From Planosporangium flavigriseum (GTDB lineage: Bacteria; Actinomycetota; Actinomycetes; Mycobacteriales; Micromonosporaceae): 63,257 nt of DNA. Position 1 is the stretch's first letter. The number at the start of each line of letters is the position of its first letter. The translations under genes and the position numbers were made by a program. Below, piece after piece: positions 1 to 63,257 of the stretch. The DNA lies in assembly GCF_011947225.1 (NCBI RefSeq), contig NZ_JAATVW010000024.1, forward strand, positions 1 to 63,257. Direction: 5' to 3'. The notes beneath the pieces were generated by a model. That model saw nothing but the letters and a program-made list of their open reading frames with translations. It searched no databases and was not told the origin of the DNA.

Positions 1-219
1 CGCTGGACCGACGGCCACCACATCGTGCACTGGACAGACGGCGGAACCACCAGCCTCGACAACGCCGTGCTCCTGTGCGGCTACCACCACCGGCAGGTCC
101 ACCACAGCCCCTGGCAGATCCGCATCAACCCCGCCGACGGACTCCCCGAATTCACCCCACCCACCTACATCGACCCGGAGCAAAAACCCCAACGCAACCG
201 ATACCACCGACGCCAGTGA
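1..219 (+). CDS. HNH endonuclease, C-terminal part (partial)
   Basis: The frame is open from the first base of the window, so the gene starts upstream and only its last 72 codons are visible. The segment holds an HNH-type nuclease core: His-His near the edge (GHHIVHW), then a GGTTSLDNAVLLC stretch with the central Asn, and a closing YHHRQVH. This arrangement is typical of the actinobacterial DUF222/13E12-repeat HNH proteins, whose N-terminal domain would lie outside the window. Such proteins are often present in many copies per genome and their biological role is poorly known. Nuclease activity is inferred from the motif only. Confidence 0.85.
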   Translation, partial: RWTDGHHIVHWTDGGTTSLDNAVLLCGYHHRQVHHSPWQIRINPADGLPEFTPPTYIDPEQKPQRNRYHRRQ

Positions 220-382
220 GGGCATAGCTGCTACCTGTCTGTCCGCCACTGCCGCGAGGTCAGCGGCAACTTGTGCGCCACCAGATGGCTCACGCCTACC
301 TGTCCTGTGCCGGCTTCCCACGCGTTGAGCAAGATGGGCAGTCGGTGGGAAGGCGTTCACCAGATCCGAACGGAGCGATGTC

Positions 383-874
383 GTGGCGTACCAGGTCGCG
401 GTGTGCGGTCCAAGCGACTGCACCGAAGCGGAGCGCGTAAGCGCTTACCGCGTCGGTCAGCTGATCGCCGAACGCGGCGCGGTTGTCATCTGCGGCGGCG
501 GCACCGGGGTCATGGGCGCTGCCGCCGCTGGCGCCCGTTCGCGGGGCGGTCTTGTGATCGGCATCCGCCCCAACGACAGCCGGACAGGCGCCTCCCCTGA
601 CCTGTCCGCAACGATCGTGACGAACATGGGCGAGGCCCGCAACGCGATCATCGTGTGGAGCGCCGACGCGGTGATCGTCGTCGGTGGTTCGTGGGGAACG
701 TTGAGTGAAGTCGCCCTCGCGAAGCGACGCGGCGACCTCCGGGTTGTCTCACTCTACGGTTGGCAGGTGCTTGACCAGTACGGGCAGCCGGTCCCGGGAA
801 TCGACGTCGCCGACAGCCCGGAAGCCGCCACCGCGCTGGCACTCGCGGATGACGACCCATCATGGACGGCGTGA
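383..874 (+). CDS. LOG-like / TIGR00725-type nucleotide-binding protein
   Basis: This 163-residue protein has a Rossmann-like glycine-rich loop at residues 38-45 (GGGTGVMG) and a second motif GGSWGTLSE at 101-109, the counterpart of the PGGxGTxxE signature of LOG (cytokinin phosphoribohydrolase) proteins. The second motif lacks the proline, which fits the TIGR00725 branch better than true LOG enzymes. Members were long mislabelled lysine decarboxylases. Substrate is not evident; a nucleotide or nucleotide-sugar is likely. GTG was taken as start because residues from there align with the fold. The stop codon is the first triplet of a 16-bp tandem repeat. No operon partner is evident. Confidence 0.75.
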   Translation: MAYQVAVCGPSDCTEAERVSAYRVGQLIAERGAVVICGGGTGVMGAAAAGARSRGGLVIGIRPNDSRTGASPDLSATIVTNMGEARNAIIVWSADAVIVVGGSWGTLSEVALAKRRGDLRVVSLYGWQVLDQYGQPVPGIDVADSPEAATALALADDDPSWTA

Positions 875-919
875 CAGACGAGCCGGATGACAGACGAACG
901 GGATGACAGACGACAGGCG
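872..919 (+). repeat. 16-bp tandem repeat beginning on a stop codon
   Basis: Three units of 16 bp (872-887, 888-903, 904-919) each begin TGACAGACGA. The first TGA is the stop codon of the LOG-like gene, so the repeat has duplicated the end of the gene. The third unit is diverged in its last bases. Confidence 0.8.
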
Positions 920-1070
920 GCGCCGTCGACACGATCGGGTCAGTGAGGGCCGCATGAGTCACACTTCTCGCCCGGCCGCCCGCCGGTAGCGCTGGATCAA
1001 GCCGGTTGCGGCGCGCCCTCAGCGACCGCCACCGCGGGATGGTCTGTACCCGGGGGCCTGGACGCTCCGC

Positions 1071-2261
1071 TCACGAGGGGACCTCCGCCTGTACGCGGGC
1101 CCGCTCGAGCTGTCCGGCGACGGAGTCAAGCAGCGAGTTCCACGCGTCCTCGAACTTCTGCAGGCCCTCTTCCTCCAACCGGCGCACCACGTCGTCGTAG
1201 TCGATTCCCGCCTGCCGAAGCTCACCGAGAATCGCCTCGGCTTCGTCGTATGTTCCGGCGATCGTGTCGCCGCGCACGACGCCGTGGTCGGCAACCGCAC
1301 TCAGCGTCGCCTCCGGCATGGTGTTGACCGTGCCCGGAGCAACGAGTTCGACCACGTACCGGGTGTCGTCGTACGCGGGGTCCTTGACACCAGTGGACGC
1401 CCAGAGTGGGCGCTGCGGCCTCGCTCCCCGCCTTGCAAGCTCTTGCCAGCGCGCGGAGTCGAAGACCCGTTCGTACTGCGCGTACGCCAGCCGAGCGTTC
1501 ACCAGCGCGGCCCGTCCGCGCAGCTCGGGCCGGCCGAGCTTGTCCAGCCGGGCATCTATCTCGGTGTCGACCCTGGAGACGAAGAAGGATGCGACCGATG
1601 CGATGCCGCGCAGGTCGTGGCCGTTCGCCGCCGCCCGCTCGAGGCCGGTGAGAAACGCTTCCATGACCGCCTCGTACCGCTCCAGGGAGAAGATCAACGT
1701 GACGTTGACGCTGATACCCGCCGCAAGCGTCTCAGTAATGGCCGGTAGGCCCTCCACCGTCGCGGGGATCTTGATGAACAGATTCGGCCGGTCCACCAAC
1801 CACCACAGCGCCCTGGCTTCAGCCACCGTCCGACGGCGGTCGCGCGCGATACGCGGGTCGACCTCGATCGACACGCACCCGTCCGTGCCGTCGGTGCGCT
1901 CGTAGACGTCGCGCAGCACGTCGCACGCCCATCGGACGTCGTACGTGGTTAGCGCCCGCACCGCCTCCCCGACGCCCGTCCCGCGCAGCGCGAGGTCGAG
2001 CACCTGCTCGTCGTAGTCCTCCCCCGAGCTGAGCGCGTTCTGAAAGATCGACGGGTTGGTCGTCACGCCCACGACCGAGGCGGTGCGAACCAGGTCCGCC
2101 AGATTGCCGCTGCGCAGTCGGGCTCGCGACAGGTCGTCCAGCCACACGGCCACGCCGGCCGCTGACAGCTCGGCCAGGGGTTGCGTTCTCACAGGCTGCG
2201 TCCTCACGGGCTGCGTTCTCACGGGCTGCGTCCTCACGGGCTGCGTTCTCAGGTCGGTCAC
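1071..2261 (-). CDS. tal: Transaldolase
   Basis: Cytoplasmic pentose-phosphate enzyme that moves a dihydroxyacetone unit between sedoheptulose 7-phosphate and glyceraldehyde 3-phosphate. Seen: [11 protein letters not shown] near the N-terminus, LFIKIPAT carrying the Schiff-base lysine, INVTLIFS-like (SVNVTLIFS), and a C-terminal region typical of the long actinobacterial class. Length is 396 residues from the GTG at 2261, chosen because GGAGG lies five bases upstream; an in-frame GTG at 2279 is possible but would put that GGAGG inside the gene. The N-terminus is odd: four to five copies of TQPVR encoded by a 15-bp tandem repeat precede the family-conserved part. Glucose-6-phosphate and F420 genes lie a few kilobases away. 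Confidence 0.95.
2182..2251 (-). repeat. 15-bp tandem repeat in the 5' end of tal
   Basis: About 4.7 units of 15 bp, alternating between two one-base variants, encode repeated TQPVR immediately after the transaldolase start. The unit length preserves the reading frame. Confidence 0.85.
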
Positions 2262-2301
2262 GGGCTCCTCCAGCCGCACTTGAATGCTTTATGGTGACCG
2301 C

Positions 2302-2338
2302 CGGGTCCGAGCCTCGCGGGGGGAGAGGCTCGGACCCG
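2302..2338 (-). terminator. Stem-loop downstream of the acyl-CoA dehydrogenase
   Basis: A perfect 14-bp inverted repeat (arms 2302-2315 and 2325-2338, 9-base G-rich loop) lies 80 bp after the minus-strand dehydrogenase stop and before the tal start. There is no clear U-tract, as is common in high-GC actinomycete terminators. Confidence 0.7.
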
Positions 2339-2417
2339 ACGCAGGGGGCTCACCTGACGAACAGGTCCGACCGCCACCAGCGGTTTTGGTTCATGGCTGG
2401 CGGCCCCGGGAGCCCCA

Positions 2418-3620
2418 CTAGCGGAACGCCTGGATACCCGTCACCGCACCGCCGACGACCAGAGCGTGCACGTCCGCCGTGCCCTCGTACGTGACAACCG
2501 ATTCGAGGTTGTTCATGTGCCTGATCACCGGATACTCGAGCGAGATGCCGTTCGCCCCGAGGATCTGACGCGCGGTCCGCGCCACCTCCAGCGCCGCGTT
2601 GACGTTGCCAAGCTTGCCCATGCTGACGTGCTCGGGCCGGATCCGACCCTCATCCTTCATACGGCCAAGGTGCAGGGCCAGCAGGGTCGCGCGGTTGACC
2701 TCGAGCGCCATCATCGCCAACTTCTGCTGCTGGATCTGGAAGCCGGCGATCGGCTTGCCGAACGCGACCCGCTCCCGGCTGTAATCCAGGGCGGCTTCGA
2801 AGCACGCCCGTGCCGCCCCGATCGCCCCCCAGACGATGCCGTAGCGGGCCTCGTTCAGGCAGGAGAGCGGACCGCGCAGCGAGGTTGCCCCGGGGAGCAT
2901 CGCGGACTCCGGCAGCCGGACATCGTCGAGCAGCAGTTCAGAGGTCACCGACGCCCGCAACGAGAGCTTCTTCTTGATTTCCGGCGCGGTGAAGCCCGGA
3001 GTACCTGCGGGAACGATGAATCCGCGGACCCCCTCGTCGGTCCGGGCCCACACGACCGCGATATCGGCGATCGAGCCGTTCGTGATCCACATTTTCGCAC
3101 CACGCAGGATCCAGTCGCTGCCGTCGCGCTTCGCGTACGTCCGCATCGAGCCGGGGTCGGAGCCCGCGTCCGGCTCGGTCAGCCCGAAGCAGCCGATCGC
3201 CTCACCAGCGGCCATCCGGGGCAGCCACTCCTGCTTCTGCTCCTCCGAACCCCAGCGATGGATCGCGTACATCGCCAGCGACCCCTGGACGGAGACGAGG
3301 CTGCGGACGCCGCTGTCACCGGCCTCCAACTCCAGGCAGGCGAGGCCGTACGCGGTCGCGCTGGTCCCGGCGCAGCCATACCCCTCCAGGTGCATGCCGA
3401 GCACGCCGAGCTTGCCGAGCTCACGGGCGAGCTCACGGGGAATGCGCGCCTCCTCGAACCAGTCCCCCACGTACGGCAGGACCTTATCGCGGACGAAGGC
3501 ACGGACGGTGTCGCGGATAGCGCGTTCCTCATCGGACAGCGCATGGTCGATATCGAGGTAGTCGTACGGCCGGATGGCGGAGTCACGGGCTGCTGCGTGG
3601 GATGCCGGAGAGGCGGACAT
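2418..3620 (-). CDS. Glutaryl-CoA dehydrogenase-like acyl-CoA dehydrogenase
   Basis: FAD enzyme of 400 residues with the full acyl-CoA dehydrogenase fold. It resembles glutaryl-CoA dehydrogenase more than other family members: DSGVRSLVSVQGSL near residue 100 contains the arginine region that binds the distal carboxylate in GCDH, CFGLTEPDAGSDP follows, and the C-terminus reads TYEGTADVHALVVG with the catalytic Glu, ending AVTGIQAF, nearly as in human GCDH. The ATG at 3620 has AAGGAG a few bases upstream. It is divergent from a CoA-transferase gene across a 78-bp promoter region, which supports a shared pathway: glutaryl-CoA to crotonyl-CoA and CO2. Substrate is inferred, not shown. Confidence 0.88.
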   Translation of the reverse strand: MSASPASHAAARDSAIRPYDYLDIDHALSDEERAIRDTVRAFVRDKVLPYVGDWFEEARIPRELARELGKLGVLGMHLEGYGCAGTSATAYGLACLELEAGDSGVRSLVSVQGSLAMYAIHRWGSEEQKQEWLPRMAAGEAIGCFGLTEPDAGSDPGSMRTYAKRDGSDWILRGAKMWITNGSIADIAVVWARTDEGVRGFIVPAGTPGFTAPEIKKKLSLRASVTSELLLDDVRLPESAMLPGATSLRGPLSCLNEARYGIVWGAIGAARACFEAALDYSRERVAFGKPIAGFQIQQQKLAMMALEVNRATLLALHLGRMKDEGRIRPEHVSMGKLGNVNAALEVARTARQILGANGISLEYPVIRHMNNLESVVTYEGTADVHALVVGGAVTGIQAFR

Positions 3621-3698
3621 GCAATGGGCTCCTTGACCGGTTGCGTTCCCTGGACCTAGGGTCAGTGGAATCGTTTCATGTCGAGGGGATGAAACCAT

Positions 3699-4832
3699 AT
3701 GCCGTCCTCGCTTGACAACCTCCGGGTCCTGGACTTCTCCCGGGTCCTGGCCGGACCGTTCGCCACCATGATGCTGGCTGATCTGGGGGCGACCGTGACC
3801 AAGGTTGAGCGCCCCGGTACCGGCGACGACACCCGTTCGTGGGGGCCGCCGTACGACGAATACGGTCAGGCGACGTACTTCCAGTCGGTCAACCGCAACA
3901 AGGACAGTCTCGTACTGGACCTCGCCGACCCGGACGACCTGGCGTACGCCCAGCGGCTCGCCGCCAACGCCGATGTGGTGGTGGAGAACTTCCGCCCGGG
4001 CGTGATGGAGCGGCTGGGGCTGGGCTACGACGAACTGCGCGCAGACAACCCTGCGCTGGTCTACTGTTCGATCACCGGGTTCGGCCGTGACGCCGGCGCC
4101 GCCCTCCCCGGGTATGACCTGCTGATCCAGGCCCTTGGTGGACTGATGAGCATCACCGGCGAGCCGGACGGCGAACCGCAGAAGGTCGGAGTCGCCCTGG
4201 TCGACGTCCTCGCCGGACTGTTCTCCACTGTGGGCATCCTCGCGGCGCTGCGGCACCGCGACCGCACCGGGGCCGGCCAGCGCGTTGAGGTCAACCTGCT
4301 GTCCTCCCTACTCGCGGCGCTGGTCAATCAGGGTGCCGCGTACACGGCTGCCGGCGCGATTCCCTCGCGTATGGGTAACCAGCACCCCAGCATCGCGCCG
4401 TACGAACTGCTCCGCACCGGCGACGGTGACCTCGTGCTCGCAGTCGGCACCGACCGTCAGTTCGCCTCGCTGTGCACGGTGCTCGGCATCCCGGACCTTG
4501 CGCTGGACGAGCGGTTCTCCAGCAATCCCCGCCGGGTCGCCCACCGCACGGAACTGCGTGCCACTTTGGAGAACGCGCTGGCCACCCGGCCCGCGTCGGC
4601 GTGGGCCGCCAGCCTCACCGACGCCGGCGTCCCGGCCGGAGTGGTGAACGACCTGGCCACCGCTTTCCGCCTCGCGGCTGACCTGGGCCTGGCACCCATC
4701 GTGGACCTGCCCCGGCCCGACGGCACCACGGTCGCCCTGACCCGCAACCCCATCAGCCTGTCGGAGACGCCGCCGGTCTATCGGTCGGCTCCGCCGCGGC
4801 TCGGGCTGTACGAGATCGACACGATCTCCTAA
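3699..4832 (+). CDS. Class III (CaiB/BaiF family) CoA-transferase
   Basis: 377-residue enzyme moving CoA between carboxylic acids. Seen: N-terminal LRVLDFSRVLAGPFATMMLADLGA, VVENFRPGVMERLGLGYDEL, and ALVDVLAG whose Asp corresponds to the catalytic aspartate of the family. Context (divergent glutaryl-CoA dehydrogenase, downstream aldehyde dehydrogenases at 40-bp spacing) suggests a succinyl-CoA:glutarate-type activity, similar to human SUGCT; this is inference from neighbours. The ATG at 3699 follows GAGGGGAT. The 78-bp divergent promoter region holds GAATCGTTTC at 3668-3677, a word seen again upstream of the cupin gene. Confidence 0.9.
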   Translation: MPSSLDNLRVLDFSRVLAGPFATMMLADLGATVTKVERPGTGDDTRSWGPPYDEYGQATYFQSVNRNKDSLVLDLADPDDLAYAQRLAANADVVVENFRPGVMERLGLGYDELRADNPALVYCSITGFGRDAGAALPGYDLLIQALGGLMSITGEPDGEPQKVGVALVDVLAGLFSTVGILAALRHRDRTGAGQRVEVNLLSSLLAALVNQGAAYTAAGAIPSRMGNQHPSIAPYELLRTGDGDLVLAVGTDRQFASLCTVLGIPDLALDERFSSNPRRVAHRTELRATLENALATRPASAWAASLTDAGVPAGVVNDLATAFRLAADLGLAPIVDLPRPDGTTVALTRNPISLSETPPVYRSAPPRLGLYEIDTIS

Positions 4833-4872
4833 AGCCCCGCCCCAAACCCGACGACGAGAGCAGGTGCCCCAC

Positions 4873-6336
4873 GTGACCAGCCTGGCCCCTCCACCCACCC
4901 GCACCGACGGCAGAAGCCTCTTCATCGGCGGTTCGTGGCTCACTGCGGACGCGGTGTACGAACGTTTCAACCCGGCCGACCTAGCACAGCTCACCGGCAC
5001 CTACGCCCTGGCGACGCCGGACCACGTACGGACCGCGTACGACGCCGCAGCGGCCGCCTTCCCCGGTTGGGCGGCCACGCCGGCGCCGGAGCGGGCGAAC
5101 GTCCTGCGACGCGCCGCGGACCTGCTGGAGGCACGCGTCGACGAGGCCACCCGGCGCCTCACCGCCGACATGGGCAAGGCGCTGCGCGACGCGCGCGGCG
5201 AGGTCCTGCGCAGCTGCGCGATCCTGCGCTACTTCTCCGGTGAGCTCCTCCAGCCCAGCGGGGAGACGTACCCGAGCGCGGACCCCTCGACGACACTGCT
5301 GACGATCGAGGAGCCGCTCGGGGTGGTCTGTGCGATCACGCCCTGGAACTTCCCGTCCGCCATCCCGGTCTGGAAGCTCGCGCCAGCTATCGGCTTCGGC
5401 AACACGGTGGTCTGGAAGCCCGCCGAGGCGGCCTCCGGCAGCGCCGTCCTCCTCACCGAGGTGCTGGCCGCGGCCGGGCTGCCGGACGGCGTGCTCAACC
5501 TCGTGACCGGGAAGGGCAGCGCCCTGTCCGGGGCGCTGACCGGTGACCCGCGGCTGGCTGCCCTGACCTTCACCGGATCGGGCGGCGTCGGGACCCGGCT
5601 GCGCCAGGCCGTCGCGGACCGCAACGTCAAGGTGCAGCTCGAGCTCGGCGGCAAGAATCCGGCGGTGGTCCTGGCCGACGCCGACCTGGAGGACGCAGCC
5701 GTGCAGATCGTCCGGGGCGCCATGCTGTCGACGGGCCAGCGGTGCACCGCGACGAGCCGGGTCTACGTCGAGCGCTCGGCTGCGCCCCGCCTACGCGAGC
5801 TACTGCGCGCGCGGGTGGCCGAGCTCGTCGTCGGTGACCCGTTCGACGAGGCGACCGACGTCGGCCCGCTGGCCTCCGCCGAGCAGCGCGATACCGTCGC
5901 CTCCTACCTGAAACTCGCCCGCGACGAGCAGGTGGAGGTCGTCGTCGGTGGCTCCGTACCGGACGACGGCAGCTGCTTCGTCTCCCCTACCGTGCTGGCG
6001 GGCGTCCGCCCCGACAGCCGGCTGGTGTGCGAGGAGATCTTCGGCCCCGTCCTCGTCCTCGAGGAGGTCGACGACTTCGACGCGGCGCTGGCTGCGGCTA
6101 ACGACACAGAGTTCGGACTGTCGTCGGGGCTGTTCACCCGCGACCTCGGCAAGGCGATGGCGTTCGTACGTCGTACCCAGTCCGGGCTCGTACACGTCAA
6201 CCGGGAGACCGCCGGAGTGGAGCCACACGTCCCGTTCGGTGGTGTCAAGGGTTCCAGCAGCATGGCCCGCGAGCAGGGCAAAGCGGCCCGCCAGTTCTTC
6301 ACCACCACCAAGACGGTCTACCTGCGCACCACCTGA
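4873..6336 (+). CDS. NAD(P)-dependent aldehyde dehydrogenase, semialdehyde type
   Basis: About 487 residues of the ALDH superfamily, oxidising an aldehyde to an acid with NAD(P). Seen: TPWNFPSAIPVWKLAPAI, WKPAEAAS, FTGSGGVGT, the general base Glu in LELGGKNP and the nucleophile Cys in GQRCTATSR. The overall look is of succinate-, glutarate- or alpha-ketoglutarate-semialdehyde dehydrogenases. In this operon, glutarate semialdehyde would be a fitting substrate, feeding the CoA-transferase. Start: GTG 4873 has AGCAGG eight bases upstream; GTG 4864 in the same frame is an alternative. It lies 40 bp after the transferase stop. Confidence 0.9.
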   Translation: MTSLAPPPTRTDGRSLFIGGSWLTADAVYERFNPADLAQLTGTYALATPDHVRTAYDAAAAAFPGWAATPAPERANVLRRAADLLEARVDEATRRLTADMGKALRDARGEVLRSCAILRYFSGELLQPSGETYPSADPSTTLLTIEEPLGVVCAITPWNFPSAIPVWKLAPAIGFGNTVVWKPAEAASGSAVLLTEVLAAAGLPDGVLNLVTGKGSALSGALTGDPRLAALTFTGSGGVGTRLRQAVADRNVKVQLELGGKNPAVVLADADLEDAAVQIVRGAMLSTGQRCTATSRVYVERSAAPRLRELLRARVAELVVGDPFDEATDVGPLASAEQRDTVASYLKLARDEQVEVVVGGSVPDDGSCFVSPTVLAGVRPDSRLVCEEIFGPVLVLEEVDDFDAALAAANDTEFGLSSGLFTRDLGKAMAFVRRTQSGLVHVNRETAGVEPHVPFGGVKGSSSMAREQGKAARQFFTTTKTVYLRTT

Positions 6337-6394
6337 CGCGAACGGCACAGCGGCCACAACGGGCCGCCGGACGACCGCCGCATCCCCACGCCGG

Positions 6395-6454
6395 CTCAGC
6401 ACACGACACCTCAGCACACGACACCTCAGCACACGGCACCTCACCACTCGATAC
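6395..6454 (+). repeat. 15-bp tandem repeat in the leader of the second aldehyde dehydrogenase
   Basis: Four units of 15 bp (consensus CTCAGCACACGACAC) end 17 bases before the ATG at 6472 and directly before the ribosome site GGGAGAGAG. The fourth unit is the most diverged. Confidence 0.85.
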
Positions 6455-6471
6455 CCGGGAGAGAGCGTCAC

Positions 6472-7899
6472 ATGGACAACACGAAGAAGTTCTACATCGA
6501 CGGTGCATGGGTGGAGCCGACGACGTCGGCAACTCTCGATGTCATCAACCCCGCCACGGAGCAGCCGATCGCCGCGATCGCGCTGGGCGCCCAGGCCGAT
6601 GTCGACCGGGCGGTGGCGGCGGCACGCCGGGCGTTCGAGTCGTTCTCCCGCACTAGCGTCGACGAGCGGATCGCGCTGCTGGAGCGGATCCTCGAGGTGT
6701 ACGCCACCCGCGAGGCCGACCTCGCGGAGGCGATGACGGCGGAGATGGGCGCCCCGGCGGCGTTCTCGGCGAACGCACAGGTGCCGTGCGGCACCGGGCA
6801 GTTCGCGTTCGCGCTGGAGGCCCTCAAGAAGTTCCGGTTCGAGGAGCGGGTCGGCACGTCGACCGTCGCCCACGAGCCGATCGGGGTCTGCGGCCTGATC
6901 ACGCCGTGGAACTGGCCGATGCTGCTCATCGCGGCGAAGGTCGCCCCCGCGATCGCCGCCGGCTGCACGATGGTGCTCAAGCCGTCCGAGCTCGCGCCGC
7001 TGAACGCGCTCATCTTCGCGGAGATCATGGACGAGGCAGGCGTTCCGGCCGGCGTGTTCAACCTGGTCAACGGCGACGGCCCCACCGTCGGTGTGGCACT
7101 GTCGTCGCACCCGGACGTCGACATGGTCTCGTTCACCGGTTCCACCCGGGCCGGTATCGAGGTCGCCAAGAACGCGGCGCCCACGGTGAAGCGGGTCGCG
7201 CAGGAGCTCGGCGGCAAGTCGGCCAACATCCTGCTCGACGACGCCGACTTCGCGACCGCGATCCCCCGCGAAATGGGCTCCGTGTGCGCGAACACGGGGC
7301 AGTCCTGCAACGCCGGCGCACGGTTTCTCGTACCGGCTGATCGGCTGGAGGAGGCGGCGGCCATCGCCGCGAAGGCCGCCGAGTCGATCGTCGTAGGGCG
7401 CCCGGACGACGAGCGCACGGTGATCGGTCCGGTGGTGTCCCAGGCGCAGTACGACAAGGTGCAGCGGCTCATCCAGTCCGCCGTCGACGAGGGCGCCACC
7501 GTCGTCGCGGGCGGCACGGGCCGCCCGGAGGGGCTGGAGACCGGGTACTACGTCAAGACCACGGTCATCGCGGGGGTCACCAGCGACATGCAGATCTTCC
7601 GGGAGGAGATCTTCGGCCCGGTCATCACGATCACGCCCTACTCCGACGAGGAGGACGCGATCCGAATCGCCAACGACACCCTGTACGGCCTGTCGAACTT
7701 CGTCTCGTCGGCCTCCCACGAGCGCGCCCGCACGGTCGCCCGCCGGCTGCGCAGCGGCATGGTCCACATCAACGGCGCCGGCCTGGACTTCGCGGTGCCG
7801 TTCGGCGGCTACAAGCAGTCCGGCAACGGGCGCGAGTACGCCGAGTGGGGGCTGCGGGAGTTCCTCGAGGTGAAGTCGATCTACGGCGACAACGCCTGA
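6472..7899 (+). CDS. NAD-dependent aldehyde dehydrogenase
   Basis: 475-residue ALDH, distinct from its upstream paralogue. Seen: TPWNWPMLLIAAKVAPAIAAG, LKPSELAP, FTGSTRAG, QELGGKSAN with the catalytic Glu and GQSCNAGARF with the catalytic Cys, and EEIFGPV. The YKQSGNGREYAEWGL end is typical of the broad betaine/geranial/phenylacetaldehyde-type group, so the substrate cannot be assigned. ATG start preceded by GGGAGAGAG. It is the last gene of the plus-strand CoA-transferase operon, followed by a strong hairpin. The 136-bp gap to the upstream ALDH contains a four-unit tandem repeat. Confidence 0.9.
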   Translation: MDNTKKFYIDGAWVEPTTSATLDVINPATEQPIAAIALGAQADVDRAVAAARRAFESFSRTSVDERIALLERILEVYATREADLAEAMTAEMGAPAAFSANAQVPCGTGQFAFALEALKKFRFEERVGTSTVAHEPIGVCGLITPWNWPMLLIAAKVAPAIAAGCTMVLKPSELAPLNALIFAEIMDEAGVPAGVFNLVNGDGPTVGVALSSHPDVDMVSFTGSTRAGIEVAKNAAPTVKRVAQELGGKSANILLDDADFATAIPREMGSVCANTGQSCNAGARFLVPADRLEEAAAIAAKAAESIVVGRPDDERTVIGPVVSQAQYDKVQRLIQSAVDEGATVVAGGTGRPEGLETGYYVKTTVIAGVTSDMQIFREEIFGPVITITPYSDEEDAIRIANDTLYGLSNFVSSASHERARTVARRLRSGMVHINGAGLDFAVPFGGYKQSGNGREYAEWGLREFLEVKSIYGDNA

Positions 7900-7929
7900 T
7901 CCACAGCCGTCGGCTGATCAGCCCGGCCC

Positions 7930-7968
7930 ACGTCGAGCCCTCGCTGTCCACCGGCGAGGGCTCGACGT
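7930..7968 (+). terminator. Terminator hairpin after the aldehyde dehydrogenase operon
   Basis: Perfect 15-bp inverted repeat (7930-7944 with 7954-7968) and a 9-base loop, 30 bp after the stop codon of the second aldehyde dehydrogenase. No long U-tract follows. Confidence 0.8.
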
Positions 7969-7982
7969 TGTCCCCCGTCTCT

Positions 7983-8094
7983 GTCCAGGGAGCTCTGTCC
8001 AGGGAGCTCTGTCCAGAGAGCTCTGTCCAGAGAGCTCTGTCCAGGGAGCTCTGTCCAGGGAGCTCTGTCCAGGGAGCTCTGTCCAGGGAGTGTC
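7983..8094 (+). repeat. 14-bp repeat, eight units, multiplying the fbiD ribosome-binding site
   Basis: Eight uninterrupted 14-bp units (GTCCAGGGAGCTCT; units three and four have AGAGAG) run from 7983 to 8094 and end on the base before the GTG start of fbiD. Every unit contains a GGGAG or GAGAG ribosome-site-like core; only the last (8086-8090) is correctly spaced for the start. The AGAGCTCT parts are also palindromic. Confidence 0.95.
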
Positions 8095-8793
8095 GTGTCC
8101 TCAGTTCACGTTGACCTCGTGATCCCGGTCAAGTCCCTCGCTCGGGCCAAGTCCCGCCTGCTCGGAGCGGCGGACAGCGGTGTCGGCGACGCAGGGGCGC
8201 ACGCCACCCTGGTGCTCGCCATGGTGACCGACACCGTACGGGCGGCGCTCCACGCGGACACCGTCCGCCGGGTCGTCGTGGTCACGCCGGACCCGCTGGT
8301 CGCGCTTGCCGCCGAGCGCGAGGGGGCACGAGCGCTGTGCGACGAACCCGCCGGAGGGCTGAATGCCGCCCTCCGCTACGGGGCAAGCGTTCTGCGGGCC
8401 GACGATCCCGGCGCGGTCATCGGCGCGCTGCAGGCGGATCTCCCCGCGCTGCGCCCCACTGAACTGTCTGCCGCGATCGCGGCCGCCGCCGGGCGCCGCG
8501 CGTTCTGCCCGGACCGCCAGGGCGGCGGCACGACGCTGCTGCTCGGAGCCCGTGGCGGGACTCTCCGGCCGCACTTCGGCCCCGGATCGGCGGCCGCCCA
8601 CCTGGCGACCGGCGCCCTCCTCCTGGCCGGCCCCTGGCCCACCGTCGGCTCCGACGTGGACAGCGAGGACGACCTGCGGGACGCATACCGGCTCGGCCTG
8701 GGCGAGCACACCGCGGGGGTGCTGGCGCGCGCCCGCGGGCTCGCACCCGTCCACGGCTGGCGTGGCGGTGCGCCGGCATACGACGCTCCCTGA
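8095..8793 (+). CDS. fbiD: Phosphoenolpyruvate / 2-phospholactate guanylyltransferase (F420 synthesis)
   Basis: 232-residue CofC/FbiD protein. In mycobacteria FbiD condenses GTP with phosphoenolpyruvate to make the activated three-carbon unit later attached to FO; archaeal CofC uses 2-phospholactate. Seen: N-terminal DLVIPVKSLARAKSRL, VVVVTPDP, GLNAALRYG, ALQADLPAL with the metal-binding Asp, and late GSDVDSEDDL. The GTG start sits directly after the last of eight tandem repeats that supply its GGGAG. FO synthase lies on the opposite strand 2 kb away; genes for FbiA and FbiB are not in the window. Convergent with the acetyltransferase gene. Confidence 0.93.
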   Translation: MSSVHVDLVIPVKSLARAKSRLLGAADSGVGDAGAHATLVLAMVTDTVRAALHADTVRRVVVVTPDPLVALAAEREGARALCDEPAGGLNAALRYGASVLRADDPGAVIGALQADLPALRPTELSAAIAAAAGRRAFCPDRQGGGTTLLLGARGGTLRPHFGPGSAAAHLATGALLLAGPWPTVGSDVDSEDDLRDAYRLGLGEHTAGVLARARGLAPVHGWRGGAPAYDAP

Positions 8794-8797
8794 CGAC

Positions 8798-8852
8798 GGG
8801 CGCCAGCCCCTACCCCGCGGGCGCCAGCCCCTACTCCTCGTGCGCCAGCCCT
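8798..8852 (-). repeat. 21-bp repeat duplicating the C-terminal codons and stop of the acetyltransferase
   Basis: On the minus strand the gene ends GLAHEE-stop. The next seven codons in the same frame read GLAPAG-stop and the following ones GLAPVV, running into the end of fbiD. The core GCGCCAGCCC recurs every 21 bp (8800, 8821, 8842 on the plus strand). The gene terminus, stop codon included, has thus been tandemly copied in frame. Confidence 0.8.
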
Positions 8853-9469
8853 GAGATGTCGACCGTCCAGCAGACCTTGCCGTCGTCGTGGCCCTGCCGC
8901 AGCGGCAGGTCGAGCGACGTCAGGAGCCGACGAATCCGGTCGTTGTCCGGCAGTATGTGGGCTTTGGCCCTGCGGATACCGCGACCCGCTGCCTCCGCGA
9001 GTACCGCATGGACGAGCACGCGGCCGAGGCCACGGTGATGGTAGGCGTCCTCGACGAAGATGCTCAGCTCCGCACCGCCGAAATCGGGATCTACCTGGGC
9101 AAGCGCGACGATCTCCTCCGCGAAGGGGGCACCGAGCGCGACGTCGGTGTGGTCGGCGAGCACATGCCGGGCGGACTCGACGACCGCTGCGACGACCACC
9201 CGCCCCGGGCCGGGCTCGCACATGCGCCGGGCCCATCCGAGCGGGAGGGCCGGCAGCGCCTCATGGAAGCGGTCGTAGCGGGTCTGCGGGCTGCAACGGT
9301 CCACGGTACGGATCAGAGCGTCGCGGTCCGCCACGGTCACCGGGCGCAGCCGCAGGCCGCCGTGCAGCGGGTGGCAACGGACCGCGCTGCCGACGGCACC
9401 GCGCTCGGCGGCCGGGTGCGCCTGGGACGCCGCGCAGTGCGACTCGGACGCGGACGAGGCGGCGGACAC
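8831..9469 (-). CDS. GNAT-family N-acetyltransferase
   Basis: 212-residue cytoplasmic protein with a GNAT fold from about residue 40. The acetyl-CoA binding motif A is seen in HHRGLGRVLVHAV, preceded by the beta strand AELSIFVED, and followed by the AKAHILPDNDRIRRLL helix-strand. The segment SPQTRYDRFHEALPAL is typical of the GNAT domain of protein lysine acetyltransferases of actinobacteria, so a protein substrate is possible but unproven. The first 35 residues look like a poorly conserved extension. GTG start with GGAG five bases upstream. Its 3' end carries an in-frame 21-bp repeat. Confidence 0.85.
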   Translation of the reverse strand: MSAASSASESHCAASQAHPAAERGAVGSAVRCHPLHGGLRLRPVTVADRDALIRTVDRCSPQTRYDRFHEALPALPLGWARRMCEPGPGRVVVAAVVESARHVLADHTDVALGAPFAEEIVALAQVDPDFGGAELSIFVEDAYHHRGLGRVLVHAVLAEAAGRGIRRAKAHILPDNDRIRRLLTSLDLPLRQGHDDGKVCWTVDISGLAHEE

Positions 9470-9543
9470 GGGTACTCCATCAGCTGGCTAACGGGGGCCC
9501 TTCCAAGGATCCGCGCCTGACCGTGTGCCGCAACCGCAACGCC

Positions 9544-9589
9544 GGTGAGACGCCTCACCTGGACCGTTGTCCGCGTGAGGCGTCTCACC
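9544..9589 (-). terminator. Hairpin downstream of pgl, with nested palindromes
   Basis: A perfect 15-bp inverted repeat (9544-9558 with 9575-9589, 16-base loop) starts 20 bp after the pgl stop. Each arm is itself close to palindromic (GTGAG, four bases, CTCAC), so alternative small hairpins or two operator-like sites are possible. It also lies 75 bp before the start of the acetyltransferase gene. Confidence 0.7.
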
Positions 9590-9609
9590 GGGACAGTCAC
9601 CGGGCCCGC

Positions 9610-10389
9610 TCAGCGCCGGGACAGTCCACGTGCCGCTTCGGCGTCCACGAACCACAGCGTGCAGTCGAGGCCACGCGCGCCGGCCGCGGGGAGAGATCGC
9701 TGGTCAGCCCCGCACACCGCCGCTGCGACGGCCTCCGCCTTGGCAGCGCCGGTGGTGATCAACCAGACCTGGTCCGACCTTCGTATCGTGGGCAGCGTCA
9801 GGCTGATTCTGGTCGGCGGTGGCTTCGGACAGTCACGGACAGCGACGACCATCCGCCGCTCCTCGTGAACCGCCGGCGAATCCGGAAACACCGACGCGAC
9901 GTGGCCCTCCTCACCGACGCCCAGCAGGCAGATGTCGAACAACGGGCCACCCGTGGCGTCGCCGTACCGCACCAGCAGTTCCTCGTACGCCGCCGCGGCG
10001 GCGTCCGGGTCGTACCCGAATCGCCCGTTCGCCGGCTCCATGACGTGCACCCGACGGGGGTCCACCGGAAGGTGGTCGAGCAGGGCCTCGTAGGCCTGAC
10101 GCGCGTTGCGATCGGGATTGTCGCTCGACACGAAGCGGTCGTCGCCCCAGAAGAAGTCCACCCTGGACCAGTCGACGGCGCTGTGACCCGAGCCGGCCGT
10201 GAGCTCCGCCAGCAGCGCGATGCCGGTCCGCCCGCCGGTGAGCACGACCGACGCGGTGCCCTTCTCCGCTTGCAGGGCCGCCACGCGGGTGGCGAGCCGG
10301 CCGGCGACCGACGCAACGAGCTGGGGCCCGTCCGGGTACACGAACACCTTCGGCACATAGCCAATGCGACGCTCGACGACCCCGGTCAT
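9610..10389 (-). CDS. pgl: 6-phosphogluconolactonase
   Basis: 259-residue DevB-type lactonase hydrolysing 6-phosphoglucono-lactone. Seen: VVLTGGRTGIALLAEL, DFFWGDDRFVSSDNPDRNARQAYEAL and CLLGVGEEGHVASVFPDS, the family hallmarks. The ATG at 10389 overlaps the stop of the FO synthase gene (ATGA), so the two are translationally coupled. Two genes upstream is the F420-dependent glucose-6-phosphate dehydrogenase whose product is the substrate here, so the operon performs consecutive steps. A strong hairpin follows. In most actinomycetes pgl sits with zwf and opcA; the placement here with F420 genes is notable. Confidence 0.95.
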   Translation of the reverse strand: MTGVVERRIGYVPKVFVYPDGPQLVASVAGRLATRVAALQAEKGTASVVLTGGRTGIALLAELTAGSGHSAVDWSRVDFFWGDDRFVSSDNPDRNARQAYEALLDHLPVDPRRVHVMEPANGRFGYDPDAAAAAYEELLVRYGDATGGPLFDICLLGVGEEGHVASVFPDSPAVHEERRMVVAVRDCPKPPPTRISLTLPTIRRSDQVWLITTGAAKAEAVAAAVCGADQRSLPAAGARGLDCTLWFVDAEAARGLSRR

Positions 10390-12836
10390 CGGACGCCCAC
10401 CTCGGCGGTCGCGGCCAGCAAGCCGGCACCGGCCGAGTCGAGGAGATCGTAGCCGGTGCTGCGCCGGCGCAGTCGCCGTCCGATGCCGGTCACGAGCTCC
10501 TCCAGGGTGCCCTCGTCCACGCGCTGGCCGTGACTGGCCCCCGCGGCTCGGCTGATGTTCTCGTCCATAAGGGTTCCTCCCACGTCGTTCACCCCCGCCT
10601 GCAGCAACTGACCGACACCGGGCAGCCCGAGCTTCACCCATGAAGCCTGGATGTTGTTGATGAGACCGTGGTACGCGATCCGGGCTACCGCGTGGACGAG
10701 GACGACCTCGCGCCAGGTAGGACCCCGGCGGGCGCCCCGCTTCAGGTAGAGCGGGGCGGCCATGTGGACGAACGGCAACCCGACGAACTCGGTGAACCCG
10801 CCGGTCTCGTGCTGGAGCGCACGAGTCCGCAGCAGGTGCCGTGCCCAGTGGACGGGCTGCTCGATCGCGCCGAACATCATCGTGACGTTCGAGCGGAGGC
10901 CCACCGAGTGGGCCACCCGGTGGCACTCCAGCCACTCCGCTGTGTTGATCTTGTCGGGACACAGCACCGCCCGGACCTCGTCGTCGAGGATCTCCGCCGC
11001 CGTGCCGGGAAGCGAGCGGAGACCCGCGTCGACCAGCCGCCGTAGGTACTGGTCCAGCGGCTCGCCGAGTCGCTTCGCACCCTCGGTGACCTCGAGTGCG
11101 GTGAACCCGTGGACATGGATGCCGGGTGCGGCCTCCTTCGCGGCACGACACACGTCCACGTAGTAGTCGCCGTCGAACTGAGGGTGGATGCCGCCCTGCA
11201 GGCACACCTCGGTGCAGCCGAGCTCCCACGCCTCCCGCACCCGCTCCGCGACCTCCTCGAGCGTGAGCAGGTACGGCTTCCCGCGCAGGTTCAACGAGAG
11301 CGGGCCCTTGGAGAACCCGCAGAACGTGCACCGGAACGTGCACACATTGGTGTAGTTGATGTTGCGGTTCCGGACGTAGGTCACGTCGTCACCGACCGCC
11401 TCCGCACGCAGCTCGTCCGCCAGCCCAGCCACGGCGGCGACCTCGCTGCCCCGTGCTCGCAACAGCGTGACCAGCTCGTCGACACCGAGCTCCTGCCCGG
11501 CCCGGGCACCGGCCAGCACCTCGCGAACCGCACCGCCGGCGCGGGCCGGCCGGCTGACCAGGCCGGCCTCCGCCCGGCCGGGGACGAGCGTGCGGGGCGT
11601 CGTGCCGGCACCGGAATACCACGCAGTGGAGCGGCGGCCTGCGAGGTCCACCTCCGCGCCGGTCCCGACGTTGTGCGCCTGCCGGTACCGCTCCGGGAAC
11701 ACCGCACCGGGGTCGTCGCGCCCCAGGCCCTCGGCATCGGCTCGGTCGAGCACAGGGAAGTGCAGGGCCTCGTCGAGCCACCGCGCCGGATCATGCGCGT
11801 ACTCGGGATAGACGGTGAGCCTCGGCGCCAGCACCTTCCCGCGGGCCTCGGTCACCGCACGCAGGTGATCCAGGGCCGGCCAGGGACGCTCGGGGTTGAC
11901 GTGGTCGGCGGTGACCGGCGAGACGCCGCCCCAGTCGTCAATGCCCGCATCGAGCAGGCTGCCGAAGTCCTCACTCAGGTTGGGTGGCGCCTGCAGGTGC
12001 ACGTCCGGCGGGAGCACCAGGCGGGCGATGGCGATCGCGCGCCGGAACTCCTCCGGAGGGCAGGCTGGCGCATCGCGCATGGCCGTACCGGGCTTCGGCC
12101 GGAAGTTCTGGACGATCACCTCCTGCACGTGGCCGTACCGCTTGTGCGCGTCGGCGATCGCGTGGAGAGCGACCAGCCAGTCGCGCCGGGTCTCCCCGAT
12201 CCCGACCAGGAGGCCCGTGGTGAACGGGATCGCGAGTTCGCCGGCCGCGCACAGCGTGGCCAATCGCCGCTCGGGTGTCTTGTCCGGCGCGCCCCGGTGC
12301 GCCCTGAGGTCCGGGGCCAGCGACTCGATCATCATTCCCTGGCTGGGGCACACCTGACGGAGCCGTTCGAGGTCGACCGGGTCCAGCGCTCCGGCGTTGG
12401 CGTGCGCCAGCAGCCCCGTCTCCTCGGTCACCAGCCGGCACATCTTCGCAAGGTAGTCCACGGTGGAGCGGTAGCCGTGCTCGGCCAACCAGTCCGCGGC
12501 GACCTGGTACCGGTGTTCGGGCGCCTCCCCGAGGGTGAACAGCGCCTCGTGGCAACCCGCCTCGGCACCCGCGACCGCGATCGCCAGCACCTCGGAGGGG
12601 CTCAGGAAGGGCGCCGCTACCCGCGCCGGGGACTGCGCGAACGTGCAGTAACCGCACCGGTCCCGGCACAGGGACGTGAGCGGGATGAAGACCTTCGGCG
12701 AGTACGTCACGCGGGTCCCGAACTGCGCGTCGCGCAGGTTCCTGGCCCACCCGGTCAGCTCGGTCAGTGGAAGCTCGAGCAGCTGCTCCTCGGTCGGTGT
12801 GACCCGACGGGCACCGCTGGGCAGAGTGGTCATCAT
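10386..12836 (-). CDS. fbiC: 7,8-didemethyl-8-hydroxy-5-deazariboflavin (FO) synthase, CofG-CofH fusion
   Basis: 816-residue bifunctional radical SAM protein that joins tyrosine to 5-amino-6-ribitylaminouracil, giving the F420 chromophore. The N-terminal CofG half carries a CxxxCxxC cluster motif in SLCRDRCGYCTFAQ at about residues 56-69; the C-terminal CofH half carries a second in VCTFRCTFCGFSKG near residue 495. The fused form is usual for actinobacteria and the length is close to that of mycobacterial FbiC. Two adjacent ATG codons (12836, 12833) follow GGAGGA; the second is better spaced. The 172-bp leader contains a 19-bp tandem repeat and a hairpin after fgd. pgl is coupled downstream. 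Confidence 0.97.
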   Translation of the reverse strand: MMTTLPSGARRVTPTEEQLLELPLTELTGWARNLRDAQFGTRVTYSPKVFIPLTSLCRDRCGYCTFAQSPARVAAPFLSPSEVLAIAVAGAEAGCHEALFTLGEAPEHRYQVAADWLAEHGYRSTVDYLAKMCRLVTEETGLLAHANAGALDPVDLERLRQVCPSQGMMIESLAPDLRAHRGAPDKTPERRLATLCAAGELAIPFTTGLLVGIGETRRDWLVALHAIADAHKRYGHVQEVIVQNFRPKPGTAMRDAPACPPEEFRRAIAIARLVLPPDVHLQAPPNLSEDFGSLLDAGIDDWGGVSPVTADHVNPERPWPALDHLRAVTEARGKVLAPRLTVYPEYAHDPARWLDEALHFPVLDRADAEGLGRDDPGAVFPERYRQAHNVGTGAEVDLAGRRSTAWYSGAGTTPRTLVPGRAEAGLVSRPARAGGAVREVLAGARAGQELGVDELVTLLRARGSEVAAVAGLADELRAEAVGDDVTYVRNRNINYTNVCTFRCTFCGFSKGPLSLNLRGKPYLLTLEEVAERVREAWELGCTEVCLQGGIHPQFDGDYYVDVCRAAKEAAPGIHVHGFTALEVTEGAKRLGEPLDQYLRRLVDAGLRSLPGTAAEILDDEVRAVLCPDKINTAEWLECHRVAHSVGLRSNVTMMFGAIEQPVHWARHLLRTRALQHETGGFTEFVGLPFVHMAAPLYLKRGARRGPTWREVVLVHAVARIAYHGLINNIQASWVKLGLPGVGQLLQAGVNDVGGTLMDENISRAAGASHGQRVDEGTLEELVTGIGRRLRRRSTGYDLLDSAGAGLLAATAEVGVR

Positions 12837-12870
12837 TCCTCCTCACTGGGGGCGCCGTGCGCCGGAGAGG

Positions 12871-12927
12871 CATGGCGAAGCCGAGCGGGCATGGCGAAGC
12901 CGAGCGGGCATGGCGAAGCCGCCGGGC
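12871..12927 (-). repeat. 19-bp tandem repeat in the fbiC leader
   Basis: Three 19-bp units (plus strand CATGGCGAAGCCGAGCGGG) at 12871, 12890 and 12909, about 35 bp upstream of the fbiC start. Unit length is not a multiple of three, consistent with a noncoding position. Confidence 0.85.
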
Positions 12928-12946
12928 CACCCCGTAAGCGGGCTGT

Positions 12947-12980
12947 GGCGCGCCGTCGACACCATTGGCGACGGCGCGCC
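12947..12980 (-). terminator. Hairpin between fgd and fbiC
   Basis: Perfect 12-bp inverted repeat (12947-12958 with 12969-12980, 10-base loop) starting 28 bp after the fgd stop. It could end part of the transcription from the upstream genes or protect the 3' end of a processed message. Confidence 0.7.
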
Positions 12981-13008
12981 AACCGCCCGGCGCGCTATGC
13001 CGCTGCTG

Positions 13009-14046
13009 CTAGGACTCCGCGCCGGGGTCTGTCCCCGCCGTGGCGAGCTTCGCCCGGTCGCGGAGGGCGGGGAGGACGTCATCGGTGAACTGCGCGAGGA
13101 AGCGGCGCTGGTCGGCACCGGGGCCGTGGATCACCAGGTCCTGGAAGCCGAGATCGAGGTACGTGCCGATCCGGTCGACGACCTCCTGCGGGTCGTTGGA
13201 GACGATGAACCGGGTGTGCGCTTTGTCTGCGTTCGCGTCGGCGACCCGCTCCATCTCCAGCGGGTCTTCGATGCCGGTCTTCTGGTCCGACGTCAGCGCG
13301 AGCGCGGCCCACCAGTGGCACGCCCGGTACGCGTAGTCGAGGTCCCGGTCGTAGGACACCTTGATCTCGATCATGCGGCGGATCGCTGAGAGATCGCGCC
13401 CGGCCGCGGTCGCGCCCTCGGCCACGTTGTCCAGCAGCGTCGTGTACAGCGCGGGGTCCTTGCCGCTGGTGCAGATGAAGCCGTCGCCGACCCGGCCGGC
13501 GAGCTTGGCCGCGAGCGGGCCGGACGCCGCGACGAAGATCGGCACCGGGACGTCGGGGCGGTCGTAGATGGTGGCATTCGACGTCTCGTAGTAGTCGCCC
13601 TTGAACGTCACCCGCTCTTCCGTCCAGAGCTGACGGATGAGGGCGATCGACTCCGCGAGGCGCAGTCGGCGCTCCTTGGGCCCGGGGAACTCCAGGCCGG
13701 TCGCCGGCGTCTCGTTCATCGCCTCACCGGAGCCGATGCCCAGGAACACCCGTCCCGGGTTCAGCGCGCCCAGCGTGCCGAACGCCTGCGCCACGATCGA
13801 GGGGTGGTACCGCAGCGTCGGGGTCAACACGCTGGTGCCGAGGACGGCCCGGTTCGTGGCCTGACCCAGCGCGCCGAGCCAGGTGAGCGCGGACGGCGCG
13901 TGTCCGCCGTGGTGCCGCCACGGCTGGAAGTGGTCCGAGATAGCGACCAGGTCGAGCCCACGCTCCTCGGCCTCGACGGAGAATTCCAGCAGTTCGCGGG
14001 GCGCGAACTGCTCCGCCGACGCCTTGTAGCCGATCCTGACTGTCAT
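13009..14046 (-). CDS. fgd: F420-dependent glucose-6-phosphate dehydrogenase
   Basis: 345-residue LLM-family protein oxidising glucose 6-phosphate to 6-phosphogluconolactone while reducing F420 to F420H2. It is easily recognised: VAISDHFQPWRHHGGHAPSA contains the Asp-His pair and Trp of the F420 active site, GSGEAMNE contains the active-site Glu, and SGPLAAKLAGRVGDGFI lines the cofactor pocket. The ATG at 14046 begins MTVRIGYKASAEQF. It starts 14 bp after the PRPP synthetase stop, so they are probably co-transcribed, and is followed by fbiC and pgl on the same strand. Confidence 0.96.
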   Translation of the reverse strand: MTVRIGYKASAEQFAPRELLEFSVEAEERGLDLVAISDHFQPWRHHGGHAPSALTWLGALGQATNRAVLGTSVLTPTLRYHPSIVAQAFGTLGALNPGRVFLGIGSGEAMNETPATGLEFPGPKERRLRLAESIALIRQLWTEERVTFKGDYYETSNATIYDRPDVPVPIFVAASGPLAAKLAGRVGDGFICTSGKDPALYTTLLDNVAEGATAAGRDLSAIRRMIEIKVSYDRDLDYAYRACHWWAALALTSDQKTGIEDPLEMERVADANADKAHTRFIVSNDPQEVVDRIGTYLDLGFQDLVIHGPGADQRRFLAQFTDDVLPALRDRAKLATAGTDPGAES

Positions 14047-14060
14047 CCTGGTACGTCCTC

Positions 14061-15101
14061 TCAGAAGATCTGGTTCTGGCCGCCGAAGACCTCGCTCACC
14101 GAGTCGCAGGTGAAGATCCGACAGATCGAGTCGGTGAGGAGGCTCGAGCATGAAACCACCCGGACGTTGTCCGGCGTTCCCGGTCGGAGCGGAATCGTGT
14201 CGGTCACCACGATCTGCTCGAACACGGAGGCGGCGAGGTTGGTGTATGCCGGACCGCTGAACACGGGATGCGTGGCGGCGGCGAAGACCCGCTCGGCACC
14301 CGCCCGCATCACCGTCTCACCAGCGGCGCGCAGCGTACCGGCGGTGTCGATCATGTCGTCGACAACGATAGCGGTCTTTCCGGCCACGTCGCCGATCACG
14401 TACCCGATCTCGGCGACCTGCTGCTGTGGCCGCTCCTTGTCAAGGATCGCGAGGTCGGCGCCGAGCAGGCTGGCGAACTTCTTGTTCAGCTTCACCCGGC
14501 CCGCGTCCGGGGCGACGACGACGAGGTCGGAACCCAGCCCGAGGTCGCGGAAGTAATCAGCGAGGATCATCAACGCGGTCATGTGGTCGACCGGGACCTG
14601 GAAGAAGCCCTGCAGCTGACCGGCGTGGAGGTCCATTGTCAGGACCCGGTCCGCCCCGGCCGATTCGAGCATCCGGGCGACGAGCCGCGCCGAGATCGGT
14701 TCCCGGGGGGCGCTCTTCTTGTCCTGCCGTGAGTAGCCGTACCACGGGGTCACCGCGATCACGCGGTGCGCGCTCGCGCCGACCGCCGCGTCGATCATGA
14801 CCAGCAACTCCATCAGCGCGTCGTTCGCGTTGATGCCGGTCACCGGGTTCGCGCACATCGGCTGGACGAGAAAAACGTCGGCGCCGCGGATCGACTCCTG
14901 GAACCGGCAGTACACCTCTCCACTGGAGAACGTCTTGAGCGCCACCGGACTCAGCCCGACCCCCAGCTTGCGCCCGATCTCCTCGGCGAGGGCAGGATTG
15001 GCCCGCCCGCTGAAGAGCATCAGCTGCTTGCCGTCCTTCGGGTCGAGCACCGCGGCGCCCCTGGTCTCCGGCCGCCGCGCCGTCAGCTCCGACCGGAACA
15101 T
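14061..15101 (-). CDS. Ribose-phosphate pyrophosphokinase-like protein (divergent)
   Basis: 346 residues of the class I PRPP synthetase fold: MLFSGRANPALAEEIG, RFQESIRGADVFLVQ, YGYSRQDKKSAPREPISA, MDLHAGQLQGFFQVPVDH, and the PRPP loop VVDDMIDTAGTL. The ATP and ribose 5-phosphate signatures are intact. It differs from the housekeeping actinobacterial Prs (which has an ARQDKK motif preceded by a different strand), so it is likely a second copy. The gene lies between a HAD phosphatase (19-nt overlap) and fgd (14 bp), and two genes below a nicotinamide phosphoribosyltransferase, which consumes PRPP. AAAGGAG precedes the ATG. An ADP-ribose pyrophosphate synthetase activity cannot be excluded. Confidence 0.88.
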   Translation of the reverse strand: MFRSELTARRPETRGAAVLDPKDGKQLMLFSGRANPALAEEIGRKLGVGLSPVALKTFSSGEVYCRFQESIRGADVFLVQPMCANPVTGINANDALMELLVMIDAAVGASAHRVIAVTPWYGYSRQDKKSAPREPISARLVARMLESAGADRVLTMDLHAGQLQGFFQVPVDHMTALMILADYFRDLGLGSDLVVVAPDAGRVKLNKKFASLLGADLAILDKERPQQQVAEIGYVIGDVAGKTAIVVDDMIDTAGTLRAAGETVMRAGAERVFAAATHPVFSGPAYTNLAASVFEQIVVTDTIPLRPGTPDNVRVVSCSSLLTDSICRIFTCDSVSEVFGGQNQIF

Positions 15102-15760
15102 ACCGATGACTCCTTTACCTCCCGCGCCGGTCGGCGGCCGCTCAGCAGGGCCCGGCCGATGGCGTACGCCTCGCGCAGGTCCCAACCCTCGTACGAGGCC
15201 ACGGCGAGGTCGCGGATGGCGGGATTACCGTTGACCGCCACGGTGTACGGCAGGTATTGGAAGATGCCGACGTCGGAGGTCGAGTCGCCGTAGGCCACGC
15301 AGTCGGCGGTGGTAAGCCCGTACCGGTCGATCAGGGATTTGGTGATCCGTACCTTGTCCTCCACCGACAGCAGCCACTCGGGCCCGGGCTTGCCGCCCAG
15401 CTCCACCGCGGCACCGTGCACAGTGGTCGCGCCCCAGTGCAGCATCCGGTCGACGAAGAACTGCGGAGACTGGGTGATCACCGCGCTGTACTCGCCGCGG
15501 GCGGCAATGTCGGCGAGCACCTCCGCGACACCCTCGATCCACTCTCCGGCGTGGAACGCGCGGTCGATGTCCGCGTCGGTCAGGTCGCACCAGAGGGGCA
15601 TGCACCGGTCCCAGAACTCAATGTCGTCGATCTCCCCGCGCGCCCAGCCGTCCTCGATTGCGCGGGCGGCCGCCAAATGCCCGATGTGCCGGCAGATCTC
15701 GATAGTTGCGGAGCCGCGTAGCAGGGTTCCGTCCATGTCGAACACATGCAGTTTGGTCAC
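15083..15760 (-). CDS. HAD-superfamily phosphatase (HAD-IB, SerB-like)
   Basis: 225-residue hydrolase. Motif I FDMDGTLL holds the nucleophile Asp and acid-base Asp, motif II is VITQSPQF (Thr), and motif IV is AYGDSTSDVGIF with the Mg-binding aspartates. The cap region (residues 20-75) resembles the phosphoserine-phosphatase type. GTG 15760 was chosen because GGAGGT lies eight bases upstream; it overlaps the following PRPP synthetase gene by 19 nt. Lying between NAMPT and Prs, it may remove phosphate from a nucleotide such as NMN or from a sugar phosphate, but the substrate is unknown. Confidence 0.87.
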   Translation of the reverse strand: MTKLHVFDMDGTLLRGSATIEICRHIGHLAAARAIEDGWARGEIDDIEFWDRCMPLWCDLTDADIDRAFHAGEWIEGVAEVLADIAARGEYSAVITQSPQFFVDRMLHWGATTVHGAAVELGGKPGPEWLLSVEDKVRITKSLIDRYGLTTADCVAYGDSTSDVGIFQYLPYTVAVNGNPAIRDLAVASYEGWDLREAYAIGRALLSGRRPAREVKESSVCSGRS

Positions 15761-15895
15761 CGGTGCGCACCTCCGTGTCGACCTTCGATCGGAACCTGGA
15801 TCATGCCTTGCCACTCCTCACCCGGGACGAAGTTCTCTGGCGCCGGCGGCGTCTCGCGTCACGGCCGAGTCGCCACCCGCCCTACGACCACCCGC

Positions 15896-15930
15896 GGCTC
15901 GCCGCACCCGGTGACCGGGTGCGGCGAGCC
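15896..15930 (-). terminator. Near-perfect palindromic hairpin after the NAMPT gene
   Basis: 17-bp arms (15896-15912 and 15914-15930) around a single base, starting six bases after the NAMPT stop codon. In RNA the innermost pairs would open to form the loop. It could lessen read-through into the HAD-prs-fgd genes. Confidence 0.8.
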
Positions 15931-15936
15931 AGCCGG

Positions 15937-17397
15937 TCAGACGGCGACGGCGGCCCTGTTCGCCTCGCGCAGCGGCCGTACCGCGTCGAGGTAGTAGGAC
16001 TCGGGCACCTCGCGCTCGCTGTTCGCGATCAGCTCGGTGAAGTCCCACTTCTTCAGGAGCTTGCCGTCGCGGTACACCGGCACGAGGAGGTTCTCCTCCG
16101 GCGGGCACGAGTCGCGGGCGACGGTCTGGTACTCCCCGTCGACGTACCGCAGGGCGAGCCGGCCCCGCTTGGACGCCTTGAAGCTCGCGCCCGTCGGCGC
16201 CTTGGCGATGTCGCGCCACTCACCGTTGACCCGTACGGCGCTGGCCTTCTGGCCGAAGTTCAAGGTGTCACGGTTGCAGTGCTGCAGTAGGCCGCCGCCC
16301 ATGCCGAACACCGCGTTGTCGGCGGCGAACCCGCGCCGCTCGAGCTCGGCGTAGATCAGCGGCAGGCTCTCCCGGGTGATGCCGTCGCCCTGCACGCAGC
16401 GGATGAACGGCGGGAGAATCTTGAAGCCCTTGCTGTTGACCTCGTAGCCGAACGCGTCCATCAGCCACTCGGTGGTGTCCGCGGTGACCTGCACGGGGTC
16501 GCCGGAGTCGGGGCGGGCACCGACGAGGCCGGGGAAGTTCATGATCTCCTCGCGCAGTTCCTTGCCGAGGATGTTCTTGACCGCGTTCTCGTGGTCGTAC
16601 GTGTCGGTGAGCAGCAGCGCGACGCCATGGGGCGCCATGACCCGCAACATGTTCCGCATGGCGTCGGCCTCCTGCTCACGGCCCCACGCGCAGAACCCGG
16701 CATGCTCCGAGTTCGGGCCGGAGTTCGAGACGTTGCCGGCGTTGTAGTACTTCTTCGCCGCCAGGATGCCGGGGACGGTGTCGCTCTGGTTGAAGTTCAC
16801 CAGGTGAGCTAGACCGCCGAGCGCCGCGGACTGCTGCGAGCTGACGCCGCGGGCACCGTAGTCGTGCAGCATGAACCGGAGCAGGTGGGCGTTGTCGGAG
16901 GTCCGCTCGAGGGCCTCCCGGATGGCCTGCTTGGCCAGCCAGCTGATCGTGCCCACTGTGGTCGGGTACCAGACCGCCCGCAGCAGCGCGGTCTCGAAGA
17001 AGCTCGTCGCCCAGTAGTACTTCGGGTCCGTGTTGATGAGCTGGACCAGGACATTGCGGGTCGGCAGCACGGTGCCCTCGGGGACCGCCTCGATCTCCAC
17101 CGGCAGGAAGCCGCCGTGGTCGTTGAGGATGCCCATCCAGTTCTCGCGGTTGAAGTGCATCCCCTGCTCGCGGACGACGAACTCCGCCTCGTCGATGTCC
17201 TCGAGGGTGATCGGCTTGAGCAGCCGCTCCCGGATGAACGCCTGCAGCCCGACGAACATGGTGACCGGGAACTCGCCACCCCGGGACTCGATGTAGCTCG
17301 AGACATACTCGGTGCCTGGGGGATAGAGGGGGTAGTGGCAGTGCTTGTAGTTGTCCGTGTCGATGATGATGTTGCCGAACGAGGCGGGGAGAGCCAT
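15937..17397 (-). CDS. nadV: Nicotinamide phosphoribosyltransferase (NAMPT/NadV type)
   Basis: 486-residue type II phosphoribosyltransferase making NMN from nicotinamide and PRPP, a salvage step that bypasses deamidation. Seen: N-terminal IIIDTDNYKHCHYPLYPPGT, MLHDYGARGVSSQQSAALGG, DTYDHENAVKNILG, and ARPDSGDP with the catalytic-loop Asp and Arg typical of NAMPT. Length matches the animal, phage and bacterial NAMPT family. AAGGAAGGGG precedes the ATG. It heads a same-strand series with a HAD phosphatase and a PRPP synthetase, so cofactor salvage is the likely theme. NAMPT is patchily distributed in bacteria and common in phages, so lateral transfer is possible. Confidence 0.92.
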   Translation of the reverse strand: MALPASFGNIIIDTDNYKHCHYPLYPPGTEYVSSYIESRGGEFPVTMFVGLQAFIRERLLKPITLEDIDEAEFVVREQGMHFNRENWMGILNDHGGFLPVEIEAVPEGTVLPTRNVLVQLINTDPKYYWATSFFETALLRAVWYPTTVGTISWLAKQAIREALERTSDNAHLLRFMLHDYGARGVSSQQSAALGGLAHLVNFNQSDTVPGILAAKKYYNAGNVSNSGPNSEHAGFCAWGREQEADAMRNMLRVMAPHGVALLLTDTYDHENAVKNILGKELREEIMNFPGLVGARPDSGDPVQVTADTTEWLMDAFGYEVNSKGFKILPPFIRCVQGDGITRESLPLIYAELERRGFAADNAVFGMGGGLLQHCNRDTLNFGQKASAVRVNGEWRDIAKAPTGASFKASKRGRLALRYVDGEYQTVARDSCPPEENLLVPVYRDGKLLKKWDFTELIANSEREVPESYYLDAVRPLREANRAAVAV

Positions 17398-18154
17398 GTG
17401 GGGAACCCCTTCCTTAGTCGTTTCTAGTACGAGTTCCGGCGGATGGGTGGAGGGGATGGCTGACTCAGCGCCGAGGTGACGGCCATGTGCCAGCGGGACC
17501 TCGGCGCGTCACCGCGTCGGTCGCCGGCCCCTCGTTCGTGCAGTGCAGCTATGCGTGGTCGGCTGCACTTTGTGGCGACGGTGGATCGAGCCGGGCATCG
17601 GTAGCGCGACCGCGCCGCAGATCCTTGGGTCAAAACCGTTGTGCTCAACTCCACAGGACTATTAACGATTCGACACATCGCCGTCAAGAGCCCTCCTTCG
17701 ATCTCGTGATTGCGCGCCGCGTTTACTGCGCCAGGCGCACTGCGAACTCGGCCTGAATTCGGCAATGCAGGCGCGAAGCAGTGCCTGGCTCCCGCGGTAC
17801 CGCAAGCCGTCGACCCGCGTTGGCAGAGCACTGTATGAGCTGGTCAGAAGCTATATAGCGGCTGTGTCGGCGGCGTTACAGCAACATCACCACCGCGTGC
17901 CCCAACCCGCCGGACAGTCCAGATCCGCCAGCCTCCGGCGCCCGCCACGCGGACCCGGCCGCAGCCGGCGCCGACGGGTACGGGCACCATTCGGCGGTAA
18001 CGCGGTGTACTAGAACCGGTTCTACCGTTCTACGCCGCAAACCGCTCGTATCCAGGACATCGCACCCCCGACCGGAGCGAGCGGTCCACCTCCGGACCTC
18101 CCGAGAGAGCCAGCTGCGCGTGCCGGGGTGCGCCGTCGGGGCGCGTACGGGTTC
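17398..18154 (-). other. Long noncoding stretch upstream of the NAMPT gene
   Basis: About 750 bp without a convincing gene. Small frames exist on both strands but have no recognisable protein features. The part from about 17625 to 17720 is less GC-rich than its surroundings and could hold the NAMPT promoter. A perfect 14-bp palindrome lies near the far end (18011-18024). Confidence 0.6.
18011..18031. promoter_or_regulatory. Palindromic operator-like site with an extra half site
   Basis: TAGAACCGGTTCTA (18011-18024) is a perfect palindrome, directly followed by CCGTTCTA, which repeats the right half. This looks like a dimer site plus a third half site for a DNA-binding protein. The GAAC-N2-GTTC spacing differs from the actinobacterial LexA box (N4). 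The regulator is unknown. Confidence 0.5.
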
Positions 18155-18544
18155 TCAGCCTGCGGGCGGCGGGCCCTCCACCTTGCGGTAGGTGTCCTTG
18201 GATCTGATCCGATCACCATCGAACTGGAACACATCGCAGGCACGGACCTCGACGGTCGTGCCGTCAGGCCGCGGCCAGCGCGACGTCCACCGGGTCACGG
18301 CGAAGTCGTCATGAACCAGCAACGGGCCGACTTCCGTCTCCGGTTCCGGGGCATCACTCGGCGCGAGGAAGCTCTCGAATCCGCGCCGCACCTCCGCGCG
18401 ACCGGTGAACGTGGCGCCCGGCTCAGGGCCCACGGAAGCCCGGAACTCACAGTCGTCAGCCATCAAGTCCATCACCGCATCGACATCTTTGGCATTCCAG
18501 GCCTTCGTGAAGGCCTCGATCAGTGCTACTCGTGCCTCGGTCAT
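18155..18544 (-). CDS. SnoaL-like / NTF2-fold protein
   Basis: 129-residue protein starting MTEARVALIEAFTKAWNAKD, followed by MDLMADDCEFRASVG and ending with a strand TVEVRACDVFQFDGDRIRSKDTYRK. This cone-shaped alpha+beta fold is used by polyketide cyclases, delta-5-ketosteroid isomerase and many uncharacterised proteins; a role cannot be given. GGAGGAAAG lies directly upstream of the ATG, deciding the start. No operon partner is clear: the ribokinase gene ends 136 bp upstream on the same strand. Confidence 0.82.
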   Translation of the reverse strand: MTEARVALIEAFTKAWNAKDVDAVMDLMADDCEFRASVGPEPGATFTGRAEVRRGFESFLAPSDAPEPETEVGPLLVHDDFAVTRWTSRWPRPDGTTVEVRACDVFQFDGDRIRSKDTYRKVEGPPPAG

Positions 18545-18680
18545 CTTTCCTCCGGACGATCGGTCGAACTTCCCACCGCCCGCTGAGGGACGGAGAGGGC
18601 AGGGGCCCCTGTTGTCAGATGGAGGCGCGCCGCAGGCTGCCGTACCGCCCCAGGACGCGCCACGCCCGACAGCGGGCCGG

Positions 18681-19679
18681 TCAGGAGCGCGCGGCCTCGA
18701 CTGCGGCGGCGTCCGGCATGCCGGCACGCGCACCCACGGCACGAACGGAGAGGGACGCGGCGACGGTAGCCACCGCCACGGCGTCGGACAGGGGGTCACC
18801 CGCCGCTAGGCGGGTCGTCAGGACCCCGTTGAAGGTGTCGCCCGCACCGGTCGTGTCCCGGACGGCGACCGGATGGGGCGGCACGTGGTCGACCTCGTGG
18901 TCGGACCGCACCACCAGCGCTCCGTCGCCACCGAGCGTGACGACCACGGGCGCGCCCGTACAGGCTGCGAGGGTGCGCGCCGCCTCCGCTGCGGCACCAC
19001 CCGCCCCCGCCGAACCCGTGATCAATGGGGACCCGTCCGCGACAAGGCGGACGAGGTCCGCCGACTCCGTCGCGTTCGGCGTCAGGATGGGGCCCAACTT
19101 GAGGAGGTCGAGAACCTCCGGGATGACCGGCGCGGGATTGAGAACACACGGCACTCCCGCGGCCGTCGCCGCCTCCACGGCCGCCGCGACAGCGTCGCCC
19201 GGAATCTCCGTGCTGACCAGAACGCAGCCCACCGCGGGCAGCGCGTCCGCGAGCGCCGCACGTACGTGGCCGGCCGACACGGCGGCGTTCGCCCCCGCGG
19301 CGACGGCGATCTGATTCTCGCCGCTCGGATCGACCACGATCAGCGCGACCCCCGTTGTGTGTGCGGAGAGCATCGCGACACCGCTGACATCGACGCCCTC
19401 CGACCGTAGGTCGTCCAGCGCGCTGCGACCGTTGTCGTCCACACCCACGGCGCCGACCAGACGTACAGCCGCGCCGGCCCGTGCGGCGGCGACGGCGGCG
19501 TTCGCGCCCTTGCCGCCGCCGTGGCTCTCCAATCGGGGACCCACCACCGTCTCCCCGGGCCCAGGTAGGCGCGTGGCGGCCACCACGAGGTCAACGTTGA
19601 TGGCCCCGACGACCACGACCCGCGGCGCGTTCGGGTCGGGGGGTGACGATTCCGGTGTCATGGGCGTATCCGGCGTCAT
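18681..19679 (-). CDS. rbsK: Ribokinase (PfkB family)
   Basis: 332-residue sugar kinase phosphorylating ribose to ribose 5-phosphate. Seen: VVVVGAINVDLVVAATRLPGPGETV, the substrate-binding GGGKGANAAVAAARAG, the anion hole and catalytic base in DTTGAGDTFNGV, and NPAPV. ATG 19679 overlaps the stop of the LacI gene (ATGA), giving translational coupling. The start is odd: an 18-bp duplication gives MTPDTP-MTPESS, so an in-frame second ATG (19661) is an alternative start. Being coupled to a LacI regulator, its expression probably follows a sugar signal. Confidence 0.93.
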   Translation of the reverse strand: MTPDTPMTPESSPPDPNAPRVVVVGAINVDLVVAATRLPGPGETVVGPRLESHGGGKGANAAVAAARAGAAVRLVGAVGVDDNGRSALDDLRSEGVDVSGVAMLSAHTTGVALIVVDPSGENQIAVAAGANAAVSAGHVRAALADALPAVGCVLVSTEIPGDAVAAAVEAATAAGVPCVLNPAPVIPEVLDLLKLGPILTPNATESADLVRLVADGSPLITGSAGAGGAAAEAARTLAACTGAPVVVTLGGDGALVVRSDHEVDHVPPHPVAVRDTTGAGDTFNGVLTTRLAAGDPLSDAVAVATVAASLSVRAVGARAGMPDAAAVEAARS

Positions 19680-20710
19680 GGGCGTGCTCCAGGTGGCGGC
19701 GCGACGGAGTCGCGGATCTGGATCGTCACGGGAAACTGATCGGCCGAGCGGTCCGCCGACTTGTCTTCGAGCAGGTCGAAGAGGCGGTTCGCAGCCGCGA
19801 ACCCCATGTCGCGCGCCGGCTGGCGCACGGTGGTGAGTGCAGGCGTGAGCAGCGACGCGACCGGCAGATCGTCGAAGCCCACGATGCTCAGGTCGTCAGG
19901 CACGGTGAGCCCAACCGATTTGCAGTACTGCAGCGCTCCGATGGCCATCAGGTCGTTGGCGCACAGCAGCGCGGTGGGCCGCTCCTCCGGCGGGCCGGCG
20001 AACAGCTGTGCCGCCAACTTCATGCCGGAGTCCTGGCGGTAGTCGCCCGCCAGCACCGGGAGGTCGTCGGGGTCGCGTCCCGCGGCGGCGATCGCCTCAC
20101 GGTATCCCGCCAGGCGCTGCTGTGCGGTCCACAGCTGCGCCGGACCGCCGATGATCGCGAGCTGCTCGTGCCCCTGCTCAAGGACGTGGCGCGCGATCGC
20201 CCGCGCCCCGCGGCGGCTGTCGGAGACCACCGCCGGGAGGTCGAACCCGGGGATCTGCTCGTCGACGAGGACCACGGGGCCGAGGCGGGTGAGCTCGAGC
20301 AGCGAACTCGGCGACATGTCGGCGCCGGACAGATACACCACCCCGTCGAGCCGCTGACTGCGCAGGAGCCGGGCGTTCACCGAGCCCGCCGCCCCGGTCG
20401 CTTCCGGCGCACAGAGCACCACGAGGACGTCCCGCTCTGACGCGGCACGCTCCACGCCCTCGGCGAGCAGGGCGAAGAACTGGTTCGCCAGGTCCGGCAC
20501 CACGAGGCCGATGGTGGACGCGGACCGCCGTTTCAGGCTCCGCGCCGACTCGTTCGGCGTGTAGTTGAGGACCTCCACCGCGTCCAGCACCCGCGCCCGT
20601 CGATCCGCCGCCACCGGCCCACTGTTGTTCAGCACGTAGCTCACGGTGCTAACGGAGACGCCGGCATGCTGCGCGACGTCTTTCATGGTGGGCCGGCGGC
20701 GGTTCGTCAT
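19676..20710 (-). CDS. LacI-family transcriptional regulator
   Basis: About 344 residues. The N-terminal helix-turn-helix reads TMKDVAQHAGVSVSTVSYVLNNS, with the hinge helix ARSLKRRSASTIGLVVPD, followed by a periplasmic-binding-protein-like effector domain ending in SIVGFDDLPVASLLTPALTTV. ATG 20710 starts MTNRRRP; an in-frame ATG at 20734 would overlap the upstream gene by 20 nt. No clear ribosome site is seen, so coupling to the upstream gene is likely. It probably represses its own operon (GATase-like protein, LacI, ribokinase); the effector is likely a pentose or derivative (inference). Confidence 0.93.
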   Translation of the reverse strand: MTNRRRPTMKDVAQHAGVSVSTVSYVLNNSGPVAADRRARVLDAVEVLNYTPNESARSLKRRSASTIGLVVPDLANQFFALLAEGVERAASERDVLVVLCAPEATGAAGSVNARLLRSQRLDGVVYLSGADMSPSSLLELTRLGPVVLVDEQIPGFDLPAVVSDSRRGARAIARHVLEQGHEQLAIIGGPAQLWTAQQRLAGYREAIAAAGRDPDDLPVLAGDYRQDSGMKLAAQLFAGPPEERPTALLCANDLMAIGALQYCKSVGLTVPDDLSIVGFDDLPVASLLTPALTTVRQPARDMGFAAANRLFDLLEDKSADRSADQFPVTIQIRDSVAPPPGARP

Positions 20711-20714
20711 CGTG

Positions 20715-21524
20715 TCATTGTGTCGCAGCGGCATCGCGGGTCACAGATGCGACGGGAGCGCGGTCGGCTGCCCAGGACAGGATCGACTCCCAAAACCGCT
20801 GGTAGTGGGGCCAGTTGACGAACTCCGGCGGCGCCCAGTGCGGCGCGAGGTCAGAGGCGAAGGCCACACTGTGGCCGGCTCCGGCCCGCCCCACGACGAG
20901 CAGTGGGTCCTCCCCCGTCCGGGCGACGACGGTGCTGTCGGCCTTGGCGATGACGCGGTTGTAACCGAGCAGCCGTGGCCACTCGGCCGGCGTACCGCCG
21001 AGTACCGCGTGCTCCGGGAGGTCAACGGTGGCGACCAGGCCCTCCGGTACCTCCACCCGGTCGTCGTAGTCGAGCATGGCGACGGGCAGGACCTCCGCGA
21101 GTGGGCTCATGCCGTACCGCGCCCGGCCGTCGATCCCGCTGAACGACATGTAGCCGCCCACCATCACCAGCCCCCCGCCACCCTTGACGTACTCCACCAG
21201 GAGCGACAGCCGGTTGACCGTGATCTCCGACCGCAGGAACGTCTCGTCGCACAGCAGGAACGAGTTCGCCCCGACGTCGCTGAGCACGACCACGTCGTAG
21301 GCCTCCAGCTCCGCCCTTTCCTTGGGGAACCGGGAGGAGATCTCGTGCGCGCGCAGGTAGGTCACGTCGAACCCGGAATCCGCCAGCGCGCCGAGGAAGA
21401 CGCCGGCGCCCTCCTCGTACTCGGTGGTGTGGAACTGGTCGAAACCCTTCATGTGAACCGTGTGCTTGATCCATGACTCGCCGACGACGAGCACGCGGAG
21501 CGCATTACTGTTGGTGGAACTCAT
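20715..21524 (-). CDS. Class I glutamine-amidotransferase-like protein (PF07090 type)
   Basis: 269 residues. The fold is seen in LRVLVVGESWIKHTVHMKGFDQF, VVVLSDVGANSFLL and GGGGLVMVGGYMSFSG, matching the cytoplasmic GATase1-like group (STM3548-like) often located in carbohydrate gene clusters. The canonical nucleophile Cys is absent at the expected elbow (GGYMSF), so amidotransferase activity is doubtful and a sugar or cofactor binding role is possible. First gene of a three-gene operon with LacI and ribokinase; ATG preceded by GGGAGTTCGG. An imperfect palindrome (GATCA, eight bases, TGATC, 21543-21560) upstream may be an operator. Confidence 0.8.
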   Translation of the reverse strand: MSSTNSNALRVLVVGESWIKHTVHMKGFDQFHTTEYEEGAGVFLGALADSGFDVTYLRAHEISSRFPKERAELEAYDVVVLSDVGANSFLLCDETFLRSEITVNRLSLLVEYVKGGGGLVMVGGYMSFSGIDGRARYGMSPLAEVLPVAMLDYDDRVEVPEGLVATVDLPEHAVLGGTPAEWPRLLGYNRVIAKADSTVVARTGEDPLLVVGRAGAGHSVAFASDLAPHWAPPEFVNWPHYQRFWESILSWAADRAPVASVTRDAAATQ

Positions 21525-21668
21525 CCGAACTCCCTAGCCCAAGATCATTTACGGGTGATCGCCTACCCGGTGTGACGGCCGCCCCCGCCGCCCCGGCCGG
21601 CGCGTCGAGGTCGGCGGGTCGGGGCGACGGGGCGGAAGCCGCGCCGGTCAGGCAGGGTGACGAGCGGA

Positions 21669-22202
21669 CTAGGCGCTCGGCAGAGGCCGGTCGCCGACGT
21701 GAGCCGGCAGGACGCGCGCCTCGGGCATCGCGAGCGAGGTGTTCTCCCGCATGTCCCAGCCGATCATCTTGTCCGGCACGAGCTCGTAGTAGGTCCGGCC
21801 GGCGAACTCGCCGAACTCGAGGTAGTTCTCCGCGAACGGGTGCCCGACGTAGAAGTACTTCTCGAACACCAGGTCCTGCAGCTGGTCGGCGAGCTTCTCG
21901 TCGGCGACCTTCGCCATCCTGCCGAGGATCCGGACACCCGCGACCGTGGCGTACTCGTCGCCGGAGTCGACCAGCGCCGACGTCGGCCGGCCGGCCTCCC
22001 AGTTCTTGCCGTGCCGGCTGCCGGCGTCGACCGGGATGTAGATCTTCCGGTCCTTCACCACGAACCACAGCGGCGAGAGGTAGATGGACCCGTCCTCGTT
22101 GGCGCTGGCAAAGCGGATCGTCTTGGCGCGGGAGAGGTAAGCCCAGCGCTTGTCACCCTTCAGGGGCATCATCTGACTCGGGGCGTAGTCGGTGCTGGCC
22201 AT
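21669..22202 (-). CDS. PNPOx-fold (pyridoxamine 5'-phosphate oxidase family) protein
   Basis: 177-residue split-barrel flavin/deazaflavin-binding protein. The core LSRAKTIRFASANEDGSIYLSP, WFVVKDRKIYIPVD and VRILGRMAKV are typical of the FDOR-like PNPOx group, which binds FMN, F420 or haem. It begins six bases after the stop of the cupin gene and is probably co-translated with it. Given F420 genes 5-10 kb away, F420 use is plausible but not shown. The last third (FGEFAGRTYYELVPDKMIGWDM) is a conserved C-terminal extension. Confidence 0.8.
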   Translation of the reverse strand: MASTDYAPSQMMPLKGDKRWAYLSRAKTIRFASANEDGSIYLSPLWFVVKDRKIYIPVDAGSRHGKNWEAGRPTSALVDSGDEYATVAGVRILGRMAKVADEKLADQLQDLVFEKYFYVGHPFAENYLEFGEFAGRTYYELVPDKMIGWDMRENTSLAMPEARVLPAHVGDRPLPSA

Positions 22203-22208
22203 GATCCT

Positions 22209-22664
22209 CTACTTCCTCAGCGCGATGAGTTCGGTGACGTAGTCCGGGCACTCGGTCAGCCCGGCGCGCGGGGACGGCCCACTCGTCCAGAAGAAGGCGG
22301 ACTGCACCCCGGTCGCCTCAAGGGTGTACTTGTAGCCCGCCGGCAGGAAGATGTGCTCGCCGAGGCCGGCCTCGATGATCACCTGGCGCCCGGCAGCGTC
22401 CTCCACGCGGAGCTTGATCTGCCCCTTGATGACGTAGTGGGTCTCGTCGAAATCCCGCTGATCCCAGTGGTACGGCTTGTGGTCGGGCTCCATGTAGCAG
22501 TACCCCTGCCGGAAGTACCGGGCGTCGTCGCGCTCGCGGGACAGGAAGATCGCGGTGTCGATGCCGGTGTTGAACTCCAGGCGCGGCATCGTGTCGATCT
22601 CCTGGGGGGAGATCACGCGGGGATAACGCCGCGCGTTCGGAGCAGACGGGTCGTAGTCGGGCAT
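22209..22664 (-). CDS. Cupin-domain protein (EutQ-like)
   Basis: 151-residue protein with a single cupin barrel at residues 60-135: HKPYHWDQRDFDETHYVIKG supplies metal-binding His and Glu/His candidates, GLGEHIFLPAGYKYTLEA is the second cupin motif. It resembles EutQ-like or small-molecule-binding cupins rather than a known dioxygenase. ATG 22664 begins MPDYDPSA; GGAGGGAAGAAG lies upstream. It is the first gene of a pair with the PNPOx-fold protein. The leader holds GAAACGATTC (22794-22803) and a near copy on the other strand (22853-22862). Confidence 0.8.
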   Translation of the reverse strand: MPDYDPSAPNARRYPRVISPQEIDTMPRLEFNTGIDTAIFLSRERDDARYFRQGYCYMEPDHKPYHWDQRDFDETHYVIKGQIKLRVEDAAGRQVIIEAGLGEHIFLPAGYKYTLEATGVQSAFFWTSGPSPRAGLTECPDYVTELIALRK

Positions 22665-23196
22665 GAAACTTCTTCCCTCCAAAGCGCTCATGATCGGTAA
22701 CGCTTCCGGCCAGGCCGGCCGGAGCGGAGGCACCCGGGGCGCGGTGACGCCGACGACGGCGCCGGCTCCCGGCCTTCGCTGATCCGCCTCGTCGAAACGA
22801 TTCGGGTTGAAAGCCAGAACCGGCCGCTCCGACCGGGTAGCGGGGGGCGGTTGATTCGTTTCTAACGTAGGGGGGCTACGGGTAGCCGTCAAGCATCCGG
22901 TGAGACGAAGATCGCTTGACTGGGGCGGATCCCTCGGCAGGTGGACCGCTCAAAATCATCCCTTGCGCGGACGCTACCTGGTGGATACGGTTCCTGATCA
23001 ATCGTCGGTACGACGATCTCGGCCAATACGAAGTCAGCGTCGTCGGCTTGGATCAAACGCCGCGGTCCGCGCGGTCCCAAGGACCTCGTCGGGCCGAATA
23101 TGCGATCGATTCCAGTCCGGTACGGAAACGGCCGTTCGCGGACTCCCGCGGCGGCCCGCACACCTGCTCTGTACATCTACTGCGTTGGGGGCACTT
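22665..23196. other. Divergent intergenic region, cupin / nucleoside hydrolase
   Basis: 530 bp without a convincing gene. It holds two oppositely oriented copies of a GAAACGAWTC word (22794-22803 and 22853-22862) close to the cupin gene. On the plus strand TTGCGC (22961) and TACGGT about 17 bp further on could be a promoter for the nucleoside hydrolase, but this is a weak call. Confidence 0.45.
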
Positions 23197-24162
23197 GTGG
23201 CCGTGTCGAATCGGCTGGTGATCGACACCGATCCGGGTATCGACGATGCGCTGACCCTGGCGCTCGCGGTCGTGAGCCCGGAGGTCGACCTACAACTCGT
23301 GACGACGGTGGCGGGCAACTCGCCGCTCGAGGTGACCACCCGTAACGCCCTGGCATTGCTCGACCTGTTCGGACGGCCGGACATCCCGGTCGCCGCCGGT
23401 GCCAACCGCGCACTGGTCCGCATCGCCGTACACAACCTGCCACTACCCCACGGCCTCAACGGTCTGGGCGGCGTCGAGATCCCCGACGCGTGCCGGACCG
23501 CGCAGCCCGAGCACGCCGTCGAACGCCTCGCTGCGCTGCTACGCGACGCGGAGCCGCGCTCGGTGACGATCGCCGCGATCGGGCCACTCACGAACGTCGC
23601 CCTGCTCGTAGCCCTGTACCCGGAGCTGACCGACCGGATCGACCGCCTGGTGGTGATGGGCGGCAGCCACGGACCGGGCAACATCACGCCGGTCGCCGAG
23701 TTCAACACCTGGACCGATCCGGAAGCCGCCCAGCGCGTGCTCGCCGACTCCGGCCTGGACATCACCCTCGTGGGCCTGGAGGTGACCCGTCGGGCGACCA
23801 TCGACGAGGCCGACCTGGCAACCCTTCGCCGCACGTCCGCCCGGGGTGCGCAGCTCGCCGACATGGTGAACGGGTACAGCGACCACGGGCCGGACGGCTG
23901 GCGGATGCATGACGTGCTCGCGCTTGCAGCGGTCATCGACCCCACCCTGATCCAGACTCTCGACGCGAGGATCGAGGTGGACACCCGCCTCGGTCCAGGT
24001 CGGGGACAGACGCTTACGTTCTTCGACGCGCTGGGTCCGTACGCGACCGACGGCGGTGGGGTGGCCGACGATCGGCCGCGTGTGCAGGTCGCCGTCGACC
24101 TGGACGTGCCGCGCTTCCGCAAGCTGGTGATGGATCGCGTCCCCCAGGCGATCCTGGCATAG
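23197..24162 (+). CDS. Nucleoside hydrolase (IunH/RihA family)
   Basis: 321-residue enzyme cleaving ribonucleosides to base and ribose. The calcium-binding signature DTDPGIDDALTLALAV is at residues 9-24; AAIGPLTNVALLV and MGGSHGPGNITPVAEFNTWTDPEAA follow, and the catalytic His is probably in MHDVLALAAVIDP. GTG 23197 has GGGGG five bases upstream. Ribose released here could be phosphorylated by the nearby ribokinase and turned into PRPP. Base specificity is not predictable. Strands differ from the ribokinase operon, so any link is functional only. Confidence 0.92.
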   Translation: MAVSNRLVIDTDPGIDDALTLALAVVSPEVDLQLVTTVAGNSPLEVTTRNALALLDLFGRPDIPVAAGANRALVRIAVHNLPLPHGLNGLGGVEIPDACRTAQPEHAVERLAALLRDAEPRSVTIAAIGPLTNVALLVALYPELTDRIDRLVVMGGSHGPGNITPVAEFNTWTDPEAAQRVLADSGLDITLVGLEVTRRATIDEADLATLRRTSARGAQLADMVNGYSDHGPDGWRMHDVLALAAVIDPTLIQTLDARIEVDTRLGPGRGQTLTFFDALGPYATDGGGVADDRPRVQVAVDLDVPRFRKLVMDRVPQAILA

Positions 24163-24248
24163 GTCAGCCAGTCGACGTCGCCACGACCTCGATCTCGATC
24201 GCGACGTTGTCGCATCGAGCGCACGACCCTGCCGTTAAGGTCTTGACC

Positions 24249-24575
24249 ATGGCCTGGTTGATGCTTGCAGTCGCGATCGTTGCCGAAGTCGTCGCGACCC
24301 TCGCCCTGCGTGGCATCTCCGGAGCGTTCCGGGTTGTGCCGCTGCTCCTGGTGACCGGTGGCTATGTGGCCTCATTCACCCTGATTGCGTTCGCGCTGCG
24401 TACGCTCAACGTCGGCGTGGTGTACGCGATCTGGGCCGGCGCCGGAACAGCCGGGGTCACCATCGCCGCAGCCCTCCTCTACGGCGAACGCCTGAATCTC
24501 CCCGCCGTCGCCGGCATGGCGCTGATCGTCCTCGGCGTTGTCGTGCTCGCCGCCTCGGGCGCCACCCGCCATTGA
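24249..24575 (+). CDS. Small multidrug resistance (SMR/EmrE-type) membrane protein
   Basis: 108-residue protein with four membrane helices. The membrane-embedded Glu of SMR pumps is in AIVAEVVATLALR, and VVYAIWAGAGTAGVT matches the conserved YAIW(S/A)G helix 3; GERLNLPAVAGMALIVLGVV forms the end. It likely acts as a homodimeric proton-coupled exporter of cations, or as a guanidinium exporter. The ATG at 24249 follows AAGG. A single gene suggests a homodimer rather than a paired SMR. No guanidine riboswitch was recognised in the 86-bp leader. Confidence 0.9.
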   Translation: MAWLMLAVAIVAEVVATLALRGISGAFRVVPLLLVTGGYVASFTLIAFALRTLNVGVVYAIWAGAGTAGVTIAAALLYGERLNLPAVAGMALIVLGVVVLAASGATRH

Positions 24576-24593
24576 GGTCGCCGCAACCGCGGA

Positions 24594-25421
24594 CTACCGC
24601 CGGGCGACCACCAGCGTCTGCATCCCCTGCCCGATCACGCCGTCGCGATCGGACAGCCTGCTCGCGGCGAGCGCCGCGCCGGCCGGGCCGATCGTCGTCT
24701 CGGCGTCCAGCAGTACCCACTCCCCGCGCGGCTGTCGATGCAGTACGACCGTCAGGTCGACATTGACGAACAGCCAGCGCGCCGGGTCGAGGTGCGCGCT
24801 CACGCCGTTGCCCGAATCGGCGATCATCATCGTGCGGCAGAACGGGCTGGTCTCCTCCCCCGCCACCAGCGGAAGCCGCGGCCGCATCCACACCCGGGCA
24901 GGACCGGGGCGCCCGAATGCGCCGCTGACGAACCGCCACTCCATCGCCTCGACGTAGCCCGCGGTGTGCGCGCCCGGCCAGAACCCGGCCGTATCCTCTG
25001 CCGGCAGGTCGGGCAGCACTTCATCGAGTGGCGCTGCAACCGGCGGCTGCTCCGGCGCCTGCGCGATGCGCCAGCCCCGCGCGTGCAGCACCTCCTGGCC
25101 GTCGGCCTCCGCCACCCCCTCGACCAGGGTGATCCGCCTGCCCGGACGCACGATGCGTACCCGCAGCGTCAACGGCGCCACCGGTACCGGCCGCAGGATG
25201 TCGACGGCCACCCGCGCCAACTGCTGACCTGCGACCGGCTCGTGTCGCTCGAAGGCCCGGGCGAACAGGGCCGACGGCGGCCCGGCGTGCTGCGAGCCGG
25301 CGTCCCAGGGGCCGGCCGTGGCCGGCGTGGCGACGAACGTGTCCACGCCGGCCGGCTCGTAGAAGGCGTCATGACCCACACAGCAAACAGTACGTACGGG
25401 TAACTTCAACCGGTAGGTCAT
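24594..25421 (-). CDS. Acyl-CoA thioesterase-like (double hotdog) protein
   Basis: About 275 residues of the TesB-like/4HBT_3 group: GPWDAGSQHAGPPSALFARAFERH is the first hotdog helix, RVAVDILRPVPVAPL the following strands, and GVSAHLDPARWLFVNVDLTVVLHRQP the second domain with the usual Asp. It would hydrolyse an acyl-CoA of unknown chain. ATG 25421 starts on the last base of the GH16 stop codon (TGATG), so the two are translationally coupled; a GTG at 25379 is an alternative. Coupling of a glucanase and a thioesterase is odd and may only reflect gene packing. Confidence 0.83.
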   Translation of the reverse strand: MTYRLKLPVRTVCCVGHDAFYEPAGVDTFVATPATAGPWDAGSQHAGPPSALFARAFERHEPVAGQQLARVAVDILRPVPVAPLTLRVRIVRPGRRITLVEGVAEADGQEVLHARGWRIAQAPEQPPVAAPLDEVLPDLPAEDTAGFWPGAHTAGYVEAMEWRFVSGAFGRPGPARVWMRPRLPLVAGEETSPFCRTMMIADSGNGVSAHLDPARWLFVNVDLTVVLHRQPRGEWVLLDAETTIGPAGAALAASRLSDRDGVIGQGMQTLVVARR

Positions 25422-26731
25422 CAGCCGGCGGGTACCGTCCACTTCTGGTTAGCGCCGCCGGTGCAGTCCCAGATCTGCAGCCGGGTGCCGTTGGCTGAGC
25501 TGACCCCGGTGGCGTCGAGACACTTGTTGGCCTGCGGATTCACCAGGTCACGACCTGCCGTGTACGTCCATCGCTGCGCACCGGTGCCGTTGCAGTCGTA
25601 CAGCTGCACCTGGGCGCCGTTGGCCGTCGATCCCGCCGTGACGTCCATGCACTTACCCAGCGCCCGGATCGTGCCGTCGGTCGCCATCGTCCACCGCTGC
25701 GCGGCGCTACCGTTGCAGTCCCACAGCTGGACGGCCGTGCCATTCGCAGAGTTGGCGCCCGCGACGTCGACGCATTTGCCCCCGTAACCGGTGATCTGAC
25801 CGGTCGCCCCGGTGCCGCCGCCTCCGCCTCCGCTGTCGGACGAGGACACGTGCACGTAGTCGACGACCATCTGCTGGGGGAACGAGGTGCTGGCGTCGGG
25901 CGAGCCCGGCCAGTTTCCACCGACGGCGACATTGAGAATCATGAAGAACGGATGGTCGAATACCCAGGGGTTGCCGTTGGTCTCGGCGGACGTGTGCCGC
26001 AGGTACTGCACCCCGTCGACGGACCAGGCGACCGATCCCGGTGCCCAGTCCACAGCGAACACGTGGAAGTCGTCGGCGAAGGCGCGTCCGCCGGACAGAG
26101 TGTACGTGCCGGTGAGCGGGTTGCCGCCGGAGTACCCCGGCCCGTGCAGGCTGCCGTGCACAGTGCCCGGCTCCCGGCCGATGTTCTCCATCACGTCGAT
26201 CTCACCGCTGTTCGGCCAGCCGACGCTGCCGATGTTGTTGCCGAGCATCCAGAACGCCGGCCACATCCCCTGGCCGCGCGGGATCTTGATGCGCGCCTCG
26301 AACCGGCCGTACGCCTGGGTGAACTTGCCGTTGGTGGTCAGCCGGGCCGATGTGTACTGGCAGGAGCCGTACCAGCAGCTGTAGCCGGCGGGGTTCTCAC
26401 GGCGGGCGGTGATGACGAGGTTGCCGTTGCCGTCGAGCGCGGCGTTGCTGGTGCTGTTGGTGTAGTACTCCAATTCCTGATTGCCCCAGCCACTGCCGCC
26501 GGTTTCGCGGGCCCACTTGCCGGCGTCGGGAGGGCTGCCGGCGGGGCCGTTGAAGTCGTCGGACCAGGTGAGGGCCGCCGCCGCGGATACATCGGAGGTG
26601 GCGGCGGGGACGAGAGCGGTGGAGGTGGTAGGGGCGGTGGGCGTGGCGAGTGCCGTACCCGTACCGGCTGCGGCCAACGCCGCGACGGCGACCAGTACGA
26701 GGACGGTACGCGGGGATCTTGGTAGAGCCAT
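25421..26731 (-). CDS. Secreted GH16 endo-beta-glucanase with ricin-B lectin domain
   Basis: 436-residue exported enzyme. A signal peptide spans about residues 1-28. The GH16 domain (about 55-290) contains GEIDVMENIG, the ExDxxE catalytic motif, in the laminarinase-like (endo-beta-1,3-glucanase) setting, with MWPAFWMLG before it. After a glycine-rich linker, residues 310-436 form a ricin-B trefoil with three QxW repeats (AAQRW, GAQRW, ANQKW), expected to bind sugar polymers. ATG 26731 with GGAGGG upstream. GH3 lies 96 bp upstream on the same strand, so the pair probably degrades beta-glucan to glucose outside the cell. Confidence 0.95.
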   Translation of the reverse strand: MALPRSPRTVLVLVAVAALAAAGTGTALATPTAPTTSTALVPAATSDVSAAAALTWSDDFNGPAGSPPDAGKWARETGGSGWGNQELEYYTNSTSNAALDGNGNLVITARRENPAGYSCWYGSCQYTSARLTTNGKFTQAYGRFEARIKIPRGQGMWPAFWMLGNNIGSVGWPNSGEIDVMENIGREPGTVHGSLHGPGYSGGNPLTGTYTLSGGRAFADDFHVFAVDWAPGSVAWSVDGVQYLRHTSAETNGNPWVFDHPFFMILNVAVGGNWPGSPDASTSFPQQMVVDYVHVSSSDSGGGGGGTGATGQITGYGGKCVDVAGANSANGTAVQLWDCNGSAAQRWTMATDGTIRALGKCMDVTAGSTANGAQVQLYDCNGTGAQRWTYTAGRDLVNPQANKCLDATGVSSANGTRLQIWDCTGGANQKWTVPAG

Positions 26732-26827
26732 GGCTAGGCCCTCCGATTCGTGCGCGGGTATGGGGTGCGCGGCGGCGGCACGTCGACGGGCCGCCGCCGC
26801 GGTACTGCCCTATCCGAGGTGCGCGCC

Positions 26828-29140
26828 CTACCTGACGGTGAATGCGGCGGTGGGGCCGCTGGCGGACAGATCGCCGGCCGACAGTTGGTACGCGCCGGGC
26901 GCGACCCGCGTCGGGCCGGCGCCGTCGACGTCACCCGGGGTCACCGCGAGCCGCGACGCCGGGAACGTGAGGTGGACAGTGCGGCTCTGCCCGGCTGCGA
27001 GCGTGACCCGGGTGAAGGCCACGAGCCGCTTGGCGGGCGCGAGGACCGCACTGGTCGGTTGGCTGACGTATATCGGTACGACCAGGTCACCTGCGCGCGT
27101 TCCGGTATTGGCGACGGTGACATCGAGCCCCACGGTGTCGCCGGGGCGCACCTGTGACCGGTTCACCGTCAGGTTCCCCATGGTGTACGTGGTGTACGAC
27201 AGACCGGCCCCGAAGGCGTACGCGGGGCTGTACCCGGAGTCCGGGCCGCTGTTCGTGCCCGGCAACTGCTGGTAGTACATGGGCTCGTTGCCCAGGTTCT
27301 TGGGCCACGAGACGGGCAGCCGACCGCTCGGGTTGGCCTTGCCGTAAAGCACGTCCGCGACGGCGTTGCCGCCCTCTGTGCCCGGCAGCCAGGCGGCCAG
27401 CAGGCCGGCGGTCCCGGCGGCGCGGCCAAGGACCAGCGGCCGGGCGGAGACGACCACCACGACGACCGGCTTGCCGGTGGCCTGCAGCGAGGCGACGAGG
27501 TCCTGCTGGTCGGCGGCGAGTTCGGGGCGCGGCGCATCGCTGAGTCCCTCGGCGCCGGGCTTCTCCCCGACCACGACGACGATCGCGTCCGCGGACTGCG
27601 CCTGAGCGGCCGCGGCGGCGCCGTCCGGCACGTACTCGACGCTTGTGCCCGCCGGCGCGTTGGCCTTGAGTCCCTGCACGATGGTGGTGCCTGGCACCGT
27701 GACGCCGTCGGGGACACCTTGCCACCCGATGGTCCAGCCACCGGTCTGGTTGGGCATCGAGTCGGCGCTCGGCCCGGTCACCAGGACCCGCTTGCCGGCC
27801 GCGAGCGGCAGGACGCCCCCGGAGTTCCGCAGCAGCACCAGCGACTCGGTAGCGGCCTTGCGGGCGAGGTCGGAGTCGGTACCGAGGACCGCGGCGTTGG
27901 CTTTGTCGGGGTCAACGTACGGGTGCTCGAACAACCCGAGCGTGAACTTCAGCCTGAGCACCCGCCCGACCGCCTCGTCAAGACGCCGCTGCGAGATCAG
28001 GCCGCGCTTGACCGCGTCCACTGCGGACGCGTGGAAGCGACGGTCGTCTGGCGGAACCATCGCCATGTCGACGCCGGCGTTGACCGCCGCGGCGATGGCG
28101 CTCGGGTAGTCACCGACAATGTGGTACGCCGTCTGCAGGCTCAGGACGTCGTTCCAGTCACTGATCACGACGCCCTGGAAACGCCACTGGTTGCGGAGCA
28201 CGTCCGTGAGCAGGTATCGCGACGCGTGCACCGGCACACCGTTGATCGCGCCGGAGTTCACCATGACCGTGAGCGCACCGGCGTCGACCGCCGCCTTGTA
28301 CGACGGCAGGATGGTGTCCTGCAGGTAGCGCATGGACAGGTCTGCGGGCACCCGGTCGTGTCCGTTGGCGGGCTCGGAGTACCCCGCGAAGTGCTTCACC
28401 GACGCCGCGACCTTCCGCCCGCTCGCGGAGTTCTGCAGTCCGCGTACGGCGCTGGCAGCGCTCTCGCCGGCCAGCAGCGGGTCTTCGGAGTAGGTCTCGT
28501 AGTACCGACCCCAGCGCTGATCGCGGGCCAGGTCGGCGACGGGCGCGAAGTTCCACGTCACTCCGGTCGCCGCGACGGCCCGCTGGGTCGACTCGGCCGC
28601 GGCGCCGACAAGGGCCGGATCCCAGGCCGCACCGAGACCGATCTGGTGCGGGAAGAGGGTCGCGCCGAGGACGTTGTTGTGGCCGTGTACCGCATCGACG
28701 CCGTACACGATCGGGATACGCAGCCGGGAGTGCTCCATCGCGTACTTCTGGATGGTATTGATCATGACGGCCCAGTCCTTCGGGGTGTTGGACTGGGGCC
28801 CCATGCCGCCGCCGGACAGGATCGAACCGGTGTGCGCGTCGGCGAGGACCTGCTTCATGCAGGTCTCGTTGAACGCGCCGCCACTCCAGTTGCAGTCACC
28901 CAGCAGGCGGTTGACGGCGATCTGCTCCAGTTGGCCGACCTTCTCGTCGAGCGTCATCCGACGGACCAGATCCTGTACCCGCGCGTTCACCGGCGCACTC
29001 GCGCGCAGATAGACCTCGCCGTTCTCGGCCGCGGCCGTGGAGGCGGTCGACGCAACCGTGAGGCCGACGCAGGCGCCGATCATCAAGAGAGCGGTTAACC
29101 GCCGCGGCCGGCGCCGACCATGTGGACTGGCTGGGGGCAT
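26828..29140 (-). CDS. Secreted GH3 beta-glucosidase
   Basis: 770-residue exported exo-glycosidase. Signal peptide: RRRPRRL, a hydrophobic stretch, then STAAA before the mature ENGEVYL. GH3 N-terminal TIM barrel includes KHFAGYSEP and the nucleophile Asp in VVISDWNDV; the C-terminal sandwich follows, and a fibronectin-III-like domain begins near residue 675 (NLTVNRSQVRPGDTV). It probably releases glucose from beta-glucan fragments made by the adjacent GH16. ATG 29140 has GGAG seven bases upstream, within a diverged copy of the tandem repeat that fills the leader. A promoter with a CebR-like operator lies 230 bp upstream. Confidence 0.95.
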   Translation of the reverse strand: MPPASPHGRRRPRRLTALLMIGACVGLTVASTASTAAAENGEVYLRASAPVNARVQDLVRRMTLDEKVGQLEQIAVNRLLGDCNWSGGAFNETCMKQVLADAHTGSILSGGGMGPQSNTPKDWAVMINTIQKYAMEHSRLRIPIVYGVDAVHGHNNVLGATLFPHQIGLGAAWDPALVGAAAESTQRAVAATGVTWNFAPVADLARDQRWGRYYETYSEDPLLAGESAASAVRGLQNSASGRKVAASVKHFAGYSEPANGHDRVPADLSMRYLQDTILPSYKAAVDAGALTVMVNSGAINGVPVHASRYLLTDVLRNQWRFQGVVISDWNDVLSLQTAYHIVGDYPSAIAAAVNAGVDMAMVPPDDRRFHASAVDAVKRGLISQRRLDEAVGRVLRLKFTLGLFEHPYVDPDKANAAVLGTDSDLARKAATESLVLLRNSGGVLPLAAGKRVLVTGPSADSMPNQTGGWTIGWQGVPDGVTVPGTTIVQGLKANAPAGTSVEYVPDGAAAAAQAQSADAIVVVVGEKPGAEGLSDAPRPELAADQQDLVASLQATGKPVVVVVVSARPLVLGRAAGTAGLLAAWLPGTEGGNAVADVLYGKANPSGRLPVSWPKNLGNEPMYYQQLPGTNSGPDSGYSPAYAFGAGLSYTTYTMGNLTVNRSQVRPGDTVGLDVTVANTGTRAGDLVVPIYVSQPTSAVLAPAKRLVAFTRVTLAAGQSRTVHLTFPASRLAVTPGDVDGAGPTRVAPGAYQLSAGDLSASGPTAAFTVR

Positions 29141-29144
29141 AGCT

Positions 29145-29222
29145 GACTCCGTTCTCGGAGACGGGGGCAGGGTTCTCGGGACAGGGTTCTCGGGACAGGG
29201 TTCTCGGGGACGGTTTCTCGGA
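29145..29222 (-). repeat. 14-bp tandem repeat in the GH3 leader
   Basis: Three to four 14-bp units (plus strand ACAGGGTTCTCGGG) at 29167-29222, plus a diverged copy at about 29145-29159 in which three bases differ so that the minus strand reads GGAG, the ribosome site of the GH3 gene. Confidence 0.8.
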
Positions 29223-29360
29223 GCCGGGGCGGTCGAACGACCTTGAGTGGCCACGGCAGCGGCAGATTCGGAGCGCGACGGGCTCAACACAACGATGATC
29301 GGAACAGCGATGACCGGGCCCATAGGGATTAGGGACAACAACGTTCGAAACAGCCGGGCC

Positions 29361-29385
29361 GGGGAGCGCTCTCAGCTATCGATAG
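29361..29385 (-). promoter_or_regulatory. CebR-like operator next to a 10-bp palindrome
   Basis: GGGGAGCGCTCTCA (29361-29374) matches 12 of 14 bases of the Streptomyces CebR box TGGGAGCGCTCCCA, the LacI-family operator for cellobiose-responsive glucosidase genes. CTATCGATAG (29376-29385), a perfect palindrome, adjoins it. Both lie just downstream of the predicted -10 element of the GH3 gene, a position suited to repression. Confidence 0.7.
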
Positions 29386-29386
29386 G

Positions 29387-29415
29387 ACGCTATTCCTTCA
29401 TTCAAGGACCGTCAA
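29387..29415 (-). promoter_or_regulatory. Sigma-70-type promoter of the GH3 gene
   Basis: On the minus strand TTGACG (29415-29410) and TAGCGT (29392-29387) are separated by exactly 17 bp. Transcription would start within or next to the CebR-like operator and leave a leader of about 240 nt before the GH3 ATG. Confidence 0.65.
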
Positions 29416-29450
29416 TATAAGCTCTACCCAAAGACGTCATAGGGCTGAAA

Positions 29451-29514
29451 CATCGTGGGCTTGAAGCCTCGTGGGCCCGAAGCCTCGTGGGCCCGAAGCC
29501 TCGTGGGCCCCAAA
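29451..29514 (+). repeat. 16-bp tandem repeat upstream of the methyltransferase
   Basis: Four 16-bp units (consensus CCTCGTGGGCCCGAAG) from 29451 to 29514, the first and last diverged. They lie 90 bp before the ATG chosen for the methyltransferase. No ribosome site is inside the unit. Confidence 0.85.
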
Positions 29515-29602
29515 CGCCGCAGGGCCGACGTTCCGCCAGCGCGGCGCGGGCGGCAGCTACCGGCTCCCGCAGCGCAAAGAACGCACTGGAAGAATTGCCG
29601 GG

Positions 29603-30325
29603 ATGTCAGATGCTCTGCCACGTGCCCTGGCGACCTTCGCCCACGTGCGTCTCGCGACGGTGCCGTTCGTACCCGAGATCCGGCTGCACCAGGCCGACGA
29701 GCCGGTGGGTCTGTGGGATCTGATCGGCGGCGGGTACAGCAGTGACCGTCCGCCACCGTTCTGGGCCTTCGCCTGGGCCGGTGGGCAGGGCCTGGCGCGC
29801 TACGTACTCGACCACCCCGAGACGGTGAACGGGCGCCGCGTACTCGATCTCGCCGCCGGCAGCGGCCTCGTCGCGATCGCCGCCGCCATGGCCGGCGCGG
29901 CGACAGTACGGGCGGTCGACATCGACGCGGACGCGGTGTCAGCCATCGAGGTGAACGCGCGCGCCAACGGCGTCGTCGTGGACGCCGTACAGGGCGACAT
30001 CCTCGACGACCCACTAGACGGCCGGACCCCCGACGGCCGGATCGCCAGCGGGGATCACGTCCTCCGCCTCGCCGACGTCCCCGAAGTGGTGCTGGTCGGA
30101 GACGCCTTCTACAGCAAAGCGATGGCGGATCGGGTACTCGCCTATCTGCGCCGCGCCGGCCGAAACGGGGCGCAGGTGCTCGTCGGCGATCCCGACCGCG
30201 CGTTCCTGCCACACCGGCTCTTCCGCCAGCTGCACGCGTACGACGTGCCGACACGACCCGCGCTGGAGGACATCCGGGTCAAGCGCACGGCGATTTGGGA
30301 ACTGGCGGACCCGGCCGCCAGGTGA
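29603..30325 (+). CDS. Class I SAM-dependent methyltransferase (protein lysine/ETFB-type)
   Basis: 240-residue methyltransferase. Motif I VLDLAAGSGLVAIAAAMAGA binds SAM; AVDIDADAVSAIEVNARANG (motif II) follows, and EVVLVGDAFYSKAMADRVLAYL is the motif IV region. The DxFY-like motif and the DLIGGGYSSDRPPPFWAFAWAGGQGLARY N-terminal segment resemble the METTL20/ETFB lysine methyltransferase and PrmA-like group; a protein substrate is inferred. ATG 29603 was taken because the family-conserved part begins there; upstream in-frame starts lie in the repeat region. Divergent from the GH3 gene. Confidence 0.85.
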   Translation: MSDALPRALATFAHVRLATVPFVPEIRLHQADEPVGLWDLIGGGYSSDRPPPFWAFAWAGGQGLARYVLDHPETVNGRRVLDLAAGSGLVAIAAAMAGAATVRAVDIDADAVSAIEVNARANGVVVDAVQGDILDDPLDGRTPDGRIASGDHVLRLADVPEVVLVGDAFYSKAMADRVLAYLRRAGRNGAQVLVGDPDRAFLPHRLFRQLHAYDVPTRPALEDIRVKRTAIWELADPAAR

Positions 30326-30383
30326 GCCGCAGCGAACAGCGGGTATCACGGACCGAGCCATCTGAACCGCTGGGAGGAGCGCC

Positions 30384-30833
30384 ATGTCGCTGCCCGTCAA
30401 GCCCTGGCATGTTCCGCCCCGCTTGGCAGCGGGTTCGGTCATCCTCAACTCCGGCCTCTCCAAGCGCGACCCCGATGACGAGACCGTCGCGATGCTGCAC
30501 GGGATGGCGGTGGGTACGTACCCGTTCCTGCACCGGATCCCGCCGCGGCAGTTCGTGCGGCTGGTGTCCACCGCCGAGATCGCGCTGGGTGCCGCGCTCA
30601 TTCTTCCCGTCGTACCCACGGGGCTGGCGGGTGCCGGATTGACCGCGTTCGCGGCCGGCCTGATCGGTCTGTACCTGCGCACCCCGGGCATGCGCGAGGA
30701 GGGCAGCCTGCGCCCGACCCAGCAGGGGACCGCCCTCGTCAAGGACGTATGGCTCCTCGGCATCGGTCTGGGCTTCGTCATCGAAGCCGCCACCAGCGAC
30801 GACGACGGACGGCCCGACCGGCAGGCACGGTGA
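30384..30833 (+). CDS. Small membrane protein (DoxX-like)
   Basis: 149 residues with probably three to four hydrophobic helices (AEIALGAALILPVVP, GLTAFAAGLIGLYL, DVWLLGIGLGFVIEAA). The layout with PRLAAGSVILNSGLSK at the N-terminus resembles DoxX-like proteins, whose role is mostly unknown. ATG 30384 follows GGGAGGAG. It ends four bases before the end of the convergent CBM2 gene. No catalytic motif is seen. Confidence 0.75.
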   Translation: MSLPVKPWHVPPRLAAGSVILNSGLSKRDPDDETVAMLHGMAVGTYPFLHRIPPRQFVRLVSTAEIALGAALILPVVPTGLAGAGLTAFAAGLIGLYLRTPGMREEGSLRPTQQGTALVKDVWLLGIGLGFVIEAATSDDDGRPDRQAR

Positions 30834-30837
30834 CCGG

Positions 30838-31494
30838 TCAGCGCCGCGACGGTGACGACGACGCGCTCGCGGCCGATACCGTGCAGGTCAGGTTCTGTAC
30901 GCCGGGCGGCGCGGTTCCGCTGCCGACGAAGCCGAACGTGGCGGTGTTCTTCGCCGTGGCCAGGGCGTTCCAGCCTTCGCTGTCGACCCGTACGGCCGAC
31001 TTGGTCTGCGTGAAGTGACCGTTCCACAACTGCATGACCGTCTGGTCGCTCGGGAAGGTCCACGTCACCGTCCAGCCGCCGATGGGCGTCGTGCCGTTGC
31101 TGCGTACCGTCACGTTGGCCTGAAACCCGGTCGGCCATGCACCGGCGACCGTGAAGGACGCGCTGCATCCGGGCCGCTCACTCGGGGTCGGCGAGGGGGC
31201 ACGGCCGGCGGTCGGTGCGGCGCGACCGCCGCCCTGCGATCCGTTCCCGTTCGCGTGCAGCCGTTGCGCCAGGAAAATCGACAGGGTAGCGACGATCAGC
31301 GCGGCAAGCGCCCAAGCCGCTGCGCGGAGGTCCCCTCCCACCGGCCGCTTGGCGCGGCCGCCGGCCCGATCCGTGCGGTCGGCGCTACCGGTCTGATCGC
31401 CACCCTCGGGCCGATCAACATCGTCGGGCCGATCAGCACCCTCGGGCCGATCAGCATCGTCGGGCCGATCAGCACCGTCTGACGCACGATTCAC
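30838..31494 (-). CDS. Membrane-tethered CBM2 carbohydrate-binding protein
   Basis: 218 residues in three parts. Residues 1-55: a charged cytoplasmic segment built from six-residue repeats (GADRPD/DADRPE). About 60-82: one membrane helix (AAWALAALIVATLSIFLA). About 115-210: a family 2 carbohydrate-binding module outside the cell, with SASFTVAGAWPTGFQANVTV, GGWTVTWTFPSDQTVMQLWNG and the conserved Trp residues that stack on cellulose or chitin. There is no catalytic domain. GTG 31494 is preferred; starts further upstream are possible. Together with the nearby secreted GH16 and GH3 it may keep the cell near polysaccharide (inference). Confidence 0.8.
   Translation of the reverse strand: MNRASDGADRPDDADRPEGADRPDDVDRPEGGDQTGSADRTDRAGGRAKRPVGGDLRAAAWALAALIVATLSIFLAQRLHANGNGSQGGGRAAPTAGRAPSPTPSERPGCSASFTVAGAWPTGFQANVTVRSNGTTPIGGWTVTWTFPSDQTVMQLWNGHFTQTKSAVRVDSEGWNALATAKNTATFGFVGSGTAPPGVQNLTCTVSAASASSSPSRR
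31393..31482 (-). repeat. 18-bp tandem repeat in the 5' end of the CBM2 gene
   Basis: Five 18-bp units (for example CCGATCAGCACCCTCGGG on the plus strand) encode alternating GADRPD and DxDRPE hexapeptides right after the start codon. The unit length preserves the frame. Confidence 0.85.
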
Positions 31495-31883
31495 CTCGAT
31501 CCACACCCCTCGAGATCGGCCTACGCACATCAGCGAACGCACAATCAGCGAACGGACGATCGGTTAACGCATCACCAGCCAGTCCCCGCGCTGCGATCCG
31601 GGATGCCTCTACCTGCCTGGCGCCGCGCCAAACCTGCGCCCGTCACCCCGCCTTCCGATCCGGCCGCTGATCAGGTTTCCGCCGACTACCTCTCCGGTTC
31701 CGCCGACTCGATCGCTAATGCCGAATCACCCAGGCAGGGTGATGCCGCCTGAGGAACGGCGATGCGATTCTTCGCCGGTGACCGCAAACGCGACCTTTAG
31801 CTCCTGCCCGAACCCTCTGGACAAACCGGTTACCCCCTCCTCAAGACGAAACGGACGCCGGTCGATCCTGCATTGCGACGGGC
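31495..31883. other. Divergent intergenic region, CBM2 gene / P-type ATPase
   Basis: About 390 bp without a gene. It must carry promoters for both divergent genes, but I cannot pick one with confidence. CAGCGAAC recurs at 31531 and 31547, a short direct repeat of unknown meaning. Confidence 0.5.
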
Positions 31884-34800
31884 ATGAATAGGCTGCTGAC
31901 AGCTCTCCGCCGGCTGCCAGTCGCCACCGCACGGGCCCTACCCGTGCCAGGCCGCAGCCGGATCTTCCGCCGTAGCTGGGTGGGTGATGGTCGCGCTCAC
32001 ATCGAGGTACGCGGCATTCGCCGGCCGGGCAACGAGGACGCCGCCAGGGAGCTGGAGAAGCGCCTCGAACAGATCCGCGGCGTTCACTGGGCTGAGGTCA
32101 ACGCCGTCCTTGGTCGGGTGGTGGTCGCCTTCGACGAGGGCACGATCAGCCTGGGCGACATCGTCGACACGGTCGAGGATGTCGAGGAAGCGCACGACCT
32201 GGAGACCGAAGGCTTCCCACAGGACGGTCCCGAGCACCCGGCCGACGTGGAGCCGCTGTACCGGGAACTCGTCGCGCTGGGCGGCGACGCGCTCGGCGTC
32301 GTCCTGTCCGCGGTGCGCCCCCTGGCGGGCCGGCGTAACGTCCCTTCCGACGCCCTTTCCGTGCTCGCTCTGGTGGACGCCAGTCCCCGGCTGCGACGCG
32401 AACTGGACGAACGATTCGGCCGCGCGGCTACCGACCTGACCCTGGCCTTGACGCGCTCGATCGCCCAGGGACTGTCTCCCGGGCCGCCGCTCGGCGTGCT
32501 GATCGACGCGACCTACCGGGCGATACTCATCAGCGAGGTCACCGCCCGCCGGGCGGTCTGGCAACGCAGGGAGGCCGAACTGCCCGCCCGCGCAGGCGAG
32601 GAGCCGCTGGAACCGGTGCACGTGCCACCGCGGCCCGCTCCCCTTCCGCCCGGATCGGTCGAGCGGTACGCCGACGCGGCCTTCTTCGTCGCGCTGGCGA
32701 CGGCCGTCGGGGCGGTCACCGTCACCCGCAACCGCATCCACGCACGAACCGCCCTGACCGTCTTCGCCCCCAGGGCGGCACGGTTGAGCCGGGAGGTGTT
32801 CGCCGCCCGGCTGGGCCGCGCGCTCTGCGCCCGCGGCGTCATTCCGTTCGACAACCAGGCCCTGCGGCGGTTGGACCGAGTCGACACCGTCGTCATCGAC
32901 TCCCGCGTCCTGACCTCCGGCCGCTTCACCATCGGGGAACTGCGGGGCGTGGACGCCGACCTACCGCCTGAGGAGGAGAGCAGGCTGCGGGCACAGGCCG
33001 CCAACGCGATGGATCCGTCCGATCCGAGGAAGGTCGTCCGGCGGAGCGGCTGGACGCTCGGGCCGCTGAACAAGGTCGCACCGGACGGGCGGCAGGCGGT
33101 ACGCGCGGCCGCCGAGAGGCTGCGAACACCGGGCGGCGTGACGCTCGGCCTCGTGCGCGGCAACACGCTGGTCGCCGTACTCGTCGCCGTACCCGAACTC
33201 AGCCCGAACGCGGCCGACCTGGTGGCGTCGGCGCGGTCGGTCGGCCCCCTCGTCATCGCGGGAGTGGGCAGCGGGCTGGGCGATCGGTTCTCCGCGGACG
33301 CTGTTGTTCCCACCGGCACCCACCTGGCCGCCGAGATTCGCAAGCTCCAGAAGCAGGGCCGGGTGGTCGCGCTGGTCGCGAGCGAAGGCGCTGCGGCCCT
33401 CACCGCCGCCGACGTCGCGATCGGCGTACTGGCCGACGGCGGTCCGGTGCCGTGGGGCGCCGACCTGCTCTGCGGGCCCGGCCTCCAGCAGGCCTGCCGG
33501 ATCCTGGACGCCGTCGCCGCGGCGCACGCCGTCTCCCGTCGCGGTGCGCTGATCGCTTTGTACGGGTCGGTCGCCGCGGCGCTCCTGGCGCTGTCCGGCC
33601 CCCGGGCTGGGCAGTTCGGACGGGCGCGGCTCGCCAGCGGCGCCACCGCCATGGCGGCGATGGCGATGGGCGCGTGGGAGGCCCGATCGGTGGATGAGCG
33701 CCCCGATCCCATACCGAACGAAACGACGCCGTGGCACGCGCTCGACGTCGACACGGCGCTGGACCGGCTCGAAAGCTCACCGGCCGGCCTGAGCGAGGAG
33801 GAAGCCCGCGCGCGGCTGGCCGAGCAGCCGTCCGCCGACGGGCATCGCGAGGATGGGTTCGCCCGCACCGCGCTCGACGAACTGGCTAACCCGCTTACGC
33901 CGTTGCTGGCGACCGGGGCCGCGATGTCGGCGGCGACCGGCTCGGTCACCGATGCGACGCTCATCGGCTCCGTGATGGGCGCCAACGCGCTCCTCGGCGC
34001 CGCCCAGCGGGTGAGCGCGGACCGGGCGCTCCGCCGCCTCGTCCGGGCGAGCTCGGTTGGGGCCAGGGTCCGCCGCGCCGGGACAGAGCTCGAGGTGAAC
34101 GCCGACGAGATCGTGCCGGGCGATGTCATCTCCCTGCGCGCGGGGGACGCCGTACCCGCCGACTGCCGCGTCCTGGACGCGGCCAACCTGGAGGTCGACG
34201 AGTCCACTCTCACCGGAGAGTCCCAACTGGTGGCCAAGACAGCGGCACCGACGGCCGCCGCCGACGTGGCCGAGCGACGCAGCATGCTGTACGAGGGCAC
34301 CATCGTCGCCGCCGGACAGGCGACCTGTCTCGTGGTGGCGACCGGCCCGCACAGCGAACTCGGCCGCAGCGGCCGGGCCGTCGGCGCCGGCCCTCCTACG
34401 CGCGGCGTGCAAGCGCGGCTGATGCTACTGACCAGTGCGAGCATACCGATCGCGCTCGGCTCGGCAGCGGCGCTCGTCGTGGGCGGTCTGCTGCGGGGCC
34501 GCCCGCTGGCCACTACGCTCGGCACCGCGGTGAGCCTTGCCGTGGCCGCCGTACCCGAAGGACTGCCCCTGGTCGCGACGGTCGGTCAGATCGCCGCCGC
34601 GCGACGGCTGTCGCAGCGTGGCGCCCTGGTGCGTGACCCGTCGACGACGGAGGCGCTCGGCCGGGTCGATGTGTTGTGCTTCGACAAGACCGGCACCCTC
34701 ACCGAGGGCCGGGTCGGGCTCCAAATGGTCTCCGACGGCCTCGACGAGGCTCCGTTGGACCGGTTGTCACCCAACACCCGGCAGGTGCTCGCCGCCGGGC

Positions 34801-36449
34801 TGCGCGCCAGCCCGGTCGGAATGGACCATGAGATCCCGCACCCCACCGATCGCGCCGTCGTTTCGGCAGCGGCGTCCGTCGGCGTGTCGCCGGAGGACGG
34901 TGTCCGCAGCTGGCGCGTGATCGACGACGTGCCGTTCGAACCCGCCCGCGGCTACCACGCCACCCTCGGCGCGATCCCGCGTGGTCGGCTGCTCAGCGTG
35001 AAGGGCGCGCCGGAGATCATCCTGCCGGCGTGCGCGCGCTGGCGCCGAGACGACAAGGTCGTCCCGATGGACGCAGCGGCCCGGGCCTCGATCGAGGCGG
35101 AGCTGAACCGGCTGGCCCGGCAGGGTTTCCGGGTCCTCGCCGTGGCCCAGCGCCCCGTCGGCGCCACCACCAAGCACATCACCCCCGGTCTGATCGCGAA
35201 CCTGGAGTTTCTCGGTCTGCTCGCGCTGGCCGACTCCGCCCGCCCCGAGGCAGCGGCCGCGGTCGCCGGACTGCGCAAGGCCGGCGTCAAGGTGATCATG
35301 CTGACCGGCGACCACCCGACGACCGCCGAGGCCGTCGCCGACGAACTCAACATCCTCGACAGCGGCATCGTGGTGACCGGCTCCGAACTGGACAACCTCG
35401 ACGACGATAAGTTCGCCGAGGTACTGCCGAGCGTGTCGGTCTTCGCCCGCGTCACCCCCACCCACAAGGTGCGCATCGTCCAGGCGCTGCAGCGCCAGGG
35501 GCACACCGTGGCGATGACCGGCGACGGGGCCAACGACGCCGCCGCCATCCGGCTTGCCGACGTCGGCATCGCCCTGGGCCAGCGGGGTACCGACGCCGCA
35601 CGGGAGTCGGCCGACCTCATCGTCACCGACGACCGGATCGAGACGATCATCGACGCGGTCGTGGAGGGGCGCGCGATGTGGGCGTCGATACGCGACGCCG
35701 TGTCCGTGCTGCTCGGTGGCAATCTGGGCGAGATCGCCTTCGCGCTCGGTACGGGCCTGCTCGCACCCACCGGCTCGCCGCTCAACGCCCGGCAACTACT
35801 GCTGGTCAACCTGCTCACCGACCTGCTGCCGTCCCTGGCCCTGTCGGTCCGGCCGCCGCCGAAGCGTGACCCGGAAGACCTGCTGCACGAGGGCCCGGAG
35901 GCGTCGCTCGGCCGTAGCCTCGCCCGCGACACCGCCGTTCGCGCCATCGCCACCGCCGGGGCCACCGCGGGGGCGTGGGTCGTCGCGCGCGGTACGGGTA
36001 CCTCGGCGCGCGCCAGCACAGTGGCGCTCGTGACCCTCGTCGGCACGCAGCTGGGCCAGACCCTGGTCGCCGGGCGCCGCAGCCCGCTGGTCCTCGGCGC
36101 CAGCGCGGTGTCCGCCGCGGCGCTCGGCGCCATCATCCAGACGCCGGGGGTCAGCCAGTTCTTCGGTTGCCGCCCGATGGGGCCGGTCGGCTGGGCCACG
36201 AGCCTGTGGGCGAGCGGAATTGGTACTGCGGGTGCCGTCGCCGCATCCAGAGCCGCTGAGCGGGTATGGCCCGACGAAGGACAGCTCAACGGCACGGGTC
36301 CTGATTTCGCTGCGCCCGAGCGAGATCCGAATCTGCCCAATGTGGACGAACGATCCGTGGACGAACAATCCGTGGACGAGGAGCCCGTGGACGACCAGCT
36401 CGCGGAGGAACAGCCGAGCCCGGCTCGGCGCGGAAGGGAGCAGGCATGA
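31884..36449 (+). CDS. Giant CtpI-like cation-transporting P-type ATPase
   Basis: 1521-residue membrane ATPase, much longer than usual and comparable in plan to mycobacterial CtpI. Residues 30-110: a degenerate HMA-like ferredoxin fold without a CxxC. About 110-630: an actinobacteria-specific region with an inactive-looking half. Then the functional pump: TGES near 777, PEGLP at 891-895 (the P2/Ca-type sequence, not CPC of heavy-metal pumps), phosphorylation site DKTGT with Asp 934, and TGDGANDAAAIRLADVG. The ion is unknown. The last 50 residues are acidic VDExS/P repeats. ATG 31884 lacks a strong ribosome site. The stop overlaps the next start (ATGA). Confidence 0.92.
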   Translation: MNRLLTALRRLPVATARALPVPGRSRIFRRSWVGDGRAHIEVRGIRRPGNEDAARELEKRLEQIRGVHWAEVNAVLGRVVVAFDEGTISLGDIVDTVEDVEEAHDLETEGFPQDGPEHPADVEPLYRELVALGGDALGVVLSAVRPLAGRRNVPSDALSVLALVDASPRLRRELDERFGRAATDLTLALTRSIAQGLSPGPPLGVLIDATYRAILISEVTARRAVWQRREAELPARAGEEPLEPVHVPPRPAPLPPGSVERYADAAFFVALATAVGAVTVTRNRIHARTALTVFAPRAARLSREVFAARLGRALCARGVIPFDNQALRRLDRVDTVVIDSRVLTSGRFTIGELRGVDADLPPEEESRLRAQAANAMDPSDPRKVVRRSGWTLGPLNKVAPDGRQAVRAAAERLRTPGGVTLGLVRGNTLVAVLVAVPELSPNAADLVASARSVGPLVIAGVGSGLGDRFSADAVVPTGTHLAAEIRKLQKQGRVVALVASEGAAALTAADVAIGVLADGGPVPWGADLLCGPGLQQACRILDAVAAAHAVSRRGALIALYGSVAAALLALSGPRAGQFGRARLASGATAMAAMAMGAWEARSVDERPDPIPNETTPWHALDVDTALDRLESSPAGLSEEEARARLAEQPSADGHREDGFARTALDELANPLTPLLATGAAMSAATGSVTDATLIGSVMGANALLGAAQRVSADRALRRLVRASSVGARVRRAGTELEVNADEIVPGDVISLRAGDAVPADCRVLDAANLEVDESTLTGESQLVAKTAAPTAAADVAERRSMLYEGTIVAAGQATCLVVATGPHSELGRSGRAVGAGPPTRGVQARLMLLTSASIPIALGSAAALVVGGLLRGRPLATTLGTAVSLAVAAVPEGLPLVATVGQIAAARRLSQRGALVRDPSTTEALGRVDVLCFDKTGTLTEGRVGLQMVSDGLDEAPLDRLSPNTRQVLAAGLRASPVGMDHEIPHPTDRAVVSAAASVGVSPEDGVRSWRVIDDVPFEPARGYHATLGAIPRGRLLSVKGAPEIILPACARWRRDDKVVPMDAAARASIEAELNRLARQGFRVLAVAQRPVGATTKHITPGLIANLEFLGLLALADSARPEAAAAVAGLRKAGVKVIMLTGDHPTTAEAVADELNILDSGIVVTGSELDNLDDDKFAEVLPSVSVFARVTPTHKVRIVQALQRQGHTVAMTGDGANDAAAIRLADVGIALGQRGTDAARESADLIVTDDRIETIIDAVVEGRAMWASIRDAVSVLLGGNLGEIAFALGTGLLAPTGSPLNARQLLLVNLLTDLLPSLALSVRPPPKRDPEDLLHEGPEASLGRSLARDTAVRAIATAGATAGAWVVARGTGTSARASTVALVTLVGTQLGQTLVAGRRSPLVLGASAVSAAALGAIIQTPGVSQFFGCRPMGPVGWATSLWASGIGTAGAVAASRAAERVWPDEGQLNGTGPDFAAPERDPNLPNVDERSVDEQSVDEEPVDDQLAEEQPSPARRGREQA
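36342..36401 (+). repeat. 15-bp tandem repeat encoding the acidic tail of the ATPase
   Basis: Four 15-bp units (GTGGACGAACGATCC-like) encode VDERS-VDEQS-VDEEP-VDDQL near the end of the P-type ATPase. The first three units differ at 1-5 positions; the frame is kept. Confidence 0.85.
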
Positions 36450-37339
36450 CGACGCAAACGACGGCACGTGGTACCCGAACCGCTGAGAAGCGCGCGGCGC
36501 CGCGGAAGAGAGCACCCGCGGCGGCTGCCACGGCCACGGCAGCGACGGCGGCGCGGCGTGGGCGGGCGGCCGCCGCACCTCCGGAGCGTGGACCGCAGAA
36601 GCGTGCGGGCGCACAGAAGCGGGCGGCAGCGGAGAAGCGGGCCCCGGCGGAGAAGCGCGCACCGGCCCGCAAGCGCGCGGCAGCAGAGAAGCGCGCACCC
36701 GCGGCGGAAAAGCGCGCACCGGCCCGCAAGCGCGCGGCAGCGGAGAAGCGCGCACCCGCGGCCGAGAAGCGAGCACCGGCGGCCGAGAAGCGCGCTCCTG
36801 CTCGCAAGCGTGCGGCAGCGGCAGCACCGGAGACGCCACCAGCGGCGGCCCGCGCCGAACGGGAAGCAGAACTGGCGATGCTGCCGCAGCAGCGCGCTGC
36901 GGCACCCCGCCGTGAGAGAGCGGCGGCGCCCCCGGAACCCCCCGCACCGCCTCCCGTGCCGCTGCGGGAAGAGGAGGCACCGGAGGAGGAGCGCCCATCG
37001 GCGCAGCGGGAGGAGCGCCGAGAAGAGCGCCGGGAGGAGCGGCCGGCAGCGCGGGCCGAGGCGGAAGGTGAGCGCGGCATCACGGTGCCCGTCATCGGCG
37101 CCCGCATCCCCGCGCCCCCGCTGCCCCATCTGCCGCACCTGCGGAAGTTGCCCTCACCGACCGGCAGGCCGGGCCGTGTGCTCTGGTTGGGCGGCCTCAT
37201 CGGCGCCGCCGTTCTGGGCGCGATCGAGTGGCCGATCGCCGCGGTCCTCGCGGCCGGCACCTGGGTGATCGAACGGCTTGCGAGAGCCGCGGTCCGGGAG
37301 GAGCTCCAGCGCCATCCTGAACGCGAAGGCGGAGGATAG
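36446..37339 (+). CDS. Histone H1-like basic protein with a C-terminal membrane hairpin
   Basis: 297 residues. Residues 1-130 are Lys/Arg/Ala-rich with repeated AEKRAPA and ARKRAAA units, like the tails of eukaryotic H1 and bacterial H1-like proteins. Residues 130-215 are Ala/Pro/Glu/Arg-rich. About 225-285 contain two hydrophobic helices (VLWLGGLIGAAVLGAIEWP, AAVLAAGTWVIERLA), so the protein should be membrane-anchored with the basic tail in the cytoplasm. ATG overlaps the ATPase stop (ATGA), so both are made together. It may dock on the acidic ATPase tail, or tether DNA or another polyanion to the membrane; both ideas are inference. Confidence 0.82.
   Translation: MTTQTTARGTRTAEKRAAPRKRAPAAAATATAATAARRGRAAAAPPERGPQKRAGAQKRAAAEKRAPAEKRAPARKRAAAEKRAPAAEKRAPARKRAAAEKRAPAAEKRAPAAEKRAPARKRAAAAAPETPPAAARAEREAELAMLPQQRAAAPRRERAAAPPEPPAPPPVPLREEEAPEEERPSAQREERREERREERPAARAEAEGERGITVPVIGARIPAPPLPHLPHLRKLPSPTGRPGRVLWLGGLIGAAVLGAIEWPIAAVLAAGTWVIERLARAAVREELQRHPEREGGG
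36590..36815 (+). repeat. Imperfect repeats encoding KRAPA/KRAAA units
   Basis: Degenerate 15-24 bp units (core GAGAAGCGCGCACC) encode the basic tail of the H1-like protein. Several 60-bp stretches are near-identical, indicating recent duplication by slippage or unequal exchange. Confidence 0.8.
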
Positions 37340-37361
37340 ACGGGTCTGCCATCGTGAACGG

Positions 37362-38177
37362 GTGACGATTCCAATACCGTCGGCTGAAGCCGCATACCTC
37401 ACCTCGGTCGTACACCGGTTGCGCGCCGTGCTGGGCGACGCGCTGATCGCCGTCTACCCCACCGGCTCGCTGGCGCTCGCCGGGTACGTGCCCGGTCGGA
37501 GCGACCTCGACCTCATCGCCGTGGTGGCGGAGCAGACAACGGCGTCGGCGCTGCGGACCGTCGCGGCGCGGCTGGCCCACGAGGAGCTGCCGTGCCCCGC
37601 GACCGGGCTGGAGTTGGTGGTCTACCGGAAGCAGACGGTGATGGACGGTGGTGTCGAGGCGGGGTACGCGCTCGACTTCAACACCGGGCGGGAGTTGCCG
37701 GCGAAGGTCAGCCTCGATCCGGCGGAGGGGCCGAGCTTCTGGTACCCCATCGACCGCTCGATCACTTACCAGAGCGACCTCGCGTTGGACGGCGCGTCGC
37801 CGCGGAGCCTGCTGACTCCCGCCCGGTTCGACGTGCTCCTACCGGTGGTGATCGAGTCCGTGCGGGCCCACGGGGACGCGATCGGCGAGCATGGTGACAA
37901 CTCCGTCCTCAACGGCTGCCGGGCGCTGCGGTTCGGCGTGGAGCGGCGCTGGTACGCGAAGCCGGCCGCCGGCAGGTGGACCCGCAATGCCGCGCCGGAG
38001 TTCGGTCCCCTGATCGACGCGGCGCTCGCCAGCCACGCCGCCGGCCGGCCCGCCCGGCAGTCTGCCAGCCAGGCACTGTCCGCGGCGGAGGTGACCGCGT
38101 TTCTCGAGTACGTCCTGGAGCGGCTGCGCGACCAGGAGCTCAGCGACCGAACGGCCGGGTCACCATCAGGACCGTGA
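37362..38177 (+). CDS. Aminoglycoside nucleotidyltransferase-like protein (AadA/DUF4111 type)
   Basis: 271 residues. The nucleotidyltransferase active site is seen in YPTGSLALAGYVPGRSDLDLIAVV: the Gly-Ser, then two Asp residues for metal. The C-terminal helical part (RFDVLLPVVIESVRAHG, LNGCRALRFGVERRWYAKPAAGRW) matches the ANT(3'')/ANT(9)-like DUF4111 arrangement. It may adenylylate streptomycin-like compounds or an unrelated small molecule; resistance is not proven. GTG 37362 begins the family-like part, without a strong ribosome site. Its end overlaps the convergent DUF2269 gene by 38 bp. Confidence 0.82.
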   Translation: MTIPIPSAEAAYLTSVVHRLRAVLGDALIAVYPTGSLALAGYVPGRSDLDLIAVVAEQTTASALRTVAARLAHEELPCPATGLELVVYRKQTVMDGGVEAGYALDFNTGRELPAKVSLDPAEGPSFWYPIDRSITYQSDLALDGASPRSLLTPARFDVLLPVVIESVRAHGDAIGEHGDNSVLNGCRALRFGVERRWYAKPAAGRWTRNAAPEFGPLIDAALASHAAGRPARQSASQALSAAEVTAFLEYVLERLRDQELSDRTAGSPSGP

Positions 38178-38664
38178 TCACCACGATCAACAGGAACACC
38201 AGGCTGCCGGAGGCCGCGACCCGACCTGCGAGGTTGTCCAGTCGCTCCTTGGTCGCCAGGTCGGTGGCGGTCGCCGCGAGCGTGGGCGGCGGCGCCTCGC
38301 CGTCGCCTTCAGCGGCCGCCGCGGGCCGCTCCAGCACGCCCTTCCCGATCACACCGGCAGCCTGGCGGATCGCCGGCAACGTGTACCCGGTGGCGACGCC
38401 CATCGCGATCACGTACAGGGTGAGCGAAATGATCACCCAGGGCGTACGGAACGAGTACTCGCGCGACAAGGAGAGCGCGCCGATGCCGAGCGCCGCCACG
38501 ATGAGCGAGCCGATCGCGAAGCGGGCCAGAATCCGGGCCGCGTCGCGGGTGTCGTCCGCGTCGTGGCGCCGGATGGCTCGGTTGCCGAGAAAAGGCGCCA
38601 GCGCGAACGGTCCGATGAGCAGTACCGCGGTGAGCACGTGCAGCGTCACCAGGAACGTGTACAC
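38140..38664 (-). CDS. DUF2269-type membrane protein
   Basis: 174 residues with four predicted helices: TFLVTLHVLTAVLLIGPFALAPFLG, ARFAIGSLIVAALGIGALS, PWVIISLTLYVIAMGVATGYTL and SLVFLLIVVITVLMVTRPFG. The histidine in helix 1 is shared with DUF2269 and related putative haem-binding integral membrane proteins, but function is unknown. GTG start at 38664. Convergent with the nucleotidyltransferase, with 38 bp of overlap, and divergent from the cyclase gene 75 bp away. Confidence 0.8.
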   Translation of the reverse strand: MYTFLVTLHVLTAVLLIGPFALAPFLGNRAIRRHDADDTRDAARILARFAIGSLIVAALGIGALSLSREYSFRTPWVIISLTLYVIAMGVATGYTLPAIRQAAGVIGKGVLERPAAAAEGDGEAPPPTLAATATDLATKERLDNLAGRVAASGSLVFLLIVVITVLMVTRPFGR

Positions 38665-38739
38665 GGTTCAACTCTAATGCTCACGCAACCCTCATGCGCC
38701 CGCCCGACGCCGTCGCTCCACGCGGGTTACGCTCCGGCA

Positions 38740-39396
38740 ATGATCGTCGACCTGTCACACGAGATCGTCTCCGGCATGACCACCTACCCCGGGATCGCGC
38801 CGCCCCGGGTGACGGTGGTGACCTCACGCGAGCAGTCGGCCGCCCGGCTGGGCACCGGAGTGTCGTTCGAGATCGGGTCGGCGGCGCTGGTCGGCAACAC
38901 CGGCACCTACCTCGATTCGCCGTACCACTTCCACGCCGACCGCGCCGACGTCGCGCAGGTGCCGCTCGAACGGCTGGTCAACGTACCGGTGGCGATCGTC
39001 GACGCGTTCGGCGAGCCGGAGGTCACGGCCGCCCACCTCGGCGATCCCGGTGCGCTGTGGGGCAAGGCGGTCCTCGTGTACACCGGTTGGGCCCGCCACT
39101 GGGGAACCTCACGGTACCTCGAGACCGACTGCCCGCACCTGACTGCCGACGCGGTCGAGGCGCTCGTCAACGCCAACGTGGCGCTGGTCGGCATCGACTC
39201 GCTCAACATCGACGACCCCGCGGACCCGAACCGCCCGGCGCACCACGGGCTACTCGGAGCCGACATCCCGATCATCGAGCACCTCACCAACCTGGACCGC
39301 GTGCCCGCAGACGGCGCTCGACTGACCGCGTTGCCGGCTCCGGTACGTGGGATGGCGTCGTTCCCGGTACGCGCCGTGGCCACCTACGACGCCTGA
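38740..39396 (+). CDS. Cyclase family protein (kynurenine formamidase-like)
   Basis: 218-residue metal-dependent hydrolase. MIVDLSHEIVSGMTTYPG is the usual start, and NTGTYLDSPYHFHAD provides the HxGTHxDxPxHF-like metal site, although the first His is replaced (NTGTYLDSPYHF), which questions standard formamidase activity. GIDSLNIDDPADPNRPAHHGLLGADIPIIEHLTNLD carries the second conserved block. The family includes arylformamidases of tryptophan breakdown and isatin hydrolases. Neighbours do not suggest a pathway. Confidence 0.87.
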   Translation: MIVDLSHEIVSGMTTYPGIAPPRVTVVTSREQSAARLGTGVSFEIGSAALVGNTGTYLDSPYHFHADRADVAQVPLERLVNVPVAIVDAFGEPEVTAAHLGDPGALWGKAVLVYTGWARHWGTSRYLETDCPHLTADAVEALVNANVALVGIDSLNIDDPADPNRPAHHGLLGADIPIIEHLTNLDRVPADGARLTALPAPVRGMASFPVRAVATYDA

Positions 39397-39521
39397 CGGC
39401 GCCGCGGGTAGCCCCGGCCGGTACGGCGGCTTCACGATCATGGGTGTCGTACGATCCAACCAAGAGAATCAATTCATACAGGGAGTGCAAGGACCAGAAG
39501 AATCGCGAAGGGGCCAACGTC

Positions 39522-40292
39522 GTGACCCGACTCGCCCAGGACTGGCTCGCTCAAGACCGGCCCACTGACGACCACTTTCCGCCGACCGTCCACGAGTTCT
39601 TCCCGCCCGGACTCGGCGGGACGCCCTGGATCTCCAGGATCACCGTACTGCTGTGGATCGGGATCGCCGCGACCATCGTGTTCTTTCTCGTCGCGTACCG
39701 CCGCCCGGCCATCGTGCCCACCCGCACCCAGTGGATCGCCGAGTCGATCTACAGCTTCATCCGGAACGGCCTGGCGCGCGAGGTGATCGGGGCCGAGGGC
39801 GTGCGGTTCGCCCCGTACCTGACGACCCTCTTCTGTTTCATCGCGGTGACCAACATCCTCAGCATCATCCCGCTGGCGCAGATCTCGCCCAACTCCCACA
39901 TCGCGTTCCCGGCGTTTCTCGCGCTCATCTCGTACGTGATGTTCCACTGCGTCGGCATCCGCAAGTTGGGCCTCGGGCCGTACCTCAAACGCAACCTGAT
40001 CCTGCCGGGCGTGCCGCCGGCGATGTACGGCCTGATGATCCCGCTCGAGTTCATGCAGACCTTCATCACCCGGCCGCTGACCCTCGCCGTGCGGCTCTTT
40101 GCCAACATGTTCGCCGGCCACCTGATCCTGCTGGTGTTCACCATGGGCGGCTTCGCGCTCCTCGGCGCACAGACCCTTTTGCTGCGACCGGTATCCCTGG
40201 TTTCGTGGGCGCTGGCGATCGGGCTCACGGTGTTCGAGGCCGGTGTCGCGCTGCTGCAGGCGTACGTCTTCGTGCTGCTGACCACGTCGTAA
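39522..40292 (+). CDS. atpB: F0F1 ATP synthase subunit a, orphan copy
   Basis: 256-residue membrane protein with all main traits of F0 subunit a: N-terminal TVHEFFPPG, WIAESIYSFIRNG, FIAVTNILSIIPL, and PLTLAVRLFANMFAGHLILLVF containing the essential proton-path Arg in the expected helix, followed by FEAGVALLQAYVFVLLT. It appears intact. GTG 39522 has GAAGGGG about nine bases upstream. Normally atpB is followed by atpE-F-H-A-G-D-C; here it stands alone between a cyclase and a 5'-nucleotidase gene. It is probably a second or relocated copy. Confidence 0.93.
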   Translation: MTRLAQDWLAQDRPTDDHFPPTVHEFFPPGLGGTPWISRITVLLWIGIAATIVFFLVAYRRPAIVPTRTQWIAESIYSFIRNGLAREVIGAEGVRFAPYLTTLFCFIAVTNILSIIPLAQISPNSHIAFPAFLALISYVMFHCVGIRKLGLGPYLKRNLILPGVPPAMYGLMIPLEFMQTFITRPLTLAVRLFANMFAGHLILLVFTMGGFALLGAQTLLLRPVSLVSWALAIGLTVFEAGVALLQAYVFVLLTTS

Positions 40293-40354
40293 ATCGACCA
40301 CTATCGTGCGGTCGGCGCCCACGAAGCGCGATCAACCGTTACGGAAGGCACGTA

Positions 40355-42166
40355 ATGACTCCTCCCCCCGGATCAGCTAACGTCGGACCCTCGCGGCGCC
40401 AACTCCTCGCGACTGCGGCGGCGGCCACGGCCGCCCCGCTGATCGCCGCCGCTCCGGCGAGCGCGCACCGGCCATCAGAACCCGAGAAGAAGCCCAAGAT
40501 GTACGACCTGACCCTGCTCGGCACCTCCGACCTACACGGCAACGTCTACAACTGGGACTACTACAAGGACGCCGAGTACGACGACAGCGAGCACAACGAC
40601 GTCGGTGTGGCGAAGCTGGCGACGCTGGTCAACCAGATCCGTGCCGAGCGGCGCGGCAAGGCCACCATCGTGCTCGACGCCGGTGACACGATCCAGGGCA
40701 CGCCGCTGGCGACGTACTACGCCAAGCAGGAGCCGATCACCTCGACCGGCGAGAAGCACCCGATGGCGCGCGCGATGAACGTCATCGAGTACGACGCGGT
40801 GACCCTGGGCAACCACGAGTTCAACTACGGGCTGCCGCTGCTGGCCAGGTGGATCCGACAGCTCGGGTTCCCGGCGCTCGCCGCCAACGCGGTCAACGCG
40901 AAGGACGGCAAGCCGGCATTTCTGCCGTACATCATCAAGAAGGTCGAACTCGGCGAGGACGCGCCGACGCTACGGGTGGGCATCCTCGGCCTGACGAACC
41001 CCGGCGTGGCGATCTGGGACAGGGGCAACGTCGAGGGCAAGCTGCGCCTCGAGGACATGGTCGCGACCGCCGCGAAGTGGGTGCCGATCATGCGCGAGCG
41101 CGGCGCCGACATCGTCCTGGTCTCCGCGCACGGCGGCGACAGCGGCACCTCCAGCTACGGCCCGGAACTGCCCAACGAGAACCCGTGCACGATGATCGCC
41201 GAGCAGGTGCCGGGCATCGACGCGATCCTGTTCGGCCACGCCCACAACGAGGTGGTCGAGAAGTTCGTCACCAACGCCAAGACCGGCGAGCAGGTGCTGA
41301 TGTCGGAGCCGTCGAAGTGGGGCCAGCGGCTGACCCGGATGGACTTCACGCTCAACCGCGAGCGCGGCCGGTGGAAGATCACCAGCAAGCGCGCGACCAT
41401 GCTGAACACCAACACCGTCGTCGAAGACCCCGAGGTACTGGCGGCGGTGCGCGCCCAGCACGCCAAGACGGTCGCCTACGTCAACAACATCGTCGCCAAG
41501 TCGAGCGTCGAGCTGTCGGTGGCGGAGTCTCGGTACAGGGACACCCCGATCCTCGACTTCATCAGCACGGTGCAGACCGAGATCGTGGGCGCCGCGATGG
41601 CCGGCACCCAGTACGCGAGCCTGCCGGTGCTGTCGATCGCCGCGCCGTTCAGCCGTAGCGCGGTCTTCCCCGCCGGTGACGTGCGCATCCGCGACGTGGC
41701 CGGCCTGTACGTCTTCGACAACACCCTGGAGGCCGTCGTGCTCAGTGGCGCCGAGGTGAAGACGTACCTGGAGTACTCGGCGAAGTACTTCCGCACGCAC
41801 GCTCCCGGCGCGCCGGTCGACCCGGCGACGATCAGCGACCCGAGCGTGCCCGACTACAACTACGACGTGCTGTCGGGTGTCGAGTACGACATCGACATCA
41901 GCAAGCCCGTCGGCTCGCGGATCGTGCGGTTGGAGCGCGCCGGAGCCCCGGTCGAAGACACCGACCAGTTCGTCGTCGCGGTGAACAACTACCGGCGCAG
42001 CGGCGGCGGCAACTTCCCCGGCATCGTGAAGACCCAGGTGTACAACAAGCAGCAGGAGATCCGTCAGCTACTCATCGACTGGGCGCAGGCCAAGGGCGTG
42101 ATCAACCCGGCCGACTTCTACGTGCCGAACTGGAAGCTGGTCCGCGAGGGCACCCCGGTCTTCTGA
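40355..42166 (+). CDS. Tat-exported 5'-nucleotidase / metallophosphoesterase
   Basis: 603 residues. Twin-arginine signal GPSRRQLLATAA followed by a hydrophobic stretch and APASA cleavage site. The dinuclear-metal phosphoesterase domain has GTSDLHGN, VLDAGDTIQG, TLGNHEFN, and GHAHNE; the C-terminal nucleotidase domain carries the substrate-stacking region (YVFDNTLEAVVLSGAEVKTYLEYSA, NNYRRSGGGNFPG). It should dephosphorylate nucleotides or 2',3'-cyclic nucleotides outside the membrane. ATG 40355 follows GGAAGG. It ends facing pgi across a bidirectional hairpin. Confidence 0.93.
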   Translation: MTPPPGSANVGPSRRQLLATAAAATAAPLIAAAPASAHRPSEPEKKPKMYDLTLLGTSDLHGNVYNWDYYKDAEYDDSEHNDVGVAKLATLVNQIRAERRGKATIVLDAGDTIQGTPLATYYAKQEPITSTGEKHPMARAMNVIEYDAVTLGNHEFNYGLPLLARWIRQLGFPALAANAVNAKDGKPAFLPYIIKKVELGEDAPTLRVGILGLTNPGVAIWDRGNVEGKLRLEDMVATAAKWVPIMRERGADIVLVSAHGGDSGTSSYGPELPNENPCTMIAEQVPGIDAILFGHAHNEVVEKFVTNAKTGEQVLMSEPSKWGQRLTRMDFTLNRERGRWKITSKRATMLNTNTVVEDPEVLAAVRAQHAKTVAYVNNIVAKSSVELSVAESRYRDTPILDFISTVQTEIVGAAMAGTQYASLPVLSIAAPFSRSAVFPAGDVRIRDVAGLYVFDNTLEAVVLSGAEVKTYLEYSAKYFRTHAPGAPVDPATISDPSVPDYNYDVLSGVEYDIDISKPVGSRIVRLERAGAPVEDTDQFVVAVNNYRRSGGGNFPGIVKTQVYNKQQEIRQLLIDWAQAKGVINPADFYVPNWKLVREGTPVF

Positions 42167-42178
42167 CCGGGAAAAACC

Positions 42179-42212
42179 ACGACGGGGCGGGCCGATCGGC
42201 CCGCCCCGTCGT
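42179..42212. terminator. Bidirectional terminator between the 5'-nucleotidase and pgi
   Basis: 15-bp perfect stem (42179-42193 with 42198-42212) and GATC loop. The minus-strand side is followed by GGTTTTTCC, giving a U-tract for pgi transcription. The plus-strand side has only GTCGTT. Confidence 0.88.
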
Positions 42213-42217
42213 CGTCG

Positions 42218-43852
42218 TTATGCCCTGCCCCGCTGGGACCGGTACAGCTCGATCAGTCGCCTGGTCGACGGGTCGGGGGCCGCGTCGAGCGGCTTCTCCC
42301 CGGTCAACAGCGGCGCCAACTGGTTGGCCATCACCTTGCCCAACTCGACGCCCCACTGGTCGAACGGGTCGATCCCCCAGATCATCCCCTCGGTGAAGGT
42401 GATGTGCTCGTACAGCGCGACGAGCTGGCCCAGCGTCGCCGGGGTGAGCTTGGGCGCGAGGATCGAGGTGGTCGGGCGGTTGCCCGGCATCACCTTGTGC
42501 GGCACTACCTCGGCGGGCGTACCCTCCGCCTCGATCTCTTCCTTGGTCTTGCCGAACGCCAGCGCCGCCGTCTGGGCGAAGAAGTTCGACATGAACAGGT
42601 CGTGCATGGCGTCGATGTCGTGGTTGGGCTCGCTGAACCCGATGAAGTCGGCTGGGACCAGCTTCGTGCCCTGGTGCAGCAGCTGGTAGAAGGCGTGCTG
42701 CCCGTTGGTGCCCGGCTCACCCCAGAAGATCTCACCCGTCTGGTACGTGACCGGCGTACCGTCGGCGCGCACCGACTTACCGAGGCTCTCCATCGTGAGC
42801 TGCTGCAGGTACGCCGGGAAGCGGTGCAGGTACTGCGAGTACGGCAGGACGGCGTGGGTCTGCGCGCCGAGGAAGTTGTTGTACCAGACGTTGAGCAGGC
42901 CCATGAGCGCCGGCAAGTTCCGCTCGATCGGGGTAGCCCGGAAGTGCTCGTCGACGGCGTGGAACCCGTCGAGCATCTCCCGGAAGCGCTCCGGCCCGAT
43001 CGCGAGCATGAGCGACAGTCCGACCGCGGAATCGTACGAGTACCGCCCGCCGACCCAGTCCCAGAAGCCGAACATGTTGGCCGGGTCGATGCCGAAGTCA
43101 CGTACCCGCTGCTCGCTGGTGCTGACCGCGACGAAGTGCTTCGCCACAGCCGACTCGTCGGCGCCGAGCTTCTCCAGCAGCCAGCGACGGGCCTCCTTGG
43201 CGTTGGTCAGCGTTTCGAGCGTGGAGAACGTTTTGGAGACCACGACGAACAGCGTCGTCTCGGGGTCCAGGTCGTGCGTCTTGTCGTACAGGTCGGTGGG
43301 GTCGATGTTGGACACGAACCGGCAGGTGATGTCGGTGTCCCGGTAGGCCTTCAGCGCCTCGTACGCCATCACCGGGCCCAGGTCGGAGCCGCCGATGCCG
43401 ATGTTCACGACCGTCCTGATGGGCTTGCCGGTGTGCCCCCGCCACTCCCCCGACCGGACCCGCTCGGCGAAGGCCGCCATCCGGTCAAGGACCTCGTGGA
43501 CGTCGGCCACCACGTTCTGGCCGTCGACGGTCAGCTGGAAATCGCGCGGTACCCGCAGCGCGGTGTGCAGCACCGCCCGGTCCTCGCTGGTGTTGATGTG
43601 CTCGCCGGCGAACATCGCCTCGATCTGCCGGCGCAGGCCGACCCGCTCCGCCAGGGCGATCAGCAGCGACAGCGTCTCGTCGGTCACCCGGTTCTTGCTG
43701 TAGTCCACGTGCAGGTCGGCCACCTGGCCGGTGAGCCGCTCACCACGCTGCGGGTCGGCGGCGAACAGGTCGCGCAGGTGAGTGTCGCGGACCTTGTCCG
43801 CGTGCGCCTGCAGCGCCTGCCATTCGGCGGTGGTGCTGGGGTCTGTACTCAT
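42218..43852 (-). CDS. pgi: Glucose-6-phosphate isomerase
   Basis: 544-residue glycolytic isomerase interconverting glucose 6-phosphate and fructose 6-phosphate. Signatures: [48 protein letters not shown], and [11 protein letters not shown]. The catalytic Glu lies in [19 protein letters not shown] and the Lys near the C-terminus. Length fits the bacterial family. ATG 43852. The upstream 610 bp contain no gene on either strand. It supplies or drains the substrate of the F420-dependent dehydrogenase. Confidence 0.97.
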
Positions 43853-44464
43853 CAGGCAGCCTCCGGCTCGAGCGTGGCTTACCGCCTCAAATTACCTGGC
43901 GGGCACGGGGGACACCGCGAGGGTGGCCCGCCTCCGCTTGGCGGCGTACATCCGCTAACGGCGGCGCTTCACTCAAATCTCCACGGACACGTCGGCGAAC
44001 CGGCAAAAAGAATCACCGAATTGATCAGATAAACGCCTATCCGATCCCATCCAATGATGATCTGAAAATAAATCCAGATCAGAATTGACTGCCCACATCA
44101 GACGCGCCAGCGACCGGATCATCAGCGGAACTCCCGACACCTACGCCCTTCACGATCATGACCTTCTACCAAGCCGCCCACCAGCTCAGCTGACCGATTC
44201 GAGGGCTCTCGCCCGACACAGCCACCCCTCACCCGATACGGCGAGCGCAAGCCAGGAGGGCAGCGATCAGCCAGGGCGCCCAGAACTGACCCTAAGACAC
44301 CGGAAGGCACATAAATAAACAATCACTCTATTGCGGAGAATAGTGCATGAATCGGACACAGTTAATTACGCACGGTAGTCAGCTGCCCACTGTGTGGGAT
44401 AAACCGTGTGGCATCGCGCACTTCCATTCGCCAATCGACACCCGGACGTAACTAAGCTCGCCGA
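43853..44464. other. AT-richer divergent intergenic region, pgi / lysozyme-like gene
   Basis: About 610 bp without a convincing gene. Two parts (43980-44090 and 44300-44500) are clearly less GC-rich than the rest of the window. A small hairpin (TGATCTG at 44058, CAGATCA at 44075) lies in a run of GATC-containing words. The region should carry the promoters of pgi and of the lysozyme-like gene; I could not identify a known riboswitch. Confidence 0.55.
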
Positions 44465-45445
44465 GTGCCACGCAACGCCGAAAATGATCAGCAACGTAAT
44501 AGTGAAAACGATCAGGAACTTGGCAGAGCGTCCAGCTACATGCGACGTTACCGGCGCGGACGCCACACCACGGAATCCCTGATCGGCCCATTCCTCAACG
44601 GGGCAGTCGAGAACATCGCCCTCGCACGGAAATCAAAGCTCGATCCGCTGCTGACGGACATTGCCACAAACATCGCGGACGAGGTGACCGCGAGCATCGA
44701 GTTCGCCAGGGCACCGAAGTTCAAGCCGGTCCTGCCGGGCAAACCACGGGTCAATCCGTTCCTGACGCAAGTGGCCGCGAGCATCGCGATCGCCGGGATC
44801 GGTTTCACGACCTGGTCCATCGCGTCTCCGGCGAGCGCCGCCCCTGAGGACCGGCCACCGACTGCCGCTGCCAGCAATCCGCAGCTCGCCACCGCGGCAG
44901 ACCGCTCACGTACCGACAACGCGGCCTCGCGTAGTCATACCCGCACGGCGCCCGAGCAAAACTCCGCGCCGGCGGAGCAGCACCAGCAGCAGGCGCCCGC
45001 GAAGCCTGCGAAGCCCGCGCCGGTCGCCGGGCTCAACAACTCACAAATGGACAACGCCATCGCCATCGTCGAGGCGGGCAAGGAGATGAACCTGCCACGC
45101 CGCGCCTACGTGGTGGCGATCTCCACCGCCCTGCAGGAGAGCAACCTGCAGGTCCTCGCCAACCCGGGCGTAGCGGGGTCGATGGACCACCCGAACCAGG
45201 GCGTCGGGTACGACCACGACTCGATCGGCCTGTTCCAGCAGCGGCCGAACTGGGGCGGCGTCGACGACCTGATGGACCCGAAGGAATCCGCCCGCCGGTT
45301 CTACGCCGTGCTGGCCAAGCTTCCCGGCTGGGAGCAGCTTGACGTCACCGTCGCGGCGCAGCGGGTCCAGGTGTCGGCCTTCCCGGACGCGTACGCCAAG
45401 CACCAGCAGCGTGCGGAGCAGATCGTGGACGCCATCCTGGCGTGA
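44465..45445 (+). CDS. Secreted lysozyme-like (lytic transglycosylase-fold) protein
   Basis: 326 residues. After a basic N-terminus, a hydrophobic segment (FLTQVAASIAIAGIGFTTWSIA, about residues 98-120) ends with SPASAAPEDR, an unusually distant signal or signal anchor. A Ser/Ala/Gln-rich linker follows, and about residues 195-326 form a lysozyme-like domain: MDNAIAIVEAGKEMNLPRRA, ISTALQESNLQVLANPG and HDSIGLFQQRPNWGG. The Glu in ALQESNL is the likely catalytic acid. It probably trims peptidoglycan. GTG 44465 is uncertain; an in-frame ATG at 44540 is an alternative. Four tandem repeats begin on the base after the stop codon. Confidence 0.83.
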   Translation: MPRNAENDQQRNSENDQELGRASSYMRRYRRGRHTTESLIGPFLNGAVENIALARKSKLDPLLTDIATNIADEVTASIEFARAPKFKPVLPGKPRVNPFLTQVAASIAIAGIGFTTWSIASPASAAPEDRPPTAAASNPQLATAADRSRTDNAASRSHTRTAPEQNSAPAEQHQQQAPAKPAKPAPVAGLNNSQMDNAIAIVEAGKEMNLPRRAYVVAISTALQESNLQVLANPGVAGSMDHPNQGVGYDHDSIGLFQQRPNWGGVDDLMDPKESARRFYAVLAKLPGWEQLDVTVAAQRVQVSAFPDAYAKHQQRAEQIVDAILA

Positions 45446-45527
45446 GGAGGTGCGGCATGCGGAGGTGCGGCATGCGGAGGTGCGGCGTGCGGAGGTGCGG
45501 CGTGCGGCGCTCGCGACCGCCGCACCT
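45446..45527 (+). repeat. 15-bp tandem repeat merged with a terminator hairpin
   Basis: Four units of GGAGGTGCGGCATGC (45446-45505; last two with GCGTGC) start directly after the stop codon of the lysozyme-like gene. AGGTGCGGCG in the last unit (45493-45502) pairs perfectly with CGCCGCACCT at 45518-45527, so the repeats are copies of the left arm of the terminator. Confidence 0.85.
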
Positions 45528-45535
45528 GACCGGGG

Positions 45536-45937
45536 TCACACGCTACCGAGGATCCGCGTGATCGCGATTTCGATGACGACCCGTTCAGGGTTGGGCCGGG
45601 GCGTCCGGTACCGCTCGGTGTAACGCCGCTCGGCGTCCGCGACGGCCGCCGGATCCTGGCTGACCACCGCGCGACCCTCCAGGGTCGCCCACCGGCGCCC
45701 GTCCACCTGGCACACCGCGACCGGGGCGCCGGTCGGGCCGGCGGCCGTGACATGTCTGGCCTTCAGCGAACTTCTTGACGTGATGACCCGGGCGGTACCG
45801 GTGCCGGGATCGAGCGTGACGCCGACCGGAACGACGTGCGGGGTTCCATCCGCGCGCAGCGTCGTCAGGGTGCACAGGTGGCGTTCCCGCCAGAACTCCC
45901 GCACCCGCTCGTCCGACAGGTCGAGAGCGTGGCCCAT
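45536..45937 (-). CDS. PNPOx-fold, probably F420-dependent, oxidoreductase
   Basis: 133-residue split-barrel protein: [29 protein letters not shown] is the usual first hairpin, followed by [16 protein letters not shown] and [15 protein letters not shown]. This belongs to the small FDOR-like group in actinobacteria that often use F420; substrate unknown. ATG 45937 was chosen since GGAAG lies eight bases upstream. Convergent with the lysozyme-like gene; the region between them is filled by repeats and a hairpin. Confidence 0.85.
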
Positions 45938-46029
45938 CGCTGTATCTTCCCCGCTGCGACATCGTCGCCGCCACCACTTCGCCGACCGGCGCTCCGGGGC
46001 CACCTGGTACTCACCGAACCACTACACCG

Positions 46030-46524
46030 ATGTCTACCGGCTCTGACCTCCGCGACCGGACACCGAGCCGGGCGGGACACGATCCCGCCCGGCTCCTCCT
46101 GACAGGGATCTCGACTGCGATGCCGACAGCACCCGAGCACGAACGACAGCCGTGGTTGCGGGTGACCTCGGGCGAACCACCCGCCGGGGCCACGTACGTA
46201 GCGGGATCGGCCTGCCGCACCCGCGCGGACCTGTTCACCGAGTTCGCCTCGGCGCTGCGTTTCCCCGAGTACTTCGGGCACAACTGGGACGCCCTGGTCG
46301 ACTGCCTGAGCGAGGTGGCCGACCGCGCGCCACTGACCCTCGGCGTCGACGACGCGGTCCAGCTACTCGCCGACGAGCCGGCTGCTGAGCTGACCACGCT
46401 ACTGGCGGCCCTGGATGGGGTGGCCCGACGGGCCCCGGGCCGGCTGGAGGTGCTCCTGCGCGCCGGGCCGGCTGACGAGCCCGCGCTGCGACAGCGAATC
46501 GCGGCGGCGGCTCCGCAGGAATGA
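46030..46524 (+). CDS. Barstar-family protein (ribonuclease inhibitor-like)
   Basis: 164 residues. The barstar domain spans about residues 55-160: TRADLFTEFASALRFPEYFGHNWDALVDCLSEV is the characteristic helix and loop that plug the barnase active site. The 30-40 residue N-terminal extension is variable, and an in-frame ATG at 46120 is an alternative start. No barnase-like ribonuclease gene adjoins it; the small convergent gene next to it has no barnase features. It may inhibit an enzyme encoded elsewhere, or act as an immunity protein. Confidence 0.87.
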   Translation: MSTGSDLRDRTPSRAGHDPARLLLTGISTAMPTAPEHERQPWLRVTSGEPPAGATYVAGSACRTRADLFTEFASALRFPEYFGHNWDALVDCLSEVADRAPLTLGVDDAVQLLADEPAAELTTLLAALDGVARRAPGRLEVLLRAGPADEPALRQRIAAAAPQE

Positions 46525-46525
46525 T

Positions 46526-46735
46526 CTACTGGTCGAGCATCCCGTACTCGACGATCCACCCCAGCTGCAGGATCTCTTCGCCGTAGAACTCCAGCCGGAT
46601 AATCGTGTCGAACCGTTCGCGAATCATCTGGTCGCCGCTGCGGTGTACCGGGCAGGCGACCCAGACCGGGATCGGCGACGCCGAGTTGGCGATGGCGACG
46701 TGCTTACCACACCGGTGGTTCTTCGGGGGATTCAT
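46526..46735 (-). CDS. Small hypothetical protein
   Basis: 69 residues with plausible protein character: KHVAIANSASPIPVWVACPVHRSGDQMI, then RFDTIIRLEFYGEEILQLGWIVEYGML. The two halves look like beta strands with an acidic C-terminus, and one Cys is near each of residues 9 and 29. No family is recognised. It is tail-to-tail with the barstar gene, one base apart. It could be an effector partner or unrelated. Confidence 0.55.
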   Translation of the reverse strand: MNPPKNHRCGKHVAIANSASPIPVWVACPVHRSGDQMIRERFDTIIRLEFYGEEILQLGWIVEYGMLDQ

Positions 46736-46893
46736 AGCTCCAGGCAGGGGCAGGGCGACGGTCGGCGGACCGGTCGCGGAGGGGGTACGTCCGGGTCGCA
46801 CGCGGCGCGATACGCCCAGATCGAGGGGTTTGGCTCGACCATAGCCCGCACGCTCCCACACTCAGCGCGATGATCTCGTAACTGAGCGGTTCC

Positions 46894-48501
46894 GTGGCGC
46901 GGATCACCACCGAATTGCTCAGATGGCGCACCACCGCCGGCGTCGACGGGCACGCGGCGCCGGCTGGCGCGACCATGAAACCGGTGACCATCCCACCGAA
47001 CCCGTCGCACGTCGCGGTCGACCCGCGGGCCACGGCGCCATCCCAGACGGGCCGGGCGCGGGCCGCGACCCTGTGGCGCGCCGGCACGGCCGCGTCGGCA
47101 ACGGCAGTGCTGGCCGGGACGCTGTACGCGGCCGGCACCGGTCGCTTCGACCGGATACCGCTGCTGGATCCGGTCCTCGCGGTGACCGTCGAGGCGCTGG
47201 CGGCGCTCGCTCTGGTCGGCTCGTGGATGTCCCGGCAGCGGCGCTGGCTCACCGTCCTACTGCCGGCGGTCGTGGCGCTGTCGACGGCGGTGACCGCGAT
47301 CGTCGCGGCCCTCCTGCGGCTGACCGGCACGGTGACGGACGCCTACCCGGCCAGCTTCGCGCTGTGGGTCGGGATGGCGCTGGCCGCGCTGATCAGCCTA
47401 CCCGTCGTCGTCACGCGGGCCGGCGCGCTCCGGCGATGGGCGGCGGGCACGGCGGTGCCGCTGACCCTCAGCGGGGCGCTGCTGCTGATGAACAACGAGT
47501 ACGGCGTGTGGCCGACCGCCGGCGACCTGCTCGGGCGCACCGAGGCGGTCAACGCCCAGGTGCTCAACACCCAGGTGCTCAACACCCACGCCCTCAACGC
47601 CCACACCCTCAACGGCAAGGCACTCAACGGTAGGACGCTCAGCGGCGGCAAGGCGCTCGACAGCGGGGTGCGCGACGACCGGATGCCGAACCCGCCACCC
47701 GGCATGCTCCCGCCGGCCAGGGGCATCCTCGTGGCGCTGGACCCGCCGGCGGTCAGCTCCCACTTCGCGCACCGTCCCGGCAGCGCCTATCTGCCTCCCG
47801 CGTACTTCACGCCGGCCCGCACGGAGCTACCGGTGATCGTCATGCTGCCCGGCACACCGGGCGGCACCATGCAGTGGCCCACCTCCGGGAAGGCGACCGC
47901 GACCGCGGACGCGTACGCCGCCGCCCACCACGGCCGGGCGCCGATCCTGGTCTTCGTCGACCCGAACGGCTCGGCCACCGCGGACACCGAGTGCGTGGAC
48001 GGTCCGCAGGGCAACGCCGAGACCTACCTGACCGTGGACGTACCGGCGTTCGTGACGGCGGCCCTGCGGATACCGCACGTCGCCAGCCGCTGGGCGGTCG
48101 CCGGGTTCTCCGCGGGCGGAACCTGTGCTGTCGATCTCGCCTTACGGCACCCGAACACGTTCAGGCACTTCGTCGATCTCGCCGGGGACATCTGCCCCAA
48201 CCTCGGCAACCGGGCCCAGACCCGGGTGGCGCTGTTCGGCGGGTCATGGGGCGCGATGGAAGATCACGACCCGCTCCGGCTGCTGCGGACACGCCGCTAC
48301 GAAGGCGTCACCGGCTGGTTCGCCGCCGGGGTCGAGGATGTCGGCAAGCTCAGGGTGTCGAGGAGGCTCGCGGCGGCTGCGTCGAGAAGGGGCCTGATCG
48401 TGCATGAGTTCACCGGGGTGGCCGGTCACAACTGGCAGTTCGCCAGCTACGCGTTCGGCCGGGTCCTGCCCGAGTTGTCAGGCGACCTCGGGCTCCGCTG
48501 A
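46894..48501 (+). CDS. Membrane-anchored alpha/beta-hydrolase (esterase/antigen 85-like)
   Basis: 535 residues. About residues 65-190 hold four membrane helices. A linker of six five-residue units (VLNTQ, VLNTH, ALNAH, TLNGK, ALNGR, TLSGG) follows at about 220-250. The catalytic domain (about 290-530) is an alpha/beta-hydrolase: LPVIVMLPGTPGG, FVDPNGSATADTECVDG, the nucleophile elbow GFSAGGTCAVDLAL, and a late His in GVAGHNWQFAS. It resembles Esterase-D/Ag85-like acyltransferases facing the outside, so mycolate-like or cell-wall acyl transfer is possible. GTG 46894 is uncertain; ATG 46975 is an alternative. Confidence 0.82.
   Translation: MARITTELLRWRTTAGVDGHAAPAGATMKPVTIPPNPSHVAVDPRATAPSQTGRARAATLWRAGTAASATAVLAGTLYAAGTGRFDRIPLLDPVLAVTVEALAALALVGSWMSRQRRWLTVLLPAVVALSTAVTAIVAALLRLTGTVTDAYPASFALWVGMALAALISLPVVVTRAGALRRWAAGTAVPLTLSGALLLMNNEYGVWPTAGDLLGRTEAVNAQVLNTQVLNTHALNAHTLNGKALNGRTLSGGKALDSGVRDDRMPNPPPGMLPPARGILVALDPPAVSSHFAHRPGSAYLPPAYFTPARTELPVIVMLPGTPGGTMQWPTSGKATATADAYAAAHHGRAPILVFVDPNGSATADTECVDGPQGNAETYLTVDVPAFVTAALRIPHVASRWAVAGFSAGGTCAVDLALRHPNTFRHFVDLAGDICPNLGNRAQTRVALFGGSWGAMEDHDPLRLLRTRRYEGVTGWFAAGVEDVGKLRVSRRLAAAASRRGLIVHEFTGVAGHNWQFASYAFGRVLPELSGDLGLR
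47548..47637 (+). repeat. 15-bp tandem repeat encoding a five-residue linker repeat
   Basis: Six 15-bp units (CTCAACACCCAGGTG-like) encode xLNxx pentapeptides in the linker between the membrane helices and the hydrolase domain. The repeated Leu-Asn register recalls pentapeptide-repeat proteins, though the run is short. Confidence 0.8.
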
Positions 48502-48567
48502 GCCGCGATAGGCCGCCACCAGGACCGCTGGCATCCGGGCCCGTCGCCGCCCGGTAGTCTCGCCGAG

Positions 48568-49530
48568 GTGCGGAAGCGACGCGTGTCCATCACGGCTCTC
48601 GGCCTGGTCGCCCTGCTCACCGGCTGCGGCGGTGGCCAGGCGCGGTGGGCCACCCCGACGTCGCCCTCGACGGGCGCGACGCCCGCCGTGAGCGGGGCAC
48701 CGTCGGCGAGCGGCCCGGCGGCGGCGTCCCCGCCCAGCCCGGACGCCGACTGCGGGCCGTGGGGGTGCGCGCAGCAGCGCCGCTTCGACGCCGCCGCCGC
48801 TCTTGTCAAAACCAAGCCCGGCTACCTGGGGCTGGTCGTCGTCGACCGGCAGACCGGCGCGGTGTGGCGAACCGGCACGCCGGAGCATGTCATGTGGACC
48901 AGTTCCACCATCAAACTCGCGATCGCGACCAGCGTGCTGGAGCGGGGCCGTACCGGCGAGGTGACCGTCGATGCCCAGGCCCGGCAACAGATCGCGGCCA
49001 TGTTCAGCGTCTCGGACAACGATGCCGCCGACGCGCTGTGGAAGCGCTACGGCAAGGACGCCATGGTGCGGCGCTTCACGCAGGTGTACGGAATGACGGG
49101 CCTGACCTTCGTGCCCGGCTCCCCGCGGTACTGGGGCTTCATGAAGGCCTCGGCGGAGGACCTGCGGCGGCTGATGTCGTACGTGCTGGACAAGCTCGAC
49201 CCGGCCGACCGCGACTACATCGTCGGCGCGATGCGCCACGTCGGCCAGATCCAGCAGTGGGGCGTGTGGGCGGCGGGTGCCGCCCTGCAGCCCGGCACCA
49301 AGGACGGCTGGTCGATCGAGTCGGACCCGGGCGGCAAGCACTGGTGCACCAGCGCCGTCGGCTTCGCCGGGCCCAACGCCCGGTACATCGTCGCCGTCAT
49401 GTACCACCTGCCACCGGGCAGCGGCACGATCGACGCCGGGGTGCACGCGGTCAGCGACGCCGTGGCGACGGTGTTCGGCGCGCCGACCCCGGCGCCGGTG
49501 ACCGTGCCGGACCCGAGCACCGGGCTGTGA
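48568..49530 (+). CDS. Serine hydrolase lipoprotein (class A beta-lactamase-like)
   Basis: 320 residues. Signal peptide with lipobox LLTGC (Cys about residue 19), then a Ser/Pro/Ala linker. The hydrolase domain keeps the penicillin-interacting triads: SxxK as SSTIK, SDN as SVSDND, and a KDG triad (GTKDGW) in place of KTG. Two Cys in DADCGPWGCAQQ may form a disulfide. Such proteins are often weak or non-beta-lactamase hydrolases of the cell envelope; resistance cannot be assumed. GTG 48568 preceded by CGAG. Confidence 0.87.
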   Translation: MRKRRVSITALGLVALLTGCGGGQARWATPTSPSTGATPAVSGAPSASGPAAASPPSPDADCGPWGCAQQRRFDAAAALVKTKPGYLGLVVVDRQTGAVWRTGTPEHVMWTSSTIKLAIATSVLERGRTGEVTVDAQARQQIAAMFSVSDNDAADALWKRYGKDAMVRRFTQVYGMTGLTFVPGSPRYWGFMKASAEDLRRLMSYVLDKLDPADRDYIVGAMRHVGQIQQWGVWAAGAALQPGTKDGWSIESDPGGKHWCTSAVGFAGPNARYIVAVMYHLPPGSGTIDAGVHAVSDAVATVFGAPTPAPVTVPDPSTGL

Positions 49531-49547
49531 CGCTCAGCCTGTGACGT

Positions 49548-50336
49548 TCAGACTTTGACGCCGGTCGTGGCGAGGATGACCGAGGCGACGAGTTCCGGGT
49601 CGTCGTGCATCGGCACGTGTCCGCAGCCGGGCAGGTCGACGTGGCGCGCCTCGGGCAGCAGCTGTCGCGCCAGCGCCGCCTGCCGGTAGGGCAGGATGCG
49701 GTCACGGGTACCCCAGGCGACCGTGACCGGTGCGGCCGGGGTGCCCCGGAACCGGTACCGCAGGCCGGACCGGGCCACCGCCTCGAACGCCTTGGCGTTG
49801 CGCAGCGCGCGCGAGTCGGCGAGGGCCGCCTCGGCGGTGATCCGTCGGGGGCGGGCCATGAGCATGCCGAACGACATCGCCCGCAACGACTCCACGGCGA
49901 GCATCCGCCGCATCACCGGCTCGGGCAGGTAGGCGGCGACCCGGTGGGCCCGCAGCACGTTGACCGCCCACCGAAGCTGGCTGGGGGTGCAGAAGCCCGC
50001 CGGGGACAGCGCGGTGGCCGACGCGACGTGGCCGCCGGCGGCCAGTTCGAGGGCGATCGCGCCGCCGAGGCTGTTTCCGGCCACGTGCGGCCGCTCCACG
50101 CCGATGCTCTTGAAGAACCCGGCGATGTCGGCGACGAGATGGGGCATCTCGCGGGGAAGGTCGGCCACCGGCATCGGCGACTGGCCGAACCCGGGCAGGT
50201 CGACGGCGATCACGTCATGGTTGGCCGCCAACCGGTCGATGACCGGCAGCCACGCCCGCCAGTGATGGCCGATGCCGTGCAGCAGGACCAGCGGATCCCC
50301 CGCTCCGCGCCGCTCGTACACCAGGTCAAGCTCCAC
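49548..50336 (-). CDS. Alpha/beta-hydrolase
   Basis: 262 residues: VLLHGIGHHWRAWLPVIDRL (oxyanion region), IAVDLPGFGQSPMP, nucleophile elbow VAGNSLGGAIALEL, VTVAWGTRDRILPYRQA with the Asp, and HVDLPGCGHVPMHDDP with the His. The triad is complete. It starts two bases after the SDR gene and ends the monooxygenase-SDR-hydrolase operon; after a Baeyer-Villiger step the hydrolase could open the ester or lactone produced (inference). GTG 50336 follows AGGAG. Confidence 0.9.
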   Translation of the reverse strand: MELDLVYERRGAGDPLVLLHGIGHHWRAWLPVIDRLAANHDVIAVDLPGFGQSPMPVADLPREMPHLVADIAGFFKSIGVERPHVAGNSLGGAIALELAAGGHVASATALSPAGFCTPSQLRWAVNVLRAHRVAAYLPEPVMRRMLAVESLRAMSFGMLMARPRRITAEAALADSRALRNAKAFEAVARSGLRYRFRGTPAAPVTVAWGTRDRILPYRQAALARQLLPEARHVDLPGCGHVPMHDDPELVASVILATTGVKV

Positions 50337-50338
50337 GC

Positions 50339-51283
50339 TCAGCTCCTCTCACGGGTGGTTGCCGACGTTGCGGTGTGCGCGCCGAACGCGCGGCCCAGCT
50401 TGCGTACCTGTTCCTCCATCAGCGGCACCGAGCGGCGCGCCGCCCGGCCCACGATCGCGTCCGCGATGGGGCCCGTGGTGATGGTCCGGAGCGCCTGGAT
50501 GGCGGCGATGGCCCGGGGGACGTAGATGCGGCGGCGGCGCCGTTCGATGCCGTCGACGAAGGCGGTCGCGCAGGCCTCGACCGAGGTGTACGTGTTGAGC
50601 GGCCAGGGCAGCTTGCGCAGCGTGTCGCCGAACTCGGGAAGGTCATCCTTGGCGTCGCGCACCATGTCGGTGTCGATCCAGACCGGGTGGGCGGTGCCGA
50701 CGGCCACGCCCCGGTGGGCGAGCTCGAGCCGGATGGCGTTGCCGAACTGCTCCACCCCCGCCTTGGAGGCGCAGTACGCGGCCATGCCGGGCAGTACGGT
50801 GAAGGCCGCGGCCGAGGACACGAGCAGGAAGTACCCCCGGCTGGCGATGACATGTTCAACGGTGGCCCCGACCGTGCGCATGACCCCGATCAGGTTCACG
50901 TCGACGGTCCGGACGAACGCCTCGATGTCACCGACCGCGATCGTGCCCCGGTTGGCGACGCCCGCGTTGGCGACCACGGCGTCGATGCCGCCCAACGCCT
51001 CGACCGTGCCGCGCACCGCTTGCTCCAGGCTGGCCTGATCGGTGACGTCGCACTCGTACCAGACATGCCGGTCACCAGCGTCGGCGCTCGCGCCGGCCCC
51101 GGCGTTCAAGTCCCGCGCCCCGGCGTTCAAGTCCCGCGCCACGGCCGCGAGGCGCTCGGGCTCCAGGCCGACGAGCGCGACCCGGGCGCCGCGGGCCGCC
51201 GCGACGCGGGCGGTGTGCTCACCGATCCCGCGCGCGGCGCCCGTGACCAGGACGGTCTTACCTGCGAGCGACTGTGATGTCAC
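50339..51283 (-). CDS. Short-chain dehydrogenase/reductase
   Basis: 314 residues: VLVTGAARGIGEHTAR (TGxxxGxG, cofactor binding), VVANAGVANRG, and catalytic YCASKAG with Ser in LLVSSAAAF. GTG 51283 follows GGGGAGG and overlaps the monooxygenase stop by GTGA. The middle of the operon, it could oxidise an alcohol to the ketone used by the flavin monooxygenase. A 21-bp duplication encodes ARDLNAG twice (about residues 47-60), between the nucleotide-binding strands. Confidence 0.92.
   Translation of the reverse strand: MTSQSLAGKTVLVTGAARGIGEHTARVAAARGARVALVGLEPERLAAVARDLNAGARDLNAGAGASADAGDRHVWYECDVTDQASLEQAVRGTVEALGGIDAVVANAGVANRGTIAVGDIEAFVRTVDVNLIGVMRTVGATVEHVIASRGYFLLVSSAAAFTVLPGMAAYCASKAGVEQFGNAIRLELAHRGVAVGTAHPVWIDTDMVRDAKDDLPEFGDTLRKLPWPLNTYTSVEACATAFVDGIERRRRRIYVPRAIAAIQALRTITTGPIADAIVGRAARRSVPLMEEQVRKLGRAFGAHTATSATTRERS
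51096..51138 (-). repeat. 21-bp direct duplication inside the SDR gene
   Basis: Two near-identical 21-bp copies (core GGCGTTCAAGTCCCGCGCC on the plus strand) encode ARDLNAG-ARDLNAG. The frame is preserved. Confidence 0.8.
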
Positions 51284-52800
51284 CGGTCCTCCCCTACGGT
51301 CTGTGGCTGCCGGATCGGCACGCCCCGGAAGGCGCTGGGATCGAACCGGCGCGTACGCCGCCAGTACGACCAGGTGTAGCCGGGCCACAGGGTCGAGTTG
51401 CGACCGGTGGCGTCAAGGTACCAACTGGAGCATCCGCCGCTGGTCCACACGGTGCCCGCCATCCTGCGGTCGACCTCGGCCACGAACGCCTCCTGCGCGT
51501 ACGGCGTCGGCTCGATGGCGTACGTTCCGTAGCGCCCCGGCCGGGTGCGGTCCAGGTGGCGCAGGGCGCCCAGCAGGTAGTTGAGCTGGCACTCGATCAT
51601 GAACACGACCGAGTTGTGCCCGAGGCCGGTGTTCGGCCCGAGCAGCAGGAACAGGTTCGGGAAGCCGGTCACCGAGATGCCCTGGTAGGCCCGCATGCTG
51701 CCCTGCCAGACCTCGTCGAGGGTGCGCCCGTCCCGGCCACGGATGTACTGGGCGATGGGCGGATCGGTCACGTGGAAGCCGGTTCCGAAGATGATGGTGT
51801 CGACCTCGTGCAGGGTGCCGTCCCGCGTGACGATCCCATTCGCCCGCACCTCGGTGATGCCGTCGGTGACGACGTCGACGTTGTCGCGCGACAGCGCCGG
51901 GTAGTAGTCGTTGGACAGCAGGACGCGCTTGCACCCCATCGTGTACGTGGGCGTGAGCTTGGCGCGCAGCGCCGGATCGGCCACGGCCTTGCGCAGGTGG
52001 CGCAGGGCGACCTGCTGCCCGACGCGCATCACGGCGGGGTGCAGGAAGCCCGTCCCCATGATCCCTTCCCGCGCCAGGTAGATCCCGGTGCGCACCGCCC
52101 GCTGCGCCGGCGGCAACACGCGGAACAGTCGCTTCTCCAGTTCGGTGATGGCGCGGTCGCCCCGCGGCAGGACCCACGGTGGGGTGCGCTGGAACAGGTG
52201 CAGCCGGCCGACCTTCGGGGCGATCTCGGGTACGAACTGGATCGCCGACGCGCCGGTGCCGACCACGGCGACCCGCCGCCCGGTCAGGTCGTGGTCGTGG
52301 TTCCACCGGGCGGAGTGGAAGATCTCTCCGGCAAACGTCCCCAACCCGGGCAGGTCCGGTACGGACGGCTCGGCGAGCGGTCCGCCGGCGGCGACGAGCA
52401 CGTCCGCGCTGTAGCGGCCGTGCGAGGTGTCGATCAGCCAGCGCCCCGTCCCCTCGTCCCACTCCGCGCCAGTGACCTCGTGCCGCAGGCGGAGGTGGGG
52501 ACGCAAACCGTACCTGGCGACACAGCGGCGCAGGTACTCCCAGATCTCCGGCTGGCCGGAGAAGCTGCGCGACCAGTCGGGGTTGGGCGCGAACGACAGC
52601 GAGTACAGGTGCGACGGCACGTCGCAGGCGCAGCCGGGATAAGTGTTGTCACGCCACGTGCCGCCGACGTCGTCACCCCGGTCGAACACGACGACGTCGT
52701 GGTAGCCCTGCTGTTTCAGACGGATCGCGGTGGCAATGCCGCCGAATCCGGCGCCGACGACAGCCACCCGGTGGTGTGCCGGCTCGCCGCTGAACGTCAC
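51280..52800 (-). CDS. Flavin monooxygenase (Baeyer-Villiger type)
   Basis: 506 residues. FAD-binding VAVVGAGFGGIATAIRL at the N-terminus, the Baeyer-Villiger fingerprint-like FAGEIFHSARWNHD (FxGxxxHxxxW) at about 165, and the NADPH-binding VAVVGTGASAIQFVPEI. GTWRDNTYPGCACDVPSHLYS is also typical of this class. It should insert oxygen next to a ketone or N-hydroxylate; substrate unknown. GTG 52800. First gene of a three-gene operon (monooxygenase, SDR, hydrolase), divergent from a TetR regulator with two matching operators between them. Confidence 0.92.
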   Translation of the reverse strand: MTFSGEPAHHRVAVVGAGFGGIATAIRLKQQGYHDVVVFDRGDDVGGTWRDNTYPGCACDVPSHLYSLSFAPNPDWSRSFSGQPEIWEYLRRCVARYGLRPHLRLRHEVTGAEWDEGTGRWLIDTSHGRYSADVLVAAGGPLAEPSVPDLPGLGTFAGEIFHSARWNHDHDLTGRRVAVVGTGASAIQFVPEIAPKVGRLHLFQRTPPWVLPRGDRAITELEKRLFRVLPPAQRAVRTGIYLAREGIMGTGFLHPAVMRVGQQVALRHLRKAVADPALRAKLTPTYTMGCKRVLLSNDYYPALSRDNVDVVTDGITEVRANGIVTRDGTLHEVDTIIFGTGFHVTDPPIAQYIRGRDGRTLDEVWQGSMRAYQGISVTGFPNLFLLLGPNTGLGHNSVVFMIECQLNYLLGALRHLDRTRPGRYGTYAIEPTPYAQEAFVAEVDRRMAGTVWTSGGCSSWYLDATGRNSTLWPGYTWSYWRRTRRFDPSAFRGVPIRQPQTVGEDR

Positions 52801-52868
52801 GATTGCGCTCCCACTGAACCAACGCGAACACTGATCGACGCGAACACTGAATCCACGCGAAGGCGATC

Positions 52869-52884
52869 GGTACCAATCAGTACC
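52869..52884. promoter_or_regulatory. Operator 1 of the monooxygenase/TetR region
   Basis: GGTACCAATCAGTACC: arms GGTAC and GTACC around six bases, 69 bp upstream of the monooxygenase start. It shares arms and spacing with operator 2, 87 bp away. Confidence 0.75.
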
Positions 52885-52955
52885 GCTCGATTACCGGGAA
52901 GTTACCACTGAGTAGGGTCACACGGAAGACCTGCATCGGAGCCCTACCCCAACGC

Positions 52956-52971
52956 GGTACCATCCGGTACC
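52956..52971. promoter_or_regulatory. Operator 2 of the monooxygenase/TetR region
   Basis: GGTACCATCCGGTACC, same GGTAC-N6-GTACC plan as operator 1. It ends only eight bases before the TetR start codon, so a bound regulator would block its own gene. Confidence 0.75.
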
Positions 52972-52979
52972 AGAGCACC

Positions 52980-53657
52980 GTGACGGAGCTTCATCGGCAA
53001 CTCTCCCACACATCACCAGGGTGGACTAAGGCGTTGGCAGGCACAGCACGAGCCGCCGCACAGGTGCGCACGGACCTCATCCACGGCCTCGCCGCCACCG
53101 TGTCGGAAAAGGGCTACGCGGCAAGCACGATCGCCGACATCGTGGCGCATGCCCGCGTCTCCAAGCGCACCTTCTACCAGCACTTCGCCGACAAGGAGGA
53201 GTGCCTGATGGCGCTGTACGCCGACGCGTGCGACCAGCTCATGGCCGTCCTGCGCGGTGCCGGCAGCCCGGACCAGCCGTGGCGGGAACGGGTACGCGTG
53301 GCGGTGACGGCCTACCTGTCCACGATGGAGTCGCTGCCGGCGGTCAACCGGACGCTCCTGGTCGAGATGCAGGCAGCCGGGCCGCGCGCGTACCGGCTGC
53401 GGCAGGAGAAGCAGCGCCAGTTCGCCGAGGCGCTCGTCGCCCTCGTCGAGGAGGCGCGCCCGGCGAACCCGGAGATCCCGCCGCTGTCGCAGGCGCTGGC
53501 CATCGCCCTCGTCGGCGGACTCAACGAGCTGCTGCTGCAGGCCATCGATCCGTACGGCCGGAATCACCGCCCGGCGGCACCGCTGCGCTCCCTCAACGAC
53601 ACCGTCGTCCAGCTTGTGACCGCCGTCCTGACCTCTCCGCCGCCGCCTACGACTTGA
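52980..53657 (+). CDS. TetR-family transcriptional regulator
   Basis: 225 residues. HTH in residues 30-75: YAASTIADIVAHARVSKRTFYQHFADKEECL. The C-terminal ligand domain includes LLVEMQAAGPRAYRLRQEKQRQF and is typical of regulators next to monooxygenases. GTG 52980 has no obvious ribosome site and operator 2 lies eight bases upstream; the message may have a very short leader. Divergent from the monooxygenase operon, which it likely represses until a hydrophobic substrate binds. Confidence 0.92.
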   Translation: MTELHRQLSHTSPGWTKALAGTARAAAQVRTDLIHGLAATVSEKGYAASTIADIVAHARVSKRTFYQHFADKEECLMALYADACDQLMAVLRGAGSPDQPWRERVRVAVTAYLSTMESLPAVNRTLLVEMQAAGPRAYRLRQEKQRQFAEALVALVEEARPANPEIPPLSQALAIALVGGLNELLLQAIDPYGRNHRPAAPLRSLNDTVVQLVTAVLTSPPPPTT

Positions 53658-53680
53658 CCCAGCCCCGTACCCTTGCGCTC

Positions 53681-54019
53681 GTGCTGAACCGATCCCGCGC
53701 GACCCGCGCTGCCACGATGATCTCCGGCGTCCTGCTCGGCCTCGCCCTCCTCACCGGGTGCAGCTCCGACAGCGGCAGCACGGACTGCAGCTTGGACGCC
53801 TGCACGGTCACCTTCAACCGGGGCGTGGGCGCCAGCGCGAAGGTCCTCGGCATCGAGGCCAAGCTGCTGGCCGCCGACGGCGACAAGGTCACGATCGAGG
53901 TGGCCGGCGAGCAGCTGTCGCTCACCGTCGGTCAGCCGGCAACCCAGGTGGGCGGTCTCGCCGTCTCGCTGGACAAACTGACCGACAGCCAGGTCGTGGT
54001 CAAGATCGCCCGCAACTAG
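53681..54019 (+). CDS. Small putative lipoprotein
   Basis: 112 residues. Signal sequence with lipobox LLTGCSS (Cys about residue 27), then a Cys pair (TDCSLDACTVTF) and a beta-rich domain VLGIEAKLLAADGDKVTIEVAGEQLSL. No enzyme motif; the family is unknown to me. GTG 53681, 24 bp after the TetR stop, so possibly read from the same transcript. Its end overlaps the convergent STAS gene by four bases. Confidence 0.78.
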   Translation: MLNRSRATRAATMISGVLLGLALLTGCSSDSGSTDCSLDACTVTFNRGVGASAKVLGIEAKLLAADGDKVTIEVAGEQLSLTVGQPATQVGGLAVSLDKLTDSQVVVKIARN

Positions 54020-54339
54020 GCTGAGTGGTGCCCGGCGAACAACTGGTGCAGGCCACTGGTCGCCAGTACACGGGTCAGGAAGGGTTGGGCGCCCGTCACC
54101 GAGAACCCGACCCCCACGTCGTCGGCCGTCTGATAGGCGGCGACCAGGGTGCCGACGCAGGTGGAATCCATGAACGTGACAGCACTGAGGTGCACCGTGA
54201 GGTGGCCCGGGCGGTCGCGCATGATCGTCTCGACGAGCGCGTGCCGCAGGTGGTCGACTGCCGCGAGGTCGAACTCGCCGTGGAGCTCAATCGTCGTCGT
54301 ACTCCGGACAGGATCGGCGCGGGTGATCACACCAGCCAT
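54016..54339 (-). CDS. STAS-domain anti-sigma factor antagonist
   Basis: 107 residues forming one STAS domain: TTIELHGEFDLAAVDHLRHAL, HLTVHLSAVTFMDSTCVGTLVAAY. The DSTCVG motif has the phosphorylatable Ser position of SpoIIAA/RsbV-like proteins. Its partner would be a serine kinase anti-sigma factor, which is not in the window. ATG 54339 was chosen as GGGAG lies directly upstream. Confidence 0.88.
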   Translation of the reverse strand: MAGVITRADPVRSTTTIELHGEFDLAAVDHLRHALVETIMRDRPGHLTVHLSAVTFMDSTCVGTLVAAYQTADDVGVGFSVTGAQPFLTRVLATSGLHQLFAGHHSA

Positions 54340-54562
54340 GATCTTCTCCCGTTGCAGGCCGGACATCCACGCTTCACCTTAGAGGGCCGCGCGGGGTAAG
54401 CCGAGGCCCCGTTCGGAGGAACGGGTGACGGCCAAGGGTACTGCAGTTCGTGATCAATTAATGTCCGTCCGCTAACAGCAATCGGCGTCCCCGGAGCCGG
54501 CTGGCCGGCCATTGAAACATTCCCGCGTTATCCGCGACGCTGCGCGGGAAGACCCCGCCGAC

Positions 54563-55378
54563 GTGTGGAGCGACAGATCCGGCACCGGCTTCGACCGTCC
54601 AGACAGGCCAATCCGCCGGCGAGCGCTCCTGCTGGCGGCGACGGCCGCTGCCGGCGCGACGGCGATCGCGGGGCGCCGCAGGGACGAGCCGGCAGCCCGG
54701 TGGGTCAACCCCCCGGCGAGCCCGCCGAGCCGGCCGCAGGCGAGCGGCAGCCACGACAGCGCCGGCCACGATCACCCCCCGGATGACGGCGTGACGCACG
54801 GCCCGCCCGACACGCCCGCCCTCGCGCTCACCTTCCACGGCGACGGCGCCGAGGCGCAGGCCCGCACGCTCCTCGGCGAGTTGGAACGAGGCGGCGCCCG
54901 GGTCACCGTACTCGCGGTCGGCAGCTGGCTGTCCGCGTATCCCAGGATGGCTGCGCGCATCCTCGACGGTGGCCATGAGCTGGGCAACCACACCCAGCAC
55001 CACCTGGCCATCGCGGACCTCGGCGCGGCGGACGTCCACGCGGAGATCGACGGATGCGCCGCCGTGCTCAAGGGGCTGACCGGGTCGATCGGCCGGTGGT
55101 TCCGCCCGAGCGCGACCCAGTACGCCAACGACACGATCCGGGCCGAGGCGGCGCGGGTCGGGTACCCGGTCTGCCTGTCCTACGACGTCGACGCGTTGGA
55201 CTTCACCGATCCGGATCCGGCGGCGGTGGTCCGCGCCGTCATCGAGGCGGCCGGCAACGGCTCGATCGTCAGCATGCACTTCGGCCACGCCGCGACGGTG
55301 GCCGCCATTCCGGAACTACTGGATCGGCTGCGCCAACGCGGCCTGCGCGCGGTCACGATGACGGAGCTGATGCGTTGA
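54563..55378 (+). CDS. Polysaccharide deacetylase family protein with altered motif 1
   Basis: About 271 residues. Twin-arginine-like RPIRRRALLLAATAAAGATA near the N-terminus, a Pro/Ser/His-rich linker, then a NodB fold. Motif 1, TFDDG in active deacetylases, reads LTFHGDGAEAQ: the catalytic-base position is His-Gly. Motif 2 NHTQHH keeps the HxxxH-type metal ligands, WFRPSATQ replaces motif 3, SYDVDALDF is motif 4. GTG 54563 has GGAAGA upstream; a TTG at 54512 would add 17 residues. The stop overlaps the start of the beta-propeller gene (TGATG). Confidence 0.82.
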   Translation: MWSDRSGTGFDRPDRPIRRRALLLAATAAAGATAIAGRRRDEPAARWVNPPASPPSRPQASGSHDSAGHDHPPDDGVTHGPPDTPALALTFHGDGAEAQARTLLGELERGGARVTVLAVGSWLSAYPRMAARILDGGHELGNHTQHHLAIADLGAADVHAEIDGCAAVLKGLTGSIGRWFRPSATQYANDTIRAEAARVGYPVCLSYDVDALDFTDPDPAAVVRAVIEAAGNGSIVSMHFGHAATVAAIPELLDRLRQRGLRAVTMTELMR

Positions 55379-56610
55379 TGGAGTCGTCCCCGCCGCTGAT
55401 CTCTCCACCCCCGCAGCCGCGACGGCGCCGGGCGTGCGTCACCTTCCTCACCACGGTCGTGCTCGTATCAAGCGGCTGCACCGCCGCCGAGAAGGGTCGC
55501 GACCGCCCCAGAACGAGCGCGTCCACACATCACGCGCCGGGCGTCGTCACGCCGGCCGCCCCGGCCGCGAACGCGATGCTGCCCGGCATGCCCCCGCCGC
55601 TGAAACCCGATGACCTGTATGCCGCCATCCGCCCCAACGCGCTCTCCGACAAGGTCAAGAACCACCTGTACCGGGTGTACGTGCCCAACAACGAGTCCGA
55701 CACCCTGTCCGTGATCGACCCTACGACCTACCAGGTGATCGAGACCGTACCCGTGCCGCACAGTCCGCAGCACGTCGTGCCCTCGTGGGACCTGAGCACC
55801 TTATTGATCAACACCGACACCGCCCCGTACGACTCGATCACCCCGATCGATCCGACCACGGGCAAGGTGGGCACCACGATTCCGGTCGACGACCCGTACA
55901 ACCTGTACTTCACGCCCGATGGAAAGTACGCGATGGTCATGGCGGAGCTACGGCGGAAGATCCACTTCGCCGACCCCAAGACGTTCCAGATCCACGACAG
56001 CCTGGACGTCGACTGCGAAGGGGTCAACCACGCGGACTTCTCCCCCGACGGGCGCTACTTCATCGCCAGCTGCGAGTTCTCCGGCGACCTGCTGAAGATC
56101 GACACCGAGACGCACAAGCTCATCGGAAAGATCCACCTGCCGCACGAGGGCGCCGGGCCGCAGGACGTGAAGATCTCGCCGGACGGCAGGACGTGGTACG
56201 TGGCCGACATGCACGCGAACGGCGTCTGGGTGTTCGACGGCGACAAGTTCACGACACCGACCCTCCTGCCGACCGGCGCCGGCGCCCACGGCCTCTACCC
56301 CAGCCGGGACTCCAAGTACATGTACATCTCCAACCGCGGCGAGGGATCGGTCTCGCTGCTGGAGTTCGCCACCGGCAAGCTCGTCGCCAAGTGGAACATC
56401 CCCGGCGGCGGCAGCCCCGACATGGGCGGGCTGTCTCCTGACGGCAAGGTGCTGTGGCTGTCCGGTCGATACCACAGTGAGGTGTACGCCATCGACACCA
56501 CCGACGGCCACCTGATCGCGCGTATCCGTACCGGCGCCGGCCCGCACGGACTCTGCGTGTGGCCGCAGCCCGGGCGCTACTCCCTGGGGCACACCGGCAT
56601 CCTGCGGTGA
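55378..56610 (+). CDS. YncE-like beta-propeller lipoprotein
   Basis: 410 residues. Signal peptide with lipobox LVSSGC (Cys about residue 33), then repeated YVTN/PQQ-like blades: YVPNNESDTLSVIDPTTYQVIETVPVP, YNLYFTPDGKYAMVMAE, HADFSPDGRYFIASCE, DVKISPDGRTWYVADMHANGVWVFDG, YISNRGEGSVSLLEF, GGLSPDGKVLWLSGRYHSEVYAIDTTDG. About seven blades fit. It is translationally coupled to the deacetylase-like protein, so they may act as a surface pair. Ligand unknown. Confidence 0.88.
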   Translation: MESSPPLISPPPQPRRRRACVTFLTTVVLVSSGCTAAEKGRDRPRTSASTHHAPGVVTPAAPAANAMLPGMPPPLKPDDLYAAIRPNALSDKVKNHLYRVYVPNNESDTLSVIDPTTYQVIETVPVPHSPQHVVPSWDLSTLLINTDTAPYDSITPIDPTTGKVGTTIPVDDPYNLYFTPDGKYAMVMAELRRKIHFADPKTFQIHDSLDVDCEGVNHADFSPDGRYFIASCEFSGDLLKIDTETHKLIGKIHLPHEGAGPQDVKISPDGRTWYVADMHANGVWVFDGDKFTTPTLLPTGAGAHGLYPSRDSKYMYISNRGEGSVSLLEFATGKLVAKWNIPGGGSPDMGGLSPDGKVLWLSGRYHSEVYAIDTTDGHLIARIRTGAGPHGLCVWPQPGRYSLGHTGILR

Positions 56611-56632
56611 TCTTTTCTCGTACGATTCGGCC

Positions 56633-57169
56633 ATGGCGAAGTACGCGGTCCTGCTGCGCGGGGTCAACGTCGGCGGGCACGGCAAGCTCGCCATGCCCGA
56701 CCTGCGACGCGTCCTCGAGTCGCTCGGGTACATGGACGTGTCGACCTATCTCCAGAGCGGCAACGCCGTGATCACCACCTCCGACGGCGACCCGGAGCGG
56801 GTGAGCCGGCGGATCTCCGACGGTCTGCTGCGCGAACTGGGCATCAGCCCGGACGTGCTCGTCCGCACCGGCGCCGAACTCGCCACCCTCGTGGCCGACA
56901 ACCCGTTCTCCGAAGCGGTCGCGCAGCCGAAGCTGCTCCACGTGATCTTCCTGTCCGCGCAGCCGGACGCCGGGCACGTGGACATCGAGACCGCCGACGG
57001 CGAGTTCAGCATCGGCGACCGGGCCGTCTACCTGCGGTACCGGGTCAGCCCGGGCCAGAGCAGGCTCGCCGACCTGGTGCTGCGGCCACTCCTGCGCGGC
57101 CGTCCCGACCTGACCACCACGGCCCGCAACTGGAACACGGTCGAGGCCCTACACAAGATGACGAACTAG
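56633..57169 (+). CDS. DUF1697 protein
   Basis: 178 residues starting MAKYAVLLRGVNVGGHGKLAMPDLR, the signature of DUF1697, followed by TYLQSGNAVITT. Two ferredoxin-like halves are expected. Function is unknown in all members I know of. ATG 56633, 22 bp after the beta-propeller stop. Confidence 0.9.
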   Translation: MAKYAVLLRGVNVGGHGKLAMPDLRRVLESLGYMDVSTYLQSGNAVITTSDGDPERVSRRISDGLLRELGISPDVLVRTGAELATLVADNPFSEAVAQPKLLHVIFLSAQPDAGHVDIETADGEFSIGDRAVYLRYRVSPGQSRLADLVLRPLLRGRPDLTTTARNWNTVEALHKMTN

Positions 57170-57206
57170 TCGGTCTGTCCTGCTGGCCTTTGTTCCGCTC
57201 TGCCGC

Positions 57207-57272
57207 GGCCTTGCTCGCCCGGCCTTGCTCGCCCGGCCTTGCTCGCCCGGCCTGCTGCCCGGCCTGCTGCCC
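57207..57272 (+). repeat. 14-bp and 12-bp tandem repeats in the leader of the LCP gene
   Basis: Three 14-bp units GGCCTTGCTCGCCC (57207-57248) followed by two 12-bp units GGCCTGCTGCCC (57249-57272), about 100 bp upstream of the LCP start. Confidence 0.85.
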
Positions 57273-57374
57273 GGCCGGGCGAACATCACCCACAGTCTCT
57301 CTCATGAGGGGTCCCACCTGGCCGATCTGATTCGTCGGCGCCGATTGGCCGGCGGGCAAAAGCAAGGGGGGCCG

Positions 57375-58568
57375 ATGGGACGGCGATGGCGGTGGGTGGC
57401 GATCAGCGTGGCGACCGCGCTGGTGCTCGTCGCTGCGGGGGCCGTCACGGCGGCGTGGCTGCTCGGCCGCTCGGTCGACCACAACCTCACCCGCACCAAC
57501 GCGTTGGCCGAGGTGCCCAGCAGCGCCCGCCCGACCGAGACGGTCACCAGCGCGCTGAACGTACTCCTCCTGGGCAGCGACTCCCGTAACCCCGGCGCCA
57601 CCGCTTCCTCGCGAAGCGACACGATGATGCTGCTCCACCTCGACGCCGGGCATCGCCACGCGTACGCCATCTCGATCCCACGCGACACCTGGGTGCGCAT
57701 TCCCGCCTCCGCGGACGGCCGGCACAGCGCCACCATGGCGAAGATCAACTCAGCGTACGCCCGGGGCGGCGCCTCGCTGGCCGTACATACGGTCGAAGCC
57801 TTCACCGGGGTCCGGATCGACCACGTCGTCGTCATCGACTTCGCCGGCTTCCAGCAGGTCGTCGACGCCCTCGGCGGGGTCGACCTGACCGTGGACCAGA
57901 CGATCACCTCGATCTTCCCGCCGCACCGCACCTTCGTGCAGGGCCGCCGGCACTTCACCGGGGCGGAGGCGCTGGACTACGTCCGCCAGCGCTACCAGTT
58001 CGCCGATGGTGACTTCGCCCGCGAGCGGCACCAGCAGCAGTTTCTCCAGGCCCTCCTGGACAAGGCGACCGCTAGCGGCACGCTCACCGACATCAGCCGG
58101 CTGACCGGCTTCCTCCGCGCGGCAGCCCGGACCGTCACCGTCGACCAGGGCTTCGACCTGGTCGACGTCGCCCTGAAGGTGCGGCACCTGCGCAGCGGCG
58201 ACATCACGTTCCTGAGCAGCCCGAGCGCGGGGACCGACTGGGAAGGCGACCAGAGCGTGGTGCGGCCGGACACCGCCACTGCGCAGGCGCTGTACGCGGC
58301 GATGGCCAGCGACACCCTGGCCCAGTGGCTCGCGACCTCCTCCGCCAGCCCGCAACCGATGACCAACAAGCCCCGGCCGGTCACGCCGTCCCGGTCGGCC
58401 AGGCCAACCCCGCCGGTCGCTCCGCGCCGGACCGTCACCCCGCCTCTGCCGGTCAACCCGTCCGGCACCGGCACCGCGTCCGGTACGGACAGCCCGTCCG
58501 GCACCGGCAGCCCGTCCACGTCCGCGCTCCCGAGCGCCTTGGCGACCCCGTCTCCGGCCGCGACTTGA
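57375..58568 (+). CDS. LytR-CpsA-Psr family cell-wall ligase-like protein
   Basis: 397 residues. One N-terminal membrane helix (VAISVATALVLVAAGAVTAAWLLG), then an extracellular LCP domain: LNVLLLGSDSR, SRSDTMMLLHLD, SIPRDTWVRI, INSAYARGG, and DYVRQRYQFADGDFARERHQQQ with the conserved Arg and Asp residues for pyrophosphate-lipid binding. LCP proteins attach glycopolymers to peptidoglycan. The tail (about 345-397) is a Pro/Thr/Ser-rich repetitive linker. ATG 57375 follows AAGGGGGG; upstream in-frame codons pass through tandem repeats and lack a ribosome site. Confidence 0.93.
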   Translation: MGRRWRWVAISVATALVLVAAGAVTAAWLLGRSVDHNLTRTNALAEVPSSARPTETVTSALNVLLLGSDSRNPGATASSRSDTMMLLHLDAGHRHAYAISIPRDTWVRIPASADGRHSATMAKINSAYARGGASLAVHTVEAFTGVRIDHVVVIDFAGFQQVVDALGGVDLTVDQTITSIFPPHRTFVQGRRHFTGAEALDYVRQRYQFADGDFARERHQQQFLQALLDKATASGTLTDISRLTGFLRAAARTVTVDQGFDLVDVALKVRHLRSGDITFLSSPSAGTDWEGDQSVVRPDTATAQALYAAMASDTLAQWLATSSASPQPMTNKPRPVTPSRSARPTPPVAPRRTVTPPLPVNPSGTGTASGTDSPSGTGSPSTSALPSALATPSPAAT

Positions 58569-58632
58569 CGCCCTGCCGCCGTGCCTGACGTCTCCGCGAG
58601 CACGCGGCATCCGACCGGGTGAGGATGAGGGA

Positions 58633-58710
58633 ATGGAGACGTGGGACGCGATCAGGTCCAGGCGGGACGTCCGGCAGTTCGCCGACCGACCGGTGCCGGC
58701 CGGTGGTAGG
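58633..58710 (+). pseudogene. Truncated nitroreductase (N-terminal remnant)
   Basis: The codons METWDAIRSRRDVRQFADRPV are the characteristic beginning of nitroreductase-family flavoproteins, preceded by a good GAGGATGAGGGA ribosome site. After about 24 residues similarity ends (PAGGRRLPSTNPGNEP), and the E2 gene occupies the following sequence on the other strand. The rest of the roughly 200-residue protein is missing, so this is a recent deletion remnant with its start site intact. Confidence 0.75.
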
Positions 58711-58754
58711 CGCCTCCCCTCGACGAACCCGGGGAACGAGCCGACGTCCATCCC

Positions 58755-59996
58755 TCACACGTTCGCGATGAGCAGGGCCGGCTGCTCGACGCAGTCCGCG
58801 ATGTGCCGCAGGAACCCGCCGGCTGTGCGACCGTCACAGACCCGGTGGTCGAACGTGAGACTCAGCTGAACGACCTTCCGTACCGCCAACTGCCCGTCGA
58901 CCACCCACGGCTTGTCGACGATGCGACCGATGCCCAGCAGCGCCGCCTCCGGGTAGTTGATGATCGGGGTGGAGCCGTCGACGCCGAACACCCCGTAGTT
59001 GTTGACTGTGAAGGTGCCGCCGGTCAGGCGGGCGGGCGGGAGCGTACCGGCCCGCGCCTGGGCGGTGGTCTCGGCGAGCGCGGCAGCGAGATCGTACGTG
59101 GTGAGCCGCTGCGCGTCGGGGATGACCGGTACGACCAGGCCGCGCTCGGTCTGGGCCGCGATGCCGAGGTTGATGCGGCCGGACCGGACGATCGCACCGC
59201 GCTCGGTGTCCACCCGCGAGTTGAGCTCCGGGTAGCGCTGGAGCCCGTTGACGCAGATCCGGGCGAGCAGCGCCAGCAGGCTCACCGGCCGGTCCGGCCG
59301 GGCCCCGTTGATCGCCGCCCTGGTGTCGAGCAGTCCGGTCGCGTCGACATCCACCCAGATCGTCACCTCGGGGATCTCCCGGCGGCTGCGGGACAGCTTC
59401 TCCGCGACCGCCCGGCGTACGCCGGTCAGCGGGGTGACGACCTCGTCGGCCGCCGGTGCCGTACCGGCGGAGGCCAGCGCGGACTCGATGTCGGCGCGCC
59501 GGACGATCCCGCCGGGTCCGCTGCCGTGCAGGGTAGCGACGTCGATGCCGTGCTCGCGGGCCATCCGCCGGACCAGCGGGGAGATGACGCGGGGCGCGCT
59601 GCCCGGCGCGGTCCGCACGTCCGCCTTCGGAGCTACCCGCCGTCGCCGCCGGCCCGAGCCGCCGTGCCCGGTGCCGTACCCGACGAGCACGTTCCCGGAA
59701 CCGCCGGCGCTGCCCGCCCGCTCCTCCTCGCGGTAGGCGGCATGCTCGGTCGGCTCGCCCGCCAACGGCTCGATGGTGACCAGTGGCTGGCCGACCGGCC
59801 GCCGCTGCCCCGGCGCGCCGTGCAACGCCGCAACCCGGCCGGCGTACGGGCACGGCACGTCCACGATCGCCTTGGCGGTCTCGACCTCGACCACGACCTG
59901 GTCGACCTCGACGGTGTCGCCGACCGCCACCCGCCACTCGACGATCTCCGCCTCGGTGAGCCCCTCCCCCAGGTCCGGCAACGTAAAGATGTTCAC
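58755..59996 (-). CDS. bkdC: Branched-chain alpha-keto acid dehydrogenase E2 (dihydrolipoamide acyltransferase)
   Basis: 413 residues. N-terminal lipoyl domain with the lipoylated Lys in VEVETAKAIVDVP, an Ala/Arg/Gly linker, a peripheral-subunit-binding domain (RVISPLVRRMAREHGIDVATLHGSGPGG), and the catalytic core ending DHRVCDGRTAGGFL with His and Asp of the acyltransferase. GTG 59996 overlaps the E1 beta stop (GTGA). Third gene of the operon; a dihydrolipoamide dehydrogenase gene is not in the window, so E3 is shared. Confidence 0.93.
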   Translation of the reverse strand: MNIFTLPDLGEGLTEAEIVEWRVAVGDTVEVDQVVVEVETAKAIVDVPCPYAGRVAALHGAPGQRRPVGQPLVTIEPLAGEPTEHAAYREEERAGSAGGSGNVLVGYGTGHGGSGRRRRRVAPKADVRTAPGSAPRVISPLVRRMAREHGIDVATLHGSGPGGIVRRADIESALASAGTAPAADEVVTPLTGVRRAVAEKLSRSRREIPEVTIWVDVDATGLLDTRAAINGARPDRPVSLLALLARICVNGLQRYPELNSRVDTERGAIVRSGRINLGIAAQTERGLVVPVIPDAQRLTTYDLAAALAETTAQARAGTLPPARLTGGTFTVNNYGVFGVDGSTPIINYPEAALLGIGRIVDKPWVVDGQLAVRKVVQLSLTFDHRVCDGRTAGGFLRHIADCVEQPALLIANV

Positions 59997-60997
59997 GCCG
60001 CCACCCACTTCGGGTCGGGCTGGTCGTCCCACTGCAGGCGGGCCACCGCGTCGAGGATCCGGTCGACGCCCGGCAGGTGGACATGCTCCAGCTTCGGCGG
60101 CGGGTACGGGATGTCGAGACCGGCCACCCGCAGTACCGGGGCGTGCAGCGAGTGGAAGCAGCGCTCCTGGACCCGCGCGGCGATCTCGGCGCCGACTCCG
60201 GCGAAGCCGGAGGCCTCTTGGACGACCACGCAGCGACCGGTACGGCGCACCGACGCGGTGACAGTCTCGTCGTCGAACGGCACGAGGGTGCGCAGGTCGA
60301 CCACCTCGAGGTCCCAGCCCTCGTCCCGGCCCGCCTCGGCCGCTTCGAGCGCCACCGGCACCGACGCGCCGTACGTGACGAGTGTGGCGTCCCGGCCGGG
60401 CCGGCGCACCACCGCGCGGCCGAAGCCGGGCGCCGTCACCGGCAGCGCCGCCTCGGCGCTGGCGAAGTACAGCTTCTTGGGCTCCAGGAAGACGACCGGG
60501 TCCGGGTCGGCGATCGCCGCCCGCAGCAGCGCGTACGCGTCCTCGACCGTCGCCGGCGTGACCACCTTCAGGCCGGGGGTGTGTACGTAGTACGCCTCGC
60601 TCGAGTCACAGTGGTGCTCGACGCCGCCGATCCCCCCGGCGTACGGAACCCGGATCACGATCGGCGCGGAGAGCCCGCCGCGGGTGCGGTTGCGCAGCTT
60701 CGCGACGTGCGAGGTGATCTGTTCGAAGGCCGGGTAGGCGAACGCGTCGAACTGCATCTCGACCACCGGACGCAGCCCCGACATCGCCATCCCGACCGCG
60801 AAGCCGACGATGCCGGCCTCGGCCAGGGGCGTGTCGAAGCAGCGCTGCTCGCCGAACTCTGTCTGCAGGCCGTCGGTTATCCGGAACACGCCGCCGAGCC
60901 GGCCGACGTCCTCGCCGAACACGACCACCCGCTCGTCGGTGGCGAGGGCGTCGCGCAGCGCCGCGTTGAGCGCCTTCGCCATCGTCACGGTGGCCAT
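59993..60997 (-). CDS. bkdB: Branched-chain alpha-keto acid dehydrogenase E1 beta
   Basis: 334 residues. Transketolase-like pyrimidine-binding domain: VVVFGEDVGRLGGVFRIT, FDTPLAEAGIVGFAVGMA with the Glu that contacts thiamine, and FEQITSHVAKLRN. The C-terminal transketolase domain includes VVDLRTLVPFDDETV. It pairs with E1 alpha to decarboxylate branched-chain 2-oxo acids. ATG 60997 starts on the last base of the E1 alpha stop (TGATG); GTG 61000 is an alternative. Confidence 0.94.
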   Translation of the reverse strand: MATVTMAKALNAALRDALATDERVVVFGEDVGRLGGVFRITDGLQTEFGEQRCFDTPLAEAGIVGFAVGMAMSGLRPVVEMQFDAFAYPAFEQITSHVAKLRNRTRGGLSAPIVIRVPYAGGIGGVEHHCDSSEAYYVHTPGLKVVTPATVEDAYALLRAAIADPDPVVFLEPKKLYFASAEAALPVTAPGFGRAVVRRPGRDATLVTYGASVPVALEAAEAGRDEGWDLEVVDLRTLVPFDDETVTASVRRTGRCVVVQEASGFAGVGAEIAARVQERCFHSLHAPVLRVAGLDIPYPPPKLEHVHLPGVDRILDAVARLQWDDQPDPKWVAA

Positions 60998-62148
60998 CAC
61001 GCCTCGCCCCCTTCGGCGGCCAGTTCGGCGCGTACCTGCTCGCGCTGCTCCAGCAGCTGCGGCGTCGGCGTCGCGTACACGTGGTCAAAGAGCGACAGCG
61101 GGTCGACCACCGGCTCTGCGCTCATCCGGGCACGCAGGTCGTCGGCGTACGCCTCGGCCTCCGTGCGTACCGCCTCGACGGCGTCGTCGTCGAGGCGACC
61201 GGCGCCGCGCAGGTACGCCTCGAGCCGCGCGATCGGGTCACGCCCGAGCCACGCCTCGACCTCGTCCATGGACCGGTAGCGACTGGCGTCGTCGGCGTTG
61301 GTGTGCGGTTCCACCCGGTACGTGTGCGCCTCGACCAGGAACGGACCGTTGCCGGCACGGGCCTGCTCGACCGCTCTCGTCAGGACCGCGAGCACGGCGA
61401 CCGGGTCGTTGCCGTCGACCTGTTCGCTGGCGACGCCGTACCCGATGCCCTTGTACGCGAGCGACGGCGCGGCGGTCTGGCGCGACAGCGGCACGCTGAT
61501 CGCGTACCGGTTGTTCTGGATGAAGAACACCACCGGGGCACGGAAGACGGCGGCGAAGTTCACGCCCTCGTGGAAGTCCCCCTCGCTGGTGGCGCCGTCG
61601 CCGATGAAGACCAGCGCGACCGTGTCGCGCCCCTGGTACGCCTCGCCGTACGCCAGCCCGGCGGCGTGGACGGTCTGGGTCGCCAGCGGCGTGCACTGCG
61701 GGGCGGTCCGGCGCGCCGCCGGGTCGTACCCGCAGTGCCAATCCCCGCGCAGCAGCGTGAGCGCCTCGACGGGGTCGATCCCGCGGGCCACGAGCGCCAT
61801 CGACTCCCGGTAGGTTGGGAACACCCAGTCGGTCGGCCGCACCGCCATGACGCCGGCGATCTGGCACGCCTCCTGTCCCCGCGCGGACGGGTACACGGCC
61901 AGCCGCCCCTGTTTGGTCAGGGCGGTCGACTGAAGGTCGAAGCGCCGGCCGACGACCATCCGCCGGTACAGCTCCCGCAGGGTCTCGGCGGGCGGCTCCG
62001 GATAGTCGCTCGGCAGCCGGTTTCCCGCCTCGTCGAGCAGCCGGACGGGTTCGGGGCTGGGCAGCATCGGGGCGGCCGGCCCGGACCGGGGAAACGCCGG
62101 CGCGGTCGGTGGGGATTGCCTGCGTACCGCCTGGGGTGTGGTCGTCAC
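60997..62148 (-). CDS. bkdA: Branched-chain alpha-keto acid dehydrogenase E1 alpha
   Basis: 383 residues. The thiamine diphosphate motif GDGATSEGDFHEGVNFA ... NNRYAISVP is complete; YPSARGQEACQIAG, FPTYRESMALVARG and YRVEPHTNADDASRYR are typical of the branched-chain/pyruvate E1 alpha of actinobacteria. GTG 62148 was chosen because AGGAGG lies eight bases upstream. First gene of the operon, divergent from an Lrp-type regulator, the arrangement known for bkd operons. Pyruvate as substrate is an alternative. Confidence 0.93.
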   Translation of the reverse strand: MTTTPQAVRRQSPPTAPAFPRSGPAAPMLPSPEPVRLLDEAGNRLPSDYPEPPAETLRELYRRMVVGRRFDLQSTALTKQGRLAVYPSARGQEACQIAGVMAVRPTDWVFPTYRESMALVARGIDPVEALTLLRGDWHCGYDPAARRTAPQCTPLATQTVHAAGLAYGEAYQGRDTVALVFIGDGATSEGDFHEGVNFAAVFRAPVVFFIQNNRYAISVPLSRQTAAPSLAYKGIGYGVASEQVDGNDPVAVLAVLTRAVEQARAGNGPFLVEAHTYRVEPHTNADDASRYRSMDEVEAWLGRDPIARLEAYLRGAGRLDDDAVEAVRTEAEAYADDLRARMSAEPVVDPLSLFDHVYATPTPQLLEQREQVRAELAAEGGEA

Positions 62149-62253
62149 GGCAGGACCTCCTGGGACGTGCGGTGAGATTATGCTCACGTCTTCGGATGAT
62201 TGCCTCAACTACCGCCCTAAACCCGGGACGTTTGACGTGCAGGAGCGCTCGCC

Positions 62254-62778
62254 ATGAACCAAGAGCCCCGCTCAATGCCCGACTTCCCCGCCGGTGCGGG
62301 ACGAACGGCCCGGCTGCTCGACGCCGTCGACCGGCAGATCCTCGACGCGCTCGTCCGCGACGGACGCGCGTCGATCCGCACCCTGGCTGAGCGCATCCAC
62401 ATCTCACGCACCAACGCGTACGCGCGGGTGGAGCGCCTGCTCCGGGAGGGCGTGATCACCGGCTTCCGGGCCGAGGTCGCGCCCGAGCGGGCGGGACTGG
62501 GGACCTCCGCGTACGTCAGCATCACGATCGAACAGAACACGTGGCGGGAGGTGTCGGCGCGGCTGGCTCGGGTCCGGTACGTGCAGCACGCCGCGCTGTT
62601 GGGCGGGGACCACGACGTGCTCGCCCTGGTCCGCGCGCCCGACAACGCGGCGCTGCGCGATCTGGTACTCAACCGGGTCCAGGCCATTCCGGGGGTGCTG
62701 TCGACCCGGACCTGGCTGGTCTTCGAGGAGTTCGACGGCGTCGACACGCCGTGGGCGGCATCAGATCAGCGGACCTGA
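62254..62778 (+). CDS. Lrp/AsnC-family regulator of the bkd operon
   Basis: 174 residues. HTH in LDAVDRQILDALVRDGRASIRTLAERIHISRTNAYARVERLLREG, then a RAM ligand-binding domain (SAYVSITIEQNTWREVSARL). Divergent from the keto acid dehydrogenase operon by 105 bp, so it resembles bkdR, which senses branched-chain amino acids. AGGAG nine bases before ATG 62254. Confidence 0.92.
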   Translation: MNQEPRSMPDFPAGAGRTARLLDAVDRQILDALVRDGRASIRTLAERIHISRTNAYARVERLLREGVITGFRAEVAPERAGLGTSAYVSITIEQNTWREVSARLARVRYVQHAALLGGDHDVLALVRAPDNAALRDLVLNRVQAIPGVLSTRTWLVFEEFDGVDTPWAASDQRT

Positions 62779-63230
62779 AGATCGATACAGGCAGGGGGTG
62801 ATCCTTCTATGCGTCGGATCCTCCTTGTGCATCACCTGTGAGCTGCGAATAGGCGCGCCGGGCCCGACCTCTTCACCATGAAGTAAAGGGCGCTAACAGT
62901 AAATAGAGACAACGACTCAGTTCGATGTCTGCGACATTTGAGGGGTTGCCCGCCGGAACCTGAGGTGAGCTTGATCACCAACAAACGTCTGCATCCGGCA
63001 TGTTGGACGCCGATCTGATCATGGCATGGGTCACGTCAAGGACACGTGACGGGAGTCACCGGAAGTGAGCACCTTCTCGTCCGCAGCCACGGCGCCGGGA
63101 CACCGGACGGTCCGGCCAGCCATGCACAGGTACAGGCAGAGGTCCAGGCACAGGCAGAGGTCCAGGCACAGGCAGAGGTCCAGGCACAGGCAGAGGTCCA
63201 GGCACAGGCACAGGCACAGATAGGAGCACG
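62779..63230 (+). other. Leader region upstream of the last, partial gene
   Basis: 450 bp without a clear gene. It contains two small inverted repeats: GGTGA ... TCACC at 62964-62979 and GTCACGT ... ACGTGAC at 63030-63050 (seven-base arms, seven-base loop). The final part is an 18-bp tandem repeat. Part (about 62880-62945) is less GC-rich and may hold a promoter. No known riboswitch was recognised. Confidence 0.5.
63127..63218 (+). repeat. 18-bp tandem repeat directly upstream of a ribosome-binding site
   Basis: Four full 18-bp units (CAGGCACAGGCAGAGGTC, the first with one change) from 63127 to 63198, then a decayed six-base CAGGCA run to 63218. The ribosome site AGGAG (63222-63226) and ATG 63231 follow immediately. 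Confidence 0.9.
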
Positions 63231-63257
63231 ATGAGCAGCACCACAAGCGGCCGGCGT
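63231..63257 (+). CDS. Start of an unknown gene (cut by the window end)
   Basis: ATG with AGGAG five bases upstream opens a frame MSSTTSGRR that runs to the end of the window. Nine codons do not identify the product. Confidence 0.5.

Follow-up and report, generated by a model that had tools for sequence, protein, structure and literature searches.

Archaeal Borg elements carry tandem repeats that resemble those described here in unit size and in being mutually unrelated, recent and rarely common to relatives, and their units are divisible by three within genes but mostly not between them. Unlike here, Borg units are perfect and A-rich, and the passages on these repeats describe no stop/start asymmetry (PMC9879509). 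The mycobacterial VNTR/MIRU array in the rnc-fpg1 gap is, like the present arrays, a case of lineage-specific repeat growth between conserved actinobacterial genes, and it starts 40 bp past the rnc stop, a further likeness; it differs in extending to the next start codon and in being reported to vary with expression, and MIRUs, in the passages describing them, are 40-100-bp units at 41 places whereas the units here are mutually unrelated (PMC2734929). A survey of prokaryotic satellites likewise describes unique arrays scattered over the genome and long repeats that are mostly multiples of 3, although its repeat sizes and thresholds differ from ours and its main text uses "stop codon" 0 times (PMC6749651). 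Mononucleotide repeats skewed to gene termini (van Passel and co-workers; PMC2621210) share with our arrays a placement set by harm to genes, but as described there they are runs within genes, mainly at the 5' side, whereas the units here are longer, keep clear of the 5' end and lie mostly at the 3' end or beyond it. A literature search of titles and abstract openings returned nothing on arrays anchored at stop codons.

We analyzed a stretch of 63,257 nucleotides from Planosporangium flavigriseum (contig NZ_JAATVW010000024.1, positions 1 to 63,257; hereafter the window), in which an earlier note had listed 17 short repeat loci and proposed that they sit systematically at gene starts and stops. 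Tandem Repeats Finder recovered 17/17 as true tandem arrays, with edges off by <=19 bases, and at score >=60 and period >=10 the total came to 20 (Table 1). Eleven of these touch a called gene end or lie <=60 nt from it on the non-coding side, 7 lie inside coding calls and 2 elsewhere.

Table 1. Tandem arrays of the window (dot, no strand assigned; entries marked "new" were absent from the earlier list)
Position	Strand	Unit and copies	Setting
872..913	+	16 bp x 2.6	stop-spanning; starts with TGA of + frame ending at 874
2178..2251	-	15/30 bp	24 nt upstream of called transaldolase-like start; within first codons if longer frame used
6395..6455	+	15 bp x 4.1	58 nt past a stop, 16 nt ahead of aldehyde dehydrogenase ATG
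7979..8090	+	14 bp x 8.0	AGGGAG from last unit, 4 nt before GTG of CofC-like gene at 8095
8797..8851	.	21 bp x 2.6	convergent gap; 3 nt past one stop, spans facing stop at 8831
12869..12921	-	19 bp x 2.8	~35 nt upstream of called fbiC start
19394..19441	-	25 bp x 2.0	within ribokinase-like gene; new
19651..19685	-	18 bp x 1.9	spans stop at 19676, at start region of ribokinase-like gene
29164..29221	-	14 bp x 4.1	80 nt upstream of called glycosyl hydrolase family 3 start
29453..29510	.	16 bp x 3.6	divergent gap
31401..31479	-	18/36 bp	59 nt upstream of called cellulose-binding-domain protein start; N-terminal part if longer frame used
36342..36394	+	15 bp x 3.5	final codons of P-type ATPase gene
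36597..36795	+	18/21/57 bp	inside 297-aa frame without Pfam match
45439..45507	+	15/30 bp	spans stop of + frame ending at 45445
47538..47628	+	15 bp x 6.1	within esterase-like gene
51096..51145	-	21 bp x 2.4	within short-chain dehydrogenase gene
52812..52861	-	17 bp x 3.0	11 nt upstream of called FMO-like start; new
57206..57276	+	14 bp x 5.4	36 nt past a stop; ~100 nt upstream of called LytR-type start
58457..58517	+	18 bp x 3.4	near end of LytR-type gene, inside; new
63127..63214	.	18 bp x 4.9	window's end, in weak 71-aa gene call; class uncertain

For comparison we used 2.06 Mb of the P. flavigriseum genome, 400 kb from each of two relatives (the congener G001, and G006) and 45 other GC-rich loci, the latter being those with GC >=66% among 80 named loci. 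Because the gene caller covered only 51% of them, 22 loci at 56-66% GC were left out of the main counts (11 arrays; gaps with an array: convergent 0/14, co-directional 1/56, divergent 1/15), and in the 13 loci <56% GC arrays alone were counted (11 arrays). Arrays >=600 bp, the size of two CRISPR-like arrays, were excluded from start/stop statistics. Genes were called by a home-made caller run on 20-kb pieces, whose final version reached 84-85% coding coverage and replaced versions with 77-82%. It was with this final version that the stop/start contrast was first noticed.

No stretch we met is denser than the window, which packs 20 arrays into 63 kb; in 47 overlapping 60-kb stretches the mean was 6.2 and the highest count 16. 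Its non-coding or edge arrays also have an atypical start-side share (5/13 versus 12/93 in the rest; Fisher p=0.034, post hoc), and the start-and-stop rule drawn from it is a generalization from an unusual sample. We rejected the idea of a contaminant contig, as the composition of the window is typical of the sampled genome. Congener relatives (G001-G003) of its PGI gene and its FMO-like gene stand at 90-92% and 81-83% identity, respectively, and share one contig in G001 and likewise in G002; the fbiC copy is nevertheless nearer to another family. Array counts per 20-kb piece of G006, set against distance from dnaA (at 4.41 Mb), showed no clear gradient by eye.

Throughout the window and samples, the arrays consist of head-to-tail units of roughly 10-100 bp that are locus-specific and unrelated, as in VNTRs or minisatellites. 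When the 226 units were compared, 60 pairs had an 11-mer in common; 50 shuffles gave 40.6 such pairs on average and 60 at most. The units are essentially unrelated, with at most a slight excess of shared 11-mers. This agrees with the earlier proposal of independent local slippage or duplication and rules out one mobile repeat family, and the array at 7979 has a single match in the whole genome, itself. The arrays form no family of related dispersed units such as MIRUs, and those of the window are contiguous short units, not the repeats and unique spacers of a CRISPR array. CRISPR-like arrays are present elsewhere in the genome. The earlier note had asked whether arrays differ in relatives, and they do: with one genome compared per species, none was common to P. 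flavigriseum and G001 in 37 conserved gene pairs, or to G006 in 23. We read the arrays as ordinary VNTR biology in which stops and starts show a clean asymmetry.

We measured this asymmetry in several ways. Of 255 own-genome arrays, window included, 25.5% fall no more than 30 nt from a stop, where the null gives 10.8%; for starts the share at this distance is 12.5%, against a null value of 11.6% (p=0.35). Arrays are thus nearer to gene ends than chance, and the claim that they sit at starts and stops stands for stops but not for starts. Non-coding DNA overall is enriched in arrays; relative to re-placement within non-coding DNA, non-coding arrays are enriched <=10 nt from stops (33.3% versus 14.0%) and depleted <=10 nt from starts (7.1% versus 18.1%), and start avoidance is also present in both relatives. 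With the window excluded, stop-spanning arrays number 49 and start-spanning ones 8 (binomial p=3e-8). Arrays cover 0.36% of the first 15 coding nt versus 3.6-5.5% of the 90 nt past stops. In 47/56 array-stop pairs the gene is entered by <=1 unit, and in 4/5 stop-spanning arrays compared with an array-free congener the protein end of the forward gene is the same.

Periods are divisible by 3 in 249/266 coding arrays versus 26/70 in gaps <=400 bp (window included), confirming the selection on frame that had been read from the window. Together with start avoidance, these in-frame coding arrays speak against contingency (phase-variation) repeats as the rule.

We consider it probable that local duplications arise widely, that selection removes the harmful ones and that those holding a stop leave the protein unchanged. 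Short-lived arrays of minisatellite type, with units of ~12-60 bp, would form at many places in the genome, presumably by replication slippage or by recombination between short direct repeats. Survivors in coding sequence would be nearly all of in-frame units, and arrays near promoters, ribosome sites and start codons would be eliminated. Tolerance would start at the stop codon: when a segment with the stop is duplicated, the extra copies should come to lie downstream, and the first stop would still end the protein. Arrays most likely pile up at gene ends, not beginnings, because a copy of a stop is harmless and a copy of a start signal or of coding sequence is not.

If stop-holding duplications are harmless, arrays per short gap should therefore follow the number of flanking stops. 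In gaps of 20-400 bp, arrays occur in 39/280 convergent, 63/1255 co-directional and 7/437 divergent cases, or 7% per flanking stop in convergent and 5% in co-directional gaps. The per-stop rule is only rough, because at score 80 the rates differ (5.5% convergent, 2.5% co-directional). The 45 GC-rich loci gave 3/46 convergent, 10/278 co-directional and 0/110 divergent gaps with an array, of which the convergent figure alone says little. With no length filter, divergent gaps (23/529) are no poorer than co-directional ones (85/2113; convergent 44/526), which counts against our explanation. We infer that this reflects genes missed by the caller in long gaps, where 35/57 arrays have in-frame periods; long called gaps hold apparent unrecognized coding sequence. 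In one case, gap lengthening separates an overlapping gene pair.

An origin-based account, in which colliding transcription, R-loops or stalled forks raise duplication at stops and convergent ends without selection setting the pattern, is unlikely but the strongest of the alternatives. It would fit the array-rich convergent gaps of the relatives (G001 10/33, G006 12/41) and the significant excess of convergent over co-directional gaps (p=8e-7), yet the rates per flanking stop argue against it. With room equalized, array 5' edges number 15 per 19,840 nt at <=20 nt from the stop, 23 per 39,680 nt at 20-100 nt past it (p=0.45 versus <=20 nt) and 2 per 9,920 nt at 20-40 nt ahead of it, so that on these few events no excess at the stop itself over the DNA downstream of it could be detected. 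Selection would in any case be needed for the frame bias and start avoidance.

It is less probable still that arrays are retained for a function at 3' ends, as terminators, transcript spacers or back-up stops. We compared the folding of tandem copies of each consensus unit with that of shuffled units, using arrays with units <=60 bp and >=2 copies and, among the non-coding ones, those flanked by two called genes. Across 46 convergent arrays the mean z was -0.22 (standard error 0.19), with z below -1.5 in 6/46 and single arrays below -3; this lack of overall folding bias led us to reject a terminator role. For in-frame back-up stops the signal is weak: in 37/53 cases the stop is preserved as a stop in the following copy, but young repeats are expected to retain stop copies, and bacterial selection for extra stops was tested and not found (PMC6764699). 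Arrays entering a gene by <=1 unit have periods divisible by 3 in 23/47 cases (p=0.03 versus one third), which favors such a function and is not predicted by plain tolerance; against it, the arrays are not conserved. We give the same low standing to the idea that stops are true seeds, with termination of translation or transcription raising duplication and with repeated stops or stretched 3' ends kept awhile, separating neighboring transcripts. If so, the genome would have generated its own layer of 3' spacers, one that changes fast.

The earlier note's suggestion of genome-wide tuning of translation or protein tails by arrays at the two ends of genes is very improbable. The start-side arrays of the window point that way, as does the 8-copy array 7979..8090, whose last unit likely provides the gene at 8095 with its ribosome site, and in M. 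tuberculosis expression level has been linked to an upstream repeat (PMC2734929). Because starts are avoided, not preferred, both here and in the two relatives, genome-wide tuning of translation lacks footing, although single start-side arrays such as 7979..8090 may affect expression locally. The link to protein tails held in the genome itself, with 26.2% of coding arrays <=60 nt from a gene end versus 16.3% by chance; it was less clear in G001 (25.7% versus 17.1%, p=0.06) and failed in G006, where no enrichment was seen (8.9% versus 14.6%).

It is hardly credible that the pattern is an artefact, arising from the gene calls or from chance repetition in GC-rich sequence, although the home-made caller on 20-kb pieces and its long gaps might suggest so: the caller recovered 38/39 stops of an annotated Streptomyces stretch (starts of those 38 genes: 31 exact, 34 within 30 nt), the first 1.26-Mb sample held 158 arrays versus 7 in one first-order Markov copy and 86 coding arrays versus 16 after codon shuffling, and the stop/start asymmetry is stable at scores 50, 60 and 80 with equal direction in four data sets.

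These results caution that repeats touching gene ends need not imply function. Any annotated genome can be used to test the simple if rough rule that array numbers in short gaps track the stops flanking them. Read through tolerance of harmless duplications, the arrays form a natural map of the places where a bacterial genome tolerates extra DNA, which begin at the stop codon and scarcely include the surroundings of ribosome sites and starts, and by lengthening gaps and parting overlapping gene pairs they may be a source of variation.

All 17 loci listed as tandem repeats in the earlier note were recovered by Tandem Repeats Finder, for which the array cut-off throughout, unless stated, was a score of at least 60 and a period of at least 10. 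In a first 1.26-Mb sample that included the window, we found 158 arrays compared to 7 in one first-order Markov copy, and 86 coding arrays compared to 16 after codon shuffling, indicating that the arrays are not due to chance. The source genome (5.72 Mb in 85 contigs, high GC, with the window on contig C17) was sampled as 100 stretches of 20 kb, and 400 kb each were taken from a congener and from a complete genome belonging to the same family. Genes were called by a script that drew on composition by frame, the start codon and the strength of the ribosome site. When applied to an annotated stretch of Streptomyces DNA, this caller recovered 38 of 39 stops, placed starts exactly in 31/38 cases and within 30 nt in 34/38, and made two calls outside the compared list, one being the tail of an edge-cut gene; called stops are therefore reliable and called starts fairly so. 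Errors in start calls should blur an avoidance of starts rather than produce it.

The association of arrays with gene ends concerns stops: of the claim that repeats sit systematically at gene starts and stops, the stop half held, with enrichment in three samples, whereas starts proved to be avoided. Among 255 arrays under 600 bp in 2.06 Mb of P. flavigriseum sequence (window included), 25.5% lay within 30 nt of a stop compared to 10.8% under random placement (0 of 500 trials as high), and 12.5% within 30 nt of a start compared to 11.6% (p=0.35). At the same distance, the congener (56 arrays) had 35.7% near stops (null 11.6%) and 12.5% near starts (null 12.8%), and the same-family genome (99 arrays) had 24.2% near stops (null 10.8%) and 9.1% near starts (null 11.5%). 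When mainly non-coding arrays were re-placed solely in mainly non-coding DNA, 33, 53 and 36% of them were within 10 nt of a stop in the three samples, respectively (null 14, 19 and 20%), and 7, 5 and 7% within 10 nt of a start (null 18, 26 and 24%). Array coverage per base across these samples was 3.6-5.5% over the 90 nt behind stops and dropped to 0.36% over the opening 15 nt of coding sequence. After 45 other GC-rich loci were added as a fourth data set and the window was excluded, 49 arrays held a stop and 8 a start (62/13 at score 50, 32/5 at score 80). The 600-bp limit left two large CRISPR-like arrays of P. flavigriseum outside the counts (sampled stretches L136, 11377-17875, and L137, 14360-18212; perhaps L096, 3043-3194, is another), whose Tandem Repeats Finder consensus shows repeats such as GGGATCATCCCCGCG...GGGGAGCAC; they lie outside the finding.

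Pooling the four data sets, again without the window, we found arrays in 39/280 convergent, 63/1255 co-directional and 7/437 divergent gaps of 20-400 bp. By our arithmetic this is 7.0% and 5.0% per flanking stop for the first two and 1.6% per gap for divergent gaps, which have no flanking stop. The per-stop rule is approximate, as the rates at score 80 were 5.5% and 2.5%. Without the length filter the counts were 44/526, 85/2113 and 23/529, and divergent gaps no longer stood apart from co-directional ones. The 45 other loci alone gave 3/46, 10/278 and 0/110, so that a convergent excess is not established beyond this family.

Selection on reading frame, as the first reading had proposed, was plain: the period was divisible by three in 249/266 arrays inside genes compared to 26/70 in gaps up to 400 bp, near the one-third chance level (window included). 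In gaps above 400 bp the figure was 35/57 (window included), which we read as genes missed by the caller.

The three samples held 56 array-stop pairs, in which one convergent-gap array may hold two stops. In 47 of the 56 the array extended no more than one unit into the gene, which puts the gene's own stop in the first copy. A downstream copy position of the stop was present in 53 of the 54 pairs with the whole stop inside the array, and the next copy was still a stop in 37 of these 53. Five stop-spanning arrays, on sampled stretches L094 and L220, were aligned with the array-free congener (table). At L094 4850 the facing gene is extended at its tail relative to its congener counterpart (74 vs 68 aa), and the gene pair at L094 3579-3643 is 40 nt apart compared to a 4-nt overlap in the congener.

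Arrays at stops aligned with the congener, and one array of the window
Location	Feature	Observation
L220 9501-9553	stop-spanning array	forward-strand protein end equals the congener's; copies behind
L094 4822-4860	stop-spanning array	forward-strand protein end equals the congener's; copies behind
L094 8049-8101	stop-spanning array	forward-strand protein end equals the congener's; copies behind
L094 14964-15039	stop-spanning array	forward-strand protein end equals the congener's; copies behind
L094 3579-3643	array within protein tail	222 vs 181 aa in congener
Window 7979-8090	eight 14-bp units	last unit supplies an AGGGAG that lies 4 nt ahead of a CofC-like gene's GTG

Given equal room behind the stop (at least 200 bp of gap if co-directional, at least 150 bp if convergent), array 5' edges numbered 15 per 19,840 nt within 20 nt of the stop, 23 per 39,680 nt at 20-100 nt behind it (p=0.45 against at-stop) and 2 per 9,920 nt at 20-40 nt before it. 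The picture, on small numbers, is a step at the stop with no peak, as tolerance predicts: a unit containing the stop would already fall in the safe zone, which would open at that point. What does not fit tolerance is an in-frame excess among arrays that extend at most one unit into the gene, whose period was divisible by three in 23/47, above one third (p=0.03); among all 56 pairs the count was 24 (p=0.16).

Arrays are lineage-specific and local. P. flavigriseum and the congener had 102 reciprocal best hits in their sampled parts (median identity 71.5%), and across 37 common adjacent gene pairs the gap held an array in P. flavigriseum only in 7, in the congener only in 2 and in both in none. 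The 23 pairs common with the same-family genome gave 0, 3 and 0, so neither comparison yielded a common array. The earlier suggestion that unrelated units reflect independent local origin was borne out by 11-mer sharing, which revealed no unit family beyond a possible slight excess (60 unit pairs against a shuffle mean of 40.6 and maximum of 60). Units as a group folded no better than shuffled units. The mutational step would be slippage or recombination between short direct repeats.

The window is unusually dense, with 20 arrays in 63 kb; across 47 overlapping 60-kb stretches the average was 6.2 and the highest count 16. A similarly dense region is contig C13 (L094, L220-L222), with 26 in 80 kb. 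Start-side arrays made up 5/13 of the window's non-coding or edge arrays compared to 12/93 elsewhere (p=0.034, chosen post hoc). The array at 7979-8090 is the most suggestive single one; the Pfam match of the gene behind it begins at residue 8. Immediately after a stop, the array at 45439-45507 (unit GGAGGTGCGGCATGC) reiterates a sequence resembling a ribosome site and an ATG, and the next called gene is on the opposite strand. A 297-aa frame with degenerate 18/21/57-bp repeats (36446-37339), itself lacking a Pfam match, comes after a very long P-type ATPase gene (1521-aa frame). The fbiC protein (10386-12836) is 75% identical to one from another family of the same order. Identity to the other listed proteins, including a second P. 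flavigriseum copy on contig C45 and the congener copies, is about 50% or lower. The gene has the look of a second copy gained by lateral transfer.

In one open literature collection we found no title or abstract opening on arrays anchored at stop codons. Borg tandem repeats share the independence, turnover and frame rule seen here (PMC9879509), and the M. tuberculosis rnc-fpg1 repeat, with a reported link to expression, shares the lineage-specific gap growth (PMC2734929). A skew of disruptive repeats to gene termini is known for mononucleotide runs, mainly at the 5' end (PMC2621210), and selection for extra stops in bacteria was tested and none found (PMC6764699). Overall, the arrays are real, frame-selected, local and lineage-specific, and the best explanation of the stop/start pattern is that selection acts against harmful arrays, not that the arrays serve a use.
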